This document shows positions 1 through 64,000 of a DNA stretch of 64,000 bases, piece after piece. The notes under the pieces are model-generated. The model made no database searches and was not told the origin of the DNA. It worked only from the letters and a program-made list of their open reading frames with translations. The stretch lies in contig CANRSN010000001.1 in NCBI GenBank assembly GCA_947642455.1, forward strand, positions 1 to 64,000. Direction: 5' to 3'. A program made the position numbers and the translations under genes. The DNA is from an uncultured Clostridiaceae bacterium (GTDB lineage: Bacteria > Bacillota > Clostridia > TANB77 > CAG-508). Position 1 is the first letter of the stretch. Every line of letters begins with the position of its first letter.

Positions 1-580
1 CATCTATATCATTTACTACCATCATAATTGCTTCTCTTAAATATTGATAACCTTTTATATGAGCTGGTACACCTACTTCATGTATAATATTTGTAACTAA
101 TGCTTCCAAATTTTCTTGATCCTTTTTAGCTTCTGGAGCTAATTCAATATATTGAGGTTTAATTTCTCTAGTAGAAAAATTCCCTCTAAAACTACCTGGT
201 TGATAAAACTTCAATTCTCTTATTCTCTTTACAAGTACACTAATATCAAATGGTTTTACAATGTAATATTCTGCACCAAGACTTACTGCCTTTTGAGTTA
301 TTTTATCTTGCCCTACTGCTGATAACATTATACATAAAGGCTTTTTCTCCAACTCTGCATATTGTAACTTTTCTAGTACACCTAATCCATCTAAATGAGG
401 CATTATAACATCTAGTAATACTACATCTGGTTTATGCTCTAAGACTGCATCATAAGCCTCATTACCATCTTTGGCAACATAAACTACTTCCATCTCCTCT
501 TCTTGTTGTAAATAACCATTTAATGTCATTGCAAAATCACTATTATCATCTGCAATTAAAATTTTAATCTTGTCTTTCAC
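1..580 (-). CDS. spo0A: Sporulation master regulator Spo0A (3' end outside window)
   Basis: This is the response regulator that, once phosphorylated by the phosphorelay, switches cells into sporulation. The N-terminal receiver domain shows the acidic pocket (IADDNSDF), the phospho-acceptor Asp in [13 protein letters not shown] and the conserved Lys in IVKPFD. After a linker, the start of the Spo0A-specific DNA-binding domain is visible ([20 protein letters not shown]). About 193 codons are present and the recognition helix lies beyond position 1. The start is a GTG at 578-580 preceded by a GGAGG site, so an ATG-only search would miss it. A sigma-A-like promoter lies just upstream. The Spo0A assignment is firm because the C-terminal domain is diagnostic. 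Confidence 0.95.
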
Positions 581-630
581 TTTTGTTTCCTCCCATTTCT
601 TTTTTTGTAAATTTTTTACATTACTATTGC

Positions 631-659
631 ATTATATTATCTTTTAACATTTTTTGCAA
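631..659 (-). promoter_or_regulatory. Sigma-A-like promoter of spo0A
   Basis: On the minus strand a -35 TTGCAA (654-659) is followed by a 17-base spacer and a -10 TATAAT (631-636), about 50 bases before the GTG start. No convincing 0A box (TGTCGAA) was found nearby. Confidence 0.6.
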
Positions 660-706
660 TAGTTTTCTGGAAATTTTTTCAAGTTTTGACATTTAACATT
701 CATATT

Positions 707-1330
707 TCAATGTTTTTTTATATTTTTCTGTTTTATAACTCTATAATTATATATTTTAAAATTCAAATTTTGAATATTTAATAGTAATTTTTGTTTTTCT
801 TCTTCATTCACCTCAATTATACATTTTACCTGTTCGTCATATTCTACTTTAATTACATTAATATCATTTTTACTACAATAATAATTAAATTTTTCAATAT
901 CAGCATATGAAATTACAACTTCAAATTCCATGCCAAGCTGCTCAACTACAAAAGTTGCCTGTTCTATAGCTTTTAAAGTAGCTTCAGAATATGCTTTTAC
1001 CAACCCTCCTGTACCTAATAGAATCCCTCCAAAATATCTAGTAACAACTACTAATACATTTGTTAATTCATTTTTATTTATAATATTTAAAATTGGTCCT
1101 CCCGCTGTTCCACTTGGTTCTCCATCATCAGATGACCTATTTATTATACCTTCTTGTGTCATTATACTAAAGGCATAACAATTATGCCTTGCATCATAAT
1201 ACTTTTTTCTTATCTCTTTTAACCTTTGCTCCGCTTCTTCTACAGTTTGCACATAAATTATATTTGCTATAAATTTAGATTTCTTTTGAACTATCTCTGC
1301 ATAAACATTCTCCATTATTGTTTTTAGCAT
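707..1330 (-). CDS. YigZ/IMPACT family protein
   Basis: This is a UPF0029/IMPACT-family protein, a cytosolic fold related to an RNase PH/EF-G-like domain whose bacterial role is poorly defined. The family signature is clear: KKSKFIANI near the N-terminus, DARHNCYAF, then SSDDGEPSGTAGGPIL and VTRYFGGILLGTGGLVKAYS. A smaller C-terminal domain follows. A longer reading from a TTG at 1366 exists. The ATG at 1330 (MLKTIMENVY) is preferred because GAAAGGA sits 8 bases before it, giving about 207 residues, the usual size. It lies upstream of spo0A on the same strand. Confidence 0.88.
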   Translation of the reverse strand: MLKTIMENVYAEIVQKKSKFIANIIYVQTVEEAEQRLKEIRKKYYDARHNCYAFSIMTQEGIINRSSDDGEPSGTAGGPILNIINKNELTNVLVVVTRYFGGILLGTGGLVKAYSEATLKAIEQATFVVEQLGMEFEVVISYADIEKFNYYCSKNDINVIKVEYDEQVKCIIEVNEEEKQKLLLNIQNLNFKIYNYRVIKQKNIKKH

Positions 1331-1423
1331 ATTTAAAATCCTTTCATTACTGTTACATTCTTTCAAAACATGTATAAAATAAATTTAATACTTTTAATTA
1401 CTGTAAATTTTAATACTCTTTTT

Positions 1424-2749
1424 CTAATAATCACTAATTCCTGCTGTATAACCAGTTGAATATGCTATTTGTAAATTAAATCCACCAGTATAGGCATCTA
1501 CATCTATAACTTCTCCTGCAAAATATAATCCATCTACTAGTTTAGACTCCATCGTCTTTGGATTAATTTCTTTTATACTTATACCTCCTGCTGTAATTAT
1601 AGCATCATTAATTCCTCTAAAATCTTGTATAGTAATTTGTATACCTTTTAACAACTTTACTATAAATTGCCTTTCTTCTTTAGTTATACTATTTGCTTGT
1701 TTTCCTTCACTCAAATTAAGTAAATTAATTATAGGCATTATTAATTTTTGAGGCAATAATTCATTAAAACTATTTTTAACTTCTTTATTTTTAAACTTCT
1801 CTAAATCTCTTAATATCCTATTATTCAATTTTTCTTCAGATAAAGCTGGTTTTAAGTCTATTTGTAATATTATTTTTCCCTCTTTTAAAAGCATATGTAT
1901 ATTTTTATATCTTAAAAGATGTGCAGAAGCACTCAATATTGTTGGACCAGAAACTCCAAAATGAGTAAAAATCATCTCTCCAAAATCTTCATATATAATT
2001 TTGTTTTTTTCAATATCTTTAAATTGTATTTTCACATTTTTCAAGCTTAAACCTTGTACTTCTTTACATAATGCTAATGAATTTTTATATTTTGTATTTT
2101 TTATGATATCAATATTGTTATTGCTATTTGCAGCTAAAGGCACTAATGAAGGCTCTATTGGTGTTACAGTATGACCAAGCCTTTTTACCATTTCATATCC
2201 ATCGCCAGTTGAACCTGTTGCACAATAGCTTTTTCCTCCTGTAGCCAAAATTACTTTATCTGCTTTGACAAAATTACCATTTTCAAGTTTTATGCCTATT
2301 ACTTTACTTAATTTTTTATTTATATTATTCTGCTCTTTTTCTACTTCAATAGACTCAACTTTTGAATTTATATTTACTTTAATATTTAATTCTTTTAATT
2401 TACTTTTAAAAGCATTTAGTACATCTATAGATTTGTCACTACATGGAAAAATTCTATTGCCCCTTTCTTCTTTTACATAAACATTTTGCTCTTTTAAAAA
2501 ATTTATAATATCTTCATTTGTGTAATTTTGAAAACTACTATATAAAAATTTCCCATTACCAGGAACATTTTTTATAAACTCTTCCATTGGTAAACTACTT
2601 GTTATATTACATCTTCCTTTTCCTGTTATAAGTAGCTTTCTCCCACAACTATTCATTTTTTCAAAAATCTCTACTTCATTACCCATTTGCTTTGATGCTA
2701 TAGCGGCCATCATTCCAGCTGGTCCTCCACCAATTACTATTACTTTCAA
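1424..2749 (-). CDS. HI0933/YhiN-type FAD-dependent oxidoreductase
   Basis: This 441-residue flavoprotein belongs to the HI0933/aminoacetone-oxidase-like family, whose physiological substrate is uncertain. It opens with a Rossmann dinucleotide motif (VIVIGGGPAGMMAA) and an acidic residue at the end of strand 2 (EIFEK). GRKLLITGKGRCNIT is the family signature. A second FAD contact is VILATGGKSYCATGSTGDGY, and the C-terminal motif GLYFAGEVIDVDAYTGGFNL closes the FAD site. The start is TTG, with GGGGAGAG six bases upstream. It is followed after about 90 bases by yigZ, so the two may be co-transcribed. Confidence 0.9.
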   Translation of the reverse strand: MKVIVIGGGPAGMMAAIASKQMGNEVEIFEKMNSCGRKLLITGKGRCNITSSLPMEEFIKNVPGNGKFLYSSFQNYTNEDIINFLKEQNVYVKEERGNRIFPCSDKSIDVLNAFKSKLKELNIKVNINSKVESIEVEKEQNNINKKLSKVIGIKLENGNFVKADKVILATGGKSYCATGSTGDGYEMVKRLGHTVTPIEPSLVPLAANSNNNIDIIKNTKYKNSLALCKEVQGLSLKNVKIQFKDIEKNKIIYEDFGEMIFTHFGVSGPTILSASAHLLRYKNIHMLLKEGKIILQIDLKPALSEEKLNNRILRDLEKFKNKEVKNSFNELLPQKLIMPIINLLNLSEGKQANSITKEERQFIVKLLKGIQITIQDFRGINDAIITAGGISIKEINPKTMESKLVDGLYFAGEVIDVDAYTGGFNLQIAYSTGYTAGISDY

Positions 2750-2821
2750 TTAATTCTCTCCCCATACAATATTTTAATTTTTTTCTATATAATTTTTAAT
2801 ATAACTTTATTATGTACTACC

Positions 2822-2880
2822 ATTTTGTAACAATTCAGAGATAATTAAACTTTATATTTGCTATATTATTAATATATATT
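2822..2880. repeat. Degenerate half copy of the family-1 palindromic repeat
   Basis: The stretch (GTAACAATTCAGAG, then a TTTATATTTGCTATATTATTAATAT-like run in two parts) resembles the left arm of copies at 17629 and 33667, but no core or right arm follows. The stop codon of the adjacent PLP-enzyme gene falls inside it. The match is imperfect. Confidence 0.4.
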
Positions 2881-4113
2881 TTGAATTGCCTTTAATACTC
2901 CAATTTTTCCATATTCATAAGTTAATCCCCCTTGCATAAAAGCTACATAAGGTGGTCTAATTGGTCCATCACATGAAAGTTCTATAGAAGACCCTTGTGT
3001 AAATGCACCTGCTGCCATAATAACTTGATCTGTATATCCAGGCATGTCCCATGGTTCTGGAATAGAATTAGAATCTATTGGAGAACCCATTTGAATACCT
3101 TGACAATATTTTATCAATTTTTCTTTATCTTCAAATATTATAGTTTGAACAATATCTGCTCTGTTTTCGTTAAATAAAGGCTCTGTCCTATATCCTAACT
3201 TTTCTAACATCTTACTTGCAAATACTGCTGTTTTTAAACTAGCTTTTACTACACTTGGGGCTAAAAATAGCCCTTGTAATATTGACTTATTTATACCTAA
3301 AGTTGGACCTACTTCTTTACCTTCTCCAGGTACTGTTAGCCTTTGCCCTGCAAGTTCAACTAAGTCTTTTCTTCCTGCTATATATGCTCCATTAGGAGCT
3401 ATTCCTCCTCCTAAATTTTTAATAAGTGAACCTACTATTACATCTGCCCCTACTTCTAAAGGCTCTTTTTCTCCAACAAATTCGCAATAACAATTGTCTA
3501 TCATTATAATTACTTCTTTATCTATTTTTCTTATAAATTTTATTACATTCTCTACTTGATCTATTGTAATACTTTTTCTGGTACTATATCCTTTAGAACG
3601 TTGAATTTCTACTAGCTTAATTTTCTTACTTTTTAAAACCTTTTCTATATTTTTATAATCAAAATCATTGTCTATTAAATCTATTTTCTCAAAATTAACA
3701 CCAAAAGATTTTAATGAGCTTGAATTCTCTTTTATCCCTATAACTTCATCTAATGTGTCATATGGCTTTCCTGTAATACTAAGCATGGTGTCTGATGGTC
3801 TTAAAAACGCAAATAGTGCAACCGTTAAAGCATGTGTTCCAGATATGAATTGACTTCTTACCAAACTATCCTCTGCACTTAATACCTGTGAAAAAACTTT
3901 TTCTATTGTGTCTCTTCCTACATCTCCATATCCATATCCTGTTGTACTTCCAAAGTGCATATCTGATATATTATTATCTTGAAAAGCCTTCAATACCTTT
4001 AAACTATTATATTCACATATTTTATCTATTTTACTAAAAACATCTTTTACTTCTTCTTCTACTTTTGCTGATAACTCTATTAAATTTTCATTTATTCCAA
4101 AATTCTTATACAT
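2869..4113 (-). CDS. Methionine gamma-lyase/aluminium-resistance family PLP enzyme
   Basis: This 414-residue fold-type I PLP-dependent enzyme belongs to the family annotated as methionine gamma-lyase family or aluminium resistance protein (YnbB-like). Its Cys/Met-metabolism-like reaction is not experimentally settled. Visible landmarks are FGSTTGYGYGDVGRDTIE near residue 60, SGTHALTVALFAFLRPSD (PLP phosphate region), IMIDNCYCEFVGEKEP (Asp that contacts the PLP ring) and GSLIKNLGGGIAPNGAYI with the probable Schiff-base Lys. Length is normal for the family. The start has AGGAGGAAG upstream. Its last codons and stop lie in what looks like a half copy of the dispersed repeat. Confidence 0.85.
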   Translation of the reverse strand: MYKNFGINENLIELSAKVEEEVKDVFSKIDKICEYNSLKVLKAFQDNNISDMHFGSTTGYGYGDVGRDTIEKVFSQVLSAEDSLVRSQFISGTHALTVALFAFLRPSDTMLSITGKPYDTLDEVIGIKENSSSLKSFGVNFEKIDLIDNDFDYKNIEKVLKSKKIKLVEIQRSKGYSTRKSITIDQVENVIKFIRKIDKEVIIMIDNCYCEFVGEKEPLEVGADVIVGSLIKNLGGGIAPNGAYIAGRKDLVELAGQRLTVPGEGKEVGPTLGINKSILQGLFLAPSVVKASLKTAVFASKMLEKLGYRTEPLFNENRADIVQTIIFEDKEKLIKYCQGIQMGSPIDSNSIPEPWDMPGYTDQVIMAAGAFTQGSSIELSCDGPIRPPYVAFMQGGLTYEYGKIGVLKAIQNIY

Positions 4114-4140
4114 TTTTTACTTCCTCCTATATTATTTACT

Positions 4141-4355
4141 TTCTTGTATAGGAAAATCGAAAATTTTGCCTATACAAGAGCAAATTGTAGAACAAATCGG
4201 AAAGCCTTTAAATTGGCATAACTTTAGCTTTTCTCTTTGGCTTTCCGTAAATTTGTTCTGTGCCAAATTTTTTTTAAATTTGTGCTCAATGTTTGCGAAG
4301 CTTTTTATACAATAGGAAAAGTCAGTATGACTTCCCTATTGTATAAAAAGATTTC
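4141..4355 (+). repeat. Three-hairpin modular repeat (family 2), intact copy
   Basis: Order: a hairpin CTTGTATAGG.../...CCTATACAAG (about 4143-4180); hairpin 1 opening GAACAAAT and closing TTTGTTC, with inner arms CGGAAAGCC/GGCTTTCCG; hairpin 2 AAATTT.../...AAATTT; linker CAATGTTTGCGAAGCTTTT; and hairpin 3 ATACAATAGGAAA.../...CCTATTGTAT. The unit at 43523-43683 is nearly identical. It fills the gap between two minus-strand genes. Confidence 0.8.
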
Positions 4356-4390
4356 TAAAACATTGTAAAATATTTTAGAAATCCAAAATC

Positions 4391-6142
4391 TTAAATTTCA
4401 TCAGTATAATATTCAAATCCATAACCAAAATTTAACTTACAATATTTATTAACAAATTCAGGTTCTACCCAGTCTATTTTTTCATATTTAGGCTCTACTA
4501 TAACATTGCCATCTCTATCTACTACGCCCCATTTTTGATCTAGTCTAATACCAGCAAAACCATATTCATTAAATTCTGTTACCATATCATATTTATTTTC
4601 TACAATTACATTATCATTATTGTCAACAAAACCCCATTTTCCATCTTTTGACTTTGCAAATAATTTATTACTTTTATATATTTCTTTATTAGATAATTCT
4701 TTTCCTTCTTTATCAAAATACTTTCTGTCATTATCTGATACAATTTTTATATAATCGTCCTCAGAATATACTGTTGCATCTGATACTGTATATATTTTTT
4801 TCATATTTTTATTATAAAAATCTATAATTTTTGTATCTGTATTAATTGCCTGTAATACATTAGTATTTTTTACTTTTTGTATTACAGAATAATTAAACCC
4901 TATCTTTTCTTCTCCAAGATTATTTAATACTCCAACCTTTTCATCTTCTGTAACAATGAAATAATCGTCAAATGCGTGTTCTATATATTGATATTTATTC
5001 TTAACTGTTTCTATATTATTTGAATAGACTATTCCATATTTTTCATTTTTTATTGTAATTTTAAACTGCTTATCTTCAGTTTCAATTATCGCAGAATATT
5101 CAGTGTTTTCAATTTTCTCTCCTTTTGCAGTATATATATAAGTTTCTTCTCCCTTTTTTACATTTATATTTTCACTTATAAACCATATATCATCATATTC
5201 TATTGGTAATATGCTATTTCCACTAATATCAATAACACCATATTTTAAGGCCTTTTTTATTGCAAATACTTGATTTTTTCTATTATATTCTATTTCTTCA
5301 TTTTGACATTCTACTATTATATCTTTATTTTTTGTTAATCCTGCTTGTCCATTTTTTTCTACCATCAGATATACATTATTGTCATCAATAATCTCTGTAA
5401 CTCTTTGTATTGAATTATATATTGGTTCTAATACCTTTTCACCCTTTGAATTTATATATCCATATCTATATCCTTCATTTGTTCTATTACAAACAACAAA
5501 ACCAACTGCTTTATATTTAGTTTCTTCATTATAATAACCATCTGCTGCTATTGAATAATATTCAGGTTTTATTATTTCTTTTCCTTTTATATTTATTAGT
5601 CCTACTTTGTCATTTTGCTTTACTATTAAACAACCTTCCTTATAAGATAAACTTTCTATAGAATCATATTTTGCAGCTGTTATTTCATTTCCTGAAAAAT
5701 CTATTAAACCATATTTGCCATCTTTCTTATATTGTAATACACTTTTTTCAAATGGTACTTCTGTTGTAAACTCTTTAAATATTAATGGTAATACTTGTTC
5801 ATATTTTTTAAATAATTGCTCATTTTTATCATTTAATACTTTTGTCTTTTGTTCATCTTCATAACATATAAATATTGGTTTTGATGGGTTTGGTATATTT
5901 ATTTGCTCATATTGTGGTTGTATTAGTGTATTTCCATTTCTATCTATTATTCCATATTTACCATTTTCATATAATTTTAAATACTTATACTCTCCTACTT
6001 GCTCTATTTCATAATCTATATTGTTCTGTGCTACAAACATAATAGCCACTACTATAATAGCTATTAATGCAATTATAGGTATTATAATATATAACTTATT
6101 AATTTTTTTACTTGCCTTTTTGTTATGTTCCTTTTTCTTCAT
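4391..6142 (-). CDS. WG-repeat membrane-anchored protein
   Basis: This is a protein of about 583 residues with one N-terminal membrane segment (YIIIPIIALIAIIVVAIMFV) after a lysine-rich start, so most of it is probably extracytoplasmic. The rest is built from WG/KWGYID-type repeats of about 35-60 residues, recognisable as GKYGIIDRNGNTLIQPQYE, GKYGLIDFSGNEITAAKYD, KVGLINIKGKEIIKPEYY, GKWGFVDNNDNVIVENKYD and KWGVVDRDGNVIVEPKYE. Such repeats are known as likely beta-rich interaction modules; no enzyme activity is visible. A TTG three codons upstream is possible, but the ATG at 6142 has AGGAG at better spacing. The CNNM-type gene lies 26 bases upstream, suggesting co-transcription. Confidence 0.85.
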   Translation of the reverse strand: MKKKEHNKKASKKINKLYIIIPIIALIAIIVVAIMFVAQNNIDYEIEQVGEYKYLKLYENGKYGIIDRNGNTLIQPQYEQINIPNPSKPIFICYEDEQKTKVLNDKNEQLFKKYEQVLPLIFKEFTTEVPFEKSVLQYKKDGKYGLIDFSGNEITAAKYDSIESLSYKEGCLIVKQNDKVGLINIKGKEIIKPEYYSIAADGYYNEETKYKAVGFVVCNRTNEGYRYGYINSKGEKVLEPIYNSIQRVTEIIDDNNVYLMVEKNGQAGLTKNKDIIVECQNEEIEYNRKNQVFAIKKALKYGVIDISGNSILPIEYDDIWFISENINVKKGEETYIYTAKGEKIENTEYSAIIETEDKQFKITIKNEKYGIVYSNNIETVKNKYQYIEHAFDDYFIVTEDEKVGVLNNLGEEKIGFNYSVIQKVKNTNVLQAINTDTKIIDFYNKNMKKIYTVSDATVYSEDDYIKIVSDNDRKYFDKEGKELSNKEIYKSNKLFAKSKDGKWGFVDNNDNVIVENKYDMVTEFNEYGFAGIRLDQKWGVVDRDGNVIVEPKYEKIDWVEPEFVNKYCKLNFGYGFEYYTDEI

Positions 6143-6168
6143 ATTCTCCAACTCCTATTATATTATTT

Positions 6169-7455
6169 CTAAGATTTACAAGCCTTTACCCAAACAATTC
6201 TCTTATCTGTATATTCTTCTATTTTGTATACAATTTTTTCAGTTTCTATTACAGGTTTTTCGTCATCTTCTGGTACTCTTCCTAATAATTCTAATAAATA
6301 ACCTGACAAAGTTTCATATTCTCCCTCTGGAATTTCAACTTCTAATAGTTTTCTTAATTCTGTTATAGATAATGACCCATTTATCATATACGTATTTTCA
6401 TCTATTTTTTCATAATCATTTTCAACTTCATCATATTCATCAAATATATTTCCTACTATTTCTTCTAATATATCTTCCATTGTTACAAGTCCTGCTGTTC
6501 CACCATATTCATCTATAACTATTGCCATTTGTTGCTTATTTGTTTGTAAATCTTTAAATAGTTCATTAATTGGCTTTGTTTCTGATACAAAAAATGCCTC
6601 TTTAATTATATTTTTTATTTCTATATTTTCATTTTTTGAAATATATTTTAATAAATCTTTTATAAATACAATTCCTCTTATATCGTCTATTGTGTCCTCA
6701 TATACTGGTATTCTACTATATTTGTATTCATCTATCTGATTTATTAAATCATATATATTTGAATTTATTTCTACTGCGTAAATGTCTGTTCTATGTGTCA
6801 TTACTTCTGATGCTGTTATATCATTAAATTCAAATATGTTATTTATCATTTCCTTTTCTTCTAGCTCTATTGTTCCTTTTTCTTCACCCTCATCAATCAT
6901 CATCTTTATTTCTTCTTCTGTTACAATTTCTTCATCATCTTCTGATATTCCAAAAAGTTTTGTTATTATGTTTGTAGTTACTGTCAATATTTTTACAAAA
7001 GGTGCTGTTATTACTGATATTACTCTGATTATTCCTATTGTTGCATATGAAATTTTTTCGTAATATTTCATGGCTAGCCTTTTAGGAACTAATTCTCCAA
7101 AAACAAGTGTAAAAAATGATAATATCATTGTTATTATTACTATTGATATCCCTCTAAATATTTCTATACTTATACTTGGAAATATATTATTTAATGCTGG
7201 TGCCAATATGTCTGCAAATGCATCTGATGCAAAAGCACTAGATAAAAAACCCGCTAGTGTTATTCCTATTTGTATTGTTGCTAAAAATTTACTTGGATTT
7301 TTTAACATTTTCTCTATCTGTTTTGCCCTTTTATTCCCCTCTCTTGCCTTCTTTTCTATTTTTGCATCATTTAATGATATAAAAGCTATCTCTGTAGCTG
7401 CAAAATACGCATTTAATAAAATAAGTATTAATAAAACTATTAATTGTGAAAACAT
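6169..7455 (-). CDS. CNNM/CBS-domain membrane protein (hemolysin/CorC family)
   Basis: This 428-residue DUF21-CBS-CBS-CorC protein belongs to the group linked to Mg2+/Co2+ efflux; older 'hemolysin' names are not supported by function. Residues 1-180 form the DUF21 membrane domain with several hydrophobic segments and the family's GFLSSAFASDAFADILAP and GELVPKRLAMKY motifs. Two CBS domains follow (MTHRTDIYAVEI and KPINELFKDLQTNKQQMAIV, with DEYGGTAGLVTMEDILEEIV). A C-terminal CorC/HlyC domain completes it (MINGSLSITELRKLLEVEI). All expected domains are present. It precedes the WG-repeat gene by 26 bases. Confidence 0.92.
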   Translation of the reverse strand: MFSQLIVLLILILLNAYFAATEIAFISLNDAKIEKKAREGNKRAKQIEKMLKNPSKFLATIQIGITLAGFLSSAFASDAFADILAPALNNIFPSISIEIFRGISIVIITMILSFFTLVFGELVPKRLAMKYYEKISYATIGIIRVISVITAPFVKILTVTTNIITKLFGISEDDEEIVTEEEIKMMIDEGEEKGTIELEEKEMINNIFEFNDITASEVMTHRTDIYAVEINSNIYDLINQIDEYKYSRIPVYEDTIDDIRGIVFIKDLLKYISKNENIEIKNIIKEAFFVSETKPINELFKDLQTNKQQMAIVIDEYGGTAGLVTMEDILEEIVGNIFDEYDEVENDYEKIDENTYMINGSLSITELRKLLEVEIPEGEYETLSGYLLELLGRVPEDDEKPVIETEKIVYKIEEYTDKRIVWVKACKS

Positions 7456-7569
7456 TTATTGCTCACTCTTCCTCTCTTTTATTCTATTATCTTATTTATA
7501 ACCAATTTTATAGCTTTTATTATATATTTAATAAATGTTATATGTCAATTATATTATTAAATTTCCACT

Positions 7570-7784
7570 AAAAAGAGTTCAATTTGTTACAATTGATAGA
7601 TATTAATTATCTATATAGGCAATATAATATTTATTTTCTGGAGTTTTGCTTAAGGGAAGTTCCCTCAGCGGACATGACCCAGAGCTACCCATAAAGCCAG
7701 TAAAAAATTTCGATAAAATAAATATTATATTACTTATTAGCTTCTAATTTCAAATTATGAATTGAAAGAAATTGTACTTTTTTG
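7570..7784 (+). repeat. Family-1 core-bearing palindromic repeat, copy A
   Basis: Left arm AAAAAGAGTTCAATTTG through GGCAATATAATATTTATTTT; core 7639-7714 with GTTTTGC, GGGAAGTTCCC, GACATGACCCAGAGC and AAGCCAGTAAAAAA; right arm AATAAATATTATATT through AAATTGTACTTTTTT. It fills most of the 417-base gap between the SipW cluster and the CNNM gene. I see no gene in that gap. Confidence 0.9.
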
Positions 7785-7872
7785 CTTTTAAATTTTTATT
7801 TTTCAACAATCTTTTTCCTAGTATATAAACAAAAAGAAGCATTCTCACTGCTTGCTATTTTTGCTATTTGTT

Positions 7873-8379
7873 TTAGATTTTTTGAATAGAATGTATTTTT
7901 ATTTCTATATTATCCTTTATATTTTCTAAGTTTGAAGAGTTATATATTATATTTAATCTATATTTATGTACTTCTTTATTTTCTTTTGAAATATTTATTA
8001 ATTTTGTTTTTTTACTTTCTAATTCTATCTTTTCATTTCCATTATACAATTCAAATAAAATTGTATTATTATCTGATATTATTTCTATATAGTATTGCAT
8101 TTTTACTTCATTTATATTATCATTTTCGTCATAATTTCTTACTTCAAATTCATATAATGTTTGTGGAGCAGTTGAAGTAATTATAAAACTTTCTTCTCCT
8201 CTTAATTCTATTACTGGTTTGGCAATATTCCCAAATATTTTGCCATTTACTACTGTTATATATTTAGCAAAACTAAATGATACTATAAATGTTGTAAATA
8301 AGATTACTAAAAATATTATTACTATTAAAAAGTCTTTACTCTTTTTTCTTTTATTTATTTGTATAATTTTTTCTTTCAT
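7873..8379 (-). CDS. Small TasA-like secreted protein of the SipW operon
   Basis: This 168-residue protein has a basic N-terminus and one hydrophobic segment (residues 17-37, DFLIVIIFLVILFTTFIVSF), then AKYITVVNGKIFGNIAKP. The same spaced pattern, (S/A)KYIT-x-V-x-GK-x(4)-IA, occurs after the membrane segment of the TasA-like protein three genes upstream, so the two look like members of one exported family. The remainder is predicted beta-rich with many acidic and lysine residues. No sorting signal or enzyme motif is visible. It is last in a four-gene operon, 26 bases after sipW. The TasA/camelysin relation is inferred from the shared N-terminal pattern and context. Confidence 0.65.
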   Translation of the reverse strand: MKEKIIQINKRKKSKDFLIVIIFLVILFTTFIVSFSFAKYITVVNGKIFGNIAKPVIELRGEESFIITSTAPQTLYEFEVRNYDENDNINEVKMQYYIEIISDNNTILFELYNGNEKIELESKKTKLINISKENKEVHKYRLNIIYNSSNLENIKDNIEIKIHSIQKI

Positions 8380-8405
8380 ATTTATTATATTCCTTCCTTA
8401 CTTCT

Positions 8406-8843
8406 TTAACAAAATATTAACACTATGATTAATAAAATAATAATTATTATTGGACTAAATTTCATTAAATAATTCATAAATTTAGAATGATGTATTACTT
8501 TTCCTTCTATGCTTTCTTTTGATACTTTTTCTTTATCTTTTATATTATTATTGTCTCCTTTTGTTATATAATCTTCTCCTTCTTTTTCTACAATTCTATG
8601 TGTTACTAAATATAAATTTTCTACATTGTAAGTTATGATGTCTCCTATTTCATATGTAGCTTGTCCTTTTATTACTACTGCCTCCCCTATTTGTATTTCT
8701 GGCTCCATACTACCTGTTGAAATTGTTAATATGCTAATATCAAATATCTTAAAAAGAGGGGATTTACTATTTAGCTTAATATAAAACATTACTATTATTA
8801 CTATAATTGTAATTATTGCAAATACAACTTTCTTCTTGTTCAC
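8406..8843 (-). CDS. sipW: SipW-type signal peptidase I
   Basis: This 145-residue membrane signal peptidase belongs to the ER/SipW subgroup, which uses a Ser-His rather than a Ser-Lys pair and in Bacillus processes TasA and TapA. A membrane segment (7-21) is followed by STGSMEPEIQIGE with the catalytic Ser45, then YLVTHRIV with His82, and YITKGDNNNIKD, the conserved Asp region. A second membrane helix lies at the C-terminus (131-144). The start is GTG with a strong GGAGGG upstream. It sits between two genes for TasA-like exported proteins, which are its likely substrates. The family assignment is firm; the substrates are inferred from position. Confidence 0.92.
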   Translation of the reverse strand: MNKKKVVFAIITIIVIIVMFYIKLNSKSPLFKIFDISILTISTGSMEPEIQIGEAVVIKGQATYEIGDIITYNVENLYLVTHRIVEKEGEDYITKGDNNNIKDKEKVSKESIEGKVIHHSKFMNYLMKFSPIIIIILLIIVLIFC

Positions 8844-8888
8844 AAAATCCCTCCTTTTTAACCTTTCTAACTTATATTACTATTGTTA

Positions 8889-9491
8889 TTAATTTTCTAT
8901 TCTTTCTGGTAATTCCTGTGTTCCTGTAACAACTATATCGAAACTATGTTGAGATAATGTACGACCATCTACTGTATCTTGCTCATTAGCCTCTTCAATG
9001 GTTTCGTTAGGATTAGCACTTTCATATCTCCAACTCCAATAAAGTTTTATTGTTCTAGTTCTCTCTTCATCATTTGCATGTATAACACCTGTTAAATATG
9101 GCTCTAATTCTTTTATATCTGAAACATAAATGTCTCCATAACCATATTCCAAATTTTTAGGCTTGTCTTTTATATTTTCAAAGTTTATTGCATATTCTAC
9201 TCCTGTCTCACATTCTGTTGCATCTATTACTATATCAAAGTCTCCCTTTACTCCTGGTGCTAATTTGTTATCTTTTATTGTTTCTGGTGTAAATGTATCT
9301 GCTAAGTTAATAGTTCCCATTGTTGAACTTTGATTGTTTACTTTAAAATTCCATCTTGCTATGTCTATTACTCCTTTTCCACGTACTTGTGTTATGTATT
9401 TAGAATATGTATAACCTCCTATTAAAAATATTGCTAACATTAGCATCAGTAAAACAATGGCTATTACTAGCTTTTTCTTGTTTTTCTTCAT
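8889..9491 (-). CDS. TasA/camelysin-like secreted protein
   Basis: This 200-residue protein has a lysine-rich N-terminus, a hydrophobic signal segment (8-25) and YSKYITQVRGKGVIDIARWNF, resembling the region after the SipW cleavage site in TasA/CalY-family proteins. Motifs typical of those fibre-forming proteins follow: LAPGVKGDFDIVIDATECETGVEYAINF and a late KLYWSWRYE strand. The family builds extracellular biofilm fibres, which is the likely role here. It lies between sortase (24 bases upstream) and sipW (45 bases downstream). No LPxTG-like motif is present at its C-terminus (GTQELPERIEN), so it is not an obvious sortase substrate. Confidence 0.75.
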   Translation of the reverse strand: MKKNKKKLVIAIVLLMLMLAIFLIGGYTYSKYITQVRGKGVIDIARWNFKVNNQSSTMGTINLADTFTPETIKDNKLAPGVKGDFDIVIDATECETGVEYAINFENIKDKPKNLEYGYGDIYVSDIKELEPYLTGVIHANDEERTRTIKLYWSWRYESANPNETIEEANEQDTVDGRTLSQHSFDIVVTGTQELPERIEN

Positions 9492-9515
9492 TATAAATCA
9501 CATTCCTTTCTCTAT

Positions 9516-10094
9516 TTATATAATTTCTATTGCTTGAATACATTGTCTATATTCTGGCATATTTTCTACACATGTTATTAGTGTTATTCTATTGTCTTTT
9601 GTATCTTGAATATATGTCCAATCTGTTTCTTTTATTATTTCATTTGTTACTACTTTGTACTCTTTTGTACCTTTTTCGTTTGTATATTTAATGCAATCTC
9701 CTATGTTTAATTTTCTTATTTCTTGAAAATAATTGTATTTATATCCTCTATTGTGTGCTGCTAAACATACATTCCCTTCCCATTTCTGTGTTTCACTGAA
9801 ATGACCTACAGCTTTTCTCATTGTTTCTTTTGTTGTTCCTTCCATTATTGGAGCATTTAGTTTTATTGCTGGTATTTCTATTCTCCATTTATTGCTTTTT
9901 ATGTATTGATTTTCTACTATTTCATTACTTTTTTCTTTTTTTTCTGGATTTATTGAAGAAGTTTTTAAAACTAAACTTGAATTAATTTCTTTTTCTTGAT
10001 TTGGATTTACTAAAATTGAATTAATTGTTATAGATAATATTATGGCTATGCCTAATGAAATGAAACTTATATTTCTTTTGTTATAATTTAACAT
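9516..10094 (-). CDS. Class D-like sortase
   Basis: This 192-residue sortase has an N-terminal membrane anchor (10-28), a linker and a C-terminal sortase beta-barrel. The catalytic residues are visible: His114 in CLAAHNRGYKY, Cys175 in ITLITCVENM and Arg183 in PEYRQCI. Sortases cleave a C-terminal sorting motif and join the protein to the cell wall or to another subunit. It is the first gene of the operon with TasA-like protein, SipW and a second TasA-like protein. No protein in the window carries a clear sorting motif, so the substrate is elsewhere or unconventional. Class D is my best guess from size and the TLITC context. Confidence 0.88.
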   Translation of the reverse strand: MLNYNKRNISFISLGIAIILSITINSILVNPNQEKEINSSLVLKTSSINPEKKEKSNEIVENQYIKSNKWRIEIPAIKLNAPIMEGTTKETMRKAVGHFSETQKWEGNVCLAAHNRGYKYNYFQEIRKLNIGDCIKYTNEKGTKEYKVVTNEIIKETDWTYIQDTKDNRITLITCVENMPEYRQCIQAIEII

Positions 10095-10317
10095 ACATAT
10101 TTTTCACCGCCTTTATTCTTTTTTGTTAGTTTGATTTAAATTTAGAAAACTAAATTTTTTGAATTAAACTTTTAAGATAAAAATTGCAATTTTTTAATCT
10201 GCAATTATGTTATCATATTTTTTTGATTTTGTAAAGATTTTTTTATCGACCAATTCCTACATTTTTCGGTTTTTTTTGCACTTTTACTTTTCTAACTAAG
10301 TAAATTTAATGTTAATA

Positions 10318-10395
10318 TTCACAGCTAAATTTCTATTTAGTCCATATATAATTTTATAAACCATGAATTGTAACAACTTAATTACAATTCATAGT
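10318..10395. repeat. Core-less family-1 palindrome
   Basis: TTCACAGCTAAATTTCTATTT, then ATATATAATTTTATAAACCA and TGAATTGTAAC, match the outer arms of copy H (52110-52287) joined directly without the central core. With the family-2 remnant to its right, it accounts for much of the 515-base gap 10095-10609. No gene is visible there. Confidence 0.65.
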
Positions 10396-10423
10396 ATTTT
10401 TTTCTCTGAATTGTTTCAATGTC

Positions 10424-10590
10424 TTCTTGTATAGAGAAAGCATTCGATTTTCTCTATACAAGAGCAGAAAAACATAATAAAGTTTTTAGACCTTTTAAAT
10501 CACTTTTCATTCCTCGTCTTCTTTCACTATTAAAATTTCTCTAGCAATTTGGTTCAGAATGTTTAGTGAATCTTTTACATATTATATTTT
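10424..10590 (+). repeat. Degenerate family-2 hairpin repeat
   Basis: A palindrome TTGTATAGAGAAA.../...TTTCTCTATACAA (about 10426-10462) is followed by decayed versions of the hairpin-1 sequence (TTTTTAGACCTTTTAAATCA, CATTCCTCGTCTTC) and the linker (CAGAATGTTTAGTGAATC). Compared with 43385-43683 it carries many substitutions. Confidence 0.6.
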
Positions 10591-10609
10591 CTAAAAGAGA
10601 TTTTGAATA

Positions 10610-11629
10610 TTAAATAAACTTTTTGAATAGCTTTCTTAAATATTCTGCATTGAAATTCCTTGAAGAAATTACTCTACCATTTTTTCTTAAATATTGCTTT
10701 GAATCATATATTTCTTGTGCAACAACTACATAATAACCATGTCTTTGCATTATGTTATTTAATTTTTCTTCATTTAAATCAATACCCAAAGTAACTAAAA
10801 ACATTGCATCTACTGAAAGTTGATTTACATCTTCAAAATTTTGCTTATACCTTTCTCTTAATGTTCTTTTTGCATTAACCCCATATATTTGTCCATCTAA
10901 TTCAAAAGTGTAATCATACTCTACAGAATTTATAAATTTATCATGTGCACGATTATGTACATTATTTGAAATATTCAATAATACACTATTAACCCTTGAT
11001 TCATAGGATGAGCCAGCAGTTGATATAGTACTCTGATTTATAGACTCATCCATAATAATCATAAATATATTATTAGCATTTATGTTATATCTTCTTGTAA
11101 CTTCTTTAACTCTATTACTCAACCTTTTTACAGTTTTGCCACTTGTTTCAAGAATAAATTCATCTTCTCGATCTACATTAGTAATCGTATATACTAATAA
11201 AGCACTAATTACTCTTTGACCATATGGATATTCTAGATTTACCATATCATATCCAAAACTTAATTTATCTTTATGAGATGCTAATCCATCATCATATTGT
11301 ATTTTTGCATAAGACTTTGCTTCTTCTAAAATCAATTTTTTTGATAATAACAATTCTATAGATAATATTGTTAAATCAATCCACATATTATAATTTTTTT
11401 CATCACATAAATTTAATAAAGTAGTATAGTCCTCATAAGCCTTAATATTTGCATTTACTACATTTTGCTCAAGTAGTTCAATTAATTTTAAAAATCCTAG
11501 TTCCTTGTTCCCTTGAATTAATTGTTCTAATAATATCATTTTATTTTCATTTAAATGACATTTTATTAAATTTTTTAAGATAGTATAAAATAATAAATTA
11601 CTTTCATATTCCTTTTTGCTTATATCCAT
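10610..11629 (-). CDS. Type II restriction endonuclease (partner of Dcm-like methylase)
   Basis: This 339-residue protein starts in a TAATG overlap with the cytosine-methyltransferase stop codon, so translation is probably coupled. The N-terminal half is helical without a recognised motif. The C-terminal half holds AGSSYESRVNSVL, then EYDYTFELDGQIYGVNAKRT and LRERYKQ. This matches the PD-(D/E)xK-type core, with acidic residues and the Lys of NAKRTLRER, seen in many type II enzymes. It should cut DNA at the sequence protected by its neighbour. Because that methylase resembles Dcm/ScrFI in its recognition region, the site is probably CCNGG or CCWGG; this is inference. The gene ends beside family-2 repeat debris. 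Confidence 0.8.
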   Translation of the reverse strand: MDISKKEYESNLLFYTILKNLIKCHLNENKMILLEQLIQGNKELGFLKLIELLEQNVVNANIKAYEDYTTLLNLCDEKNYNMWIDLTILSIELLLSKKLILEEAKSYAKIQYDDGLASHKDKLSFGYDMVNLEYPYGQRVISALLVYTITNVDREDEFILETSGKTVKRLSNRVKEVTRRYNINANNIFMIIMDESINQSTISTAGSSYESRVNSVLLNISNNVHNRAHDKFINSVEYDYTFELDGQIYGVNAKRTLRERYKQNFEDVNQLSVDAMFLVTLGIDLNEEKLNNIMQRHGYYVVVAQEIYDSKQYLRKNGRVISSRNFNAEYLRKLFKKFI

Positions 11630-12624
11630 TAAATTTCCCCTCCCTTCTTTAATGTTTTATAAATTTCTTGTGCTACTGCATTTATCATATTAACTGGCAC
11701 AGAATTACCAAATTGCTTATAGGCTTGGGTATCACTTACTACAATTTTAAAGCTATCTGGATATCCTTGTAATCTTGCAGCCTCTCTTGGAGTTAGCTTT
11801 CTAGGGTTTTTTCCTTTAGAAGATTGATCAATTAAAATTTCTGAACCATCTTTATAGTATCTTGCAGAAATTGTACTTGTATATTTCGATTCTTCATTAA
11901 ACAAGCAATATCCAAATCCATTTCCCTTTGCCTTATTCTCCTCTTTTCTTCTTTGATGACTTTTCCAAAGTTTATCAGATATTGTGTATTTGTCTTCTGG
12001 ATTGTCTTCTAAAATATTACCTAACTTTGTAGAAATATTTGTTTCTTTAGGGAAGTTAAAATCAATATTATGATTTTTAAATCCAACAATCATTATTCTT
12101 TCCCTATTTTGTGGTAATCCAAAATTTTTAGCATTTAATACTTTGTGATATACTTTATAATTGAGTTTATTCTCAAGAATATCTAACATTATTTTAAAAG
12201 TCTTTCCTTTATCATGGTTAGTTAATCCTTTTACATTTTCTAAAAGAAAACATTTTGGTTTCTTTTCTTCTATTATTCTTTCTACTTCAAAAAACATTGT
12301 CCCTCTTGTATCATTAAATCCTTCCCTTTTTCCTGCTATTGAAAAAGCCTGACAAGGAAAACCTGCTAATAAAATATCAAAGTCTGGAATAGAGTCTGCT
12401 GAGATTTTCGTAATATCTCCACTAGGTATTTCACCATAATTAGCAATATAAGTCTGAACAGCATATTTATCTATTTCAGAGGAAAATACACATTTACCGC
12501 CAAGATTTTGAAATGGTGTTCTAATTCCACCTATACCAGCAAAAAGATCAATATATTTAAACTGATAGCTATTATCAGACTTATTATCATTTACTTCATA
12601 ACTTATATATATATTCTCTAACAT
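11629..12624 (-). CDS. DNA (cytosine-5) methyltransferase, Dcm/ScrFI-like
   Basis: This is a 331-residue C5-methyltransferase with its motifs in order: I (YIDLFAGIGGIRTPFQNLGG), IV with the catalytic Cys (LAGFPCQAFSIAG), VI (FLLENVKGL), VIII (LPQNRERIMIVGF), IX (RKLTPREAARLQGYP) and X (YKQFGNSVPVNMI). Between VIII and IX, KYTISDKLWKSH, KGNGFGYCLFNE and TISARYYKDGSEILID closely resemble the recognition region of E. coli Dcm (GNGFGYG..., LSARYYKDGAEILID). CCWGG or CCNGG is therefore the likely target. It overlaps its endonuclease by one base. The AGGAGG start is clear. The family call is very firm; specificity is inferred. Confidence 0.95.
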   Translation of the reverse strand: MLENIYISYEVNDNKSDNSYQFKYIDLFAGIGGIRTPFQNLGGKCVFSSEIDKYAVQTYIANYGEIPSGDITKISADSIPDFDILLAGFPCQAFSIAGKREGFNDTRGTMFFEVERIIEEKKPKCFLLENVKGLTNHDKGKTFKIMLDILENKLNYKVYHKVLNAKNFGLPQNRERIMIVGFKNHNIDFNFPKETNISTKLGNILEDNPEDKYTISDKLWKSHQRRKEENKAKGNGFGYCLFNEESKYTSTISARYYKDGSEILIDQSSKGKNPRKLTPREAARLQGYPDSFKIVVSDTQAYKQFGNSVPVNMINAVAQEIYKTLKKGGEI

Positions 12625-12712
12625 TATACCTCCTAGTGTTTCATTTTTAATTTATTCTCCATTTATTTTATATCATAAATCTTTCTAAAATTCTATACAT
12701 TAACAACATTTA

Positions 12713-13627
12713 TTATAAAAAGTAGTATTTCCCCTGCCACAAATTTCTACCTCTAAAACGTTTTTCAAATCCATGCAAAATCCACATCTTATGTTTATTC
12801 CAATGTGGAGCAACTAAAATATCTTTTGGAGCATCTCCTGTAATTCTATGTATAACTAATTCAGGTTTCAAATGTGTCATTATATCAATCAAAGTTTCTA
12901 TATAATCATCTAACTCTAATGCTTTATATTCACCATTTCTATACATTTGTGCAAGTACTGTATTTTCCACAACATATGTACAGTGAATTTTTACCCCTTG
13001 CAATGTATGTGCATTTATAAAATTCACTGTATTTTGTATATCTTGTTTTGTTTCATCTGGTAATCCTACCATAATATGTGCTACTACATCAATATTGTAT
13101 TTATTTAAAAGTTTTACAGCATTTGAAAATTGTTCACTTGTATAACCTCTATTAATTTTTTCTCCTATTTTATCATTACTTGTTTGTAGACCTAATTCTA
13201 CACATACATAATACCTATCTGCATAACTCTTCAAAAGTTTTACAATTTCTTCTGTTATACAATCTGGTCTTGTTCCTACTTCTAAGCCTACAATTCTATC
13301 ATCTATTAATGCCGCATCATATTTTGACTTTAAATTTTCCACAGTATCGTATGTATTGGTAAAATTCTGAAAATATACAATAAATTTATTTGCTCTTTTA
13401 GCTCTATAACTCTGAAAATATTGCTCAACTTGCTTTGTTATACTTTCATTTGAATTAATTAGTTCTCCAGAACCTTTTTCACTACAATATATACACCCAC
13501 CATATCCCAACTTTCCATCTCTATTTGGACATGTGAAACCTCCATCAATACATATTTTCAAAGTTCTCTCTCCAAACTTTTTCTTTAAATATTCATTTAA
13601 GTGATTGTATCTTTCTAAATCTTCCAT
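12713..13627 (-). CDS. TIGR01212/YtqA-type radical SAM protein
   Basis: This 304-residue cytosolic radical SAM enzyme belongs to the YtqA/YhcC-like family of unproven function. The N-terminus carries the cluster motif within IDGGFTCPNRDGKLGYGGC and IYCSEKGSGEL. A TIM-barrel-like stretch follows, with GLEVGTRPDCITEEIV, LGLQTSNDKIGEKINRGYT and IMVGLPDETKQDIQNTV, all typical of Elp3/HemN-like sub-branches. The C-terminal WILHGFEKRFRGRN is family-typical. It stands alone, about 90 bases upstream of the methyltransferase start. Confidence 0.88.
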   Translation of the reverse strand: MEDLERYNHLNEYLKKKFGERTLKICIDGGFTCPNRDGKLGYGGCIYCSEKGSGELINSNESITKQVEQYFQSYRAKRANKFIVYFQNFTNTYDTVENLKSKYDAALIDDRIVGLEVGTRPDCITEEIVKLLKSYADRYYVCVELGLQTSNDKIGEKINRGYTSEQFSNAVKLLNKYNIDVVAHIMVGLPDETKQDIQNTVNFINAHTLQGVKIHCTYVVENTVLAQMYRNGEYKALELDDYIETLIDIMTHLKPELVIHRITGDAPKDILVAPHWNKHKMWILHGFEKRFRGRNLWQGKYYFL

Positions 13628-13667
13628 ATTTAATCACATTCCTTCCTCAATGCACAAATCTAGTTGG

Positions 13668-13783
13668 AAAAGAATTAAATTTGGGCTAGGAAAACAAATT
13701 TTAAATTTATGAAGCGTACTAATTGTACGTTGATTAAATTTAAAATGCAGTTTGACGACACCAAAATTGTAATTATTTTTCAA
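13668..13783. repeat. Nested palindrome in intergenic DNA
   Basis: Outer arms GTTGGAAAAGAATTAAATTT and CCAAAATTG...TTTTTCAAC are imperfectly complementary. Inside lies ATTTTAAATTTA...TAAATTTAAAAT around a CGTAC...GTACG stem. The layout resembles the other palindromes of the window, but I could not align its centre with the family-1 core. Confidence 0.5.
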
Positions 13784-13804
13784 CCTTATAATTTCCCTTT
13801 CTAA

Positions 13805-14017
13805 TACTCATACTACATATTTATTTTTATAAATTATAACATATTTTGTATTACAATTTCAGATGATAATATACCCTATGTATTGTTTGCAACTCTTGAT
13901 AAAAGCTGGATTTTTGGTTCTTACAGTGTTGATAAGTATGTATTATTTAATTTAGTAACTGGAGAAATACAAGAGTTTACACAAGAAAATTTACCAAGTT
14001 TTGTAACTATGAATTAG
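13805..14017 (+). pseudogene. Orphan gene remnant (C-terminal fragment)
   Basis: An open frame without a plausible start codon reads ...SDDNIPYVLFATLDKSWIFG, then SYSVDKYVLFNLVTGEIQEF and ends TQENLPSFVTMN at a TAG. The sequence has normal protein-like composition, unlike random A+T-rich DNA, so it looks like the tail of a decayed gene. I do not recognise the family. It lies in the 720-base gap 13628-14347, between a nested palindrome and a family-2 repeat. Confidence 0.4.
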
Positions 14018-14097
14018 GATAATATTAGTTAGTGTCTATATTGGACACACCTAAGTAAAACAAGAGTTAATTATTTAACTCTTGTTTTACTTATTAT

Positions 14098-14270
14098 TCT
14101 CTACCAGGAAAGTATAACAAATTGTTATACTTTCCTAGTAGAGAAAAGCTTCGCCCAACGTTCCACACAAAATTGCTAAAGCAATTTTGGCGGTCGAACA
14201 AAGACGAGGCATGAAAAGTAATCTAAAATGTCTAAATATTTTAATCATGCCTCTTTTGTTCTATATTAGG
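14098..14270 (-). repeat. Family-2 three-hairpin repeat, reverse orientation
   Basis: Read on the minus strand: hairpin 1 opening GAACAAAAGAGGCATGATT and closing TCATGCCTCGTCTTTGTTC, hairpin 2 CCAAAATTGCTTTAGCAATTTTG, linker GTGGAACGTTGGGCGAAGC and hairpin 3 AGGAAAGTATAACAA.../...TTATACTTTCCT. Hairpin 1 and the linker match 43385-43510 almost exactly, whereas hairpin 3 differs. Confidence 0.8.
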
Positions 14271-14299
14271 AAAGCATAATAATCTATAAGTGCTTTTTA

Positions 14300-14343
14300 G
14301 TCTGTCCCTTTTGGGACATTTTTGTCCCAATTTGCTCCGTCCC
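14300..14343 (-). repeat. Family-3 GGGACGGAG repeat arm
   Basis: On the minus strand it reads GGGACGGAGCAAATTGGGAC, then AAAAATGTCCCAAAAGGGAC and AGAC. It matches both arms at 32107-32324 and abuts the adhE stop codon. Similar GGGACGG... repeats in Clostridia are associated with REP/IS200-type elements; that link is inferred. Confidence 0.75.
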
Positions 14344-14347
14344 AAAA

Positions 14348-16951
14348 TTACCAATTTCCATAATAACTATCTAATAAAATTTGTTTTAATTCTGAAACTA
14401 GTGGTAAGCGTGGATTTGCTGTTGTACATTGGTCTTCAAATGCTCTATCTGCTAGCATATCCACCTTAGCTAAAAATTCTTGTTCATTAATTCCTACATC
14501 TTTAAAACACTTTTCAATTCCCAAATCTTCATTTAACTTTTTAATTTCTTCTATTAAAGAATTTACACCTTCTTCATCTGTATAAGCTGCAAAATTCATT
14601 TTTCTTGATATATCGGCATATTTTTTGTCTGCAATAAAATATTCGTATTTTGGGAATGAAACAAATTTTGTAGGTTTGCTAGCATTATAGCGAATTACAT
14701 ATGGTAATAAAATTGCATTCAATCTACCATGTGCCATATGAAATTCTGCACCTAATTTGTGTGCTAGAGAATGATTTATTCCTAAGAAAGCATTTGTAAA
14801 AGCCATTCCTGCAATTGTACTTGCATTGTGCATTTTTTCCCTTGCATGAGCATCATTACCATTGTTATATGCCTGCCTTAAATTTTTAAATACCAATTCT
14901 ATAGCCTTTTCTGCTAAACCATCTGTATAGTCTGATGCCATATTTGAAACATATGCCTCTATTGCATGTGTTAATACATCCATTCCTGTATCTGCTGTAA
15001 TTCTTTTTGGCAAGCTCATTACTAAGTCTGGATCTACTATTGCTACATCTGGTGTTAACTCATAGTCTGCTAATGGATATTTTTTATTGTTTGTTTTATC
15101 TGTAATAACTGCAAATGATGTTACTTCTGAACCTGTTCCTGAAGTTGTTGGTATTGCTACCATTTTTGATTTTATACCTAGTTTTGGAAATTTATAGGTA
15201 CGTTTTCTTATATCCATAAATTTCAACTTTAATCCTTCTACATCACTGTCTGGGTATTCATAAAATAACCACATTCCTTTTGCTGCATCTATTGGGCTTC
15301 CTCCTCCTAATGCAATTATTACATCAGGCTTAAATTCATTCATCATTGCTACACCTCTTTTTATTGTATCAAATGATGGATCTGACTCTACTTCTGAAAA
15401 TATTTCAGAATGTACATATGTGTTTCTTTTTCTTAAATGATATAATATTTTATCTACATATCCGAATTTAACCATTGATTCGTCTGTAACTATAAATGCC
15501 CTTGTTATATCTGGCATTTTTTCTAAATATGCTATTGAACCTGCTTCAAAATATATTTTATCTGGAACTTTAAACCATTGCATATTAACTCTCCTTTTCG
15601 CAACTTTTTTAATATTTATTAAGTTTACTGATGATACATTTGCTGTTGTTGAATTTCCTCCAAAAGTACCACAACCTAAAGTAAGTGATGGCATATTTGT
15701 GTTGTATATATCACCTATTGCTCCATGTGTTGAAGGAGAATTTACAATTATTCTTCCTACTTTTACCTTTTCAGAAAATTTCAAAATTGTTTCTTTATCT
15801 TCTGAATGAATTACTGCTGAATGACCTAGACCTCCAAATTCAATTAGTTTTTCTGCTAATTCTATTCCTTCGTCTGCATTTTCTACTATATAGTATGCTA
15901 AAACTGGACTCAGTTTTTCTTTAGAAAATGGATATTCTATACCAACTCCATTTTCATGTAATACTAATACTTTTGTATCTTCTGGTACTTCAATTCCTGC
16001 ACCTTTTGCAATATTGTATGGACTTTTTCCAACTATATCTGCATTTAAAGCACAACCCTTTTCTTCTATAAACATACTATTACGCAATTGTTTTGTTTGT
16101 TCATCACTTAAAAAGTAACATCCTGCTTCTTTCATTAATTTTTCAAATTCTTCATGTATTTCTTTGTCTACTATGACTGATTGCTCTGATGCACATATCA
16201 TTCCATTGTCAAATGATTTTGATAATACTAAATCATTTACTGATGTTCTTAATTTTGCTGTTTTGTCTATATAACATGGTACATTTCCTGGACCTACTCC
16301 TAATGCTGGCTTTCCGCATGAATATGCAGCCTTTACCATCCCTGTTCCTCCTGTAGCTAATATTAAGTTTACATCTGGGTGATTCATTAACATATTTGTT
16401 GCTAAAACAGATGGCTCTTCTATCCATAAAATACAATTTTCTGGGGCACCCGCTTTTATTGCTGCATCTCTTACTATTGTTGCTGCCTCTACACTACACT
16501 TTTGAGCTGATGGGTGAAAACCAAATACTATTACATTTCTTGTTTTAGCTGAAATTATTGATTTGAACATTGTTGTAGATGTTGGATTTGTTACTGGTGT
16601 TACTCCTGCTATTATTCCTACTGGTTCTGCTATTTCTATATAGCCTTCTTCTCCGTTTTCATTGATTTTTCCAACTGTTTTGTCGTATTTTATACTATGA
16701 TAAATGTACTCTGTTGCAAACATGTTTTTTGTTATTTTATCTTCGTAAATTCCTCTTCCTGTCTCCTCTACTGCTGATTTTGCAAGTTCCATGTGATGCT
16801 CTAAACCTGCCATTGCCATTTGTTTTACTATATTATTTACTTGCTCCTGATCTAGTTTCAAATACTCCTTTGATGCTATTTTTGCTTTTTCTATTAGTTC
16901 ATCTATCATGGCTTTTACTTTTTGTTTCTCTTCCTCACTATACTCTGCCAT
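14348..16951 (-). CDS. adhE: Bifunctional acetaldehyde-CoA/alcohol dehydrogenase AdhE
   Basis: This two-domain fermentative enzyme reduces acetyl-CoA to acetaldehyde and then to ethanol with two NADH. The N-terminal aldehyde dehydrogenase domain shows [51 protein letters not shown] and the catalytic Cys in [17 protein letters not shown]. The C-terminal iron-dependent alcohol dehydrogenase shows [49 protein letters not shown] and the metal-binding [20 protein letters not shown]. The ATG at 16951 ([10 protein letters not shown]) is chosen because GGGAGGAG lies just before it; an ATG eight codons earlier would put this site inside the gene. That gives 867 residues, near the family size. A TTGACA/TATAAT promoter precedes it. 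Confidence 0.97.
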
Positions 16952-17032
16952 TTCTCTCCTCCCTTTCTTGGTCACATATTTGAAAATGTTTCTTAAATTT
17001 TCTATCTTAGTGTTACCAATTTTTACTATTAT

Positions 17033-17060
17033 ATTATATATGATGAAAAAAAATTGTCAA
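17033..17060 (-). promoter_or_regulatory. Sigma-A promoter of adhE
   Basis: On the minus strand a consensus -35 TTGACA (17055-17060), a 16-base spacer and a consensus -10 TATAAT (17033-17038) lie about 80 bases before the AdhE start. This is among the strongest promoters in the window, which fits a highly expressed fermentation gene. Confidence 0.75.
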
Positions 17061-17085
17061 TCATATTTGATTGAAAAAAACATAA

Positions 17086-17133
17086 AAAACTGAGAATATA
17101 ATATCACTTTAATGATAAAACATTCTCAGTTTT
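17086..17133 (-). terminator. Hairpin terminator after the 113-residue gene
   Basis: The 12-base arms AAAACTGAGAAT and ATTCTCAGTTTT are separated by 24 bases, with A/T runs on both sides. It lies just downstream of the minus-strand gene at 17165 and upstream of the adhE promoter, so it would insulate adhE. Confidence 0.65.
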
Positions 17134-17164
17134 TAATATACTACATTTTAGATATTCCTACTTT

Positions 17165-17506
17165 CTAACGCTTTTTGACCACAAAGAATATTAAATAAAA
17201 TTCTTCATATTCCAGTATCTCAATTGCATGTGGAAAGTTTTTGCAACCATATTTAGCAATCTTCTGGTTGTAATTTTGCATATATTTCTCTACCGTTTTA
17301 AATATACTCTTTTTGCATACTCTTACAAAATACCGTTTTTTCCTTTTCTTCCCTTCTTCTTCAAAAGTAATTTTTATATCTCCATTTTTTAGTTTTTCTA
17401 CAGCAGTAATCTTCTGCCGTGTATGATTTGCAAGAACTTTACTCAAATACTGTTCTTTATCTGAAACATTAACTGGTGACTTGATTACCTCTACATTCTG
17501 CAACAT
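17165..17506 (-). CDS. Hypothetical protein, 113 residues
   Basis: I do not recognise the family. It is a small, basic, soluble-looking protein with no signal or membrane segment and a lysine/arginine-rich middle (EEEGKKRKKRYFVRVCKKS). The C-terminus is hydrophobic and beta-like (YEEFYLIFFVV) before a basic tail. It has a strong AGGAGGAG ribosome site and its own hairpin terminator, so it is probably a real monocistronic gene. The base composition looks slightly less A+T-rich than its neighbours, as for the other lone small genes at 20554 and 52885. Confidence 0.65.
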   Translation of the reverse strand: MLQNVEVIKSPVNVSDKEQYLSKVLANHTRQKITAVEKLKNGDIKITFEEEGKKRKKRYFVRVCKKSIFKTVEKYMQNYNQKIAKYGCKNFPHAIEILEYEEFYLIFFVVKKR

Positions 17507-17628
17507 ATGCTTCTCCTCCTATAATATTAGATTTTATTTGTAAATCTAAATAAGAACTTAATACATTCATATTATAACATACATATTATCTATTGTCTAT
17601 AACTTATGTATACTTGTTATAAAAATTT

Positions 17629-17810
17629 TAACAATTCAGAGGTCTTATACTATCTGCTGTGTTATCAATATTTATTTTTAGAAGTTTTGCACAGGGAAGT
17701 TTCCTCAGTAGAAACGGCTCTAGGCAATTTGTGAAGCCAGTAAGAAATTTCTAAAAATAAATATTGATAACACAGCAGAATATATATTTTACTTCCTTAT
17801 GAATTGTTAC
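17629..17810 (+). repeat. Family-1 core-bearing palindromic repeat, copy B
   Basis: Left arm AACAATTCAGAGG...CTGCTGTGTTATC, core with AAGTTTTGCACAGGGAAG, GTTTCCTCAGTAGAAAC and GTGAAGCCAGTAAGAAA, right arm GATAACACAGCAG...GAATTGTTAC. The inner GTTTC/GAAAC pairing differs in sequence from other copies but keeps the stem. The gap 17507-17901 holds nothing else apart from a weak -10-like TATAAT near 17868 ahead of leuS. No T-box leader is visible. Confidence 0.9.
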
Positions 17811-17922
17811 AAAAAAAATATTGAAACTTAAATTTTTTGCTTTATTTTCTAAGAAATATGTAGTATAATAGCATATAAGTTACTTGCAATAGCAAGACAA
17901 AATGAAAGAAAGGATGATTTTA

Positions 17923-20355
17923 ATGTCTTACAATTTTACACAAATAGAAAAAAAATGGCAAAACAAATGGTACACAGAAGGCACATTTAATGCAAAACTT
18001 GATCCTTCAAAGGATAAATGGTATGGCTTAATCGAATTTCCATACCCATCAGGTCAAGGGCTCCATGTTGGGCATCCAAGAAGTTACACAGCATTAGACA
18101 TAGTAGCAAGAAAAAAGAGAATGGAAGGGTTAAACGTATTATATCCTATTGGTTTTGATGCATTCGGACTGCCTGCAGAAAACTATGCAATAAAAAACCA
18201 TGTTCATCCTAAAATAACAACAGAAAAAAACATTGCTCATTTTACAGAGCAACTAAAAGCATTAGGCTTTTCATTTGATTGGTCTAGAGTTGTAGACACA
18301 ACAGACCCTAATTATTATAAATGGACACAATGGATTTTCATACAATTATACAAACATGGATTAGCATACAAAACAACAATGCCTATAAACTTTTGTACAG
18401 GCTGTAAAGTAGGGCTAGCAAACGAAGAAGTAGTAAATGGCGTATGTGAAAGATGTGGAAGTCCTGTAGTGCAAAAAGAAAAAAGCCAATGGATGTTAAA
18501 AATAACTGAATATGCTCAAAGGTTAATAGACGACTTAGACGATTTAGACTTCTTAGAAAAAATAAAAATCCAACAAAAAAATTGGATTGGACGTAGTGAA
18601 GGTGCAGAAGTAAGTTTCAAAATTTCTAATTCTACAGAAGAATTAATCGTATATACAACAAGACCAGATACACTATTTGGAGCTACTTACATGGTTGTCG
18701 CACCAGAACACCCATTAATAAAAACATTAGCAAACCAAATTACAAACATAAATGAAATACAGGAATATCAAAAGCAAGCTAGTTTGAAATCAGACTTTGA
18801 AAGAGCAGAACTAAACAAAGAAAAAACTGGAGTAGAAATAAAAGGTATAAAAGCTATAAACCCTCTAACAGGAACAGAAATCCCTGTATGGGTATCAGAC
18901 TATGTATTAATCACATATGGAACAGGAGCTATTATGGCTGTTCCTGCTCATGATGATAGAGATTGGGAATTTGCAAAAAAATTTAATCTACCTTTAATAC
19001 AAGTAATAGAAGCAACTTCTGAAAACACAGAATGTAACATTGAAGAAAAACCATTTACAGATGTAGAAACAGGTAAATTAATTAATTCTGGCTTTTTAAC
19101 AGGTTTATCTGTTGAAGAGGCTAAAAAACAAGTAATAAAATATTTAGAAGAACACAAAATTGGAACTAAAAAAGTAAATTACAAACTACGTGATTGGGTA
19201 TTTTCAAGACAACGTTATTGGGGTGAGCCAATACCTATGGTTCATTGCGAAAAATGTGGCTGGGTGCCTATCCCTGAAAAAGAGTTGCCACTTGTCCTAC
19301 CAGAAATAGAAGACTATGAACCTAGTGAAAACGGAGAATCTCCTCTAGCAAAACATACTGAATGGATTAATACTTCTTGCCCACATTGTGGTGGCATAGC
19401 AAAAAGAGAAACAGATACAATGCCACAATGGGCTGGTTCATCTTGGTATTTCCTAAGATACATGGATCCACATAATAACAACGAATTAGCTTCAAAAGAT
19501 GCTATAAACTATTGGGGACCTGTTGACTGGTACAATGGTGGTATGGAACATACTACTCTACACTTACTATATTCAAGATTTTGGCATAAATTTTTGTATG
19601 ATATTGGAATTGTTTCTACAAAAGAACCTTATCAAAAACGTACTTCTCATGGTATGATATTAGGTTCTAATGGTGAAAAGATGTCAAAGTCAAAAGGTAA
19701 TGTCATTAATCCAGATGACATAGTAAAAGAATTTGGCGCAGATACTTTCCGTGTATATGAAATGTTTATGGGACCATTTGATCAAACAGCTCCTTGGTCT
19801 ATGGAAAGTATTAGAGGTTGTGGTAAATTCTTAGATAGAGTATGGAATATGCAAGAATTCTTAACCGAAGATAACAATAACTCATACTCTCCAGAATTTG
19901 AAAAAATGATGCATAAAGCCATAAAAAAAGTATCATCAGATATTGAAGAGATGAAATTTAATACTTCTGTTGCAACTTTTATGTCTATGGTAAATGAGTT
20001 TTATAAATTGAAAAGAATTAACAAAGCAGAATTTAAAACATTCCTTCAATTATTAAATCCTTTTGCACCACATATGACAGAAGAACTTTTCGAAATATTG
20101 GGCATGCCACAAACAATTGCAGAAACTCCATGGCCTACTTACGATGAAGCTAAAACTATTGACAACGAAATTGAACTTCCTGTACAATTTAATGGAAAAC
20201 TAAAGGCAACTGTTGTTGTTCCTTTAGATGCAGATGAGGCTCAAGTAAAAGAAATAATCCACAATAATTCTACTATATGTGAATTATTAGATGGCAAAAA
20301 TATTATAAAGGAAATTTACATAAAAAATAAAATTTATAATATAGTGGTAAAATAA
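17923..20355 (+). CDS. leuS: Leucyl-tRNA synthetase
   Basis: This class I synthetase charges tRNA-Leu with leucine in the cytosol. The bacterial-type order is complete: the HIGH-like motif in [20 protein letters not shown], a zinc-binding stretch ([20 protein letters not shown]), the CP1 editing domain with [20 protein letters not shown] and [18 protein letters not shown], a second Cys cluster (CEKCGW, CPHCGG), and [14 protein letters not shown] (KMSKS). An anticodon-binding domain and a short C-terminal domain follow. ATGs exist at 17902 and 17914, but the GAAAGG site at 17908-17913 sits 9 bases before the ATG at 17923 ([12 protein letters not shown]), giving 810 residues. A leucine T-box, common in Firmicutes, is absent because the dispersed repeat occupies the upstream region. 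Confidence 0.97.
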
Positions 20356-20367
20356 CCTACTAAATCG

Positions 20368-20409
20368 ACCACTGTTTACTACCATTTTTGAAAGGCAGTA
20401 AACAGTGGT
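20368..20409 (+). terminator. Hairpin after leuS
   Basis: The 13-base arms ACCACTGTTTACT and AGTAAACAGTGGT close a 16-base loop 12 bases after the leuS stop. The following TAATTT is only weakly U-rich. Confidence 0.6.
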
Positions 20410-20506
20410 TAATTTAAAAATAGTTTTTAGCAATTCTAAGCTAAGCTTTTTTCGGATTTGATTGAGTAGAAACTAAGTGATTATTTTACTTAGTGTCCTC
20501 TCACAC

Positions 20507-20542
20507 AAAAGACCAGAATTTTATTAAATTTTCTGGTCTTTT
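20507..20542. terminator. Bidirectional hairpin terminator between leuS and a minus-strand gene
   Basis: AAAAGACCAGAA and TTCTGGTCTTTT form 12-base arms. With T runs on both strands it can stop transcription from both leuS and the convergent 123-residue gene. Confidence 0.75.
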
Positions 20543-20553
20543 GCTTATGCTAT

Positions 20554-20925
20554 TTAAATGAATTCTTGTATAGTTTCCAATGGATCTGATGAAGCCAGTA
20601 TTTCTTTAACCTCATAGCCCTTTAAACCTTCTATTATTTCTAATGTTTCTTCTATTCCGTATGCTTCAATAATGCATGGAAGATTTCTCTTTATATCTTC
20701 TGTTCTGAAATACATCTTCCTTACAAAGCTCTCTCTATTACTCCGAATATCTCCTAGAGCCTTAATTCTGGCTACAATTGTAGCTATACTTTCTAATTTT
20801 TCCCCCGTTTCATTCACGATATAGTTTACTAACTTCACAGAGCAACCTACAGTGTCGCCCTCTAAGTTTACTTCATACAGATTTCCATTCTTAACTACTG
20901 TTGTGCTTGCATTGGTTAATCTCAT
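20554..20925 (-). CDS. Hypothetical protein, 123 residues
   Basis: The family is not recognised. It is a soluble, acidic protein with a beta-rich N-terminal half (TTVVKNGNLYEVNLEGDTVG) and a helical C-terminal half (ESFVRKMYFRTEDIKR, EETLEIIEGLKG). There is no signal, membrane segment or enzyme motif. A perfect AAGGAGGT site lies before the ATG and a strong hairpin terminator follows. Codon use is visibly less A+T-biased than leuS or the repair genes on either side, suggesting separate ancestry. It could be a small accessory or mobile-element-derived gene; this is speculation. Confidence 0.6.
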   Translation of the reverse strand: MRLTNASTTVVKNGNLYEVNLEGDTVGCSVKLVNYIVNETGEKLESIATIVARIKALGDIRSNRESFVRKMYFRTEDIKRNLPCIIEAYGIEETLEIIEGLKGYEVKEILASSDPLETIQEFI

Positions 20926-21016
20926 TGTGATTACCTCCTTAATATATAGAACAATTTATGTTACTTCTTTTATTATATCAAAACTTGCTTATTTTTTCAA
21001 TATTATTTGTATTTTT

Positions 21017-21137
21017 AGTTTCGTATTTTTTTAATAGCAAGTTTTAGGCTATATTTAATAAATTTACACAGAATATTAATATTTGTGTATAGTATAAATT
21101 GAAGCCTAAAACTTGCTATTAAAAAAATACCGAAACT
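21017..21137. repeat. Core-less family-1 palindrome
   Basis: Long arms (AGTTTCGTATTTTTTTAATA then GCAAGTTTTAGGCT; on the right AGCCTAAAACTTGCTATTAA then AAAAATACCGAAACT) meet at a centre CACAGAATATTAATATTTGTG. The outer arms resemble those of copy F (47264-47510), which carries the core at the matching AATATTAATATT centre. The palindrome fills the 20926-21178 gap with nothing else visible. Confidence 0.75.
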
Positions 21138-21178
21138 TAAATATTTGTATCAAATTTTAAAATAAAGCAAAAAAATGT

Positions 21179-21207
21179 TTGACAATTGCAAAATTATATA
21201 GTATACT
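21179..21207 (+). promoter_or_regulatory. Sigma-A promoter of the rSAM/DUF4130 pair
   Basis: TTGACA (21179-21184), a 17-base spacer and TATACT (21202-21207) lie 30 bases before the ATG at 21237. A TTTCGGAGGT ribosome site follows. Confidence 0.75.
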
Positions 21208-21236
21208 ATTGCAAACAAAGTTTCGGAGGTCTTTTA

Positions 21237-22556
21237 ATGGAAATAATAGATAAATTAAAAATATTATCAGATTCAGCCAAGTATGATGCATCTTGTAGTT
21301 CTTCTGGCAGTAGGCGTAGTAATACAAAAGATGGTATTGGAAATGGAGATGTATCAGGTATTTGCCATAGTTGGGGAGCAGATGGTAGGTGTATTTCGTT
21401 ATTAAAAATATTAATGAGTAACTGTTGCATTTATGACTGCAAATACTGTATTAATAGATGTACAAATTCCGTTCCACATGCTACATTCACACCACGTGAA
21501 ATTGCAGACCTAACAATTAGCTTTTATAAAAGGAATTACATAGAAGGTCTATTTTTAAGTTCTGCTGTTATAAAAAACCCAGATTATACAATGGAATGTC
21601 TTTATGAAACAATATACATTTTGCGAAAAGAATACAAATTTAATGGTTATATTCATGTAAAAACTATACCTGGCTGTAGCCAAGAATTAATAGATAAATT
21701 AGGACATTTAGTAGATAGAACAAGTATCAACATAGAACTTCCTTCTGAAAACAGCCTAAAATTATTAGCTCCACAAAAACAAAAAGCAGGCATTATTACA
21801 CCAATGAGCTATATTGCAAAAAACATTTCAATATCTAACCAAGAAAAATCAATATATAAACCAAAGTTTGTACCTGCTGGTCAAACTACTCAATTAATGG
21901 TTGGTGCAACACCTGAAACAGACTTAAAAATTATGAAACTCTCAGAAGGGTTATATAAAAAACTAAAATTAAAAAGAGTTTATTACTCTGCATATGTAGC
22001 AGTAAATAAAGATACCTCTTTACCTGCTCTAAAAGAGCCACCTCTGCTTCGTGAAAACAGGCTTTACCAAGCAGACTGGTTATTACGTTTTTATAATTTT
22101 ACAATGGATGAACTACTTGATGAAACACATCCTAATTTTAATCCATTATTAGACCCTAAGTGTGACTGGGCACTTAGGCACTTAGAATGCTTTCCTGTCG
22201 AAATTAATAAAGCAGACTATAATACTTTACTTCGAGTTCCTGGTATTGGAGTAATTTGTGCTAAAAGAATTATTACTGCTAGACGTGAATTTCACCTTAC
22301 TTTTAATGACCTAAAAAAACTAAGAGTTGTACTAAAACGTGCTAGGTACTTTATTACATGTGATGGCAAATATTTCGACCAAATAAAATATTTTTCTCAA
22401 CCTTTTATAGAAGAAAATTTACTTTTCTTAGAAAAAATATCATCTAGTAACATTTCTTCTTTTTCGCAAATTTCTTTATTTGATACTAATTCTTACTGTG
22501 AAAATTTGCTTCCAACAAAAGAAGATAAAGTGAAAAGCTTAACTGGCAGTCTATAA
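21237..22556 (+). CDS. Putative DNA modification/repair radical SAM protein (TIGR03916 type)
   Basis: This protein of about 439 residues belongs to the radical SAM family found next to the DUF4130/UDG-like partner, thought to act in DNA repair or modification. It has conserved N-terminal CSSSGSRRSN and GICHSWGADGRCISLLKIL. The radical SAM cluster is in CCIYDCKYCINRC, followed by FLSSAVIKNPDYTME and NIELPSENSLKLLAPQK. A C-terminal helix-hairpin-helix (YNTLLRVPGIGVICAKRIIT) fits DNA binding. An in-frame ATG at 21186 lies inside the promoter region, so the start at 21237 with GGAGG is used. The DUF4130 partner follows after 60 bases. Confidence 0.9.
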   Translation: MEIIDKLKILSDSAKYDASCSSSGSRRSNTKDGIGNGDVSGICHSWGADGRCISLLKILMSNCCIYDCKYCINRCTNSVPHATFTPREIADLTISFYKRNYIEGLFLSSAVIKNPDYTMECLYETIYILRKEYKFNGYIHVKTIPGCSQELIDKLGHLVDRTSINIELPSENSLKLLAPQKQKAGIITPMSYIAKNISISNQEKSIYKPKFVPAGQTTQLMVGATPETDLKIMKLSEGLYKKLKLKRVYYSAYVAVNKDTSLPALKEPPLLRENRLYQADWLLRFYNFTMDELLDETHPNFNPLLDPKCDWALRHLECFPVEINKADYNTLLRVPGIGVICAKRIITARREFHLTFNDLKKLRVVLKRARYFITCDGKYFDQIKYFSQPFIEENLLFLEKISSSNISSFSQISLFDTNSYCENLLPTKEDKVKSLTGSL

Positions 22557-22616
22557 TATTGTAATATCAAAATTGTTATATAATTGCATAATTTATATAC
22601 ATGAAAGGATCATAAT

Positions 22617-23393
22617 ATGTGTAAAAAAAATTTATTAAAAACCAATTCTTATATATATTTGTATGATGGTAGTTTCGAAGGTTTACTAACAATTGTATTT
22701 AACAGCTATATAGAAAAAGAACTTCCAATATCCATTTTCCCACAAGAAAATTATACTCCAAATTTATTAGATACAACAAAACAAATAAAAACCGATTTTG
22801 AAAAATCTCAAAGAATTTTTAATGGTATTGTAAAAAATATATCTTATTATTCTCTTCTATATGCTTATAATGCTTTTTTAAGCAATGAAATTAATAAAGA
22901 AATATACATAGTACAATATCTAGTAAATGGTTTTATAATTGGTCCTAGCATTAATACGATGCTTAGTATTGACTTTGTAAATAAAGTACACTTTTTACAT
23001 AGAAAAGTTTTTGGTGAAGCACACCGTCTAAAAGGTTTATTACGTTTTCAAGAAGTTGGCAATAATTTATTTTATGCTTCAATTCACCCAGATAACAATG
23101 TTATCGAAAACTTAGGGCAACATTTTATTAGAAGGTTGCCTACTCAAAATTTTATTATACATGATAAAAACAGAAATTTGGTATTTTTATACAATACAAA
23201 AGAATACCATATTATGTTGGCAGAAAATTTTAATATTCCTAATATAACTGAAAAAGAAAAAGAATATCAAATACTATGGAAAACCTTTTTTGATACTATA
23301 TCTATTAAAGAAAGAAAAAATAGTAGGCTACAAATGCAATTTATGCCACAAAAATATTGGCAAGACTTAATAGAAAAAAACATATACATATAA
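22617..23393 (+). CDS. DUF4130/TIGR03915 putative DNA repair protein
   Basis: This 258-residue protein is the usual companion of the upstream radical SAM protein. It begins YIYLYDGSFEGLLTIVFNSY, the family signature. Further motifs are YNAFLSNEI, VHFLHRKVFGEAHRLKGLLR, FQEVGNNLFYASIHPDNNVI, HFIRRLPTQNFIIHD, and MQFMPQKYWQDLIE at the end. In many bacteria the second half is fused to a uracil-DNA-glycosylase domain; here no such fusion is present. The reaction is unproven, and the conserved pairing is the main clue to a nucleic-acid role. The start ATG has GAAAGGAT nine bases upstream. It converges on ldh. Confidence 0.87.
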   Translation: MCKKNLLKTNSYIYLYDGSFEGLLTIVFNSYIEKELPISIFPQENYTPNLLDTTKQIKTDFEKSQRIFNGIVKNISYYSLLYAYNAFLSNEINKEIYIVQYLVNGFIIGPSINTMLSIDFVNKVHFLHRKVFGEAHRLKGLLRFQEVGNNLFYASIHPDNNVIENLGQHFIRRLPTQNFIIHDKNRNLVFLYNTKEYHIMLAENFNIPNITEKEKEYQILWKTFFDTISIKERKNSRLQMQFMPQKYWQDLIEKNIYI

Positions 23394-23431
23394 ATATATG
23401 ATATTACAATTTATAGCCCAATACTTTATAA

Positions 23432-24370
23432 TTAAGAAATGTTCTCTCTCATTTCTTTTAATAATTTACAACTATTATCCAATTTTTCTTGTTCCTCAGT
23501 AGTCATTTCTAGTTTAATAAGCTCACGTACACCATTCTTATTTATAATAGCAGGAATTCCGATATAAACATCATTTTCTCCATATTCTCCATTTTCAAGA
23601 TAAGTAGAGACTGTCAAAATTGCATTTTCATCATCTAAAATAGCACGAACTATTCTATTTAAAGACATTCCAATTCCATAGTAAGTTGCCTTCTTTTTAT
23701 CTATAATTTCATATGCAGCATTTATAACACCTTTATGAATTTTTTCTAAATCTTCCATAGGATATTCATTATCTTTTAGTATATCAATCAATCTTTTACA
23801 TCCAATATAAGTATGGTTCCAAGGAACAAAAGATGAATCTCCATGTTCTCCCATAATATAGGCATGCACATTTTTACTAGATACCTTTAAATAATCTGCA
23901 ATTAAAAATCTTAATCTTGCTGTATCTAAAACAGTACCTGAACCTATAACCTTATTTTTTGGAAAACCAGATTCCTTAAATACTACATATGTCATTAAAT
24001 CAACTGGATTACTTGCCACAATAAAAATACCCTCAAAACCACTTGCAACTATATCTTTTGTAATTTGCCTTATAATGTTAGCATTTGTTTCTGCAAGTTC
24101 TAGCCTACTTTGGTGTGGTTTTTGTGCTACACCTGCTGTAATAACTACTATTTCGGCATCTTTACAATCACTATATTCTCCAGCTTTAATAATCATTTTT
24201 TGAGGTGCAAATGGTAAGCCATGAGATAAATCCATTTCCTCGCCTATAGTTTTGTCTTTGTCTATATCTATCAAAATAAGTTCATTAATTCCTCCCCTAT
24301 TTAACATAGAATATGCCATACTCATTCCTACAAAACCTGTTCCAACTAATACAACCTTTCCATTTTTCAT
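23432..24370 (-). CDS. ldh: L-lactate dehydrogenase
   Basis: This NAD-dependent enzyme reduces pyruvate to L-lactate and so reoxidises NADH. The Rossmann motif GKVVLVGTGFVGMSMAYSML opens the protein; ITAGVAQKPHQSRLELAETN holds Gln, which favours lactate over malate, and the catalytic-loop Arg. IVASNPVDLMTYVV and the catalytic His in IMGEHGDSSFVPWNH complete the site. The open frame could begin 35 codons earlier, but GGAAGGG lies just before the ATG at 24370. That gives 312 residues, the family size. It follows the hydrogenase genes on the same strand, across a 118-base gap with a hairpin. Confidence 0.93.
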   Translation of the reverse strand: MKNGKVVLVGTGFVGMSMAYSMLNRGGINELILIDIDKDKTIGEEMDLSHGLPFAPQKMIIKAGEYSDCKDAEIVVITAGVAQKPHQSRLELAETNANIIRQITKDIVASGFEGIFIVASNPVDLMTYVVFKESGFPKNKVIGSGTVLDTARLRFLIADYLKVSSKNVHAYIMGEHGDSSFVPWNHTYIGCKRLIDILKDNEYPMEDLEKIHKGVINAAYEIIDKKKATYYGIGMSLNRIVRAILDDENAILTVSTYLENGEYGENDVYIGIPAIINKNGVRELIKLEMTTEEQEKLDNSCKLLKEMRENIS

Positions 24371-24409
24371 AATCAAATCCCTTCCTTTCTTGCTTCGCTC
24401 AAAGACACA

Positions 24410-24463
24410 CATAGATATGAAAGTTTTTATTCTTTTAAAGTATATGCCACTCCCATATCTATG
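24410..24463. other. Inverted repeat between hydrogenase and ldh
   Basis: CATAGATATG and CATATCTATG are perfect 10-base inverted arms 34 bases apart, between the hydrogenase stop and the ldh start. It may stabilise or terminate part of the transcript, setting ldh expression relative to the hydrogenase. No Rex-type operator was identified. Confidence 0.45.
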
Positions 24464-24488
24464 ACTTCTTTTCACTTATAGTTCTTTA

Positions 24489-26243
24489 TTATATATCATA
24501 TTTTTCCTTTTTGCTATACTTAGTATGTAAATATTTATGTGCAATATGACTTCCTGGTTCTTTCAAAAATTCACTATAAATCTGTTTTATCACAAGATTT
24601 TGATGTGATTTCCTTATTGTACTTTTTTCATCTATAGTATAAATAGCATCTGCCCTTAATTTCCTTACATCTATTGAAGCCCTTGTTTTTGAATTTTTAA
24701 TAGGTTGACCTCCACCCATTACACAGCCCCCAGGACAAGCCATTATTTCTATAAAATCATATTTGCATTTCTTTTTTTCTTTATTATCTTCTTGAATTTG
24801 ATTCATTATCTTTCTAGCATTTGCTAAACCACTTACTACTGCAACATTTATTTCTTTACCTGCTATATTTAAAGTTGCTTCTTTTGTTCCTGCTTCTCCT
24901 CTTACAGATTTATATTCAATTTCCTTTAAATCTTTATTCTCCAAAGTATCTGCTGCTGTTCTTAAAGCCGCTTCCATTACCCCTCCAGTTGTACCAAAAA
25001 TGGCTCCTGCTCCACTTGCTTCTCCCATAGGATTATCAAAATTACTATCTTCTAAATGTATAAAATCAATATTTGCTTGTCTAATCATTCTTGATAGCTC
25101 TCTTGTAGTTATTACAAAATCAACATCTCTTAACCCATCTACTTCCATTTCTTCTCTTGATGCTTCATACTTTTTAGCAATACATGGCATTACAGAAACT
25201 GTTACTATTTTATTTTTATCTATATTATATTTTTCTGCAAAATATGACTTTATTAATGCACCAAACATTTGATGAGGTGACTTACAAGTTGATAAATGAC
25301 CTAACAATTCTGAATAATTTTTTTCTGCAAATCTTACCCAGCCTGGACTACATGATGTTATCATTGGAAGTACCCCATTATTTGTTACTCTTTGTATAAA
25401 TTCATTTGCCTCTTCCATTATAGTAAAATCTGCTGCTGTATTAGTGTCAAATACTTTATTAAATCCCATTTGTTTTAATGCAGACACCATTTTCCCAGTA
25501 ACATTCGTTCCTATTTCCATTCCAAACTCTTCTCCTAATGCCACTCTTACTGCTGGGGCTGTTTGAACTACAACATAACTATCTTCATCTTTTAGTTTTG
25601 CCCAAACTTCATCAATATATTCCTTTTCTTTTAATGCACCTGTAGGACATGATTCTATACATTGACCACAAAATGTACAATCTACATCATTTAAACTATG
25701 GTCATATGTTGTAGATATACATGAATTAAATCCTCTATTTATGCAATCAATTGCTCCTATTCCCTGTACATTTTTACAAGTTGCAACACATCTTCTACAT
25801 AAAATACATTTGTTAAAATCCCTTACAATGGCAGGTGATTTATCGTCTATTTTATGTTCTGACATTTCTCCCTCATATTCTATTTTTTGAACATTAAATT
25901 TCATTGATAATGCCTGTAATTCACAATTTCCATTTCTACTACAAGTCAAACAATCTTTATGATGATTAGATAATATCAAATCTAATATTATCTTTCTCGC
26001 TTCTAAAATCTCTGGAGAATGTGTTTTTACAACCATTCCTTTTTCTACTAATTGTATACATGATGTAGCAAACCCTTTTCTTCCTTCTACCTCTACAATA
26101 CACATTCTACAGTCTCCAACTTCATTTATATCTTTTAAAAAACATAAAGTTGGAATATCTATTCCATTTTGCCTTGCAGCATCTAGTATAGTAGTGTTTT
26201 CCTTAACTTCAATTTGCTTACCATCTATTGTTAAATTTATCAT
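24489..26243 (-). CDS. [FeFe]-hydrogenase catalytic subunit (HndD/HydA type)
   Basis: This 584-residue enzyme reduces protons to H2. The N-terminus is a plant-type [2Fe-2S] domain (CFLKDINEVGDCRMCIVEV), then a His/Cys [4Fe-4S] segment (HHKDCLTCSRNGNCELQ) and two [4Fe-4S] motifs (CILCRRCVATCKNVQG, CTFCGQCIESCPTGAL). The H-cluster signatures are complete: TSCSPGWVRFAEK, MPCIAKKYEA and IMACPGGCVMGGGQP. Together with NuoF- and NuoE-like subunits directly upstream it forms a trimeric hydrogenase of the electron-bifurcating class, which uses reduced ferredoxin and NADH. Bifurcation is inferred from subunit composition. Confidence 0.95.
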   Translation of the reverse strand: MINLTIDGKQIEVKENTTILDAARQNGIDIPTLCFLKDINEVGDCRMCIVEVEGRKGFATSCIQLVEKGMVVKTHSPEILEARKIILDLILSNHHKDCLTCSRNGNCELQALSMKFNVQKIEYEGEMSEHKIDDKSPAIVRDFNKCILCRRCVATCKNVQGIGAIDCINRGFNSCISTTYDHSLNDVDCTFCGQCIESCPTGALKEKEYIDEVWAKLKDEDSYVVVQTAPAVRVALGEEFGMEIGTNVTGKMVSALKQMGFNKVFDTNTAADFTIMEEANEFIQRVTNNGVLPMITSCSPGWVRFAEKNYSELLGHLSTCKSPHQMFGALIKSYFAEKYNIDKNKIVTVSVMPCIAKKYEASREEMEVDGLRDVDFVITTRELSRMIRQANIDFIHLEDSNFDNPMGEASGAGAIFGTTGGVMEAALRTAADTLENKDLKEIEYKSVRGEAGTKEATLNIAGKEINVAVVSGLANARKIMNQIQEDNKEKKKCKYDFIEIMACPGGCVMGGGQPIKNSKTRASIDVRKLRADAIYTIDEKSTIRKSHQNLVIKQIYSEFLKEPGSHIAHKYLHTKYSKKEKYDI

Positions 26244-26302
26244 ATTTTCCTCCTTTATAACTCTAATAAATGTTTAAATTACGCTACTGTTGTTCCTGCC
26301 AT

Positions 26303-28189
26303 TTACTTATTTATTGCCTTAAACGGGCATTTATCTACACAGGTGCCACATTTTATACATACTTCTTTATTTATGTAATGAGGTTGTTTAACTTCTCCAC
26401 TTATTGCATTTACAGGGCAATTTCTCTTACAAATTCCACAACCTTTGCATATTTGTGGATTAATTTGAAAATCACATAATGCCTTACAATATCCTGCTGT
26501 ACATTTTTTATATGAAACATGTTCAATATATTCATTCTTAAAATATTTCAAAGTACTTAGTACTGGGTTTGGTGCTGTTTGACCAAGTCCACATATTGCC
26601 GATTTCTTAATACTGTTCGCTAATTTTTCTAGTCGCTCTATATCTCCATCTTCTGCTTTTCCTTCACACATTTTTTCTAAAATTTCTAGCATTCTTTTAG
26701 TTCCAATTCTACAAGGTGTACACTTTCCACAACTTTCACTAACTGTAAAATCTAAATAAAATCTTGCAATATCAACCATACATTTAGTTTCATCCATTAC
26801 AATTAAGCCACCTGATCCCATCATAGAACCAATTTTAGCTAAAGACTCATAATCAATTGGGGTATCTAAGTGCTCTTCTGGAATACACCCACCAGATGGT
26901 CCCCCTGTTTGTGCTGCTTTGAAAGCTCTACCATTTGGAATTCCCCCACCTATATCAAAAACAATCTCTCTTAAAGTCGTTCCCATTGGTACTTCTACTA
27001 ATCCTACATTATTCACATTTCCACCTAAGGCAAAAACTTTAGTTCCTTTTGAAGTCTGCGTTCCTATCTTTGAATACCAATCTGCACCATTTATTATAAT
27101 TCTAGTAACATTGGCCAAAGTCTCAACATTATTTATTACAGTTGGTTTTCCAAATAGCCCTTTACTTGCTGGATATGGTGGTTTTACTCTAGGCTGACCT
27201 CTTTTTCCTTCTATTGACTCTAAAAGAGCTGTCTCTTCTCCACACACAAATGCTCCTGCTCCCAATCTAATATCTATATCAAATTCAAAACCTGTATCTA
27301 AAATATTTTTTCCTAAAAGTCCATACTCTCTTGCTTGAGCAATAGCTATTTTTAACCTTTTTACTGCAATTGGATATTCTGCTCTTACATATATATACCC
27401 TTGATTTGCACCAATAGCATAACCAGCTATTGCCATAGCTTCTAACACTGAATGCGGATCTCCTTCAAGTATACTTCTATCCATAAAAGCTCCTGGATCT
27501 CCCTCATCTGCATTACATACTATATATTTTTGCTCTGATTTCTCTTTTTGTGCAAAACTCCACTTTTTGCCTGTTGGGAAACCTGCTCCACCTCTACCTC
27601 TTAAACCTGAATTTGCTATTTCTTCTATTACATCTTCTTTGCTCATTGATAAAAGAACTTTTTCTATCGCCTTATAACCATCAAAAGCTATGTATTCATC
27701 TATATTTTCTGGGTCTATCACTCCACAATTTTTTAATGCAATTCTATTTTGCTTTTTATAAAAATTAAGTTCATCTAATCTTTTTACTGTTGTCCCATCA
27801 ACATCTTTACATAATAGCCTATCTACAGTTTTCCCCTCTATTATATGTGAATTTATAATTTCTTCACAATCTTCTGGCTTAACATGTGCATAAAATACAT
27901 CTTCTGGTCTTATTATTACAATTGGTCCTTTCGCACATAACCCAAAACACCCTGTTTGTATAACTCTTACATTTTCTATATGCTTTTCTTCTATTAATTT
28001 TCTAAAGTTTTCAATTATTTTTGGAGATTTTGAAGATGTACAACCTGTTCCTCTGCATACTAATATATGTTTTTCAACTGTATTTGCCTTTAAATTTACT
28101 CTTAAATCAAGCTCTCTTCTCTTTTTGGCTCTTATTTCTTCAATATCTCCAATTGATTTTACTTTTTCCACAAACTTCACTTCTTTCAT
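26303..28189 (-). CDS. NuoF-like subunit of the trimeric hydrogenase (HndC/HydB type)
   Basis: This flavin and iron-sulfur subunit oxidises NADH. Domain order: a thioredoxin-like [2Fe-2S] domain (VCRGTGCTSSKSPKI, QTGCFGLCAKGPIVII); the NuoF core with NAD site GLRGRGGAGFPTGKKW and FMN site NADEGDPGAFMDRSILEGDP; the [4Fe-4S] motif ESCGKCTPCRIGTKRM; and a C-terminal two-cluster ferredoxin domain (CKGCGICKRNCPVNAI, CIKCGTCVDKCPFKAI). The frame extends to a TTG at 28231, but the ATG at 28189 (MKEVKFVEKV) fits the family better, giving 628 residues. It sits between the NuoE-like and catalytic subunits. Confidence 0.94.
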   Translation of the reverse strand: MKEVKFVEKVKSIGDIEEIRAKKRRELDLRVNLKANTVEKHILVCRGTGCTSSKSPKIIENFRKLIEEKHIENVRVIQTGCFGLCAKGPIVIIRPEDVFYAHVKPEDCEEIINSHIIEGKTVDRLLCKDVDGTTVKRLDELNFYKKQNRIALKNCGVIDPENIDEYIAFDGYKAIEKVLLSMSKEDVIEEIANSGLRGRGGAGFPTGKKWSFAQKEKSEQKYIVCNADEGDPGAFMDRSILEGDPHSVLEAMAIAGYAIGANQGYIYVRAEYPIAVKRLKIAIAQAREYGLLGKNILDTGFEFDIDIRLGAGAFVCGEETALLESIEGKRGQPRVKPPYPASKGLFGKPTVINNVETLANVTRIIINGADWYSKIGTQTSKGTKVFALGGNVNNVGLVEVPMGTTLREIVFDIGGGIPNGRAFKAAQTGGPSGGCIPEEHLDTPIDYESLAKIGSMMGSGGLIVMDETKCMVDIARFYLDFTVSESCGKCTPCRIGTKRMLEILEKMCEGKAEDGDIERLEKLANSIKKSAICGLGQTAPNPVLSTLKYFKNEYIEHVSYKKCTAGYCKALCDFQINPQICKGCGICKRNCPVNAISGEVKQPHYINKEVCIKCGTCVDKCPFKAINK

Positions 28190-28266
28190 TTTTAAATTTC
28201 TTTTTAAACATATTCCATTTATTAATGTCAAATATCCATAAAATTCTAAACACTTTTAAACTAAAT

Positions 28267-28767
28267 TTAATTTTTCTCTTTTTTTATAATATCATCTACA
28301 ACTTGTTCTAATTGCTTTACAGTTGCATTCCCATATACTTCATCATTTACCATAAATACTGGTGCTAATCCACATGCACCTACACATCTTAATTCATCTA
28401 TCGAAAATAAACCATCCTGTGTGGTTTGACCAGATTTTATATTTAATTTTTCTTTAGCTCTTTCTAATAAACTTTGTGAGCCTTTTACGAAACATGCTGT
28501 TCCCATGCACACTGATATATTGTATTTTCCTTTTGGGGTAGTTGTAAATCTAGAATAAAATGTAATAACTCCATATATTTCTGCCATTGGAATTGATAAA
28601 TAATTTGAAATCTCAATTTGCGATTGTTTTGGAATATAACCATATTTCTCCTGTATGTCATTTAATATTGCTATTAAATTGTCTTTTTGTTTAGAATAAT
28701 TTTTTAGTATTTCATTTGTCTCTTTTTTCAGTCTTTGCTCTACACATTTTTCACATCCTTGCTCCAT
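28267..28767 (-). CDS. NuoE-like [2Fe-2S] subunit of the hydrogenase (HndA/HydC type)
   Basis: This 166-residue thioredoxin-fold subunit carries one [2Fe-2S] cluster, with ligands in VCMGTACFVKG and LRCVGACGLAPVFMVND. The N-terminal helical bundle (ILNDIQEKYGYIPKQSQIEI, then AEIYGVITFYSRF) is typical of NuoE. It is the first gene of the hydrogenase operon. An extra N-terminal CEKC pair at residues 5-8 may be an additional metal site and is not universal. The start has AAAGGAGGT upstream and a promoter lies about 65 bases further. Confidence 0.94.
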   Translation of the reverse strand: MEQGCEKCVEQRLKKETNEILKNYSKQKDNLIAILNDIQEKYGYIPKQSQIEISNYLSIPMAEIYGVITFYSRFTTTPKGKYNISVCMGTACFVKGSQSLLERAKEKLNIKSGQTTQDGLFSIDELRCVGACGLAPVFMVNDEVYGNATVKQLEQVVDDIIKKEKN

Positions 28768-28830
28768 GTATACCTCCTTTTATAACTTTTATTTAATATT
28801 ATTTTCTTATTTCGAAAAAATTACACTTTC

Positions 28831-28859
28831 ATTATAACAAATGTCGACTTTTTTCGCAA
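28831..28859 (-). promoter_or_regulatory. Promoter of the hydrogenase operon
   Basis: On the minus strand a TTGCGA -35 (28854-28859), 17-base spacer and TATAAT -10 (28831-28836) lie about 65 bases before the NuoE-like start. The -35 differs from consensus at two positions. Confidence 0.6.
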
Positions 28860-28875
28860 CACAATTTTTTAGTTT

Positions 28876-29098
28876 CAGCAAAAAAGAGTACAATGTGTTA
28901 CAATTCATAGATTGAAATTAGAAGCCAATAGGCAATATAATATTTATTTTGCGAAGTTTTTTACTGGCTTCGCCAATCGCCTAGGGTCACTTCTACTGTG
29001 GGAGCTTCCCTGCGCAAAACTTCTAAAAATAAATATTATATTGCCTAGATAGATAATTAATATCTATGAATTGTAACAAATTGTATTCTTTTTTGCTG
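28876..29098 (-). repeat. Family-1 core-bearing palindromic repeat, copy C (reverse)
   Basis: Outer arms CAGCAAAAAAGAGTACAA and TTGTATTCTTTTTTGCTG are near-perfect. The core lies on the minus strand: AAGTTTTGCGCAGGGAAGC, AGTAGAAGTGACCCTAGGC, GATTGGCGAAGCCAGTAAAA. The whole element is inverted relative to copy A and shares its arm type. Confidence 0.9.
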
Positions 29099-29195
29099 TT
29101 TTAGTTTTTGTATTTTTCAAATCATAATTTACATAATTTACTTTTTTTTCAAAAAAGTGTATAATATACTTAAATAATCTTTAGGAGGTACTTAT

Positions 29196-29375
29196 ATGTG
29201 GTATTTAGCTCTAATATTTATTAACATTTTTTATGTCGCTATATTATTTATTGCAATTCAAGCTCTCCGTGGTATTTTTCCCACATTTGGTAGTATTTTT
29301 CTTTTTAGTAGCTGGCAAAATATGAAAGCCACAGATATTCTAATTTTTATTGTTTTACTTTATCTTTTCTTCTAG
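29196..29375 (+). CDS. Small membrane protein, 59 residues
   Basis: This short gene encodes a protein with two hydrophobic segments, about residues 2-22 (WYLALIFINIFYVAILFIAI) and 47-59 (TDILIFIVLLYLFF), joined by a short polar loop. Support comes from a strong AGGAGGT site 8 bases before the ATG, a TATAAT -10 at 29160-29165 with TTTACT at 29137-29142, and a textbook hairpin terminator right after the stop. No family is recognised. Possible roles are a small membrane regulator or toxin-like peptide; nothing in the sequence decides between them. Confidence 0.65.
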   Translation: MWYLALIFINIFYVAILFIAIQALRGIFPTFGSIFLFSSWQNMKATDILIFIVLLYLFF

Positions 29376-29406
29376 TTACATTAATATAGGAGATTAATAA
29401 GTGCCT

Positions 29407-29433
29407 AATTCCCGCTGTTGTTCAGCGGGAATT
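29407..29433. terminator. Bidirectional terminator
   Basis: AATTCCCGCTG and CAGCGGGAATT make an 11-base perfect stem with a 5-base loop, followed by TATTTAT on the plus strand. It serves the 59-residue gene and lies just past the stop of the convergent gene at 29437. Confidence 0.85.
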
Positions 29434-29436
29434 TAT

Positions 29437-30873
29437 TTATCTACTTTTTTTATCTTCATCTCTATGATTTACTTTAGCTGCATCATCTCTCATTTGTTGT
29501 TCTTTTGATCTTGTATCTTTCCAAGTCTCTACATATTGTTCATTTCCTAACATTGTTTGTAAGTCTGAATATTTAGCTGGTACATTTTCTGTTAAATATC
29601 TATATTGTTCATCATTTAATTGTCCATTTGCCTTAATATTATATAATCCTTCAATGTTAGCTTCAATATTTTGAGTTTTTCTATGACTTTTCTTCTCTCT
29701 TACTGTTTTTTCAAGTATACTATTATCCACAGTATTTTCTCTATATATTGTTTTTATACTTTCTTGTTTTGTATCCAATTCGCCTTTTTGATCTGTAAAA
29801 GAACGTGCATATTTTGTATTTTCAACTTCATATTCATTATTTTTTAAATCTGTTATTTTTACACCTTCTGTTATATCAGTAGACCATCCTTTTGTACTTG
29901 AATATATTCTGTTTGCTTTTATTCCAGATACTTGATTATCTGTTATTTCTGTAGTTTCTCTTAAATTTTGTAATGCCTTTTCTACATCTTCTGATGTTTG
30001 AATACTTTTTCCTCCAGTAGCATAATCAACCATTTGCTCTAATTCCACTAAAAGACCTGGCTTTGATAATATTTGTTCACTTACTCCTAACTCTTCTAAT
30101 ATATTTCTTTTTAAAATATTTTGATCTGTTATTATTTCTGGATTTAATTTATTTTTTTCATCTGTATACTCTTCATAATCTTTTTTCAAACTATTTCTAA
30201 ATTCTTGTGCTCTACTTACTGGATATGGATGTTTAACATGATCCTCCATTATTACAAGATTAGTATCATAATTTTCTTGTGAATATCCTTTTTCCTCATA
30301 ATCCCACTGCTTAGTATTATAATGGTCATCTTTCATCATATCCATTGTAATATCTCCATTATAAATTCCTGGTTGTTTCTTTGTTTTTGCTCTATATACA
30401 ATATTTTCAAGTTTAAACTCATTATTTTCATTTTTAAACTGAGATTCTCTATTAAACACATATTTATTAGTTGAATTATTTTTTTCATCTCTATTTATTC
30501 GTATAGAAGTACTGTTTCTTATTAATTCATCGTTTTCTCCTAACTCCATTTGTTCTAAGATACAATCATTTTTATTTCTCCTTGTAATCCCTAAAACCAT
30601 ATTCCCTTCTTTAGATACCTCTATTTGTTTTCTACAAGCATTTAATGCTTCAGCAAATTGTTCTTGATTTTGTATTTGATTTATATCAAAATTTTCAACA
30701 AGCCCTAGCATTTGTACTAATGTTATATTACTTTCTTCATCTGTTATTAGCTTCTCATTTATTCCTAAAGCCCTTAATATGTCTTCATTTGTATAAACTT
30801 TTCTTTGTGCATCTGATTTACTAGCTATTTGTTCATCTTTATTTTGAAATATATTTTTAAATAAACCTGCCAT
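29437..30873 (-). CDS. Hypothetical cytoplasmic protein with two internal repeats, 478 residues
   Basis: I do not recognise the family. It is hydrophilic with no signal or membrane segment. Two related helical segments are visible: TNEDILRALGINEKLITDEE near residue 28 and ILKRNILEELGVSEQILSKP near residue 255. Each is followed by a segment of the type VQMLGLVENFDI.../...ALNACRKQ and VELEQMVDYATG.../...ALQNLRET, about 55 residues in all, suggesting an ancient internal duplication. The intervening regions are Asn/Lys/Glu-rich and beta-like. It is divergent from the HExxH gene at 31039 and may share a control region with it. Confidence 0.7.
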   Translation of the reverse strand: MAGLFKNIFQNKDEQIASKSDAQRKVYTNEDILRALGINEKLITDEESNITLVQMLGLVENFDINQIQNQEQFAEALNACRKQIEVSKEGNMVLGITRRNKNDCILEQMELGENDELIRNSTSIRINRDEKNNSTNKYVFNRESQFKNENNEFKLENIVYRAKTKKQPGIYNGDITMDMMKDDHYNTKQWDYEEKGYSQENYDTNLVIMEDHVKHPYPVSRAQEFRNSLKKDYEEYTDEKNKLNPEIITDQNILKRNILEELGVSEQILSKPGLLVELEQMVDYATGGKSIQTSEDVEKALQNLRETTEITDNQVSGIKANRIYSSTKGWSTDITEGVKITDLKNNEYEVENTKYARSFTDQKGELDTKQESIKTIYRENTVDNSILEKTVREKKSHRKTQNIEANIEGLYNIKANGQLNDEQYRYLTENVPAKYSDLQTMLGNEQYVETWKDTRSKEQQMRDDAAKVNHRDEDKKSR

Positions 30874-31038
30874 AATTCTTCCCTCTTTCTTTTAAATATG
30901 GCTTTATTATAGCAAATACAAATATTATTGTAAATATTTAACTAATAATGTAATATAAATGTAATATAAGTTTAATACTTCTGTAATTCACTCTTTATAA
31001 ATGATATTGTATAATAGAGTTAATCTAAGGAGAAAATT

Positions 31039-32139
31039 ATGAATAATACAAATATTGAAAATGATTTAAAAAAAGATGGTATTACAATAGTAAAACCTGT
31101 AGATACACTAACGATAACTTTAATAGCCAAATTTGTTGCTGAGAAACTAACAACAACATTTATATTTTATGGGCTAAAGCAAAATGACTTATTTGTAAGA
31201 ATAGCTAGAGTGCCTATGTATATTGCCAAAATTCCTGATGGAATGTCAGAAGCAAATTACTTATACAAAAACTCTTCTATCTATTTTAAAGAAGGTCTTT
31301 CTATAGAAGAAATGCAAGTATATGCTGTTCATGAATTTATACACTATTATCAAGAACTAAAAGACAAAAAAAATGTCTTATATAGACTAGGTTTATGCGA
31401 CTTCACAAATTTCAAAGTTTATGGAATGGCATTAAATGAAGCTGCTGTTCAACTAATTTCATCTAAAGCCCTAAAAAGTAAAGTAGATATTGTCAAATAT
31501 TATGGTATACTAATGCCTACAATTAGTCCAAATTGCTATCCTATTATCTGTAATCTAATTACTCAAATGGCTTACATTACAGGTGAACAGGTTTTATTCG
31601 ATAGTACTTTATATAGTAATGATAACTTTAAAAATAGTTTTATAAATTTGTGTGGAGAAAAAACTTTCTACATAGTACAAAATAACTTTGATAAAATCCT
31701 TAATGTAGAAGAAAAAATAATAAAAATTAACTATATACTTCAAGAAAATAATAATCTTTCCGAAAAGTTAATTTCTAAATATTCTCACAAAATATTAAAA
31801 TATAAAAACATTATACAAAATACATTTATAACTACTCAAAATTTAATTTTAACTTCATATTTTAATACTAAGTTTAACAATGTATATTCTGCTACAGAAG
31901 TTGAAGAATATAGAAAAAAATTATATAACTACAAAGATATTATTGGCACAACTGATGACTATTCTTACTTTAATAACTATTATATTAACATGATGACTAA
32001 ACTTTCTGAGAAACTTGACAATATTAATTCTAATATATACTTACAACCTTACAAAGTTAATATTTTTAGTACAGTTGTTAATAAATTATTAAAACTTGTA
32101 AATAATGGGACGGAGCAAATTGGGACAAAAATGTCCTAA
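31039..32139 (+). CDS. Putative zinc-metallopeptidase-like protein with repeat-derived C-terminus
   Basis: This 366-residue protein has a gluzincin-style motif: AVHEFIHYYQELKD near residue 94 (HExxH) and, about 40 residues later, GMALNEAAVQLISSK, where Glu could be the third zinc ligand. No signal peptide is visible, so it appears cytosolic. The remainder is helical and unrecognised. Peptidase activity is therefore a hypothesis from the motif alone. The last ten residues (GTEQIGTKMS) and the stop are encoded by the family-3 repeat beginning at 32107, so the original C-terminus has been replaced or extended. AAGGAG precedes the ATG. Confidence 0.7.
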   Translation: MNNTNIENDLKKDGITIVKPVDTLTITLIAKFVAEKLTTTFIFYGLKQNDLFVRIARVPMYIAKIPDGMSEANYLYKNSSIYFKEGLSIEEMQVYAVHEFIHYYQELKDKKNVLYRLGLCDFTNFKVYGMALNEAAVQLISSKALKSKVDIVKYYGILMPTISPNCYPIICNLITQMAYITGEQVLFDSTLYSNDNFKNSFINLCGEKTFYIVQNNFDKILNVEEKIIKINYILQENNNLSEKLISKYSHKILKYKNIIQNTFITTQNLILTSYFNTKFNNVYSATEVEEYRKKLYNYKDIIGTTDDYSYFNNYYINMMTKLSEKLDNINSNIYLQPYKVNIFSTVVNKLLKLVNNGTEQIGTKMS

Positions 32140-32324
32140 AAGGGACAGATCAATGTAACAATAGATAAGAACAACGATGGCAGATAAAAATATTTTGATA
32201 TTTTAGGTTACTTTTAATGCCATCGTTGTTCTACGCAAAAAAAACAGACCAATGTAATATTTTTTATTAATATTACATTGGTCTGTCCCTTTTAGGACAT
32301 TTTTGTCCCGATTTGCTCCGTCCC
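32107..32324. repeat. Composite family-3 repeat with inverted GGGACGGAG arms
   Basis: The left arm (32107-32160) reads GGGACGGAGCAAATTGGGAC, AAAAATGTCCTAAAAGGGAC, AGATCAATGTAA. The right arm (32245-32324) has the same sequence inverted and its own palindrome CAGACCAATGTAATA.../...TATTACATTGGTCTG. Between them (32165-32235) lies a family-2 hairpin-1-like stem, GAACAACGATGGCA...TGCCATCGTTGTTC. Two convergent genes both terminate inside it. Confidence 0.85.
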
Positions 32325-33574
32325 AAAAATCCCTCTATTTCATTTGCTACATTTCTTCCTGACCTTGCGGCCCATGCAACAGTAGCTTTTTGTCCTATTA
32401 AGTCTCCACCAGCAAATACACCTTTAATTGAAGTCATATATTTTTCATTTACAATAATATAGCCTCTAGAACTTAAATCTACATTTAAGCCTTGTACAAC
32501 ATTATCTTCTGTTTTTGAACCTATAGCCATAACTACATAATCCATCTGAATATCGTAATTGCTTCCATCAATATCTACTGGAATGGCTCTAGTTTCTCCT
32601 TCTTTATTTACTAGCTTAGTCTTTATACATTCTATTTTATTTACTGTTTTTTCCTCATTATTTCCACATATTTTTACTATATTGTTTTGGAATAAAAACT
32701 TGATTCCTTCTTTTTTAGCATCTTCAATTTCCTTTTTTTCTGCTGGCATTTGTTCTTCTGATCTTCTATATATTACATATACTTCTTTAGCTTTTAACCT
32801 TTTTATTGTTCTTGCACAATCCATTGCAACATTGCCACCACCTACAATTGCTACTTTTTTCCCTTCATAGTTAGGATGTATATTATGTTCTAAAAGTTCG
32901 TTTCCTCCAAATACTCCATTTAAGTTTTCACCATCTATTCCCATTTTTCCAGAGATATTCGCTCCTATTGACAAAAATACTGCATCATATTGACTTTTTA
33001 ATTCTTGTAAAAATATATCTTTTCCTAACTCCATATTATATTTTACTTTAATTCCTATGTCTATTATTTTTTGTATTGTGCTTTTTATTATATTTCTATC
33101 TAATCTAAAATTAGGTATTCCATGTATCAATATTCCACCTAATTCATTATATTTTTCATATATTGTTACTTCTGCACCTTTTCTTGCTAAAAATGCTGCA
33201 CATGTTAAACCTGAAGGTCCACCTCCAATTATTGCTACCTTTTTATTTATTAATGTCTTTTTATCATCACCAAAAGAGTATTTATTTTTTATTGCTAAAT
33301 CTCCTATAAAAGCCTCTAAACTTCCTATGTCTGTTGGCAAACCTTTAATTCCTCTTATGCAACTTCCCTCACATTGACTCATATGTGGACATATTCTTCC
33401 ACATATTGATTCAAGTACTGTTGTTTTACTTAATACTTTATATGCTTCTTCATAATTGCCATTTTTTATATTTTCTATAAAGCTTGGAATATCATTTTCT
33501 AAAGGACACCCCTTTTGACATGGTTTTGTTTTACAATTTAAACAGTATTTTGATTTTTCTTCTATTTGTTCCAC
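32273..33574 (-). CDS. GltD-like NAD(P)H-dependent oxidoreductase with repeat-derived C-terminus
   Basis: This 433-residue flavoprotein of the glutamate synthase small-subunit type transfers electrons from NAD(P)H to a partner through FAD and iron-sulfur clusters. The N-terminus has CLNCKTKPCQKGCPLENDIP and CGRICPHMSQCEGSCIRG, the two-cluster domain. VAIIGGGPSGLTCAAFLARK binds FAD and VAIVGGGNVAMDCARTIKRL binds NAD(P). GVFAGGDLIGQKATVAWAAR is the C-terminal FAD motif. The final 16 or so residues (GRSKSGQKCPKRDRPM) are encoded by the family-3 repeat. A GTG start follows AAGGAG. No large glutamate-synthase subunit is nearby, so its partner is unknown. Confidence 0.9.
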   Translation of the reverse strand: MEQIEEKSKYCLNCKTKPCQKGCPLENDIPSFIENIKNGNYEEAYKVLSKTTVLESICGRICPHMSQCEGSCIRGIKGLPTDIGSLEAFIGDLAIKNKYSFGDDKKTLINKKVAIIGGGPSGLTCAAFLARKGAEVTIYEKYNELGGILIHGIPNFRLDRNIIKSTIQKIIDIGIKVKYNMELGKDIFLQELKSQYDAVFLSIGANISGKMGIDGENLNGVFGGNELLEHNIHPNYEGKKVAIVGGGNVAMDCARTIKRLKAKEVYVIYRRSEEQMPAEKKEIEDAKKEGIKFLFQNNIVKICGNNEEKTVNKIECIKTKLVNKEGETRAIPVDIDGSNYDIQMDYVVMAIGSKTEDNVVQGLNVDLSSRGYIIVNEKYMTSIKGVFAGGDLIGQKATVAWAARSGRNVANEIEGFLGRSKSGQKCPKRDRPM

Positions 33575-33666
33575 TCTGACTTTCTCCTTTTATTTAAAAT
33601 TCCTCTATATTTTATTATTTTTTTCTCTTAGTTGTCAATATATTTGACCTTTTTTGGTATTTTTTT

Positions 33667-33851
33667 AGTAACTATTCAGAGGTAAGCAAAATTTATATTC
33701 TGCTGTGTTATTAATATTTATTTTTAGAAGTTTTGCGCAGGGAAGCTCCTAAAGTGGACGCGACCCAGAGCTACCCACGAAGCCAGTAAGAAACTTCTAA
33801 AAATAAATATTAATAACACAGCATATAGTTTAAGGCATCTGAATAGTTACT
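33667..33851 (+). repeat. Family-1 core-bearing palindromic repeat, copy D
   Basis: Arms AGTAACTATTCAGAGG...CTGCTGTGTTATTAATATTT and AAATATTAATAACACAGC...CATCTGAATAGTTACT flank a core with AAGTTTTGCGCAGGGAAGC, GTGGACGCGACCCAGAGC and ACGAAGCCAGTAAGAAAC. The gap 33575-33912 contains this repeat and a terminator, nothing else. Confidence 0.9.
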
Positions 33852-33870
33852 TTTTTTAATAGCATATAAA

Positions 33871-33903
33871 AACATGGTAGAAAAATTATCTTTCTACCAT
33901 GTT
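33871..33903 (-). terminator. Terminator of the 224-residue gene
   Basis: AACATGGTAGAAA and TTTCTACCATGTT form a 13-base stem 10 bases past the stop codon of the minus-strand gene at 33913, followed on that strand by TTTT. Confidence 0.75.
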
Positions 33904-33912
33904 ATCTTTTAA

Positions 33913-34587
33913 TTAGTAAAATGTGTAAATACTAGCAATGATGCCTTTATATTCACCATCTTCAAAACACTCTCTCACGCCATTTTCTCTCATAAATCTG
34001 TTTATATATTTATTACATTTTTGGCTTACTGTATAATTTTGTTTGTACCCATAAAACAAAAGCTCTTTATTTTTACGAAGCTCTATTTCTTTTGTAGATT
34101 TCTTCCCCAATTCTACCATCATTTCAGAATATATTGACATCGCCAACCTCTTTTCTTTAGCACAATACTCTGAATATGATTGATTAATTTTCTTTACCCA
34201 TTCTTGAGCAAAGGTTAATTCTTTTCCTTTTTCAATTGGAGATACAGAAATAGAAATTTTATCAGCTATAATCTTAATTCCTAATCCCTTTAATTCCTCG
34301 TTAATATTTTTATAATCTTTAATAACAAATCCAAGATTTTCAAGTTCCATTTTCAATGTTTCTTCGTCCATTTTTGGCCATACTAACATATTTGAGCCTT
34401 CGTATTCCTTTCTAGGAAAACGTATACTTCTATGAATTGGTATTGGTCTACATTTCTTATTCCCAATTACTGCCCGCCATGGTCTGTGAGCTTTTATAAA
34501 CTCATTTTCAAAGTAGATATTTAGTACAAATTTTAATTCTTCTACTCTTTCTTGATGCGCTTTTTCATACAATCTGCTAATTCTCAT
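33913..34587 (-). CDS. Hypothetical protein, 224 residues
   Basis: The family is not recognised. It is soluble and lysine-rich without signal or membrane segments. The N-terminal part includes FIKAHRPWRAVIGNKKCRPI and SIRFPRKEYEGSNML, and the C-terminal part is helical with Cys residues spaced VSQKCNKYINRF and VRECFEDGEYKG. A conserved-looking segment is LGIKIIADKISISVSP. It has a strong AGGAGG site and its own terminator, so it is a monocistronic gene. Base composition is a little less A+T-rich than the housekeeping genes around it. Confidence 0.65.
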   Translation of the reverse strand: MRISRLYEKAHQERVEELKFVLNIYFENEFIKAHRPWRAVIGNKKCRPIPIHRSIRFPRKEYEGSNMLVWPKMDEETLKMELENLGFVIKDYKNINEELKGLGIKIIADKISISVSPIEKGKELTFAQEWVKKINQSYSEYCAKEKRLAMSIYSEMMVELGKKSTKEIELRKNKELLFYGYKQNYTVSQKCNKYINRFMRENGVRECFEDGEYKGIIASIYTFY

Positions 34588-34675
34588 AGTGTTTCCTCCT
34601 AATTAATTTGATAAAAGTTTACATATTCCGTTTCTATTATACTATACTTATTTAGATTTTTCAAGTGTTCATATA

Positions 34676-34766
34676 TAATATCGAAAAAAAAGAGTACAAT
34701 TTGTTTCAATTCATAGATATTAATTATCTATGAATTAAAACAAATTGTACTCTTTTCTCTGATATT
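34676..34766. repeat. Core-less family-1 palindrome
   Basis: AAAAAAAAGAGTACAATTTG then TTTCAATTCATAGATATTAA runs into its own reverse complement (TTATCTATGAATTAAAACAA then ATTGTACTCTTTT). These are the outer arms of copies A and C joined without the core. It can act as a terminator for the DUF4097 gene ending at 34771. Confidence 0.8.
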
Positions 34767-34770
34767 ATAT

Positions 34771-35583
34771 TTACCTATTTTTGAAATTAATATCTATTGA
34801 ACCTATTCCACCTTCTACTTTTAATAGATTGTTACCATCTCCATATTTAGACTCTCTTGTTACTGTGTCTCCGTTGATTTTTACTACTCCAATTCCATTT
34901 TCTGTTTCAATTCTATAATCATCGCCAATTAAGTGAAGATCTAATTTTCCTATTCCTGCCTCAATTTTACTATTTCCTAAGATTTCAGATTCTACTTCAG
35001 TCTTTCCTGCCCCTACATTTAGTTCTAAGTTATTCATAGATCCTGAACGTATTTCAAAGTTACCTGCTCCACCATTTATCTTAGCCTTTTCTAGCACAGT
35101 TAATTCTTTTACTACAGCTGAACCTGCCCCTATATCAAAACTTAAATTTTTGGCTAATAAAAATTCTACATCTACTTTTCCAGCACCTGCTATAATATTT
35201 ACATCTTCAAAAACAAAATCATCTGGAATATAAATTATAACTTCTTTATTTTTACTTCTTAAACTATTGTTTTTATCTCTTATTTGTATAGAGTCACCTG
35301 ATTTATTACAATAAATATTTTTATCATTTGCTTCTACCTTAAACATATCTCCATGTTTTATACTAAGTTTTGCAAATTTAATTTCTATATCCAATTTTTT
35401 TATTTGCTTAATATCTTCTAATTGTGTAATTCTTTCACTTTCAGGTATATCCTCGCCTTCATCTAAGCCAAATATTGCTGCTATCATAGATAAACCAAAT
35501 AATATACCACCACATATATTTATAATAATAAACATTGCTAATGCTATAGCTATATACTTTATTACTTTTTGAATTCCTTTCAT
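34771..35583 (-). CDS. DUF4097-type membrane-anchored beta-helix protein
   Basis: This 270-residue protein has one N-terminal membrane segment (YIAIALAMFIIINICGGILF), then an acidic linker and a repetitive beta-rich domain. The repeat elements resemble DUF4097/DUF2807 adhesin-like proteins: FEDVNIIAGAGKVDVEF, NLSFDIGAGSAVVKEL, KINGGAGNFEIRSG and LELNVGAGKTEVESE. Such proteins accompany envelope-stress or LiaF-like genes. The start overlaps the stop of the LiaF-like gene by four bases (ATGA), so the two are translationally coupled. Function is inferred as envelope-related; no enzyme motif is present. Confidence 0.8.
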   Translation of the reverse strand: MKGIQKVIKYIAIALAMFIIINICGGILFGLSMIAAIFGLDEGEDIPESERITQLEDIKQIKKLDIEIKFAKLSIKHGDMFKVEANDKNIYCNKSGDSIQIRDKNNSLRSKNKEVIIYIPDDFVFEDVNIIAGAGKVDVEFLLAKNLSFDIGAGSAVVKELTVLEKAKINGGAGNFEIRSGSMNNLELNVGAGKTEVESEILGNSKIEAGIGKLDLHLIGDDYRIETENGIGVVKINGDTVTRESKYGDGNNLLKVEGGIGSIDINFKNR

Positions 35584-36263
35584 TTTATTTCAACACCTCC
35601 AAACATACAAAATGCATTAATATAAATTGTAGGTGCATTTTCGTTTACACTTCTTATAGATTTATCACTTACTCCACCAAATATTGGAGTAGACTTTATT
35701 TTTATATTTACATTTGTAGGAACATAAATCTCAATTCCGCCAAAAATTGAACTTGCATTTATAACTTGGTTTTGTGTAATATTGGCATTCCTTAAATTAC
35801 ATTTTACTCCCCCAAATATTGCTGACAAATCTACTCCTTCAAATTCTTGACCATCATAATTTATATTTTGACCTGCAAATGTAGCACAATACTCTGTTCC
35901 ATTTTTCCTACCTTGATTAATCTTTTTTATTTCTTTATTTATTTTAGAAGCTACCAACTCTTTAAATATAAAAGTACAACCTATAATGACTAATACAGCT
36001 GGTATTGCTAGTTTCCAAATCATTGAAAATGATATTATACCTTGTGCACAACCTAATAACATAACACCGATAAATAAACCTATAAGATTTCCTAGTTTAC
36101 CATTCTCTGTAAATAAACCTATAAAACATGGAACTATTATAAATAAAGTCCACCATCCTTTAAAAAATATATCAATATCCGTTATTCCTAAGGCATTTAG
36201 CCCCCAAATGATTCCTATTGATATAAATACTATTCCCCATAAAACATTTCCTATCTTTTTCAT
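35580..36263 (-). CDS. LiaF/LiaI-like membrane protein
   Basis: This 227-residue protein has about four membrane segments (for example IGNVLWGIVFISIGIIWGLN and LAIPAVLVIIGCTFIFKELV) and a C-terminal LiaF-like domain. That domain shows repeated short motifs DLSAIFGGVKCNL, NASSIFGGIEIYVP, STPIFGGVSD and AFCMFGGVEIK. In Firmicutes such proteins modulate the LiaRS-type cell-envelope stress response. No two-component genes lie next to it here. It overlaps the downstream DUF4097 gene by four bases, making a two-gene operon with an AAAGGAG start. Confidence 0.82.
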   Translation of the reverse strand: MKKIGNVLWGIVFISIGIIWGLNALGITDIDIFFKGWWTLFIIVPCFIGLFTENGKLGNLIGLFIGVMLLGCAQGIISFSMIWKLAIPAVLVIIGCTFIFKELVASKINKEIKKINQGRKNGTEYCATFAGQNINYDGQEFEGVDLSAIFGGVKCNLRNANITQNQVINASSIFGGIEIYVPTNVNIKIKSTPIFGGVSDKSIRSVNENAPTIYINAFCMFGGVEIK

Positions 36264-36421
36264 ACTCTACTCCTTTTCTACTAACACATAGTATGTTCCT
36301 TTTTGTCCGTTTTTAAAAACACTTTATAAAATAATAAATTTACATTCTTCAATATCATTTTTATAAAAGTATTAGCTAAATCACTCTATATTTTACTATT
36401 TTAAATATGAACAAAACGTAC

Positions 36422-36976
36422 CTACCCTATGTTCATTTTAATTTTAACTTGTTTTAAATCCTTCCAAAATTCCAGTTTTTTATTTTCGTCTCTTAACAGA
36501 GCTGCTGGATGCCAAGTTGGCATATATAAAATTCCTTTTCTTTCTATCCATTTTCCTCTCATTGAAGTAATTCCATATTCTTTTCCTAAGATATTCTTTA
36601 ATGCTGTACTACCTAACAAAACTATTATTTTAGGTTTTACTAAAATAACTTGATTTCTTAAATAATTCAAACAACTTATAGCTTCATCTTCTTCTGGAAC
36701 TCTATTAGAAGGTGGTCTACATTTTACTATATTTGCAATATACACCTCCTCTCTTTTTATTCCTATCCCTTCAAAAGCCTTATTCATTAGCTGTCCTGCT
36801 TTTCCGACGAAAGGTATCCCTTGCTTGTCCTCGTCTGCTCCTGGTCCTTCCCCTATAAACATTATATCTGCCTTTTTATTACCATCTCCAAAAACTATAT
36901 TACTTCTGTTTGTACATAATTTACATTTATTGCAACCTTTTATTGATTCTTCTAATTCTTCCCAATTATCGTACAT
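36422..36976 (-). CDS. Family 4 (thermostable-type) uracil-DNA glycosylase
   Basis: This 184-residue iron-sulfur uracil-DNA glycosylase removes uracil from DNA in base-excision repair. Cluster ligands are in GCNKCKLCTNRSN and NIVKCRPPSNRVP, with further Cys later. The active-site region is MFIGEGPGADEDKQGIPFVG, followed by AGQLMNKAF. The C-terminal HPAALLRDENKK carries the conserved His. Length and motif order are normal. It leads a minus-strand run with pgeF and the LD-carboxypeptidase upstream at short spacing (33 and 22 bases), so the three are probably co-transcribed. Confidence 0.93.
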   Translation of the reverse strand: MYDNWEELEESIKGCNKCKLCTNRSNIVFGDGNKKADIMFIGEGPGADEDKQGIPFVGKAGQLMNKAFEGIGIKREEVYIANIVKCRPPSNRVPEEDEAISCLNYLRNQVILVKPKIIVLLGSTALKNILGKEYGITSMRGKWIERKGILYMPTWHPAALLRDENKKLEFWKDLKQVKIKMNIG

Positions 36977-37009
36977 TTTTCCTCCTATACTCTCAAACTA
37001 AACAGTATA

Positions 37010-37849
37010 TTATTTTAATTCAATTAGTGCAGTTTCTAATCCATATTCTTGTTTTTCTACTCTATATGAATGAATAATTTCACAATTACAAACACTACAT
37101 ATTCCACTATCTATTATATTTTCTGACTTTATTCCTTCTTCAATTAACATTTTTTTATTTATTTCTACTGTATCTATATGCCACTTTTTATTTTTTACAG
37201 TCTCTTCTATTGTATCTTGTATATTCTCTAAACTTTTGAATTCATTAATAAACATATCTTTTACATCTTTCTCTACTTCAAAATGACATTTTCTGATGCT
37301 TGGACAAACACAAACCATAATATCCTTAATATTGCAATTAAATTCATGATACATTTTTTCAATTGTTTTTACAGAAATTCTTTGTAAGGTTCCTTTCCAT
37401 CCAGAATGCACATTTGCTATTACATTTTTAACTGGGTCATAAAACAACATTAAAATACAGTCTGCATTTGTAGTAGATAATATCAAATTTTTCTCTTTTG
37501 TAATTAGCCCATCAGTCTTTTCGTATTCAGTTAAATTAATATCTGGCTCATTCTTTTTTATTTTTGACTTTACAACTTTTACTTTATTTGTATGTTCTTG
37601 ATTTGTTTTTACCAAATTTATATAATTACTTCCCATATTGCTACACAATATTTTATAGTCATTTATCGCTTTATTATATGCTTGTACACTTACATTTTCT
37701 TTATTTGGTTTTGCTGTTCTAAAATTATTTTCTATTCCTAAAGAATATGCATGATTTATTTTATCTTTATACTCTAGTAATTTTCTAAATTGTAAATATT
37801 GTACTTTGCCATTCTTTATATGAATAACATTTTCATTTGACAAATCCAT
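37010..37849 (-). CDS. pgeF: Peptidoglycan-editing/purine nucleoside phosphorylase-like protein PgeF (YfiH)
   Basis: This 279-residue multicopper-polyphenol-oxidase-fold (DUF152/laccase-domain) protein belongs to a family involved in peptidoglycan precursor editing and nucleoside phosphorolysis. Signature residues are visible: STTNADCILMLFYDP, IANVHSGWKGTLQRI with the metal-site His, CVCPSIRKCHFEVEKDV, and the late DSGICSVCNCEIIHSYRVEK. All three metal-site elements (C..H..H) appear intact. It lies between the LD-carboxypeptidase and UDG genes, a plausible cell-wall plus repair transcription unit. The start has GAGGT upstream. Confidence 0.9.
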   Translation of the reverse strand: MDLSNENVIHIKNGKVQYLQFRKLLEYKDKINHAYSLGIENNFRTAKPNKENVSVQAYNKAINDYKILCSNMGSNYINLVKTNQEHTNKVKVVKSKIKKNEPDINLTEYEKTDGLITKEKNLILSTTNADCILMLFYDPVKNVIANVHSGWKGTLQRISVKTIEKMYHEFNCNIKDIMVCVCPSIRKCHFEVEKDVKDMFINEFKSLENIQDTIEETVKNKKWHIDTVEINKKMLIEEGIKSENIIDSGICSVCNCEIIHSYRVEKQEYGLETALIELK

Positions 37850-37871
37850 AATTTTACCTCAACTATTTCTT

Positions 37872-38768
37872 TTATATTAATTGTATGACATTATTTGCTT
37901 TTGTATCAATTTTTGCCTTTCCTCCTACTGGAATTACCATTTTCTTTTCTGTATGACCAAAATTATTAGACTTTATTATTGGCATTTTTACATTTTCACC
38001 TATAACATCTAACAATATTTTTTCTAGTGCTACACTTCCATCATAATTTCCAACCCATATACCTTTTATCTGTTCAAATACTCCATTTTGCTTCATACGA
38101 TATAAATTATAATTAACTTCTTCTGGTGGAGCTTCTAGACATAATTCTTCTATAAATAGAATTTTGTCTTTAAAATCTATACAATATTTTCCTGCTGTTA
38201 AATTAGCTGTTCTTGATAAATTTCCACCAACTAGGTTTCCTTCTACTTCCCCATCTTTTATAACAATAAATTCATCATCTGGCTCTTTAAGGCTTTTTGA
38301 ACCTTCTACAAACCTTTTTATAACTTGCTCATACGCATATGGCGTTGCCCAAGATGTTAAAGACTTAAATGTCGCACCATTGTATGTAACTAATCCTGTT
38401 TTTTGTGTTATTATATTTGTTATTGATGTTATGTCACTAAATCCACATAAAATTTTAGGATTATTTTTTATTAATTCATAATCTAAATATTCAAATGTAC
38501 TGTTTGAATCAGAACCTCCTGCTACTGAAAATATGGCTTTTATTTCTGGATTTCTAAACATGTTGTTTATATCTTCTGCTTTTTCTTTTCCTGTATTTGT
38601 ATATCCCAATGAGTTACTAAATACATATTTTCCAAATTCTATTTGAAACCCTGAACTTTCCATTAATAGTATTGAATTGTTTACGACTTCTAAATCTTCT
38701 TCTTTTATTGTTCCTGCTGGTGCAATAATTCCTATTTTGTCACCTTTTTCTAATTTTTTAGGTACCAT
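37872..38768 (-). CDS. S66-family LD-carboxypeptidase
   Basis: This 298-residue serine peptidase of the LdcA/MccF type cleaves the L-D bond in muropeptides or related substrates. The N-terminal KLEKGDKIGIIAPAGTIKEE is family-typical. The nucleophile is the Ser in FSVAGGSDSNSTFEYLDYEL, followed by LCGFSDITSITNII. The other triad residues are expected in FIEELCLEAPPEEVNYNLY (Glu) and SNNFGHTEKKMVIPVGG (His). It has no signal peptide, so acts in the cytosol on recycled wall fragments, or in self-immunity. It precedes pgeF by 22 bases. Confidence 0.9.
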   Translation of the reverse strand: MVPKKLEKGDKIGIIAPAGTIKEEDLEVVNNSILLMESSGFQIEFGKYVFSNSLGYTNTGKEKAEDINNMFRNPEIKAIFSVAGGSDSNSTFEYLDYELIKNNPKILCGFSDITSITNIITQKTGLVTYNGATFKSLTSWATPYAYEQVIKRFVEGSKSLKEPDDEFIVIKDGEVEGNLVGGNLSRTANLTAGKYCIDFKDKILFIEELCLEAPPEEVNYNLYRMKQNGVFEQIKGIWVGNYDGSVALEKILLDVIGENVKMPIIKSNNFGHTEKKMVIPVGGKAKIDTKANNVIQLI

Positions 38769-38919
38769 ATCTGATTTTCCTTTCTATTATATAACTACAG
38801 TGGAAACAAATTTTATGACCATTTCTCGAACAGTTGGGATGACAGTAGCAAGGTCAACCCCAACTGCTCTAAAAATGAACCCAAAGATCGTTCTCACTGT
38901 TAGAATGTATTCACTTTTT

Positions 38920-41900
38920 CTAGTAATGGCAAATTGATTTATAATTACAATATTTACATGGCATAGTTTTATTTTTCGTATTATAATATGGTTCTATTTT
39001 TATGCTTCCTGACAATATTTCCTCAGATATTTGTTTAAGTAACTTTCGAGTATACTCTTGCAGATGTTCAAATTGTTCTTTTGTAAGTACTTTTGATCTT
39101 TTTTCGCTTATTTTTCCATCTTTACTTATATATGCTGGAACCATTGTTGAATAACCTGCTTCCAGTTTTTTATCCATCATTTTTATAACTTTTACATCTG
39201 CTAAAATTAAGCCTTTCATTTTAAACTGTTTTTTTAGTTTTTCTTCAATCTCTTCATCTGTTAATTGTTTTTTAGATTTTATTATTGGATCTATTAAGTT
39301 AAAATATAGTACACCTGCTGGTAATACATCTTCTATTTTGCAAGTTGCATCTAAATATGTTAAAAGTTGAAGTTGCAAACCTGCTACTACTTGATCTAAA
39401 TCTATGTCTTTTATAGAAGATTTATAATCTATTATTCTTATATATTTTTTATTATTATCTCCTATTTCTGATTTACTATTTTCTGCTTGATTATAATTAT
39501 CACTTTTAGTCTCCTCTGGCATTTGTGCTATATCTACTCTATCTATTTTTCCTGTAATTTCAACCATTCTACCATTTTCTAGTTTTAGCTTAATTGGCTT
39601 ATAAGTTTTTCCTTCTTTAAATTCAAGTTCATTTCCAAAGACTTCAAAGTCACTATTTTTTAGTGTTTCTAATATATATTTCATTGACTTTGTTATAACC
39701 TTTTTTAGCCTCATTGCTAATAATTTATATTTATCTGTACTTGTGAAAATATAATTTTTATCTAAATTTAACTTTTCGTTTACTATATGTTCTATAATTT
39801 TTTCAATTTGTTCTTCTGATATTTCTTTAATATTTATACCATTTTCCCTAGTTCTATTAAAAAATTCGTCTATAGTTTCATGCATAAAAGTCCCTGTATC
39901 TATTGCTTCTACTTTAAAATTATTTTTCTCTGATAATTTTAAGCCATATGTTAAGTGATATGAAAAAGGGCAAGCTCTATACTTTTCTAGTCTTGATACA
40001 CTTGTATTTAACTTTTTTCCATATAATTTATCTATATTTTCTTGTGATATAACCTCTGGAACATTTTCATAATTTATAGCTTTTAATGCCATTTCTAATT
40101 TGTCTTTATATTCCTCATTTGTAATATAATAATTATATACGTCAATCCATTTTAAGTCAATATTTTCGCCATCTCTAAATTCCCTCAAATTATTTATTAA
40201 TTCTTCTAGTGTCGATTTTTCCGTTATTATTTCTGAGTTTGTATATATTATGTCACTTTCTTCTTTTAATTTAGGAAAAATATTTTTTATCTTTTTAATT
40301 AACATTGAAGGTCTTAATGTTGCACCATCTAAACTAGCAGATGAATATGATAAATATAATTTTTCTTCTGCTGTAGTAAATGCTTTATATATAGCAAAAT
40401 TGTCTTCATATAATTGTTCTAATGTACCTTTTGCAAGCTCTATTCCCTTTTCTTTTAGATTTTTTCTATCATTATCATTTAAAAAGCCTTCATCTTTATG
40501 TATTGATGGGAAAATGCCATCATTTAGCCCAATTATGAATATTGCCTTTACTTTATGACTTCTAGTCCTATCTACATCCCCTACTGTAACTTGATCTTGT
40601 GCTGCTGGTATTTTTCCAAGTCCACTACTTCCAAGTCCCGTTTTTAATATTTCTATATATTTTTCAAATGTTGTTTTATCTTGACCAAATATTAAAATTA
40701 ATTCATCAAATAAGTCTATTATGACTTTCCATGCAATTTCATATTCATTTGCTATTTCTACATCTTTTTCTATCATCTCATTTTTTTTGTTTTGCAAAAT
40801 TTGCTCTATATTATTATCTACTAAAAATTTATATAATTCTTTTGTAATTTGTTCTACTGTTTTTGTTCCTGACAAATTTTGCTTTAAATTGATAAGCGGT
40901 TCTACTATTTGTTTTCTAATGTTTTCTAATTTTTCTTGTAACTCTTTTTCCTCTTTAAAATTCCACTCATTTTGCCACTTTTTTCCTTTAATTCCCCATT
41001 TTATGCAATAATTTTCTAATAAAAATATATCATCTTTGTCTATATTTAATATACCTGATTTTATATAGTTGAACATTGATTCATATGACCAATTTTTTGT
41101 AAAAATGTCAAGTATAGAAATTATATATTTTACCAATATATTTTTACTAAGCTCTTTTTTCTCATCTATAAACACTGGTATATCATACTTAGAAAAAATT
41201 GCCTTACACAAATTTGAATATGTTTCTAATTCTTTTGTAATTACTGCAATATCTCTAAACCTGTATCCTTCATCTCTTACTAATTTAACAGCCTGTTTTG
41301 CTACATTTTCAACTTCTGAATAATTGTTACTTGCCAAAAATAATGATACATTTTGGACTTCTTTTTGGTATGGCTCTGCTGTTACTTCATAAATGTTTTT
41401 TTCTAAATGTTCAAGCTCTAAACTTTTAAATCTATATTGATTTTTTAAAAATACTGTTTTTTCAAGTTCTATATTTTCTGTTTTTGCCATATATAAAAGT
41501 TTACTAGCTGTTTTTTTATTAGAATAAAATATGTCTGTATCTGGATTTGTTTGCATGTCTAAGTCATCTGTACATACTGTTACAGATATTTGTTTTGCTT
41601 TTCTTGCTAGTGCTTTTATTATATTGTATTCTTGTGGTGTAAAGCCTGCAAATTCATCTATGTATATTATTGTATTTTTAAACATATCTGTTTTTTCCAA
41701 TTGCTGAGCCAAAATATCTAATTTATCATTTTCATCAATATATTTGTTTTCTATGTTTTGCTCAAATGATTCATATATTGCATATATGTCTTCTAATTTT
41801 GCTTTCAAATATTTATCTTCTGTACTTTCTATTATCTCCTTTAGTTTTTCTATAGATATGTTATGCTTTTTTAATTCTGTAATTTGTGTTAAAACCATGT

Positions 41901-42243
41901 CTATATTTTTATCTGATTTACCTAAAAATTTTAATTCCTTTTTCTTGTTTAAAAGTATATTATATACTAACATTGCTTTTCCAGATGCACTTATATTTGT
42001 TTTTGTGCTTCCATATACTTCATTTGCAACTCTATATGCCATACGATCAAATGTTAATACTTCTGCAACCATAATTGCTCCAGTATTTATTTTTTCTAAA
42101 AGTTTTTTTTCTGCTGTATATGAAAATTGTTCTGGAGTTATTATGTATATTTTATTATTTTTGTCTAACTTTTCTACTATTTCATCAAAGCAAAAGTTGC
42201 TTTTTCCACTTCCTGATTTTCCACAAATTAATCTAAAACTCAT
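38920..42243 (-). CDS. addB: Helicase-exonuclease AddAB subunit AddB
   Basis: This subunit of the recombination nuclease processes DNA double-strand ends. The N-terminal P-loop (LICGKSGSGKSNFCFDEI) opens the inactive or partly active helicase half. The body holds helicase-like remnants (FIIGLNDGIFPSIHKDEGF). The C-terminal RecB-like nuclease includes RACPFSYHLTYGLKLSE, RIIDYKSSIKDIDLDQVVAG (Asp and Lys of the active site) and MPCKYCNYKSIC. These Cys residues suit the AddB iron-sulfur cluster. The frame extends 50 codons further, but the earlier part reads through the dispersed repeat, and AGAAGGG precedes the ATG at 42243. The 1107 residues are normal. addA, usually directly downstream, is absent here. 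Confidence 0.94.
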   Translation of the reverse strand: MSFRLICGKSGSGKSNFCFDEIVEKLDKNNKIYIITPEQFSYTAEKKLLEKINTGAIMVAEVLTFDRMAYRVANEVYGSTKTNISASGKAMLVYNILLNKKKELKFLGKSDKNIDMVLTQITELKKHNISIEKLKEIIESTEDKYLKAKLEDIYAIYESFEQNIENKYIDENDKLDILAQQLEKTDMFKNTIIYIDEFAGFTPQEYNIIKALARKAKQISVTVCTDDLDMQTNPDTDIFYSNKKTASKLLYMAKTENIELEKTVFLKNQYRFKSLELEHLEKNIYEVTAEPYQKEVQNVSLFLASNNYSEVENVAKQAVKLVRDEGYRFRDIAVITKELETYSNLCKAIFSKYDIPVFIDEKKELSKNILVKYIISILDIFTKNWSYESMFNYIKSGILNIDKDDIFLLENYCIKWGIKGKKWQNEWNFKEEKELQEKLENIRKQIVEPLINLKQNLSGTKTVEQITKELYKFLVDNNIEQILQNKKNEMIEKDVEIANEYEIAWKVIIDLFDELILIFGQDKTTFEKYIEILKTGLGSSGLGKIPAAQDQVTVGDVDRTRSHKVKAIFIIGLNDGIFPSIHKDEGFLNDNDRKNLKEKGIELAKGTLEQLYEDNFAIYKAFTTAEEKLYLSYSSASLDGATLRPSMLIKKIKNIFPKLKEESDIIYTNSEIITEKSTLEELINNLREFRDGENIDLKWIDVYNYYITNEEYKDKLEMALKAINYENVPEVISQENIDKLYGKKLNTSVSRLEKYRACPFSYHLTYGLKLSEKNNFKVEAIDTGTFMHETIDEFFNRTRENGINIKEISEEQIEKIIEHIVNEKLNLDKNYIFTSTDKYKLLAMRLKKVITKSMKYILETLKNSDFEVFGNELEFKEGKTYKPIKLKLENGRMVEITGKIDRVDIAQMPEETKSDNYNQAENSKSEIGDNNKKYIRIIDYKSSIKDIDLDQVVAGLQLQLLTYLDATCKIEDVLPAGVLYFNLIDPIIKSKKQLTDEEIEEKLKKQFKMKGLILADVKVIKMMDKKLEAGYSTMVPAYISKDGKISEKRSKVLTKEQFEHLQEYTRKLLKQISEEILSGSIKIEPYYNTKNKTMPCKYCNYKSICHY

Positions 42244-42298
42244 ATCTAATATATTCCCTTCTCTATAATAAAAATTCTGCCTAAATATGCACGTGTGA

Positions 42299-42463
42299 CT
42301 ATTCAAAAGTAAATAAAATTTATAATCTGCTGTATTATTAATATTTATTTTTATAAGTTTTGCATATGAGATTTCTACAATAGAAACACCCATATGCTAC
42401 CTAAGTAGCCAGTAAAAATAAATATCAATAACACAGCAGATAATTTAATACCTATGAATAGTT
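42299..42463 (+). repeat. Family-1 palindromic repeat, copy E (divergent core)
   Basis: The arms (CTATTCAAAAG...CTGCTGTATTATTAATATTT and AAATATCAATAACACAGCAG...CTATGAATAG) match copies B and D, but the core is diverged: GCATATG pairs with CATATGC, TTTCTA with TAGAAA and CTAC with GTAG, then GCCAGTAAAA. Stems are kept while sequence changes. It fills most of the addB upstream region. Confidence 0.85.
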
Positions 42464-42464
42464 T

Positions 42465-43361
42465 TTATTGGCTTTTTGAAACCACCTCTGTATTATCTCT
42501 TTTCCAATAAAATAAATATTGTTGTGCTAGCCCAGCTATATTTCCAAACTTTTCATATGCTAATTTTTCTATTTGCTTTTTATTTACTTTTGTTTCATCT
42601 TCATTTTTTATGTATAATTCATTCATTACTCTTCTAACCCATACATCTATCGGGAATGCTTCAAACCTTTTTAATGTTGAAAATAGTAATATGCAATCTG
42701 CAACTTTTGGACCTACCCCAGAAAGTGTAAGTAATTTCTCTCTTACTATTGTAAAATCTTTTTCTTTATGCAACTCTTTTAAGTCTACCTTTTTATTTAT
42801 TACCATTTGTGTTGTTTCATATACTCTTACATCTCTAAAACCTAAGCCTAATTTTCTTAAGTCTTCAACTTTTGCTTTAGAAAGCTCCTCTGGTGTTGGA
42901 AATGTATAATATTGCTTTCCATTGTATTGTATTTTTTGACCATATTGTGCAGATATTCTTTCTATTATTCCCTTTATTCTTGGTATGTTGTTATTTGCTG
43001 ATATTATAAATGATATTATGGTTTCCCACAAATCTTGATTTAATATTCTTATTCCTTTTCCATATTGTATACTTGTTTTCATGTTTTCATCTATTTTTGA
43101 TAGTCTTTCTTTAATTTCTTCATAGTTTCTGTTTAAGTCAAAATATTCTGTACATACCTTTTTTATGTTGTCTTGACATATTCCTTTAAATATTATTTGC
43201 TTTTCATTTGGTGTTTCTGATACATTTATAACATTTTCTCCAAAAACACCTATATAACTTCCATCTATTTGTTTATTCCATCTAAAACATTGACCACAGT
43301 CAAATATGTCTTTCAATTCAAATGAGTTTCCTTTTTCTATTTTATATATCTGTTCTTCCAT
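42465..43361 (-). CDS. 8-oxoguanine DNA glycosylase (Ogg1-like)
   Basis: This 298-residue DNA glycosylase/AP lyase excises oxidised guanine. An OGG N-terminal domain is present (FELKDIFDCGQCFRWNKQID). The helix-hairpin-helix GPD region reads LTLSGVGPKVADCILLFSTL and continues FEAFPIDVWVRRVMNELY; Lys of GPKVADC and Asp of PIDVW are in the expected catalytic places. SFIISANNNIPRIKGIIERI is also family-typical. The family often has about 300 residues in Clostridia, matching here. AAGGAG precedes the ATG. It is upstream of addB on the same strand, separated by the repeat. Confidence 0.92.
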   Translation of the reverse strand: MEEQIYKIEKGNSFELKDIFDCGQCFRWNKQIDGSYIGVFGENVINVSETPNEKQIIFKGICQDNIKKVCTEYFDLNRNYEEIKERLSKIDENMKTSIQYGKGIRILNQDLWETIISFIISANNNIPRIKGIIERISAQYGQKIQYNGKQYYTFPTPEELSKAKVEDLRKLGLGFRDVRVYETTQMVINKKVDLKELHKEKDFTIVREKLLTLSGVGPKVADCILLFSTLKRFEAFPIDVWVRRVMNELYIKNEDETKVNKKQIEKLAYEKFGNIAGLAQQYLFYWKRDNTEVVSKSQ

Positions 43362-43384
43362 TTTTTACTCCTTCATTATTGTAT

Positions 43385-43683
43385 ATGCTTGGAGAACAAA
43401 AGAGGCATGATTAAAGTATTTAGACCTTTTAGATTACTTTTCATGCCTCGTCTTTGTTCGCCCGCAAAAATTACTTTAGCAATTTTGTGTGGAACGTTTA
43501 GCGAAGCTTTTCTATTATAGAACAAACCGGAAAGCCTTTAAATTAGCATAACTTTAACTTTTCTCTTTGGCTTTCCGTAAATTTGTTCTGTGCCAAATTT
43601 TTTTAAAATTTGTGCACAATGTTTGCGAAGTTTTTTATACAATAGGAAAAGTCAGTATGACTTTCCTATTGTATGAAAAGAAT
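43385..43683 (+). repeat. Two tandem family-2 three-hairpin units
   Basis: Unit 1: hairpin 1 GAACAAAAGAGGCATGATT...TCATGCCTCGTCTTTGTTC, hairpin 2 CAAAAATTACTTTAGCAATTTTG-like, linker GTGGAACGTTTAGCGAAGC. Unit 2: hairpin 1 GAACAAACCGGAAAGCC...GGCTTTCCGTAAATTTGTTC, hairpin 2 CAAATT...AATTTG, linker CACAATGTTTGCGAAGTTTT, hairpin 3 ATACAATAGGAAAAGTC...GACTTTCCTATTGTAT. The gap 43362-43696 has no gene. Confidence 0.85.
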
Positions 43684-43696
43684 TTCAAAGAAAATT

Positions 43697-46600
43697 TTAT
43701 CTACCTATCTGATTTTGTTTTGGTTTAAGTAATCCTTTTATGTCTAAATCTGAGTTTCTGTTTTGACATTGTTGCAAATATTTTTTTACTGTAGTTGCTA
43801 ATTTTGCTGGAGCTGTTGCTAATAAATTACTTAATTTTTTATCAAATGGTAGATCTTTGTATGTTTCTATACCATTTGTTAATTCATTTGTTGCCATTTC
43901 TACACTTTCATTTAATGCTTCTGCTAAAAATGAATTATATGACGGTTGAACTGGCTGTAATTTTCCATCTGCTTTTATATAATTACTATTCTTTGGATCT
44001 GGTGCAATTGCTGCTACTCCTTCTACTCTTTTTAAAAATGGATTAACACTTTCGCAACCTTTAAATAAATTCATATTTTCTTTTTTTATCTGATTAATTA
44101 CATCTAATACTTGTGTTAAATTGCTTACACCATTTTTTCCAACTTGATTATTTGTATATATTACAATTTTTTCATTTCTGCTTAACCTATTCATTTGTTG
44201 TTCTGATGTAAATTTTAAGTATATTGGATTTTTTCCCATTTTCTTTAATATTTCATTTGCTAATAATACTGTATTGGCTCTAGTTGGATTTAAGTATAAT
44301 CTTTCTGTTATAGGTATTCTAGAATTAAAAAATTCACCATTTCTTATATGAATAAAGTCTGGTTCACCATTAATATTTTTTTGTTCATCTATAATATATT
44401 TCCTTTTTCTATATGCAGCTACCATTGCATCCTGTTGTGCTATATTACCAGGTTGCCCACTCTCCTGTTTTCCTGCAATTTCTACTAATGCTTTATATGG
44501 ATTTACATTTCCCTCTTTTGCTAATTGTACATATGAACTAATATATTGTTGAATTGCTCCTTCTACAGTATTAAAATTATACCAGCCTACATCTTTTGCT
44601 TCTGCCCTTCTTATTAAATCATTCCTAAATTCTCTTCTTTGTTGTTCGACTGAATTCTGTTGTGGCTTTCCAGTTCCATTTTTCTCTTCTGCTATTTGTT
44701 GTCTTCTTGTTTGTTGTTCTATTGCTTGTTGTTGCTGTGGTGTAAGTTGTGGATTTTGTGTTAAATCTAATGTTTTATCTACTTGTTTTTTCATTCCTGC
44801 TTCTCGTTGTCTTTTTGCTTCTTGTTCTATTGCTTGTTGTTGCTGTGGTGTAAGTTGTGGATTTTGTGTTAAATCTATTGTTTTATCTGTTTGTACCTTT
44901 CCAATATTATTTTGGAAATACTTATTTTCATTTATATTTTCTAATACTTTTATATACACTGCCATATATGGATCTATGGGTACATTATGTTGCAATCTTC
45001 TTTGATTTAAAACTTCTTGTAACTTAGTATTATTAAATATCTCTTTTTGCATTTTTAATACATCCATAATTTGAAGATTGTTATACATCTTTGTTGACAT
45101 ATCATCAAAATTTATAATTTGAGAAGCCTCAGATACAAGTTTATTTCCTCTTAACTTTTCATTTATTGCTTTTGTTACATTTGGATTATTAGCCTCTCTA
45201 CTAACTTTTAATAATTCTACTACATTATCTATAGTTAAATTTGAGTTTAAAGTTTTAAGTAGATTATTTACATTTATTTGCCTTCCATTATTTCCAACTT
45301 TAACATTTTGTTGATTTACGTTTGTTTCATTTGATTGTGATTTATATTCTGAATTTGGATTTTTATTTTGCAACATGTCTTCTATGCTATTATATTTATT
45401 TATATCATATTTTCCCATAGTAATATTATTTAACATTTGTACATATACTGACATGTATGAATCTATAGGTGAATATTTTGATTCTGTCATTCTTCTTTTG
45501 TATAGCTGTTCTTGTAACTTAGGATTCTTTAATATTGCTTCCTGTATTTGTGATATTTCATTATTGCTAAGTGTTGCACTTTTTTTATCTGCTCTTTTAT
45601 CATACTGCATAATTTCCATAGCCTTTTGCTCTAATTTATTCCCAAGTAACATATCATTTATTGCTTGTACTACATCTGGAGCTACACCAATATTATTTTC
45701 TCTAACTTTTACTAATTCTATTACCTTGTCTAATGACAAATCTTGATTTATATTTTTTTGTTCTAAATTTATTATTCGTGGTTCAAAGTCGCTATAGTCA
45801 AAAGCCTCTGATTGAATTTCTGCATTATTTTTCTCTAAAGTTTTTGCTTCTGGCAATGCTAAAGTTTTATTATTTCTTTGGAATATTGATTTTATTTTAC
45901 TCCAAAAACCTACTTTTCCAATACTTGAAGTTTCAATATCCATCGAATTTGATCTTTCACTATTTGCAAAGCCATGTTCTTCAGAGTTTAAAGTTTGATT
46001 ATTATTATATTCTAACGTATTTATTTTAACTGGTTTTCCATCATAAATTGCTGCTTCTGGTTTAACTGGCTCACCTCTATATAATAAGTCATTTGTATTA
46101 TTTTCTATTACATTTTCATTTTTAGTTATATCTACTTTGCCTCCAATTCCTCTTGTAAGAGCATTTAATACAACTGTTGATAATACTGTTGTTATAGCTG
46201 TATCTTTCCAATCACTAAGTGTATAATTTGCATTTGGATCAACAGTTCCTTTATCTATCATTGTTCCTATAATATCTGATATAGTTTCCTCTAAAACTTC
46301 ACCTGAAATATCTGCTCCTTTTTTTGCCATCTTTCTTGCAACATCATTTTTTACATTTTCTATTATTCCTCTTTCAATAATATCATCTGCAGCACCTTTT
46401 CCAAATATATTTACACCACCAAAAAGCATTTCTGTTCCTATTTCCACCATAGCTTTACCATTACCTATTTTGACAGCTTCATTAAGATCTGCTCCTTTTT
46501 GCAATGCTTCCATTGTTGACTGACCTTTTGTACTTATTCCCATTGCAGCAAGAGAAATTTGAGGATTCTTGGTTACTGCTGCAGCTGTAATACTAGGAAC

Positions 46601-47173
46601 CATATTCCCAACTACTTGTCCTACATTTCCCATTGTTTGTGTTACAGAACCATAATTGGTTGCTTCTTGGTTTAAATCCTTTTGCATGTTTTGTAATGGC
46701 TCTGATATTAGTTGATTTACAGCCATTACATTGTCACCTGCTTCTGGATTCATATTTCCTATCATGTTCATTGCAGCATCATATGTTTGTTTTGCTGGCA
46801 TATCATTTATAACATCTGTAGAAGCATTTAAAAATATTTCTACCATTTTATCTGGAAACTTTTTGTTTTTATCTCTTAATATATTGAATGCTCTTTTTAT
46901 TCTTCCAGGTGCTTTTACTATAGCTGTTCCTGGATTTGGAGCTATACCATTTGAATTTGTAAAGGCTTGTGTAACAAATTTACTTTTTGTGCCTTCCATA
47001 TTTGTACCTTTTTCCATTTCGTTTGCACTTTCTGTTAAAACAGATTGCCCTATTCCAGCAACTCCTGAAGCAACTCCTAAGCCTGTTTTCTTTGCTACAT
47101 ATCCAACATCATCTATTATTCCATTCCCTTTTTCTTCTGTATCTATTATTTCTTCATCTCTTTCTTCTTCCAT
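43697..47173 (-). CDS. Large repeat-containing protein of unknown function, 1158 residues
   Basis: I do not recognise the whole protein. An acidic N-terminus leads into a glycine-rich, phage- or toxin-delivery-like stretch (GLGVASGVAGIGQSVLTESA, VEIGTEMLFGGVNIFGKGA). Then come two related helical domains of about 110 residues (LDKVIELVKVREN... with LYKRRMTESKYSPIDSYMSV; and IDNVVELLKVSREA... with LNQRRLQHNVPIDPYMAVY). A Gln-rich linker carries two copies of DLTQNPQLTPQQQQAIEQ. The C-terminal domain (about 870-1110) includes TERLYLNPTRANTVLLANEI, NPIYLKFTSEQQ and RNEKIVIYTNN, resembling the HopA1-like/PF17914 pattern. No signal peptide is visible. A mobile-element or effector-type role is a hypothesis. 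GAAGGGGAT precedes the ATG. Confidence 0.7.
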   Translation of the reverse strand: MEEERDEEIIDTEEKGNGIIDDVGYVAKKTGLGVASGVAGIGQSVLTESANEMEKGTNMEGTKSKFVTQAFTNSNGIAPNPGTAIVKAPGRIKRAFNILRDKNKKFPDKMVEIFLNASTDVINDMPAKQTYDAAMNMIGNMNPEAGDNVMAVNQLISEPLQNMQKDLNQEATNYGSVTQTMGNVGQVVGNMVPSITAAAVTKNPQISLAAMGISTKGQSTMEALQKGADLNEAVKIGNGKAMVEIGTEMLFGGVNIFGKGAADDIIERGIIENVKNDVARKMAKKGADISGEVLEETISDIIGTMIDKGTVDPNANYTLSDWKDTAITTVLSTVVLNALTRGIGGKVDITKNENVIENNTNDLLYRGEPVKPEAAIYDGKPVKINTLEYNNNQTLNSEEHGFANSERSNSMDIETSSIGKVGFWSKIKSIFQRNNKTLALPEAKTLEKNNAEIQSEAFDYSDFEPRIINLEQKNINQDLSLDKVIELVKVRENNIGVAPDVVQAINDMLLGNKLEQKAMEIMQYDKRADKKSATLSNNEISQIQEAILKNPKLQEQLYKRRMTESKYSPIDSYMSVYVQMLNNITMGKYDINKYNSIEDMLQNKNPNSEYKSQSNETNVNQQNVKVGNNGRQINVNNLLKTLNSNLTIDNVVELLKVSREANNPNVTKAINEKLRGNKLVSEASQIINFDDMSTKMYNNLQIMDVLKMQKEIFNNTKLQEVLNQRRLQHNVPIDPYMAVYIKVLENINENKYFQNNIGKVQTDKTIDLTQNPQLTPQQQQAIEQEAKRQREAGMKKQVDKTLDLTQNPQLTPQQQQAIEQQTRRQQIAEEKNGTGKPQQNSVEQQRREFRNDLIRRAEAKDVGWYNFNTVEGAIQQYISSYVQLAKEGNVNPYKALVEIAGKQESGQPGNIAQQDAMVAAYRKRKYIIDEQKNINGEPDFIHIRNGEFFNSRIPITERLYLNPTRANTVLLANEILKKMGKNPIYLKFTSEQQMNRLSRNEKIVIYTNNQVGKNGVSNLTQVLDVINQIKKENMNLFKGCESVNPFLKRVEGVAAIAPDPKNSNYIKADGKLQPVQPSYNSFLAEALNESVEMATNELTNGIETYKDLPFDKKLSNLLATAPAKLATTVKKYLQQCQNRNSDLDIKGLLKPKQNQIGR

Positions 47174-47263
47174 GTTTTTTCATCCCCTTCATTTGTATGC
47201 AATCTCTCTATTTAATTTTATCACACCTTTTTACAGTATACAATACTTATTTTTATTTAATTT

Positions 47264-47510
47264 TCAGTATTTTTTAATATCAAGTTTTAGAATAGGTTTA
47301 TTAAAAATTTTCACGAATATTAATATTTATTTTTGAAAAGTTCTGCGCAGGGAAGCTCCCAGAGTGGAAGTGACCCAGAGCGATTGGCGAAGCCAGTAAA
47401 GAACTTTGAAAAAATAAATATTAATATTCGTGTATGCAACAAATTGTACTCTTTTTGACTGTCGTGTACGCTATTTTTTACACTAAAACTTGATATTAAA
47501 AATGCCGAAA
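47264..47510 (+). repeat. Family-1 core-bearing palindromic repeat, copy F
   Basis: Outer arms TTAATATCAAGTTTTAG and CTAAAACTTGATATTAA resemble the core-less palindrome at 21017. The inner arms are CACGAATATTAATATTTATT and AAATAAATATTAATATTCGTG-like, and the core has TGCGCAGGGAAGCTCCCAGA, GTGGAAGTGACCCAGAGC and GGCGAAGCCAGTAAAGAAC. It fills the 349-base gap 47174-47522. Confidence 0.9.
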
Positions 47511-47522
47511 TTAAAATTATTA

Positions 47523-48377
47523 TTAAGCATTTTTTCTAAAACCTTTTCCCCAAGCCTCTCTTGCATTTGATATTACAATAAATGCTCTATTATCTATGTT
47601 TACTGCTATTTGTTTTATTTTTGCTACTTCATTTCTAGTACCTACACAAAAAAGCATCATCTTTTCTTGGTTAGTATACATACCTTTTGCATAAATTCCT
47701 GTACTTCCCCTATCAACCTTTTCTCCAATTACCTTAGCTATTTCCTCATATTTTTCTGAAACTATATACATAACCTTTGTAAAATAAATTCCCTCAAAAA
47801 TAATGTCTATCATTTTTCCCATTAAATATATTGTAATTGCTGAATATAGCCCTATCTCTATATCTTTAAAGAAAAATACATTTAAAGCAACAATTACTAT
47901 ATCTACCATAACGATCAAAGAGCTTGACCTATAATATGGCTTAAATGACCTTATTATATATGAAAGTAAATCTGTTCCACCTGTTGATGCTGTAACTTTT
48001 AGAATTAATGCTGTTCCAATTCCCATTGAAATGCCACCATATATACATGCCAAAAATCTATCATTTGTTAATTGTGGGAACTTATCAAAGAAATCAATAA
48101 ATAATGATAACAATGTAGTTCCCAAAATTGTTTTTATTACAAGACCTTTTCCTATTCTAAAATATGCAAAAATTATTAATGGGATATTTAATAATAATAT
48201 AACTGTTCCCATTGGTGTACCTATTAAATAGTAAAATATTGTTGCAATTCCTGAAAAACCCCCAGATGAAAGTTGATTTGGAAGCAAGAAAAATGATGTT
48301 CCAAATGCCATTATTCCAGAGCCAAGAATTATAAAAAATAATTCATATATATTTTTTCTTAATTTAATAAAATCCAT
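47523..48377 (-). CDS. YitT family membrane protein (DUF161/DUF2179)
   Basis: This 284-residue protein has five or six membrane segments in the YitT_membrane part (for example FFIILGSGIMAFGTSFFLLP, then GFSGIATIFYYLIGTPMGTV) and a C-terminal cytosolic DUF2179 domain (TGIYAKGMYTNQEKMMLFCV, AFIVISNAREAWGKGF). The family signature GGTDLLSYIIRSF is present. The substrate of these presumed transporters is unknown. It is the last gene of the plsX-acpP-rnc-rSAM minus-strand run, 67 bases after the radical SAM gene, and begins with GGAGGT. Confidence 0.92.
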   Translation of the reverse strand: MDFIKLRKNIYELFFIILGSGIMAFGTSFFLLPNQLSSGGFSGIATIFYYLIGTPMGTVILLLNIPLIIFAYFRIGKGLVIKTILGTTLLSLFIDFFDKFPQLTNDRFLACIYGGISMGIGTALILKVTASTGGTDLLSYIIRSFKPYYRSSSLIVMVDIVIVALNVFFFKDIEIGLYSAITIYLMGKMIDIIFEGIYFTKVMYIVSEKYEEIAKVIGEKVDRGSTGIYAKGMYTNQEKMMLFCVGTRNEVAKIKQIAVNIDNRAFIVISNAREAWGKGFRKNA

Positions 48378-48444
48378 ATAACCTCCATTTTACTAATTTT
48401 AGCAAAACTTCTTTTATATGGATTATTATCCTTTTTATTTACTT

Positions 48445-49512
48445 TTATACTTCTACTTTTTCTTTTACTATGTCATCATAAGTTTTTAATATTGTTATTT
48501 CAAATTTGCCTTGTTTAATATCTTCATTAGGTTTTACAATTACATCTACCTCATACACATCTCTTAATTTTGTTACATTTTCCTTTTTATGACCAATAAT
48601 GTTATTAATATCTTCTGGATTTGCCTGTACCTCTACTTCTTTTACTTTTACATTAAATTTCTTTATTTTTTCTACAATTGTATCATACCATAGACCTGCT
48701 TCCACCAATTGCCTAAATGCTGGATGAAATGGTCCTGCTACAACTTCACTATCTGGATTTTCTGAATCTGTAATCTCATTTGTATTTTGAAGACCAATTC
48801 TAATTATTTTTATATTTTTTCTGTTAAATAAATTTGCTATCTCTTTACATCTTTCTACTGCCTGTGTTACTGAAAGTGGTTCATATTCTCCCTTATTATA
48901 TTGTGTTTCTAACTCTGTTCCTTTTATTACAAGCACTGGATATATTCTTACTATTTTGGGCTTTAATTTAATCAACTCTTTTGCAGTATTTGTTTCATCT
49001 ATTTTTGTACTCTCTGGAAGCCCCACCATCATTTGATGCCCTAAAGTAAAACCATATAGTCTAATTAACCTTGATGCTTTTTTTACATCTTTAAAAGTAT
49101 GCCCTCTTTGCGCAATTTGTAATATGTAGTCATTTGCTGATTGTACTCCTAACTCTATTGTTTTTACTTTATATTTTTTAAGCATTTTTAATATGTTTTT
49201 ATCTATACAATCTGGTCTGGTTGATATTCGTATACTATCTATTTTTCCTGTTTGTATATACTTATATGCTTCTTCTAATAGTTCTTTTTGCAATTTTATA
49301 TCTATTGCTGTAAAACTCCCTCCAAAAAATGCTACTTCTATTTTTTTATCATCTGTTTTAAAATTTTTTAAGTAATACTCTATAGTGTCTTTTACATCTT
49401 TTGCTCTAACTTGCTTTTTCTCTCCACTGATTTTTGCTTGATTGCAAAATACACATGTATGCGGACACCCTAAGTGTGGTACAAATATTGGAATAATGTA
49501 TTCTTTTTTCAT
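48445..49512 (-). CDS. Elp3-like radical SAM protein without acetyltransferase domain
   Basis: This 355-residue protein has an Elp3/TIGR01211-like radical SAM core: FVPHLGCPHTCVFCNQAKIS (CxxxCxxC, SAM cluster), VAFFGGSFTAIDIKLQKELL, IRISTRPDCIDKNIL, IELGVQSANDYILQIAQRGH and HQMMVGLPESTKIDE. The histone-acetyltransferase domain of true Elp3 is absent. The C-terminus instead contains NIIGHKKENVTKLRDVY in a beta-alpha context like a KH fold, suggesting RNA binding (inference). In many Clostridia this gene lies between rnc and smc; here it follows rnc across a 53-base tandem repeat. tRNA modification is the likely area. Confidence 0.9.
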   Translation of the reverse strand: MKKEYIIPIFVPHLGCPHTCVFCNQAKISGEKKQVRAKDVKDTIEYYLKNFKTDDKKIEVAFFGGSFTAIDIKLQKELLEEAYKYIQTGKIDSIRISTRPDCIDKNILKMLKKYKVKTIELGVQSANDYILQIAQRGHTFKDVKKASRLIRLYGFTLGHQMMVGLPESTKIDETNTAKELIKLKPKIVRIYPVLVIKGTELETQYNKGEYEPLSVTQAVERCKEIANLFNRKNIKIIRIGLQNTNEITDSENPDSEVVAGPFHPAFRQLVEAGLWYDTIVEKIKKFNVKVKEVEVQANPEDINNIIGHKKENVTKLRDVYEVDVIVKPNEDIKQGKFEITILKTYDDIVKEKVEV

Positions 49513-49544
49513 AGCCTTACCCCTTTCTAGTTTTCCATAGATAT

Positions 49545-49731
49545 ACTATTTATATATTTTATATAGCTTTTTGGCTTTATTTGCTTTCTATACCTATTAC
49601 TATTTATATTTTTTTATAGCTTTTTGGCTTTATTCGCTTTCTATACCTATTACTATTTATATTTTTTTATAGCTTTTTGGCTTTATTCGCTTTCTATACC
49701 TATTACTATTTTATATTTTTTGTATAGCTTT
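49545..49731. repeat. 53-base tandem repeat derived from the rnc 3' end
   Basis: Three full units and a partial fourth of TATTTATATTTTTTTATAGC / TTTTTGGCTTTATTCGCTTT / CTATACCTATTAC. Units 49601-49653 and 49654-49706 are identical in length and nearly in sequence. The partial fourth runs into rnc itself (TATTTTATATTTTTTGTATA then GCTTTTCTTGCAGC), so each unit looks like a copy of the gene end plus spacer. Confidence 0.9.
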
Positions 49732-50382
49732 TCTTGCAGCTTCCATTTCTGCTGCTTTTTTCGTTTTTCCTTCTCCTTGTGCCAATATTTTTCCATTACA
49801 ACTTACTTCTGCTGTAAAATTCTTGTCATGGTCTGGACCTTCTTCTTTTATAATTTCATAAAATATTTTTACATCTCCATGTATTTGCAATTTTTCCTGT
49901 AGTACGGTTTTATAATCTTTTTGTCCTACATTTTGACTTGCTATTAATGCAGGCTCTTTTAAATTTTCTATAATAAATTTTTCTGCTTCTTCTATTCCTG
50001 AATCAAAATAGATTGCTGCTATTACAGCTTCTACACTATCTGCCATTATTGCTTGCCTTGTATTTCCATGGTTTTGAAGTTCACTTTTTCCAACATATAA
50101 GAAATCACTAAAATTATGCTTTTTAGCTATTTCATATAAACTTTTCTCACATACTATTGTTGCTCTAACTTTTGTCATTTCTCCTTCTTTTAATTTAGGG
50201 AAGTTTTCATATAGGTATTTACTAGATATGAATTCTAAAATGCTATCTCCTAAAAATTCTAATTTTTCATTGCTCTCTACTTTGTTTTCAAACGCATATG
50301 AACTATGTGTTAATGCTTTTTTTAATAACTGTTTGTTTTTAAATTTGTATTTTATGTTTTCTTCCAACCTTTGTAATTCCAT
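49711..50382 (-). CDS. rnc: Ribonuclease III
   Basis: This double-stranded-RNA nuclease matures rRNA and mRNAs. The catalytic domain shows the signature NEKLEFLGDSILEFISSKYL and the second acidic pair in MADSVEAVIAAIYFDSGIEE. The C-terminal dsRNA-binding domain has KTVLQEKLQIHG and EGKTKKAAEMEAARKAIQKI. The start at 50382 (MELQRLEENI) is preferred over the ATG four codons earlier, which would overlap AAAGGA. The length of 223 residues is normal. It sits downstream of acpP as in the common plsX-(fab)-acpP-rnc order. The last codons are echoed in the tandem repeat beyond the stop. Confidence 0.96.
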   Translation of the reverse strand: MELQRLEENIKYKFKNKQLLKKALTHSSYAFENKVESNEKLEFLGDSILEFISSKYLYENFPKLKEGEMTKVRATIVCEKSLYEIAKKHNFSDFLYVGKSELQNHGNTRQAIMADSVEAVIAAIYFDSGIEEAEKFIIENLKEPALIASQNVGQKDYKTVLQEKLQIHGDVKIFYEIIKEEGPDHDKNFTAEVSCNGKILAQGEGKTKKAAEMEAARKAIQKI

Positions 50383-50538
50383 TTTTACTCTCATTCCTTT
50401 ATAAGTTTATATATTTTCCACCTATTAATTTTATCTTTCTCCCATTATATACCATATCTAAAAAAAAATAAAGAGTATTTTTATAAAAAAAAATTGTCAA
50501 AATAGGATATTCCCTTGACAATTTTAAATTATTTTATC

Positions 50539-50781
50539 TTATGCTAAATGTTCTTTTATGTATTCAACTACATCTCCTACTGTAACTATTTTTTCAGCAT
50601 CTGCATCTGGTATTTCTGTGTCAAATTCTTCTTCTAATGCCATTATTAATTCTACTATATCTAAAGAATCTGCTCCCAAATCATCTATAAAAGATGCTTC
50701 CATAGTAACTGATGTATCTACTACACCTAGTTGTTCTACTATTATTCCTTTTACTTTTTCAAATATTTCTTCACTTGTCAT
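50539..50781 (-). CDS. acpP: Acyl carrier protein
   Basis: This 80-residue carrier holds fatty-acyl chains on a phosphopantetheine arm for fatty-acid and phospholipid synthesis. The attachment Ser is in [20 protein letters not shown]. Helices 3-4 read [20 protein letters not shown]. The frame extends seven codons further (MRGGVII) but AGGGGGTG fits the ATG at 50781. It lies between plsX and rnc as in other Firmicutes, though fabD and fabG are not in the interval. Confidence 0.97.
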
Positions 50782-50880
50782 TATAATTACACCCCCTCTC
50801 ACCTCATAATTTTATTTTCCTTTACAATAATATATGTTTTTATAAATGTCAAGCATTTATTACAATTTTTTATAATATTT

Positions 50881-50934
50881 AGTAACTATTAAGAGCTCTT
50901 ATACTATCTGCTGTGTTATTAATATTTATTTTCC
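50881..50934. repeat. Truncated half copy (G) of the family-1 repeat
   Basis: AGTAACTATTAAGAGCTCTTATACTATCTG-like sequence and CTGCTGTGTTATTAATATTT match the left arm of copies B and D up to the start of the core, where plsX coding sequence takes over. The plsX stop codon (50926-50928) is inside the repeat arm. Confidence 0.75.
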
Positions 50935-51945
50935 TTCAAATGCTTCTATCATTTTATCTACTGCTTTATTTTTCACAAATTGCTCTGCTTGCTTTATAGT
51001 AAACTCAAATAGTTTTTCATCACTACTACCATGTGCTTTAATAACTGGTTTTTTCACTCCCAAAAATAATGCTCCACCATATTCTTTATAGTCCATCGCT
51101 TTTGAAAGTGCATTTATGGATGGCATTGCAGGTAATGCACCTAACATAGTAAATATATTTTTCTTTATACTCTCTGTTAATGTTCTTTTTACTAATTTTC
51201 CTATTCCTTCAACAGTTTTTAAGAATACATTTCCAGTAAAACCATCTGCTACTAATATGTCTAATTCCCCAGAAAAGGCATCTCTTCCTTCAACACTTCC
51301 CACAAAATTAATACCTAACTCATTTGCCCTTTCTTTTAATAGTGCATATGATTCTCTTACTAATTCATTTCCTTTGGTTTCTTCTGTTCCTATATTTAGT
51401 AGCCCAACTGTTGGATTTTCCTTTCCAAATGTATTTTTTTGATATATTGTAGCCATTTGTGCAAATTGTAATAAATTAATTGGTTTACAATTGGTATTTG
51501 AACCACAATCTATTAACATTAACCTACTTTTATATGCTGGCAATATTCCTGCTAGTGCTGGTCTATCTATTCCTTTTATTCTTCCTACTAAAAGAGTAGC
51601 TCCTGTTAATAATGCTCCTGAATTTCCTGCAGATATAAATACATCTCCCTTTCCTTCTTTTAATAGGTTAAAACCTACTACCATTGATGAATCTTTTTTG
51701 TGCTTTATTGCTTGTGTTGGTATATCACACATTTCTATAGTTTCTGTTGTATGATGTATTTTTAACCTTGGTGAAATTTCTCCTATTTCATTTTTTCCAT
51801 ATAGTTCTTTTACTCTATTATTTATTATTTCTTTATTACCTATTAGTAATACTTCTGCTTCTATTTGATTTATTGCCTTTATAGCTCCTTTTATGTTTGC
51901 ATCTGGAGCATTATCTCCTCCCATTGCATCTAATAATATTATCAT
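50926..51945 (-). CDS. plsX: Phosphate acyltransferase PlsX
   Basis: This 339-residue soluble enzyme makes acyl-phosphate from acyl-ACP in phospholipid synthesis. It begins MIILLDAMGGDNAPDANIKG, the family signature. Further motifs are KDSSMVVGFNLLKEGKGDVF, SAGNSGALLTGATLLVGRIK, DCGSNTNCKPINLLQFAQM and GGALFLGVKKPVIKAHGSSD. The stop codon lies within a truncated family-1 repeat, so the gene's last bases may have been re-made after a repeat-mediated event; the C-terminus (MIEAFEGK) is still ordinary. It is followed by acpP and rnc. Confidence 0.96.
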   Translation of the reverse strand: MIILLDAMGGDNAPDANIKGAIKAINQIEAEVLLIGNKEIINNRVKELYGKNEIGEISPRLKIHHTTETIEMCDIPTQAIKHKKDSSMVVGFNLLKEGKGDVFISAGNSGALLTGATLLVGRIKGIDRPALAGILPAYKSRLMLIDCGSNTNCKPINLLQFAQMATIYQKNTFGKENPTVGLLNIGTEETKGNELVRESYALLKERANELGINFVGSVEGRDAFSGELDILVADGFTGNVFLKTVEGIGKLVKRTLTESIKKNIFTMLGALPAMPSINALSKAMDYKEYGGALFLGVKKPVIKAHGSSDEKLFEFTIKQAEQFVKNKAVDKMIEAFEGK

Positions 51946-52109
51946 TCTTGTTTCTCCCCTTTAGGAATATAAATTTTAATATAATATATATTTTTATTTC
52001 AACATTTTATAACTTATATTTTACAAAGTCAATTAAATCTTTGTAATTTTATTATTTATTTTTATCTTTTACAATACTATTGACCAATTAGTCTATGCTA
52101 TTTTTTGCT

Positions 52110-52287
52110 TACATTCACAGCCCAATTTCTATTTAGGCAATATAATATTTATTTTAACGAAGTTTTGCGCAGGGAAGCTCCCAGAGTGGACATGACCCAG
52201 AGCGATTGGCGAAGCCAGTAAAAAACTTCGTTAAAATAAATATTATATTGCCTAAAATATATAATTTTATAAACTGTGAATTGTAAC
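52110..52287 (+). repeat. Family-1 core-bearing palindromic repeat, copy H
   Basis: Arms ATTCACAGCCCAATTTC...GGCAATATAATATTTATTTT and AAAATAAATATTATATTGCC...CTGTGAATTG flank a core with AACGAAGTTTTGCGCAGGG, AAGCTCCCAGAGTGGACATG, ACCCAGAGCGATTGGCGAAG and CCAGTAAAAAACTTCGTT. The outer P1 stem AACGAAGTTTT/AAAACTTCGTT is perfect. It occupies the 457-base gap 51946-52402, with nothing else visible. Confidence 0.92.
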
Positions 52288-52402
52288 ATTTTTTGTGTTA
52301 CTATAATAATATTACAAATTTATTACAAATTCTATTATTTATTGATAAGATTAAAACATTAATATATAATTATTTTAATATTATTGAAAGGATTTATTTA
52401 AT

Positions 52403-52753
52403 ATGTTAAAAAATAATAAAGGCATAACTTTAATTTCTTTATCTATAACTATTATTGTATTGTTAATATTATTAAGTGTTACTTTTGAATATACACTTGG
52501 TGAAAATAGTATTCTTGATTCATCTACAGAGTATAAAAATTCTGCTGAAAAAAGTATAGTAAAAGATGAGATTGAAAATATTTTATTAAAATATAAAATG
52601 GCAAATATGGATACTGGAATTTCTATTATAGATTATTTTACTAATTTAAGTGATATTACTAGTATTACAGATAATGGTAATAATACTTACACTGTAGTTA
52701 AAGATGGAGTTAGTGTTATTGTTAGAGATTTTAAAATTATAGATGTAAAGTAA
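52403..52753 (+). CDS. Prepilin-like small secreted/membrane protein
   Basis: This 116-residue protein has a class III-type prepilin leader: a short basic start (MLKNNKG) and a cleavage-site-like G|ITLISLSITIIVLLILLSVT, followed by a single long hydrophobic helix. The usual Glu5 is Ser here, as in many Clostridia type II secretion/pilin-like proteins. The soluble part is Asn/Asp/Thr-rich (TDNGNNTYTVVKDGVSVIVR). No prepilin peptidase or ATPase is in the window. It is a single gene with GAAAGGA before the ATG, and it ends beside a family-2 repeat remnant that can serve as its terminator. Confidence 0.75.
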   Translation: MLKNNKGITLISLSITIIVLLILLSVTFEYTLGENSILDSSTEYKNSAEKSIVKDEIENILLKYKMANMDTGISIIDYFTNLSDITSITDNGNNTYTVVKDGVSVIVRDFKIIDVK

Positions 52754-52832
52754 TCTTGCGTGGAATGTTTGCTGAACTTTTATATGACTTAGAAAGTATA
52801 ACCATTTGTTATACTTTCTAAGTCATATAAAA
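52744..52832 (+). repeat. Truncated family-2 repeat (linker and hairpin 3)
   Basis: Linker GTGGAATGTTTGCTGAAC then a perfect long hairpin ATATGACTTAGAAAGTATAA .../... TTATACTTTCTAAGTCATAT and an A run. It starts inside the last bases of the pilin-like gene region and provides a terminator-like structure. Confidence 0.75.
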
Positions 52833-52835
52833 AAT

Positions 52836-52866
52836 CAATAGGGTTTCTATTATAGAAACCCTATTG
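52836..52866 (-). terminator. Terminator of the 116-residue minus-strand gene
   Basis: CAATAGGGTTTCTA and TAGAAACCCTATTG form a 14-base perfect stem with a 3-base loop, followed on the minus strand by ATTTTTTATA. It lies 18 bases beyond the stop at 52885. Confidence 0.85.
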
Positions 52867-52884
52867 TAAGGAGTAAATGTAACT

Positions 52885-53235
52885 TTACTTGTCATAGTCC
52901 TCATACATCTTTGCAAACTCCGCTTCGTTAATTTCCTTACACTCTTTCGCCAAAAGCGAAATAAACTTATCTTCGATAGGATGACCAAAACCATATAAGC
53001 AACTACCAATTTTCACTTTGCGGATTATCTTTCCATTTAAGTCTTCTAGCTGATGTGATTCTGTATAGTTCATAAGTTTTATCAACCTTTGAAGATCTAA
53101 TTGGTCTTCTAATCTAAAACTCCAATCAACACTATCGTATTCATCCCGCAAAGACACCTTCACAACAAAGTTGTCGTTGTCTTGCCCCACCAATTTTGCA
53201 GTTACATCTTCAATTCTTACATTCATGATTTCCAT
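52885..53235 (-). CDS. Hypothetical protein, 116 residues
   Basis: The family is not recognised. It is a soluble, acidic protein without signal or membrane segments: a beta-rich first half (VTAKLVGQDNDNFVVKVSLR) and helical second half ending KFISLLAKECKEINEAEFAK. It has a near-perfect AAGGAGG site and its own strong terminator, which makes it a real monocistronic gene. Like those at 17165 and 20554 it is less A+T-biased than neighbours, with codons ending in C or G more often. Possibly a small regulator or phage-derived protein; undecided. Confidence 0.6.
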   Translation of the reverse strand: MEIMNVRIEDVTAKLVGQDNDNFVVKVSLRDEYDSVDWSFRLEDQLDLQRLIKLMNYTESHQLEDLNGKIIRKVKIGSCLYGFGHPIEDKFISLLAKECKEINEAEFAKMYEDYDK

Positions 53236-53350
53236 AGAGTATCCTCCTTAATTTTTATGATTCCATAAAAGTAACTATTTATATTATATTACAAATTAAC
53301 ATAAAATGCAAGTTAATTATTTTTTAGTTGTTTTTTTTCACTTCTTTACT

Positions 53351-55156
53351 CTAAATTGGTATTAGCACCACTCTAAATCCATCACTATATTCTCCAATAC
53401 CTATATCATTTTTTTGATTTTCTTCTTCACTTTTTTGATATACAGTTACATATTTATTACTTGTCGTTTTTAGTTTATCTCCATCATATGCCAAAGACTC
53501 TGCATATTTTTTTAAATTTTCGTCATCTTCTATTGCTATATATGATGCCATCTCTTCCTTTCCTCCACCATTTAAGTCATATACACCATATATGTTTCCA
53601 TTATTACTTGCATTTTGACCTGTTTTTTGATTCCAAGTATATACTCCATCTTTAGCTGTATTTTCTATTGTACTATTAATGTTGTCTATTGTAGTTTGTT
53701 TTTCATCTTCTTCTCCAGTAGTACATCCAGTAACTGAATATACACTATCTATTCCTTCTTTTCCAGAGGCTTGTGTTCTTTTTCTATTACCACTATTTAT
53801 ATTTATATTATTTTTTGCAATACTTGCCCCTTCTAATCCATATTGACTTTTACCTAAAAATTCACATGCCTGCCATTCACTATTTTTCATTAAATGGCTG
53901 TCTATTGTATCTTTTGTAAAACCATAAATATTTCCTTCATCTGTTAATGCTCTTGAGATATTATATGAATCATTTACATTAATGTAATTCATACTGTATG
54001 TTAGCCCTTGAAATACAGGATATTTTATTTGTGTTTCTTTTTCTGCATAAATTCCATCTAGCCAATTTCTAGCACTTTGATTACTATCTTGACTTGTTCC
54101 TGCCTCTACCGCTTTTACCAATGACATTGTTTGAGTATAATTTATATTACTTTTAACAACATTTACATCATTGTTTCCGCTAGCATACCCAGCCTCAAAT
54201 TTTGCAACCCAAATACCTCTAATCTCATTGTCCCAACCACCATTAACATATTGTATGTCACTCTCGTTTGTAAAAGCTGGATGTACTATATATTCATCTT
54301 CTTGTTCGGAAATTCTTTTTGCTGTTTTTATATTTCCTTCTTTATCGTAATATTGGTCTGTTGTGCCTATTAAAAATACTATATCTGTTTTTTGATTTTC
54401 AATGTCTATTTTATATGCAAACCTTGGTATCCATACCCACATACTACCATCTTTACTTTGTGCATTTGCCCATCTTTTTTCTCCATAGTTATACCATTGT
54501 AAGTCTTCATCATTTGTTAATATTTTTTGACCTTTTTGTGTATCTGTGGGATCTTCAAATTTTATTGCTTTCATTCCATCTACTAATACAGGTTCATTTG
54601 CCTCACCTAGTTCATATATTTTTTTTACTATATTCATTTCTAGTGTAGATGATTTTTCTACTCCATATGTTGTTGCTACTACTTGTGCTATATATTTTGT
54701 ATTCTTATTTATTATAAAAGTTTTATCTGATTGCTTGTCTCCTATTACCTCTGAATTTGCTTCTATTATTTCACCACTCTCATTTTTTAGTATAATTTGA
54801 TTTATTTCTTCTAATTCTTTTTTATTAGAAATTTTTATTGTTACTGCTATTTGTTTGTATCTTTCATTTTCTGATATTTCTTGTCCATTTGTTTGATATA
54901 ACCTTGCTTCTATTTCTGGCACTGTTGCTCCTTTATTTAACATTATAGATTGATATACTTCTTCTATTTTATTTACATCTGCTCCATATATTTCTTTTAT
55001 TTTTATGTCACTTTCTAATTGTGCCTGTTGTAATGCCATTATTAATGAAAACACTGCCATTAGTACTATTACAAATCCTAATATTGTAACTACTATTAAG
55101 ACTGATATTGAACCTTTATCATTTTTTAAATTAGATTTTCTTCTGTTTTTTTTCAT
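53351..55156 (-). CDS. Pilin-like membrane protein with FGE/C-type-lectin-like C-terminal domain
   Basis: This 601-residue protein begins with a basic leader and one long hydrophobic helix (GSISVLIVVTILGFVIVLMA, preceded by DKG). A coiled or helical linker and an Ig/fibronectin-like segment (residues about 85-180) follow. The large C-terminal domain starts near SMWVWIPRFAYKI, passes GGWDNEIRGIWVAKFEAGYA and NGNIYGVYDLNGGGKEEMAS, and ends SDGFRVVLIPI. This pattern is that of the formylglycine-generating-enzyme-like/C-type lectin fold common in gut Clostridia surface proteins. Catalytic Cys residues of true FGE were not evident. A ligand-binding surface role is inferred. Confidence 0.72.
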   Translation of the reverse strand: MKKNRRKSNLKNDKGSISVLIVVTILGFVIVLMAVFSLIMALQQAQLESDIKIKEIYGADVNKIEEVYQSIMLNKGATVPEIEARLYQTNGQEISENERYKQIAVTIKISNKKELEEINQIILKNESGEIIEANSEVIGDKQSDKTFIINKNTKYIAQVVATTYGVEKSSTLEMNIVKKIYELGEANEPVLVDGMKAIKFEDPTDTQKGQKILTNDEDLQWYNYGEKRWANAQSKDGSMWVWIPRFAYKIDIENQKTDIVFLIGTTDQYYDKEGNIKTAKRISEQEDEYIVHPAFTNESDIQYVNGGWDNEIRGIWVAKFEAGYASGNNDVNVVKSNINYTQTMSLVKAVEAGTSQDSNQSARNWLDGIYAEKETQIKYPVFQGLTYSMNYINVNDSYNISRALTDEGNIYGFTKDTIDSHLMKNSEWQACEFLGKSQYGLEGASIAKNNININSGNRKRTQASGKEGIDSVYSVTGCTTGEEDEKQTTIDNINSTIENTAKDGVYTWNQKTGQNASNNGNIYGVYDLNGGGKEEMASYIAIEDDENLKKYAESLAYDGDKLKTTSNKYVTVYQKSEEENQKNDIGIGEYSDGFRVVLIPI

Positions 55157-55212
55157 TTATATACCATCCTTGTTTTTAATTTGTTTTATATAGAATAATT
55201 GTAACAATTATT

Positions 55213-56499
55213 CTATATATTTGTAAGATCTAAAATCCACTCTATCCAGCCTCTTATAGTAGAAGATCTTCTTATATATGTACTTTCTTTTTTTACATTA
55301 TATAGATTAGATTTTTTCATTATTTGTATTGTTTCACTAACTGTTGGTCTTTCTAGCTTTTCTAAATATAGTTGCAGATAATTAAAAAAAACTTTATGTT
55401 TTAAAATTAACTTTACAAGTTCTAATTGCCTTTGCTTATATTTTAATTTCAAAATTCTTCTTCCTTCTTCAGTTAAGGTAAATACTATATTACTTTTATC
55501 TTTATGTTTATTTATTAAGCCTAGATATCTTCCAGCATCTGTATAATAATTCGTTTGTCTTTCATCAAACGCATAATTTTCTGTAATTTGATTTTTATTT
55601 TTTGCCCCACTAAATAGTAATTCACACAAATTTATTACTCTATTAAAAGAATCCGCTTGAGGGAATGCAACTTTTGGTTCATCTATAAATTCATTTATAT
55701 TTTTAAATATCTTTTCAATATCTTGTAAATCTATCTGTGTACTTTCTATACTATATCTTTTACTCTTTACAAATTTAATAGAACTATAATCTCCTTCGTG
55801 CTCAAATTTATATTCATAAATATTAAAAATATCATTTGAATATACTATATATAAAGACCTAACTGGTTTATTTATTTTACTTTTCCATAGTCTATATGGA
55901 TAATATAATTGTCTAACTATAAAGTCATCTGAAATTACATTTTTAGCTTCAATTAAAGTAAAACTATTTATTCCTTCATAACCTCCATCTATTTCTATTC
56001 TTGAATTTTGAACATGTACATTTATATATTTATCTGCATTTGTATTTACTTTAAATTCAAAATTTCCAGACCCCATTTTACCACTAATAGTAGGTACCAG
56101 CTCTTCTTCTAAAAAGTGTTCTAAAATTTTTGTAATATATGCACAATTAATTGCTAATGATTCACTTGTTATATTATTATAGTCTAAACTCTCAATATAC
56201 TCTGGGAAGTTAATTTTAATGATTTCTTGTTCTTCTATCTTTTCAAATTTTTTATAAAGTTGAAATCTTGCAATCATGTAACTATTACTTGTTATTGGTA
56301 ATATGCTAAGTTTATTCTTTTTAAATATTTCTGGCAAATTTGAAGAGTTATCAAATTTTGTCATTAGTCTAGCTTCTCTATATTCGTTTATATCTTTAGC
56401 TGTTATTTTAAAATATCCTTTTTGATTAACTTCTTCTATTATATTATATTCTTTAAATAATAATTGCCAAGCTTCTTTATTAGTTGCACATCTACTCAT
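55213..56499 (-). CDS. Type II restriction endonuclease (partner of Dam-like methylase)
   Basis: This 428-residue protein overlaps the 3' end of the adenine-methylase gene by eight bases, so the two form an R-M unit. The centre holds a PD-(D/E)xK-like core: RIEIDGGYEGINSFTLIEAK, where Asp, Glu and Lys fit the catalytic set. The N-terminal region is DNA-recognition-like and unassigned. The C-terminal 150 residues look like winged-helix segments (NYYTDAGRYLGLINKHKD, VFTLTEEGRRILKLKYKQ). The open frame is intact. With its methylase frameshifted, an active enzyme would be dangerous, so it may be inactive, silent, or the frameshift may not be real. Confidence 0.78.
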   Translation of the reverse strand: MSRCATNKEAWQLLFKEYNIIEEVNQKGYFKITAKDINEYREARLMTKFDNSSNLPEIFKKNKLSILPITSNSYMIARFQLYKKFEKIEEQEIIKINFPEYIESLDYNNITSESLAINCAYITKILEHFLEEELVPTISGKMGSGNFEFKVNTNADKYINVHVQNSRIEIDGGYEGINSFTLIEAKNVISDDFIVRQLYYPYRLWKSKINKPVRSLYIVYSNDIFNIYEYKFEHEGDYSSIKFVKSKRYSIESTQIDLQDIEKIFKNINEFIDEPKVAFPQADSFNRVINLCELLFSGAKNKNQITENYAFDERQTNYYTDAGRYLGLINKHKDKSNIVFTLTEEGRRILKLKYKQRQLELVKLILKHKVFFNYLQLYLEKLERPTVSETIQIMKKSNLYNVKKESTYIRRSSTIRGWIEWILDLTNI

Positions 56500-57347
56500 A
56501 ATTCCTTATTAGCACCTCGCTTATTAATCCCCTATTACTTCCATTACTATTGATTGCTCTTTTTGCTTTAATTTCAATAATATCATAATTTTTATATAAT
56601 TCTCTAATAAATTCACAATCTGAATTTGATAATAGGAATTTAACACCTTTTTTATTTAACAACTCACACAATTCTTTTAATCTTATTTGCTCATTTTCAT
56701 TAAATCCACTTTCATTATAACCTGTAAAATTAGATGTCTTTGATATTGGAACATAAGGTGGATCAAAATAAACAAAGTCACCTTTTTTAGCTGTTTTGAC
56801 AGCATTTTCGAAGTCCCCGTTAAAAAATTTAATATCTGATTTATTAAAATATTTATTTACTGCTCTTAGAGTAATTTCATTGATTATACTAGGATTTTTA
56901 TAACTACCAAATGGTGAATTAAATTCTCCCATACTATTAACTCTATATAATCCATTATAACATGTTTTATTTAAATATAATATTCTAGCTGCCCTTTCAA
57001 TACCAGTCATCTTATTATATTCTTTTGGATCTCTATCTATTTCTCTTATTTTATAATAACATTCAGCTGTATTTGAATATTTTTCTGAATTTGATAATTG
57101 TTGTATTAATTCTTCAAGATTGTTTTGTATTACACTATATACATTTATTAATTCTTTATTGATATCATTTACTATTGCCTTTTCTGGTTGAAGTTCAAAT
57201 AATACTGCACCTCCCCCTATAAATGGCTCAAAATATGTATTAAACTTTTGTGGACAATACTTTTTTATTTCAGATAATAGTTGCCTTTTTCCGCCCTACC
57301 CATTTAACCACTGGTGCAACTAATTTATTTTTTTTTTGTACAGACAT
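56492..57347 (-). pseudogene. Frameshifted Dam-type adenine methyltransferase
   Basis: Read from the ATG at 57347 (AGGAGG upstream) the protein begins MSVQKKNKLVAPVVKWVG, as expected for Dam-family enzymes. At a GGG run (57294-57296) the frame shifts. Removing one G restores GGKRQLLSEIKKYCP, then FEPFIGGGAVLFEL (SAM binding), GDFVYFDPPYVPI (catalytic DPPY) and ISEVLIRNYE at the stop, 284 residues with no other lesion. A second slippery site, ten A's, lies six codons into the gene. As written only 25 residues can be made, or a 172-residue fragment from an internal ATG. A GATC-type target is suspected from family, not shown. Confidence 0.85.
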
Positions 57348-57495
57348 AAAAAACCTCCTAGTATAATATAGTTACTTCTAAAATAACTAATTTATTATCT
57401 CATTTTTTATTCTTAAGTATAATATCACAACTTTATAAAATAATCAATAGTTTTTACAAAACTATTGTTTGTTTTTGTTAAAAACTTTTTTTACC

Positions 57496-57524
57496 TTGAC
57501 ATTATCAATATTTAAACATATAAT
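57496..57524 (+). promoter_or_regulatory. Sigma-A promoter of the por operon
   Basis: A consensus TTGACA (57496-57501), 17-base spacer and consensus TATAAT (57519-57524) lie 70 bases before porG, a very strong promoter fitting a central-metabolism operon. Confidence 0.85.
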
Positions 57525-57549
57525 CTAAGCACAAGGAAAATTGACCTTG

Positions 57550-57572
57550 TTGTATAGTAACATACTATACAA
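57550..57572. promoter_or_regulatory. Perfect inverted repeat in the por leader (operator candidate)
   Basis: TTGTATAGTA-ACA-TACTATACAA has two 10-base arms with three central bases and lies about 25 bases downstream of the -10 box, near the transcript start. The GTATA/TATAC arms resemble GntR-type operators (inference). It could also form a 5' hairpin in the mRNA. Confidence 0.6.
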
Positions 57573-57593
57573 TAAAAAGAAAGGATGATTTTA

Positions 57594-58172
57594 ATGGAAG
57601 ATATGATTGAAATTAGATGGCATGGTAGAGGTGGTCAAGGTGCAAAAACAGCATCACTTTTACTTGCAGATGCAGCATTTAATACAGGCAAGTATATTCA
57701 AGGATTTCCTGAATATGGTCCAGAGAGAATGGGTGCTCCAATAACAGCATATAACCGTATTAGTACATCACCAATTAGAATTCATAGTAACATATATGAA
57801 CCAGATTATGTAGTTGTTGTAGATGATACATTATTAGAATCTGTTAATGTTACTGCTGGTCTAAAAGAAAGTGGTGCAATCATAATCAACACAACAAAAG
57901 ATGTTGATTACCTAACCAAAACATTAAAAGGTTACAAAGGGGCTGTATATACAATTGATGCAAGAAAAATATCAGAAGAAGCTCTAGGAAAATACTTTCC
58001 TAACACTCCTATGCTTGCAGCAATAGTAAAAGTATCAGGAATAATGACAGATGAAGAATTTTTAGAGGATATGAAAGGTTCCTTTAAACACAAATTTGCA
58101 AAAAAACCAGAAGTTATAGAAGGAAATATGAAAGCTTTGCAAATGTCTTTAAAGGAAGTTAAAAAAATTTAA
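57594..58172 (+). CDS. porG: Pyruvate:ferredoxin oxidoreductase gamma subunit
   Basis: This subunit of the four-subunit 2-oxoacid:ferredoxin oxidoreductase helps form the CoA-binding part. It begins MEDMIEIRWHGRGGQGAKTA, the family signature. Further motifs are GKYIQGFPEYGPERMGAPIT and NTPMLAAIVKVSGIMTD. An ATG three codons earlier exists, but GAAAGG nine bases before 57594 favours this start, giving 192 residues. It is first in porGDAB. The substrate is most likely pyruvate; a branched-chain 2-oxoacid enzyme of the Vor type cannot be excluded from sequence alone. The promoter and leader inverted repeat are upstream. Confidence 0.92.
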   Translation: MEDMIEIRWHGRGGQGAKTASLLLADAAFNTGKYIQGFPEYGPERMGAPITAYNRISTSPIRIHSNIYEPDYVVVVDDTLLESVNVTAGLKESGAIIINTTKDVDYLTKTLKGYKGAVYTIDARKISEEALGKYFPNTPMLAAIVKVSGIMTDEEFLEDMKGSFKHKFAKKPEVIEGNMKALQMSLKEVKKI

Positions 58173-58289
58173 TTTCATACAAAATATATAAAGTATTTAA
58201 TAAACTTATACAAAACAAGGAGGAAAAGTTGAGAAATAATTACAATTTTCCAACCAATTTGTGCCTTGAGAAGGGAATGTGATTAAAAA

Positions 58290-58589
58290 ATGGTTAATAT
58301 AAATAAAAACTCTCCTGCATGTGAAATGACACAAGGTGGAGACATATATGATGCTGGAAATGCCATAAATTTTAAAACTGGAGATTGGAGAAGTATAAAA
58401 CCTATATTTCTATCTGACAAATGCAAACAATGTGGACTTTGTTTTCCTGTTTGCCCAGATAATGCCATACCAGTAGGGAAAGATCAAAAAAGAACAGATT
58501 TTAATTATGACTATTGCAAAGGTTGTGGTGTATGTGCCAAAACTTGTCCTTTTGGAGCAATAGAAATGAAAGAAGAGGGGGAAAAGTAA
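58290..58589 (+). CDS. porD: Pyruvate:ferredoxin oxidoreductase delta (ferredoxin-like) subunit
   Basis: This 99-residue subunit carries two [4Fe-4S] clusters that pass electrons from the TPP site to ferredoxin. Ligands are in CKQCGLCFPVCPDNAIPV and CKGCGVCAKTCPFGAIEM. The N-terminal segment GDWRSIKPIFLSDKCK is typical of PorD/VorD. It follows porG by 117 bases and its stop is immediately followed by the porA ATG. The start is supported by GAAGGGA upstream. Confidence 0.93.
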   Translation: MVNINKNSPACEMTQGGDIYDAGNAINFKTGDWRSIKPIFLSDKCKQCGLCFPVCPDNAIPVGKDQKRTDFNYDYCKGCGVCAKTCPFGAIEMKEEGEK

Positions 58590-59789
58590 ATGGGAATTAG
58601 AGAACGTTTAAGTGGTAATGAAGCCTCAGCAGTTGCAATGAAACAAATAAACCCTGATGTAGTTGCTGCCTTTCCAATAACACCTTCAACAGAAATACCA
58701 CAATATTTTTCAACATTTGTAAGTAATGGTGATGTTGATACAGAGTTTGTAGCAGTTGAAAGTGAGCATAGTGCTATGAGTGCATGTATTGGTGCAGAAG
58801 CTGCTGGCGGAAGAGCAATGACTGCTACATCTTCAAATGGTCTTGCATTAATGTGGGAAATGATATATATAGCTTCATCTTTAAGATTACCTATAGTAAT
58901 GCCTTTAGTAAACCGTGCTGTATCAGGTCCATTAAATATCCACAATGATCATTCAGATGCTATGGGAATTCGTGACAGTGGTTGGATAATGCTATTTTCA
59001 GAAAATAATCAAGAAGCATATGACAACTTAATAATGGCACACAGAATAGCAGAACACAAAGATGTAAGATTACCTCTTACAGTATGCCAAGATGGTTTTA
59101 TCACTTCACATTCAATCGAAAATATTGAATTAATTGAAGATGAAAAAGTAAAAGAATTTGTTGGAACATATAAACCTGAACATTACCTACTAAATAAAAA
59201 AGAACCTATAGCAATAGGTCCATTAGATTTACAATCATATCTATTTGAACATAAATATCAACAAGCAGAAGCAATGAGAGCAGCAAAAAAAGTAATTGAA
59301 CAAGTTTCTTCTGAATTTGAAAAACTAACAGGTAGAAAATATTCATTATTTGAAGAATATAAATTAGATGATGCAGAAATAGCTATAGTTTGTATGAATT
59401 CAACTGCTGGAACTACAAAAGTTGTTGTTGATGAACTAAGAAGTCAAGGTATAAAGGCAGGTCTTTTGAAAATAAGAGTTTTCAGACCATTCCCTGCTGA
59501 AGAAATTTCAAAAGCCTTGTCTCATCTAAAAGCTGTAGCAGTTTTAGATAAAGCAGATTCTTTAAATTCTGTTGGTGGAGCACTATTTACAGATGTTACA
59601 TCTGGAATGTATGTAAATAATATACATGTACCTACTGTAAATTATGTATATGGTATTGGTGGTAGAGATACTACTGCAAAAGATATTCATGGTGTTTACT
59701 CAGATTTACAAGAAATTGCAAAAAAATATGATACAAAATCAACTATAAAAGTTGAAAATCCATATAGATATTTTGGCTTAAGAAAGTAA
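58590..59789 (+). CDS. porA: Pyruvate:ferredoxin oxidoreductase alpha subunit
   Basis: This 399-residue subunit contributes the PYR and transketolase-C-like domains to the TPP site. It opens with RLSGNEASAVAMKQINPDVV and AAFPITPSTEIPQYF; EFVAVESEHSAMSACIGAEA supplies a conserved catalytic Glu region and AMTATSSNGLALMWEMIYIA follows. NIHNDHSDAMGIRDSGWIML is specific to this family. The C-terminal DKADSLNSVGGALFTDV belongs to the last domain. It starts directly after the porD stop, with GAGGGGGAAAAG before the ATG, indicating tight coupling. Confidence 0.95.
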   Translation: MGIRERLSGNEASAVAMKQINPDVVAAFPITPSTEIPQYFSTFVSNGDVDTEFVAVESEHSAMSACIGAEAAGGRAMTATSSNGLALMWEMIYIASSLRLPIVMPLVNRAVSGPLNIHNDHSDAMGIRDSGWIMLFSENNQEAYDNLIMAHRIAEHKDVRLPLTVCQDGFITSHSIENIELIEDEKVKEFVGTYKPEHYLLNKKEPIAIGPLDLQSYLFEHKYQQAEAMRAAKKVIEQVSSEFEKLTGRKYSLFEEYKLDDAEIAIVCMNSTAGTTKVVVDELRSQGIKAGLLKIRVFRPFPAEEISKALSHLKAVAVLDKADSLNSVGGALFTDVTSGMYVNNIHVPTVNYVYGIGGRDTTAKDIHGVYSDLQEIAKKYDTKSTIKVENPYRYFGLRK

Positions 59790-59795
59790 CTTTAG

Positions 59796-59827
59796 TTTGA
59801 AATAAATTAGAACTAAATTATTTCAAA
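59796..59827. other. Intercistronic hairpin between porA and porB
   Basis: TTTGAAATAAATT and AAATTATTTCAAA form a stem within the 178-base spacer between porA and porB. It lacks a following U run, so an RNA-stability or partial attenuation role is more likely than full termination. Confidence 0.5.
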
Positions 59828-59967
59828 CAAATCAATATTATATTAAATTTAGTTTTTTACTAAAAATTAATATTTACATCTAAATATAAATAATTATATT
59901 TGCTTACAAGCAATACATCTGAATAATTAAATTAAAAAATGTAAATAATTGAAAGGAGATATTTAAA

Positions 59968-60924
59968 ATGGCATATAATTTAAAAGAAATCATTGCAAAC
60001 AAACCTGTAAGGTTTACATCTGGCCATAGAATGTGTGCTGGTTGTGGTGCTCCACCAGTTGCTAGAATGATTATGAGAGCATTAAAAGAAGAAGACCACG
60101 CAGTTGTTTCAAATGCAACTGGTTGTATGGAAGTATCTACATTTATTTATCCATACACAGCTTGGACTGATTCATACATTCATACTGCTTTCGAATGTGC
60201 TAGTGCCACATGTTCTGGTGCTGAAGCAGCATACAAAGCTATGAAAAGACAAGGAAAATTACCTAAGGATGAACATACAAAATTTATTACTTTTGGTGGA
60301 GATGGTGGAACATATGATATCGGTATTCAAAGTTTATCTGGTGCAATGGAAAGAGGTCATGATATGACTTATGTTTGCTATGATAATGGAGCTTACATGA
60401 ATACAGGCATTCAACGTTCATCTGCAACACCTCATTTTGCAGATACTACAACTTCTCCTGCTGGAAAAGTTGTACCTGGAAAAATGCAACCAAGAAAAGA
60501 TTTAACTGAAATAATGGCTTCACATCATTTACCATATGTTGCTCAAACAATAGCTGTTAATAATTTTAAAGATTTATATGAAAAAGCTGAAAAGGCAATA
60601 TATACTGAAGGTCCTACTTTCTTAAATGTTTTAGCACCTTGTCCTAGAGGTTGGGGATATCCTACAGATATGTTAATGCAAATTAATAAATTAGCTGTAG
60701 ATACATGTTACTGGCCTTTATATGAAGTTGTTGATGGTAAATATAAAATAACATATAAACCAGCTAAAAAACTTCCTGTTGAAGAATTTTTAAAACCTCA
60801 AAGACGTTTTGCTCACATGTTCAAACCAGGAAATGAATGGATGATTGAAGAATTCCAAAAAGAAGTTGATAAAAGATGGCAAGAACTTTTGAATCTAGAA
60901 GAAATTACTAATAAAGAAGAATAA
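59968..60924 (+). CDS. porB: Pyruvate:ferredoxin oxidoreductase beta subunit
   Basis: This 318-residue subunit binds thiamine pyrophosphate and a [4Fe-4S] cluster. Cluster Cys residues lie in GHRMCAGCGAPPVARMI and SNATGCMEV, with a later CPRGWGYP. The TPP/Mg site is FITFGGDGGTYDIGIQSLSG with CYDNGAYMNTGIQRSSATPH. It completes the porGDAB operon and makes acetyl-CoA, CO2 and reduced ferredoxin from pyruvate. A GAAAGGAGA site precedes the ATG. The hairpin before it and the terminator after it mark its own transcript segment. Confidence 0.95.
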   Translation: MAYNLKEIIANKPVRFTSGHRMCAGCGAPPVARMIMRALKEEDHAVVSNATGCMEVSTFIYPYTAWTDSYIHTAFECASATCSGAEAAYKAMKRQGKLPKDEHTKFITFGGDGGTYDIGIQSLSGAMERGHDMTYVCYDNGAYMNTGIQRSSATPHFADTTTSPAGKVVPGKMQPRKDLTEIMASHHLPYVAQTIAVNNFKDLYEKAEKAIYTEGPTFLNVLAPCPRGWGYPTDMLMQINKLAVDTCYWPLYEVVDGKYKITYKPAKKLPVEEFLKPQRRFAHMFKPGNEWMIEEFQKEVDKRWQELLNLEEITNKEE

Positions 60925-60948
60925 ATTTAATAAATGACTATGTCTGGC

Positions 60949-60987
60949 AAAATCCGGATTTCTGGGATTCCCCAAAGTCCGGATTTT
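60949..60987 (+). terminator. Hairpin terminator after porB
   Basis: AAAATCCGGA and TCCGGATTTT are a perfect 10-base stem with inner GGG/CCCC pairing, 25 bases past the porB stop. Confidence 0.75.
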
Positions 60988-61011
60988 CAGATGTTTTAGA
61001 TAGGGGGTAAT

Positions 61012-62079
61012 ATGAATACTAATAATTTTTCAAACGAAAATGAAAATGAGAATGAAATAAAAAAAACTGATAAAAAACTTACTATATTTAATTTTATTCT
61101 TATTGTTGTTATTTTTATAGGTTTAACTGTTTATATGTTTTGTATTGATGGTATAGAAAATATTATATATGTTTTAAAAAATGTCAACTATGTTTGGGTT
61201 TTAGCTGGTTTAGGATGTCTATTCTTACTATGGCTATGTGATTCTTTAACTTTACATATCCCACTAAAAAAGTTATATCCTAAGCAAAAGTTTACTAATT
61301 CTATAAAAGTAACTATGATAGGACAATTATTTAATAATATAACTCCTTTTTCTTCTGGAGGACAGCCTATGCAAGCATATGAGCTTACCAAAACTGGAAA
61401 AAGAGCTAGCGATTCTATGTCTATTCTTGCAATGAAATTTATAATTACACAAATTGCTTTAGTCTCTTTTACTTTAGTTGTTGTTATATTTCAATTAGAC
61501 TTTTTCAAAGAGTTATTTAAGGATTTTTTGTGGGTTGCTATTTTAGGAATATTAGCAAATATTTTATTAATTGTTGTGGTAATTTTAGCAGGAATTAATA
61601 AGAAGTTTATAACTTGGATTACTACTCCTGTTATTAAATTATTGGCTAAAATTAAAATAATAAAAAAACCAGAAAATACGATTGAAAAACTAGATTCTAG
61701 TATAACAAACTTTAATCAACAATTTAAACTTATGAATTCTCAAAAATTAGTTGTATTACAAATTTTTGTAATATCATGTATTCAAAGTTTAGCATATTAT
61801 TCAATAACTTATATGGTTTATAGAGCTTTTGGAAATTCTGGTATTGATTTTTGGCAAATTGTACCTGTTCAAGCATTTTTACTTTTATTTATGACTATTA
61901 TTCCTACTCCTGGAGCTGGAATTGGAGCTGAAGGCGGATTTTTAATTTTATTTAACTCTATTTTTAAAGAAGGTACTATTAATTTATCTATTCTTTTCTG
62001 GAGAATTTATACATTCTATTTACCAATTATTGTTGGCTCACTATTTTTAATACCTTCAAGAAAGAGCAAAGCAGAATAA
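61012..62079 (+). CDS. UPF0104/LPG-synthase-type flippase-like membrane protein
   Basis: This 355-residue membrane protein of the YbhN/UPF0104 (lysylphosphatidylglycerol synthetase transmembrane region) type has about eight hydrophobic segments. Examples are FNFILIVVIFIGLTVYMFCI, WVLAGLGCLFLLWLCDSLTL and ILANILLIVVVILAGINKKF. Family motifs are TMIGQLFNNITPFSSGGQPM (the polar loop shared by the family) and IIPTPGAGIGAEGGFLILFN. The N-terminal tail is charged. The family includes lipid flippase-like proteins lacking the catalytic domain; substrate unknown. AGGGGGT precedes the ATG and the por terminator separates it from porB. Confidence 0.88.
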   Translation: MNTNNFSNENENENEIKKTDKKLTIFNFILIVVIFIGLTVYMFCIDGIENIIYVLKNVNYVWVLAGLGCLFLLWLCDSLTLHIPLKKLYPKQKFTNSIKVTMIGQLFNNITPFSSGGQPMQAYELTKTGKRASDSMSILAMKFIITQIALVSFTLVVVIFQLDFFKELFKDFLWVAILGILANILLIVVVILAGINKKFITWITTPVIKLLAKIKIIKKPENTIEKLDSSITNFNQQFKLMNSQKLVVLQIFVISCIQSLAYYSITYMVYRAFGNSGIDFWQIVPVQAFLLLFMTIIPTPGAGIGAEGGFLILFNSIFKEGTINLSILFWRIYTFYLPIIVGSLFLIPSRKSKAE

Positions 62080-62108
62080 ACATCACAAATCAAATAGATA
62101 AGACAATC

Positions 62109-62353
62109 TTTTTTGTTGTTTGCAAATGCTCAATCCTTTTGGATTAACTATTTAGAGATATTATAATATATATTCTGTGTTATTAATATTTATTTTTATA
62201 AGTTTTGCGCAGGGAAGCTCCCAAAGTGGACATGACCCAGAGCGATTGGCGTAGCCAGTAAAAAACTTATAAAAATAAATATTAATAACACAGAAGAATA
62301 TAAATTAAATAGTAGTTAATCCAAAAGGATTGAGCATTTGCAAACAACAAAAA
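62109..62353 (+). repeat. Family-1 core-bearing palindromic repeat, copy I
   Basis: Outer arms TTTTTGTTGTTTGCAAATGC, TCAATCCTTTTGGATTAACT and AGTTAATCCAAAAGGATTGA, GCATTTGCAAACAACAAAAA are exact complements. The inner arms are CTGTGTTATTAATATTTATT and AATAAATATTAATAACACAG, and the core has ATAAGTTTTGCGCAGGGAAG, CTCCCAAAGTGGACATGACC, CAGAGCGATTGGCGTAGCCA. It lies between convergent genes; the 62080-62394 gap holds this and a terminator. Confidence 0.92.
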
Positions 62354-62380
62354 GGACTGCCACATGAAAAGGACAGCCCT
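62353..62380 (-). terminator. Terminator of the ferredoxin gene
   Basis: On the minus strand AGGGCTGTCC pairs with GGCAGTCCT through a short loop and is followed by TTTTTG. It lies just past the ferredoxin stop and touches the end of repeat copy I. Confidence 0.65.
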
Positions 62381-62394
62381 ATTGTTTATTTATA

Positions 62395-62571
62395 TTAATT
62401 ATCACTTTCTTCTGGAGCTTCTACTGGGCAAACGCCTCTGCAAGTTCCACAACCTATACATTGTTCTGGATCAATTACATATCTATCGTCACCTTCTGCT
62501 ATACAAGCTACAGGACATTCTGCTGCACAAGCACCACATTTAATACATTTTTCTGTTATTTTATATGCCAT
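62395..62571 (-). CDS. Two-cluster [4Fe-4S] ferredoxin
   Basis: This small clostridial-type ferredoxin of 58 residues carries both cluster motifs, CIKCGACAAECPVACI and CIGCGTCRGVCPVEAP, and the typical AYKITEKCIKCG start. It probably shuttles electrons from PorGDAB to the bifurcating hydrogenase and other enzymes. The frame can begin at a GTG four codons earlier (VIYM), but AGGGTGGTG suits the ATG at 62571. It is on the minus strand 65 bases below the ricT stop, with a terminator after it. Confidence 0.95.
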   Translation of the reverse strand: MAYKITEKCIKCGACAAECPVACIAEGDDRYVIDPEQCIGCGTCRGVCPVEAPEESDN

Positions 62572-62636
62572 ATATATCACCACCCTTCTATGCTACATCT
62601 ATACTATATTTTATTAGTACATTTATTATTTAATGA

Positions 62637-63560
62637 TTAAAAATCATCATCATCTATATTTGTTTGATCTATCTTTGCCAATTTTTCTAATTCTTGTAAC
62701 TCTTTTAAATGTTGTTTTTCTTCTTCATCTAAAACTTCTTCTTCTATATTTTTTATTATTTTCACATTAGGAGATTCATATTTTTTATAATAAAATTCCC
62801 CATTTTCATCTTTTAATTTAACTCTAATTCTTTCTCTTAAAGTTTCTACACCTTCTACAATTCCTTCTCCGTCTTCTGTTTTTACAATTGCACCAATTTT
62901 TGGAAGTCTACTCATTTTTTCTTCATAAACATCTTGTTCATACTTTAAACAGCACATTAACCTGCCACAGTTTCCAGATATTTTTGATGGGTTTAGTGAC
63001 ATATTTTGCTCTTTTGCCATTTTTATAGATACAGTTTCAAAGTTTCCTAAAAAAGAGCAACAACATAATTCTCTGCCACAAACTCCATTTCCACCTATTC
63101 TTTTTACTTCATCTCTAACGCCAATTTGTCTTAACTCTATTCTTGTTTTAAAAATTGCTGCTAAATCTTTTACTAAATCTCTAAAATCTATTCTGCCATC
63201 TGCTGTAAAATAAAATAAAACTTTACTATTATCAAACTTAAATTCTACATCAATTAAAGTCATATCTAGTTTGTGTTCTTTTATTTTTTCTTCACAAATT
63301 TTGAAAGCTGATTTTTCTTTTTCTTTGTTTGATTTATATTTTTTTTCATCTTTATAATTAGCAATTCTAATTACTTTCTTCAAAGGTTTTTCTATTTTTT
63401 CATCTGGAAGCTGTCTATTGCTAATAACTACTTGTCCATATTCCTCTCCTTGTGCTGTTTCTACAATTACAAAACTCCCATTTGAAATTCTTAAATTTCC
63501 TGGATCAAAAAAATATATTTTGCCTGGCTTTTTAAATCTAACACCTACTATATTTTTCAT
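62637..63560 (-). CDS. ricT: PSP1-domain protein RicT (YaaT)
   Basis: This 307-residue protein belongs to the RicA-RicF-RicT complex, which in Bacillus carries iron-sulfur clusters and affects RNA processing, sporulation and competence. The PSP1 domain reads GVRFKKPGKIYFFDPGNLRI and NGSFVIVETAQGEEYGQV. Cys clusters are GNGVCGRELCCCSFLGNFET and ISGNCGRLMCCLKYEQDVYE. The acidic C-terminal tail is common. Its start overlaps the end of holB by 23 bases, and holB-ricT adjacency is common in Firmicutes. GAGGAG precedes the ATG. Confidence 0.94.
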   Translation of the reverse strand: MKNIVGVRFKKPGKIYFFDPGNLRISNGSFVIVETAQGEEYGQVVISNRQLPDEKIEKPLKKVIRIANYKDEKKYKSNKEKEKSAFKICEEKIKEHKLDMTLIDVEFKFDNSKVLFYFTADGRIDFRDLVKDLAAIFKTRIELRQIGVRDEVKRIGGNGVCGRELCCCSFLGNFETVSIKMAKEQNMSLNPSKISGNCGRLMCCLKYEQDVYEEKMSRLPKIGAIVKTEDGEGIVEGVETLRERIRVKLKDENGEFYYKKYESPNVKIIKNIEEEVLDEEEKQHLKELQELEKLAKIDQTNIDDDDF

Positions 63561-64000
63561 TAATCTCCTCCCACATCTTAATTAAAAGTCTATCTATACT
63601 CATATCATAATTACTATTTTGCAAAAGTCGTGTTTTTACATCTTCTACCAATTGTATACAGTTTATATATCTTATATCATTTTTATTATACAATATAATA
63701 TTAATATAGTCCAGTAATTCTTGTATATTATCTTTTGATTTATATAGTATTTCTGATTTATTCAAAATATCTATTAAGTCTTTTGTCGATATATTGTTAA
63801 TTATATTCTCTAAATTTATATATATTTCTTTTCTCTCTTCTATTAGTCTTGCTTTACCAATACTTCCTCCACACATTGAAACCATATTAGTTGTAACATC
63901 TTTTGAAATATTCTCTTCAATATAAATTTTTAAACATTCCTCAGATATTGCCTCAAAAGGAACTTTCATGCATCTTGATTTAATTGTATTTAATAATTTA
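63538..64000 (-). CDS. holB: DNA polymerase III delta' subunit HolB, 5' end outside window
   Basis: The open frame continues to the right window edge as LLNTIKSRCMKVPFEAIS, which is the SRCxxxxF segment found in clamp-loader delta' ATPase-like domains. Further in-frame sequence includes NMVSMCGGSIGKARLIEERK and the C-terminal collar helices. About 154 codons are visible; the N-terminal ATP-binding-like domain lies beyond 64000. An internal ATG at 63969 is not the start. It overlaps ricT, as in the usual tmk-holB-ricT order. The assignment rests on this segment and context. Confidence 0.85.
   Translation of the reverse strand, partial: KLLNTIKSRCMKVPFEAISEECLKIYIEENISKDVTTNMVSMCGGSIGKARLIEERKEIYINLENIINNISTKDLIDILNKSEILYKSKDNIQELLDYINIILYNKNDIRYINCIQLVEDVKTRLLQNSNYDMSIDRLLIKMWEEINEKYSRC

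Follow-up and report, generated by a model that had tools for sequence, protein, structure and literature searches.

In a single clostridial genome, about 130 short mobile hairpins are tipped by one and the same conserved core, with ends that come from differing mini-transposon families. The core, also carried by some other Clostridia, appears to be a conserved structural component of otherwise ordinary mini-transposons, and the copies are probably best described as a two-part, non-autonomous element composed of a chassis and an independently maintained core module. The window analysed here is a stretch of 64,000 nucleotides, positions 1–64,000 of contig CANRSN010000001.1 (GCA_947642455.1), from an uncultured Clostridiaceae bacterium whose genome is designated G000.

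The eight loci originally predicted to contain long inverted arms around a short core all exist (Table 1), and each copy is about 180–260 bp in length. A covariance model of the core (R1), which has some window copies among its building sequences, finds seven of the eight at E ≤ 0.01, namely every core with coordinates in Table 1, from 7643 to 62202. The exception is the degenerate copy at 42295–42467, which retains AAGTTTTGC and AGCCAGTAA and gives no match to R1. Copies also extend beyond the window, with 131 core matches in the whole genome at E ≤ 0.1. Simple patterns place these numbers beyond chance: AGGGAAGYTYCYNNAGTRGA with one mismatch has 118 matches (0 for the reversed control), and exact GAAGCCAGTAA has 94 (1 for the control). 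Of the 126 extracted copies, 125 do not lie within an open reading frame of at least 90 residues. Orientation, by contrast with the original prediction, is not preserved: the core of copy 3 is on the minus strand, and the core pattern occurs 74 times in the forward and 44 times in the reverse direction across the genome.

Table 1. Copies of the element, their flanking duplications and core-less remnants in the window
Feature	Coordinates	Strand	Description
Copy 1	7566–7786	+	Class B ends (AAAAAGAGTTCAATTTGTTACAATT...); core 7643–7707
Remnant	10360–10394	.	Class A/B ends, without core
Copy 2	17628–17812	+	Class D; core 17684–17747
Core-less palindrome	21012–21141	.	Class E; junction at AATATTAATATTT direct repeat, compared with core-bearing L018
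Copy 3	28876–29098	-	Class B, inverted; core 28957–29020
Copy 3 target duplication	28867–28875 and 29099–29107		9-bp TTTTAGTTT
Copy 4	33668–33850	+	Class D; core 33730–33793; subfamily with non-pairing third hairpin
Copy 4 target duplication	33660–33667 and 33851–33858		8-bp TTTTTTTA
Core-less palindrome	34686–34756	.	Class B
Copy 5	42295–42467	+	Class D, degenerate; CATATG...CATATG segment in place of core middle; right arm shortened
Copy 6	47278–47497	+	Class E ends; class B-like stretch within right arm; core 47340–47403
Left half of element	50881–50932	+	Class D, without core
Copy 7	52108–52287	+	Class A; core 52162–52225
Copy 7 direct repeat	52100–52107 and 52288–52295		8-bp ATTTTTTG
Copy 8	62104–62359	+	Class D inner arms and long outer palindrome; core 62202–62265

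The arms had been described as shared but are not a single sequence; by eye and by motif they can be sorted into about five arm/end classes. End motifs are present on both sides of 90 of the 126 copies (46 in class B/C, 29 in class A/D and 15 in class E), and the remaining 36 were left out of the duplication count. Class B/C elements, with CAGCAAAAAAGAGTACAATTTGTT ends, are flanked by a perfect 9-bp target duplication in 14 of 46 cases and by one with at most one mismatch in 20 of 46, where shuffled flank pairs give 0.000 and 0.004, respectively. For class A/D elements, with GTWACWATTCA ends, an 8-bp duplication is perfect in 6 of 29 (shuffled, 0.001) and has at most one mismatch in 7 of 29 (shuffled, 0.006); copy 7 is outside these 29 owing to its altered left end. 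The length distributions peak at exactly 9 bp in class B/C and 8 bp in class A/D, the element boundaries and duplication lengths having been spotted by eye on the very copies counted. Class E duplications are weak, with a perfect example in 1 of 15.

The copies are MITE-like DNA transposons: they have terminal inverted repeats and target duplications of fixed length, and they are short, non-coding and mostly intergenic. The differing ends, together with the 8-bp and 9-bp duplications, indicate that one core is mounted on at least two chassis. Conversely, the GTTACAATTCACAG-ended chassis occurs elsewhere with other cores or with none, and core-less elements with chassis ends are short (45–104 nt; L282–L285 and L287–L292). 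The original prediction had proposed a search for an autonomous relative with the same ends; neither such a relative nor a transposase beside these ends was seen by eye from ORF starts in the sampled regions (19 in G000 and 20 in G736).

We envisage an element in which the chassis, consisting of the terminal inverted repeats and long AT-rich palindromic arms, surrounds a central core. The chassis would be moved as DNA by a transposase acting in trans, leaving 8-bp (GTWACWATTCA ends) or 9-bp (CAGCAAAAAAGAG... ends) duplications. Pairing of the arms would place the core at the tip of a hairpin, where the core strand could fold as a three-way junction formed by the arms, P2 (YGC/GCR followed by GGG/CCC) and a third hairpin, P3 (UG-GA-stem-GA-CA or UGGC-loop-GCCA). 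Template switching during replication may keep the arms self-complementary and flip cores inside the chassis, as seen at L040, L044 and L047. Loss of the core could occur at short direct repeats, for which two core-less junctions are seen (L206 and 21012–21141). Our preferred reading, to which we give about an even chance, is that the module works as single-stranded DNA, in the form of a hairpin or cruciform tip, and not at the RNA level.

Sequence conservation is concentrated at the centre of the element. Across 2531 between-genome pairs, similarity is 0.73 in the core, 0.66 in the innermost 20 nt of the left arm and 0.46 in the next 20 nt, compared with 0.53 for a shuffled arm. Within a single copy the innermost arms match each other at 0.85; past the innermost 20 nt, ungapped arm pairing averages 0.53, which is the shuffled level, and pairing is detected there by a gapped test. 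Such conservation of the core, against drifting arms and ends that are swapped, suggests an independently maintained and structurally constrained module.

P3 is of the TG(G/A)A...GACA type in 23 of 82 aligned cores and of the TGGC-NNN-GCCA type in 51 of 82, with stems that vary widely between cores. Retention of the UG-GA...GA-CA or UGGC...GCCA grammar despite this variation in length and sequence argues for structural constraint. Pairs altered on both sides number 5, compared with 1.9 in shuffles, figures that are inflated because the structure was used in fitting the alignments, whose rows are related. Pairing is not universal: the four-pair P3 is missing in 34 of 126 G000 cores, 29 of which have a changed 5' side, and in P2, 47 of 81 cores fail to pair at 10-54 and 35 of 81 at 12-53. 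One candidate compensatory pair in the core (TGG/CCA to TAG/CTA) was dropped, as sequences from other genomes contradict it. The predicted stability of the isolated core is close to that of shuffled sequence on both strands (mean z, -1.07 and -1.17). The proposal of a non-autonomous MITE with a folded core is upheld in kind, by the inverted ends, the 8- and 9-bp duplications, the intergenic location and the lack of an Rfam listing; its fold appears little above shuffled sequence (mean z, -1.07), and would depend on a third hairpin that varies and yet pairs. Pair 5-58 is U.G in 39 of 81 cells, which would equally suit RNA.

Mismatches within the arms comprise 183 A.C and 128 G.T in G000, and 23 of each elsewhere. 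Self-complementary arms with no excess of G.U fit template switching on DNA. Published accounts of template-switch evolution of inverted repeats (PMC8794818, PMC8604942) concern a process at the DNA level by which arms become homogenised and the spacer is turned round. Such a process fits the divergent but self-complementary arms and flipped cores seen here and leaves the conserved core sequence and its tandem GA unexplained.

Bacteria cut or delete long palindromes that have no central spacer (SbcCD), and the core could be only such a spacer, with any asymmetric insert shielding the palindrome and unrelated cores being interchangeable. The presence of differing cores in one chassis, the shortness of the core-less elements and the loss of cores at direct repeats all agree with this idea. 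We nonetheless consider it unlikely, since a mere spacer would need neither a core that is similar across genomes where the outer arms are not, nor the non-self-complementary GA/GA beside varying P3 stems in 23 of 82 rows.

Also rather improbable is a functional RNA, made by transcription of the core and active in cis or in trans, for example as a terminator, regulator or mRNA stabiliser. GNRA-like and triloop hairpins, tandem GA and U.G in place of C-G in P2 suit RNA, and many copies are close to gene starts or ends. However, there is no sense-strand bias (of 120 cores, 53 are antisense to both neighbouring genes and 30 sense to both), the arms lack a G.U excess and core fold energies are ordinary on either strand. 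Nor is there an Rfam family match: the window has none at the gathering threshold, and in permissive mode two individual copies and eight loci bearing different cores give sub-threshold look-alikes only. The same search matched a real tRNA in DNA flanking L280.

Movement by a Y1 transposase is not known to leave an 8–9 bp target duplication. A relic of IS200/IS605, as had been suggested, or of REP/RAYT type is very improbable: the hairpin shape and single above-cut-off Y1_Tnp (PF01797) matches in G000 and G476 favour it, against the duplications observed and the lack of a Y1_Tnp match in two of the four carriers tested, G475 and G477, despite their 6 and 13 copies. The same two features set our elements apart from REP/REPIN and IS200/IS605-derived palindromes (PMC3733652, PMC6006769), which are likewise interspersed hairpins.

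In ordinary MITEs, reading by the transposase keeps the ends conserved; in the present elements it is the centre that is conserved, and the ends that are exchanged. In animals, CORE-SINEs have a conserved central domain common to families with unrelated ends, and move through RNA. By analogy, our elements would share the conserved centre and differing ends, and differ in being bacterial and in moving as DNA, with target duplications left behind. It is possible, although we hold this only tentatively, that the core represents a structured nucleic-acid module of a new class. It would be a three-way junction whose conserved strands are GCGAAUGGA and GACANCAAGG outside G000. Recognition of its folded single strand would take place in trans, and it would pass from one MITE chassis to another, so that bacterial DNA transposons of unrelated kinds would repeatedly take up the same tip, as a bacterial counterpart of CORE-SINEs. 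If the core is read by something, that factor would be a new participant in transposition in bacteria or in DNA hairpin handling; if it is a spacer only, the elements offer a natural experiment on the survival of long palindromes in bacterial chromosomes. Both readings are testable, since the same chassis is found with differing cores in several species.

QMITE2 of Coxiella and Correia/NEMIS elements are short, AT-rich, intergenic, non-coding and hairpin-forming, with inverted ends and 7–9 bp direct repeats, and NEMIS come in two forms, one of which has an extra 50 bp of internal sequence (PMC10969869, PMC2229807). Our elements resemble these in size, AT-richness, intergenic location, inverted ends and hairpins, and differ in their conserved centre and exchanged ends, with one core on 8- and 9-bp chassis and differing cores on one chassis. 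We found no earlier description of the present elements in open-licence papers.

Among 292 sampled genomes from the family of another carrier, 13 contain the core. A pattern search of 94 relatives of the host genome gave no genuine match; the sole hit (G053) is within an apparent UDP-glucose dehydrogenase gene and is attributed to chance. Four patterns, the fourth being the larger G736 core, gave 0, 2, 0 and 0 matches in viral contigs, both judged chance by model and context, and BLAST against plasmids and phages gave short weak matches or none. Other readings that came under consideration were a promoter, a riboswitch, an integron attC site, which would have conserved R and L boxes and an integrase, and, where a copy has unique palindromic flanks, insertion into a palindrome already in place. 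The site of copy 8 was checked in relatives. One of four (G023) yielded no right flank; in the other three, from the same genus (G019, G008 and G015), the gap between flanking matches is ~206–220 bp shorter.

The unusual feature of this element family is that ends are exchanged around a conserved core and cores are exchanged within one chassis. Terminal repeats form the outermost part of the element, the core lies at its centre, and between them run AT-rich palindromic arms, for which gapped alignment gives a median of 71 aligned nt on each side in the host assembly, G000. Direct reading and a repeat search located all eight repeats of the original prediction in the window, whose GC content is 27.9%. 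Their common core is found in seven of them, the eighth retaining the core edges only, and the supposedly preserved orientation is broken by one inverted copy. Coordinates are collected in the table.

Element copies and other features in the window
Coordinates	Feature	Observation
28876–29098	Element copy	Inverted; flanked by direct repeats of the target-duplication kind
33668–33850	Element copy	Flanked by direct repeats of the target-duplication kind
42295–42467	Element copy	Degenerate; core edges only
52108–52287	Element copy	Flanked by direct repeats of the target-duplication kind
62104–62359	Element copy	Gap about 206–220 bp shorter at this place in three same-genus genomes
38920–42393 (minus strand)	AddB-like ORF	Mechanical start at 42393, within the degenerate copy
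4184–4359, 14135–14262, 43393–43689, 52749–52818	Another interspersed hairpin family	76–93% pairwise likeness, both orientations; GTTTGCGAAGC or GTTTAGCGAAGC flanked by palindromes
14297–14352, 32106–32325	Palindromic repeat GTCTGTCCCTTTTGGGACATTTTTGTCCC...	Also adjoins class C elements in loci L206 and L216
49557–49724	Tandem repeat	Three copies, 53 bp spacing, 89–97% alike

The host assembly (2.22 Mb in 85 contigs; listed contamination 5.63%) contains 118 matches to the core pattern AGGGAAGYTYCYNNAGTRGA with one mismatch allowed, and the reversed control none. A covariance model of the core (R1), built from 14 sequences of four genomes, matched 131 times at E ≤ 0.1 (the lowest-ranking few are weak), and 126 core copies from 99 sources were extracted at E ≤ 0.01; R1 was trained on part of these copies, and the evidence lies in the further copies found, not in the scores. 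Among 26 same-genus genomes and 68 further relatives the pattern matched once, by chance, and of 391 genomes sampled from the class the host alone matched (strict filters, 13 candidates scored per genome). A scan of a named genome collection returned seven stretches with the core, from three Clostridia MAGs: RGIG6776 from sheep rumen, ABMPRH_57_0 and Lapin-020 bin29 (G475, G476 and G477, with 6, 12 and 13 core matches). Sampling 292 genomes of the family to which G477 belongs, under strict filters, gave 13 matching genomes at E ≤ 1e-4, these three among them, each with 1 to 17 matches.

The repeats had been proposed to be a MITE, which is right in kind. Of the 126 copies, 90 had both ends recognized by motif (class B/C, 46; class A/D, 29; class E, 15), and the analysis omitted the remaining 36. 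Directly outside these ends, 9-bp direct repeats are perfect in 14 of the 46 class B/C copies and within one mismatch in 20 (shuffled flank pairs, 0.000 and 0.004), and in 1 and 3 of the 15 class E copies (0.000 and 0.005); class A/D copies have 8-bp repeats, perfect in 6 of 29 and within one mismatch in 7 (0.001 and 0.006). No comparable peak occurs at other lengths in any of these classes. Inspection of the same copies by eye had first revealed their boundaries, and the shuffles retain these while breaking only the pairing of flanks.

Classes A–E have in common the core and the innermost arm (AATATTTATTTT) and differ at their ends. Some of these classes are related to one another, to judge from their sequences, because A and B share TAGGCAATATAAT and a stretch resembling class A is present further inside the B/C ends. 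Exchange of cores is seen in another genome, G736, where the end GTTACAATTCACAG (≤1 mismatch) occurs 59 times and R1 matches once. Among 13 end-pair regions taken from it, five hold a larger core (L273–L275, L277, L278), four a third kind of core (L276, L279–L281) and four none (L282–L285); the core of the present family was found in L286. Six short end pairs of 62–69 nt in the host also lack a core. The 19 pairs read include three with a visible 8-bp duplication (L284, L287, L288) and one with a 9-bp duplication (L273). Two genomes of the host's genus, G001 and G014, contain the pattern GTTACAATTCAYAG 33 and 21 times; nine pairs were obtained there, with four more regions lacking a pair, and these show two further kinds of core (L313–L315 and L319) and 8-bp duplications in L313, L315, L322 and L323. 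R1 matches none of these other cores. The larger G736 core is probably a distant relative of the first, since the two align at CGCG, AATGGAG and CGACANCAAGG and share the same P3 hairpin grammar; by eye, no likeness was seen for the remaining cores.

Conservation decreases from the inside outwards. Over 2531 cross-genome pairs, identity is 0.73 in the model-aligned core; in the left arm it is 0.66 over the innermost 20 nt and 0.46 over the next 20 nt (shuffled arm, 0.53). Left and right arms within a copy match at 0.85 innermost and at the shuffled level, 0.53, over the next 20 nt in an ungapped test; gapped alignment traces the pairing further out. Arm mismatches, duplicates included, comprise 183 A.C and 128 G.T in the host and 23 of each in the other three genomes, and thus lack the wobble excess expected of a conserved RNA stem. 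Three cores (L040, L044, L047) are flipped relative to class A ends. Both observations fit template switching, a DNA process described in PMC8794818 and PMC8604942. Cores can also be lost, as the junctions of L206 and 21012–21141, located at short direct repeats, indicate.

The fold of 52100–52290 (z −10.1) is owed mostly to the arms. In the core, P2 pairs YGC with GCR and GGG with CCC. Of 82 aligned cores, 51 form P3 as UGGC-loop-GCCA and 23 as UG-(G/A)A-stem-GA-CA, with stems as different as GC(GAA)GC, GCAATC(TTT)GATTGC and GGGTCC...GAGCCC. Structural constraint on the core is argued for chiefly by the tandem GA of P3, which is not self-complementary, so that template switching alone should not produce it. 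Over 81 distinct core sequences, 87.0% of cells are paired (85.7 in shuffles; 26.5–46.1% in slid structures) and five pairs have changed on both sides (1.9 in shuffles), counts inflated by related rows and by fitting to the structure. Against the structure, pair 10–54 is unpaired in 47 of 81 cores and pair 12–53 in 35, 34 of the 126 host cores lack a four-pair P3, and the mean fold z of the core alone (−1.07) is no better than that of its complement (−1.17). A plain spacer role for the core is a serious rival.

The orientation counts argue against an RNA that acts in cis and is read in the same sense as the core: among 120 host copies with both neighbours known, 53 are antisense to both and 30 sense to both, with 23 between divergent and 14 between convergent genes (ORFs called mechanically). 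The 31 copies in G475–G477 divide into 11, 7, 2 and 3, with 8 undecided. In the host, 125 of 126 copies lie outside ORFs of 90 aa or more. The GAA, GTA and GNRA-like loops and the tandem GA are compatible with both DNA and RNA, and the DNA mini-hairpin d(GCGAAGC) is very stable. With neither wobble excess nor sense orientation, the balance tilts, at close to even chances, towards a core acting as folded DNA.

Several DDE transposase families give 8–9 bp duplications. Two of the four carrier genomes lack any Y1_Tnp match, and inspection by eye of ORF starts revealed no transposase beside unpaired class B/C ends in a sample of 19 host regions, nor beside such ends in a sample of 20 from G736; a twentieth host region, chosen for its Y1 gene, has no class B/C end. 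The partner transposase may be elsewhere or lost.

The true start of the AddB-like ORF is probably downstream of the mechanical one, since its Pfam match starts only at residue 55. Before position 2559 of L218 (G000 C4:59400-64400), a different core, GTTTGAGCGATTAGCGAATTAC, lies within its own palindromic arms and resembles the third kind of core in G736. Seven G476 copies (L119, L122, L125, L128, L130, L132, L134) lie inside a longer repeat near contig ends; by eye, an XRE-like regulator gene follows most of them, a different one in each case, and L130 has a prepilin-like gene on the opposite side. In G477 (L117, L120, L129, L131, L133, L137) and G475 (L118), the element likewise lies, by eye, near prepilin-like genes with N-terminal GITLVALIITIIVL.
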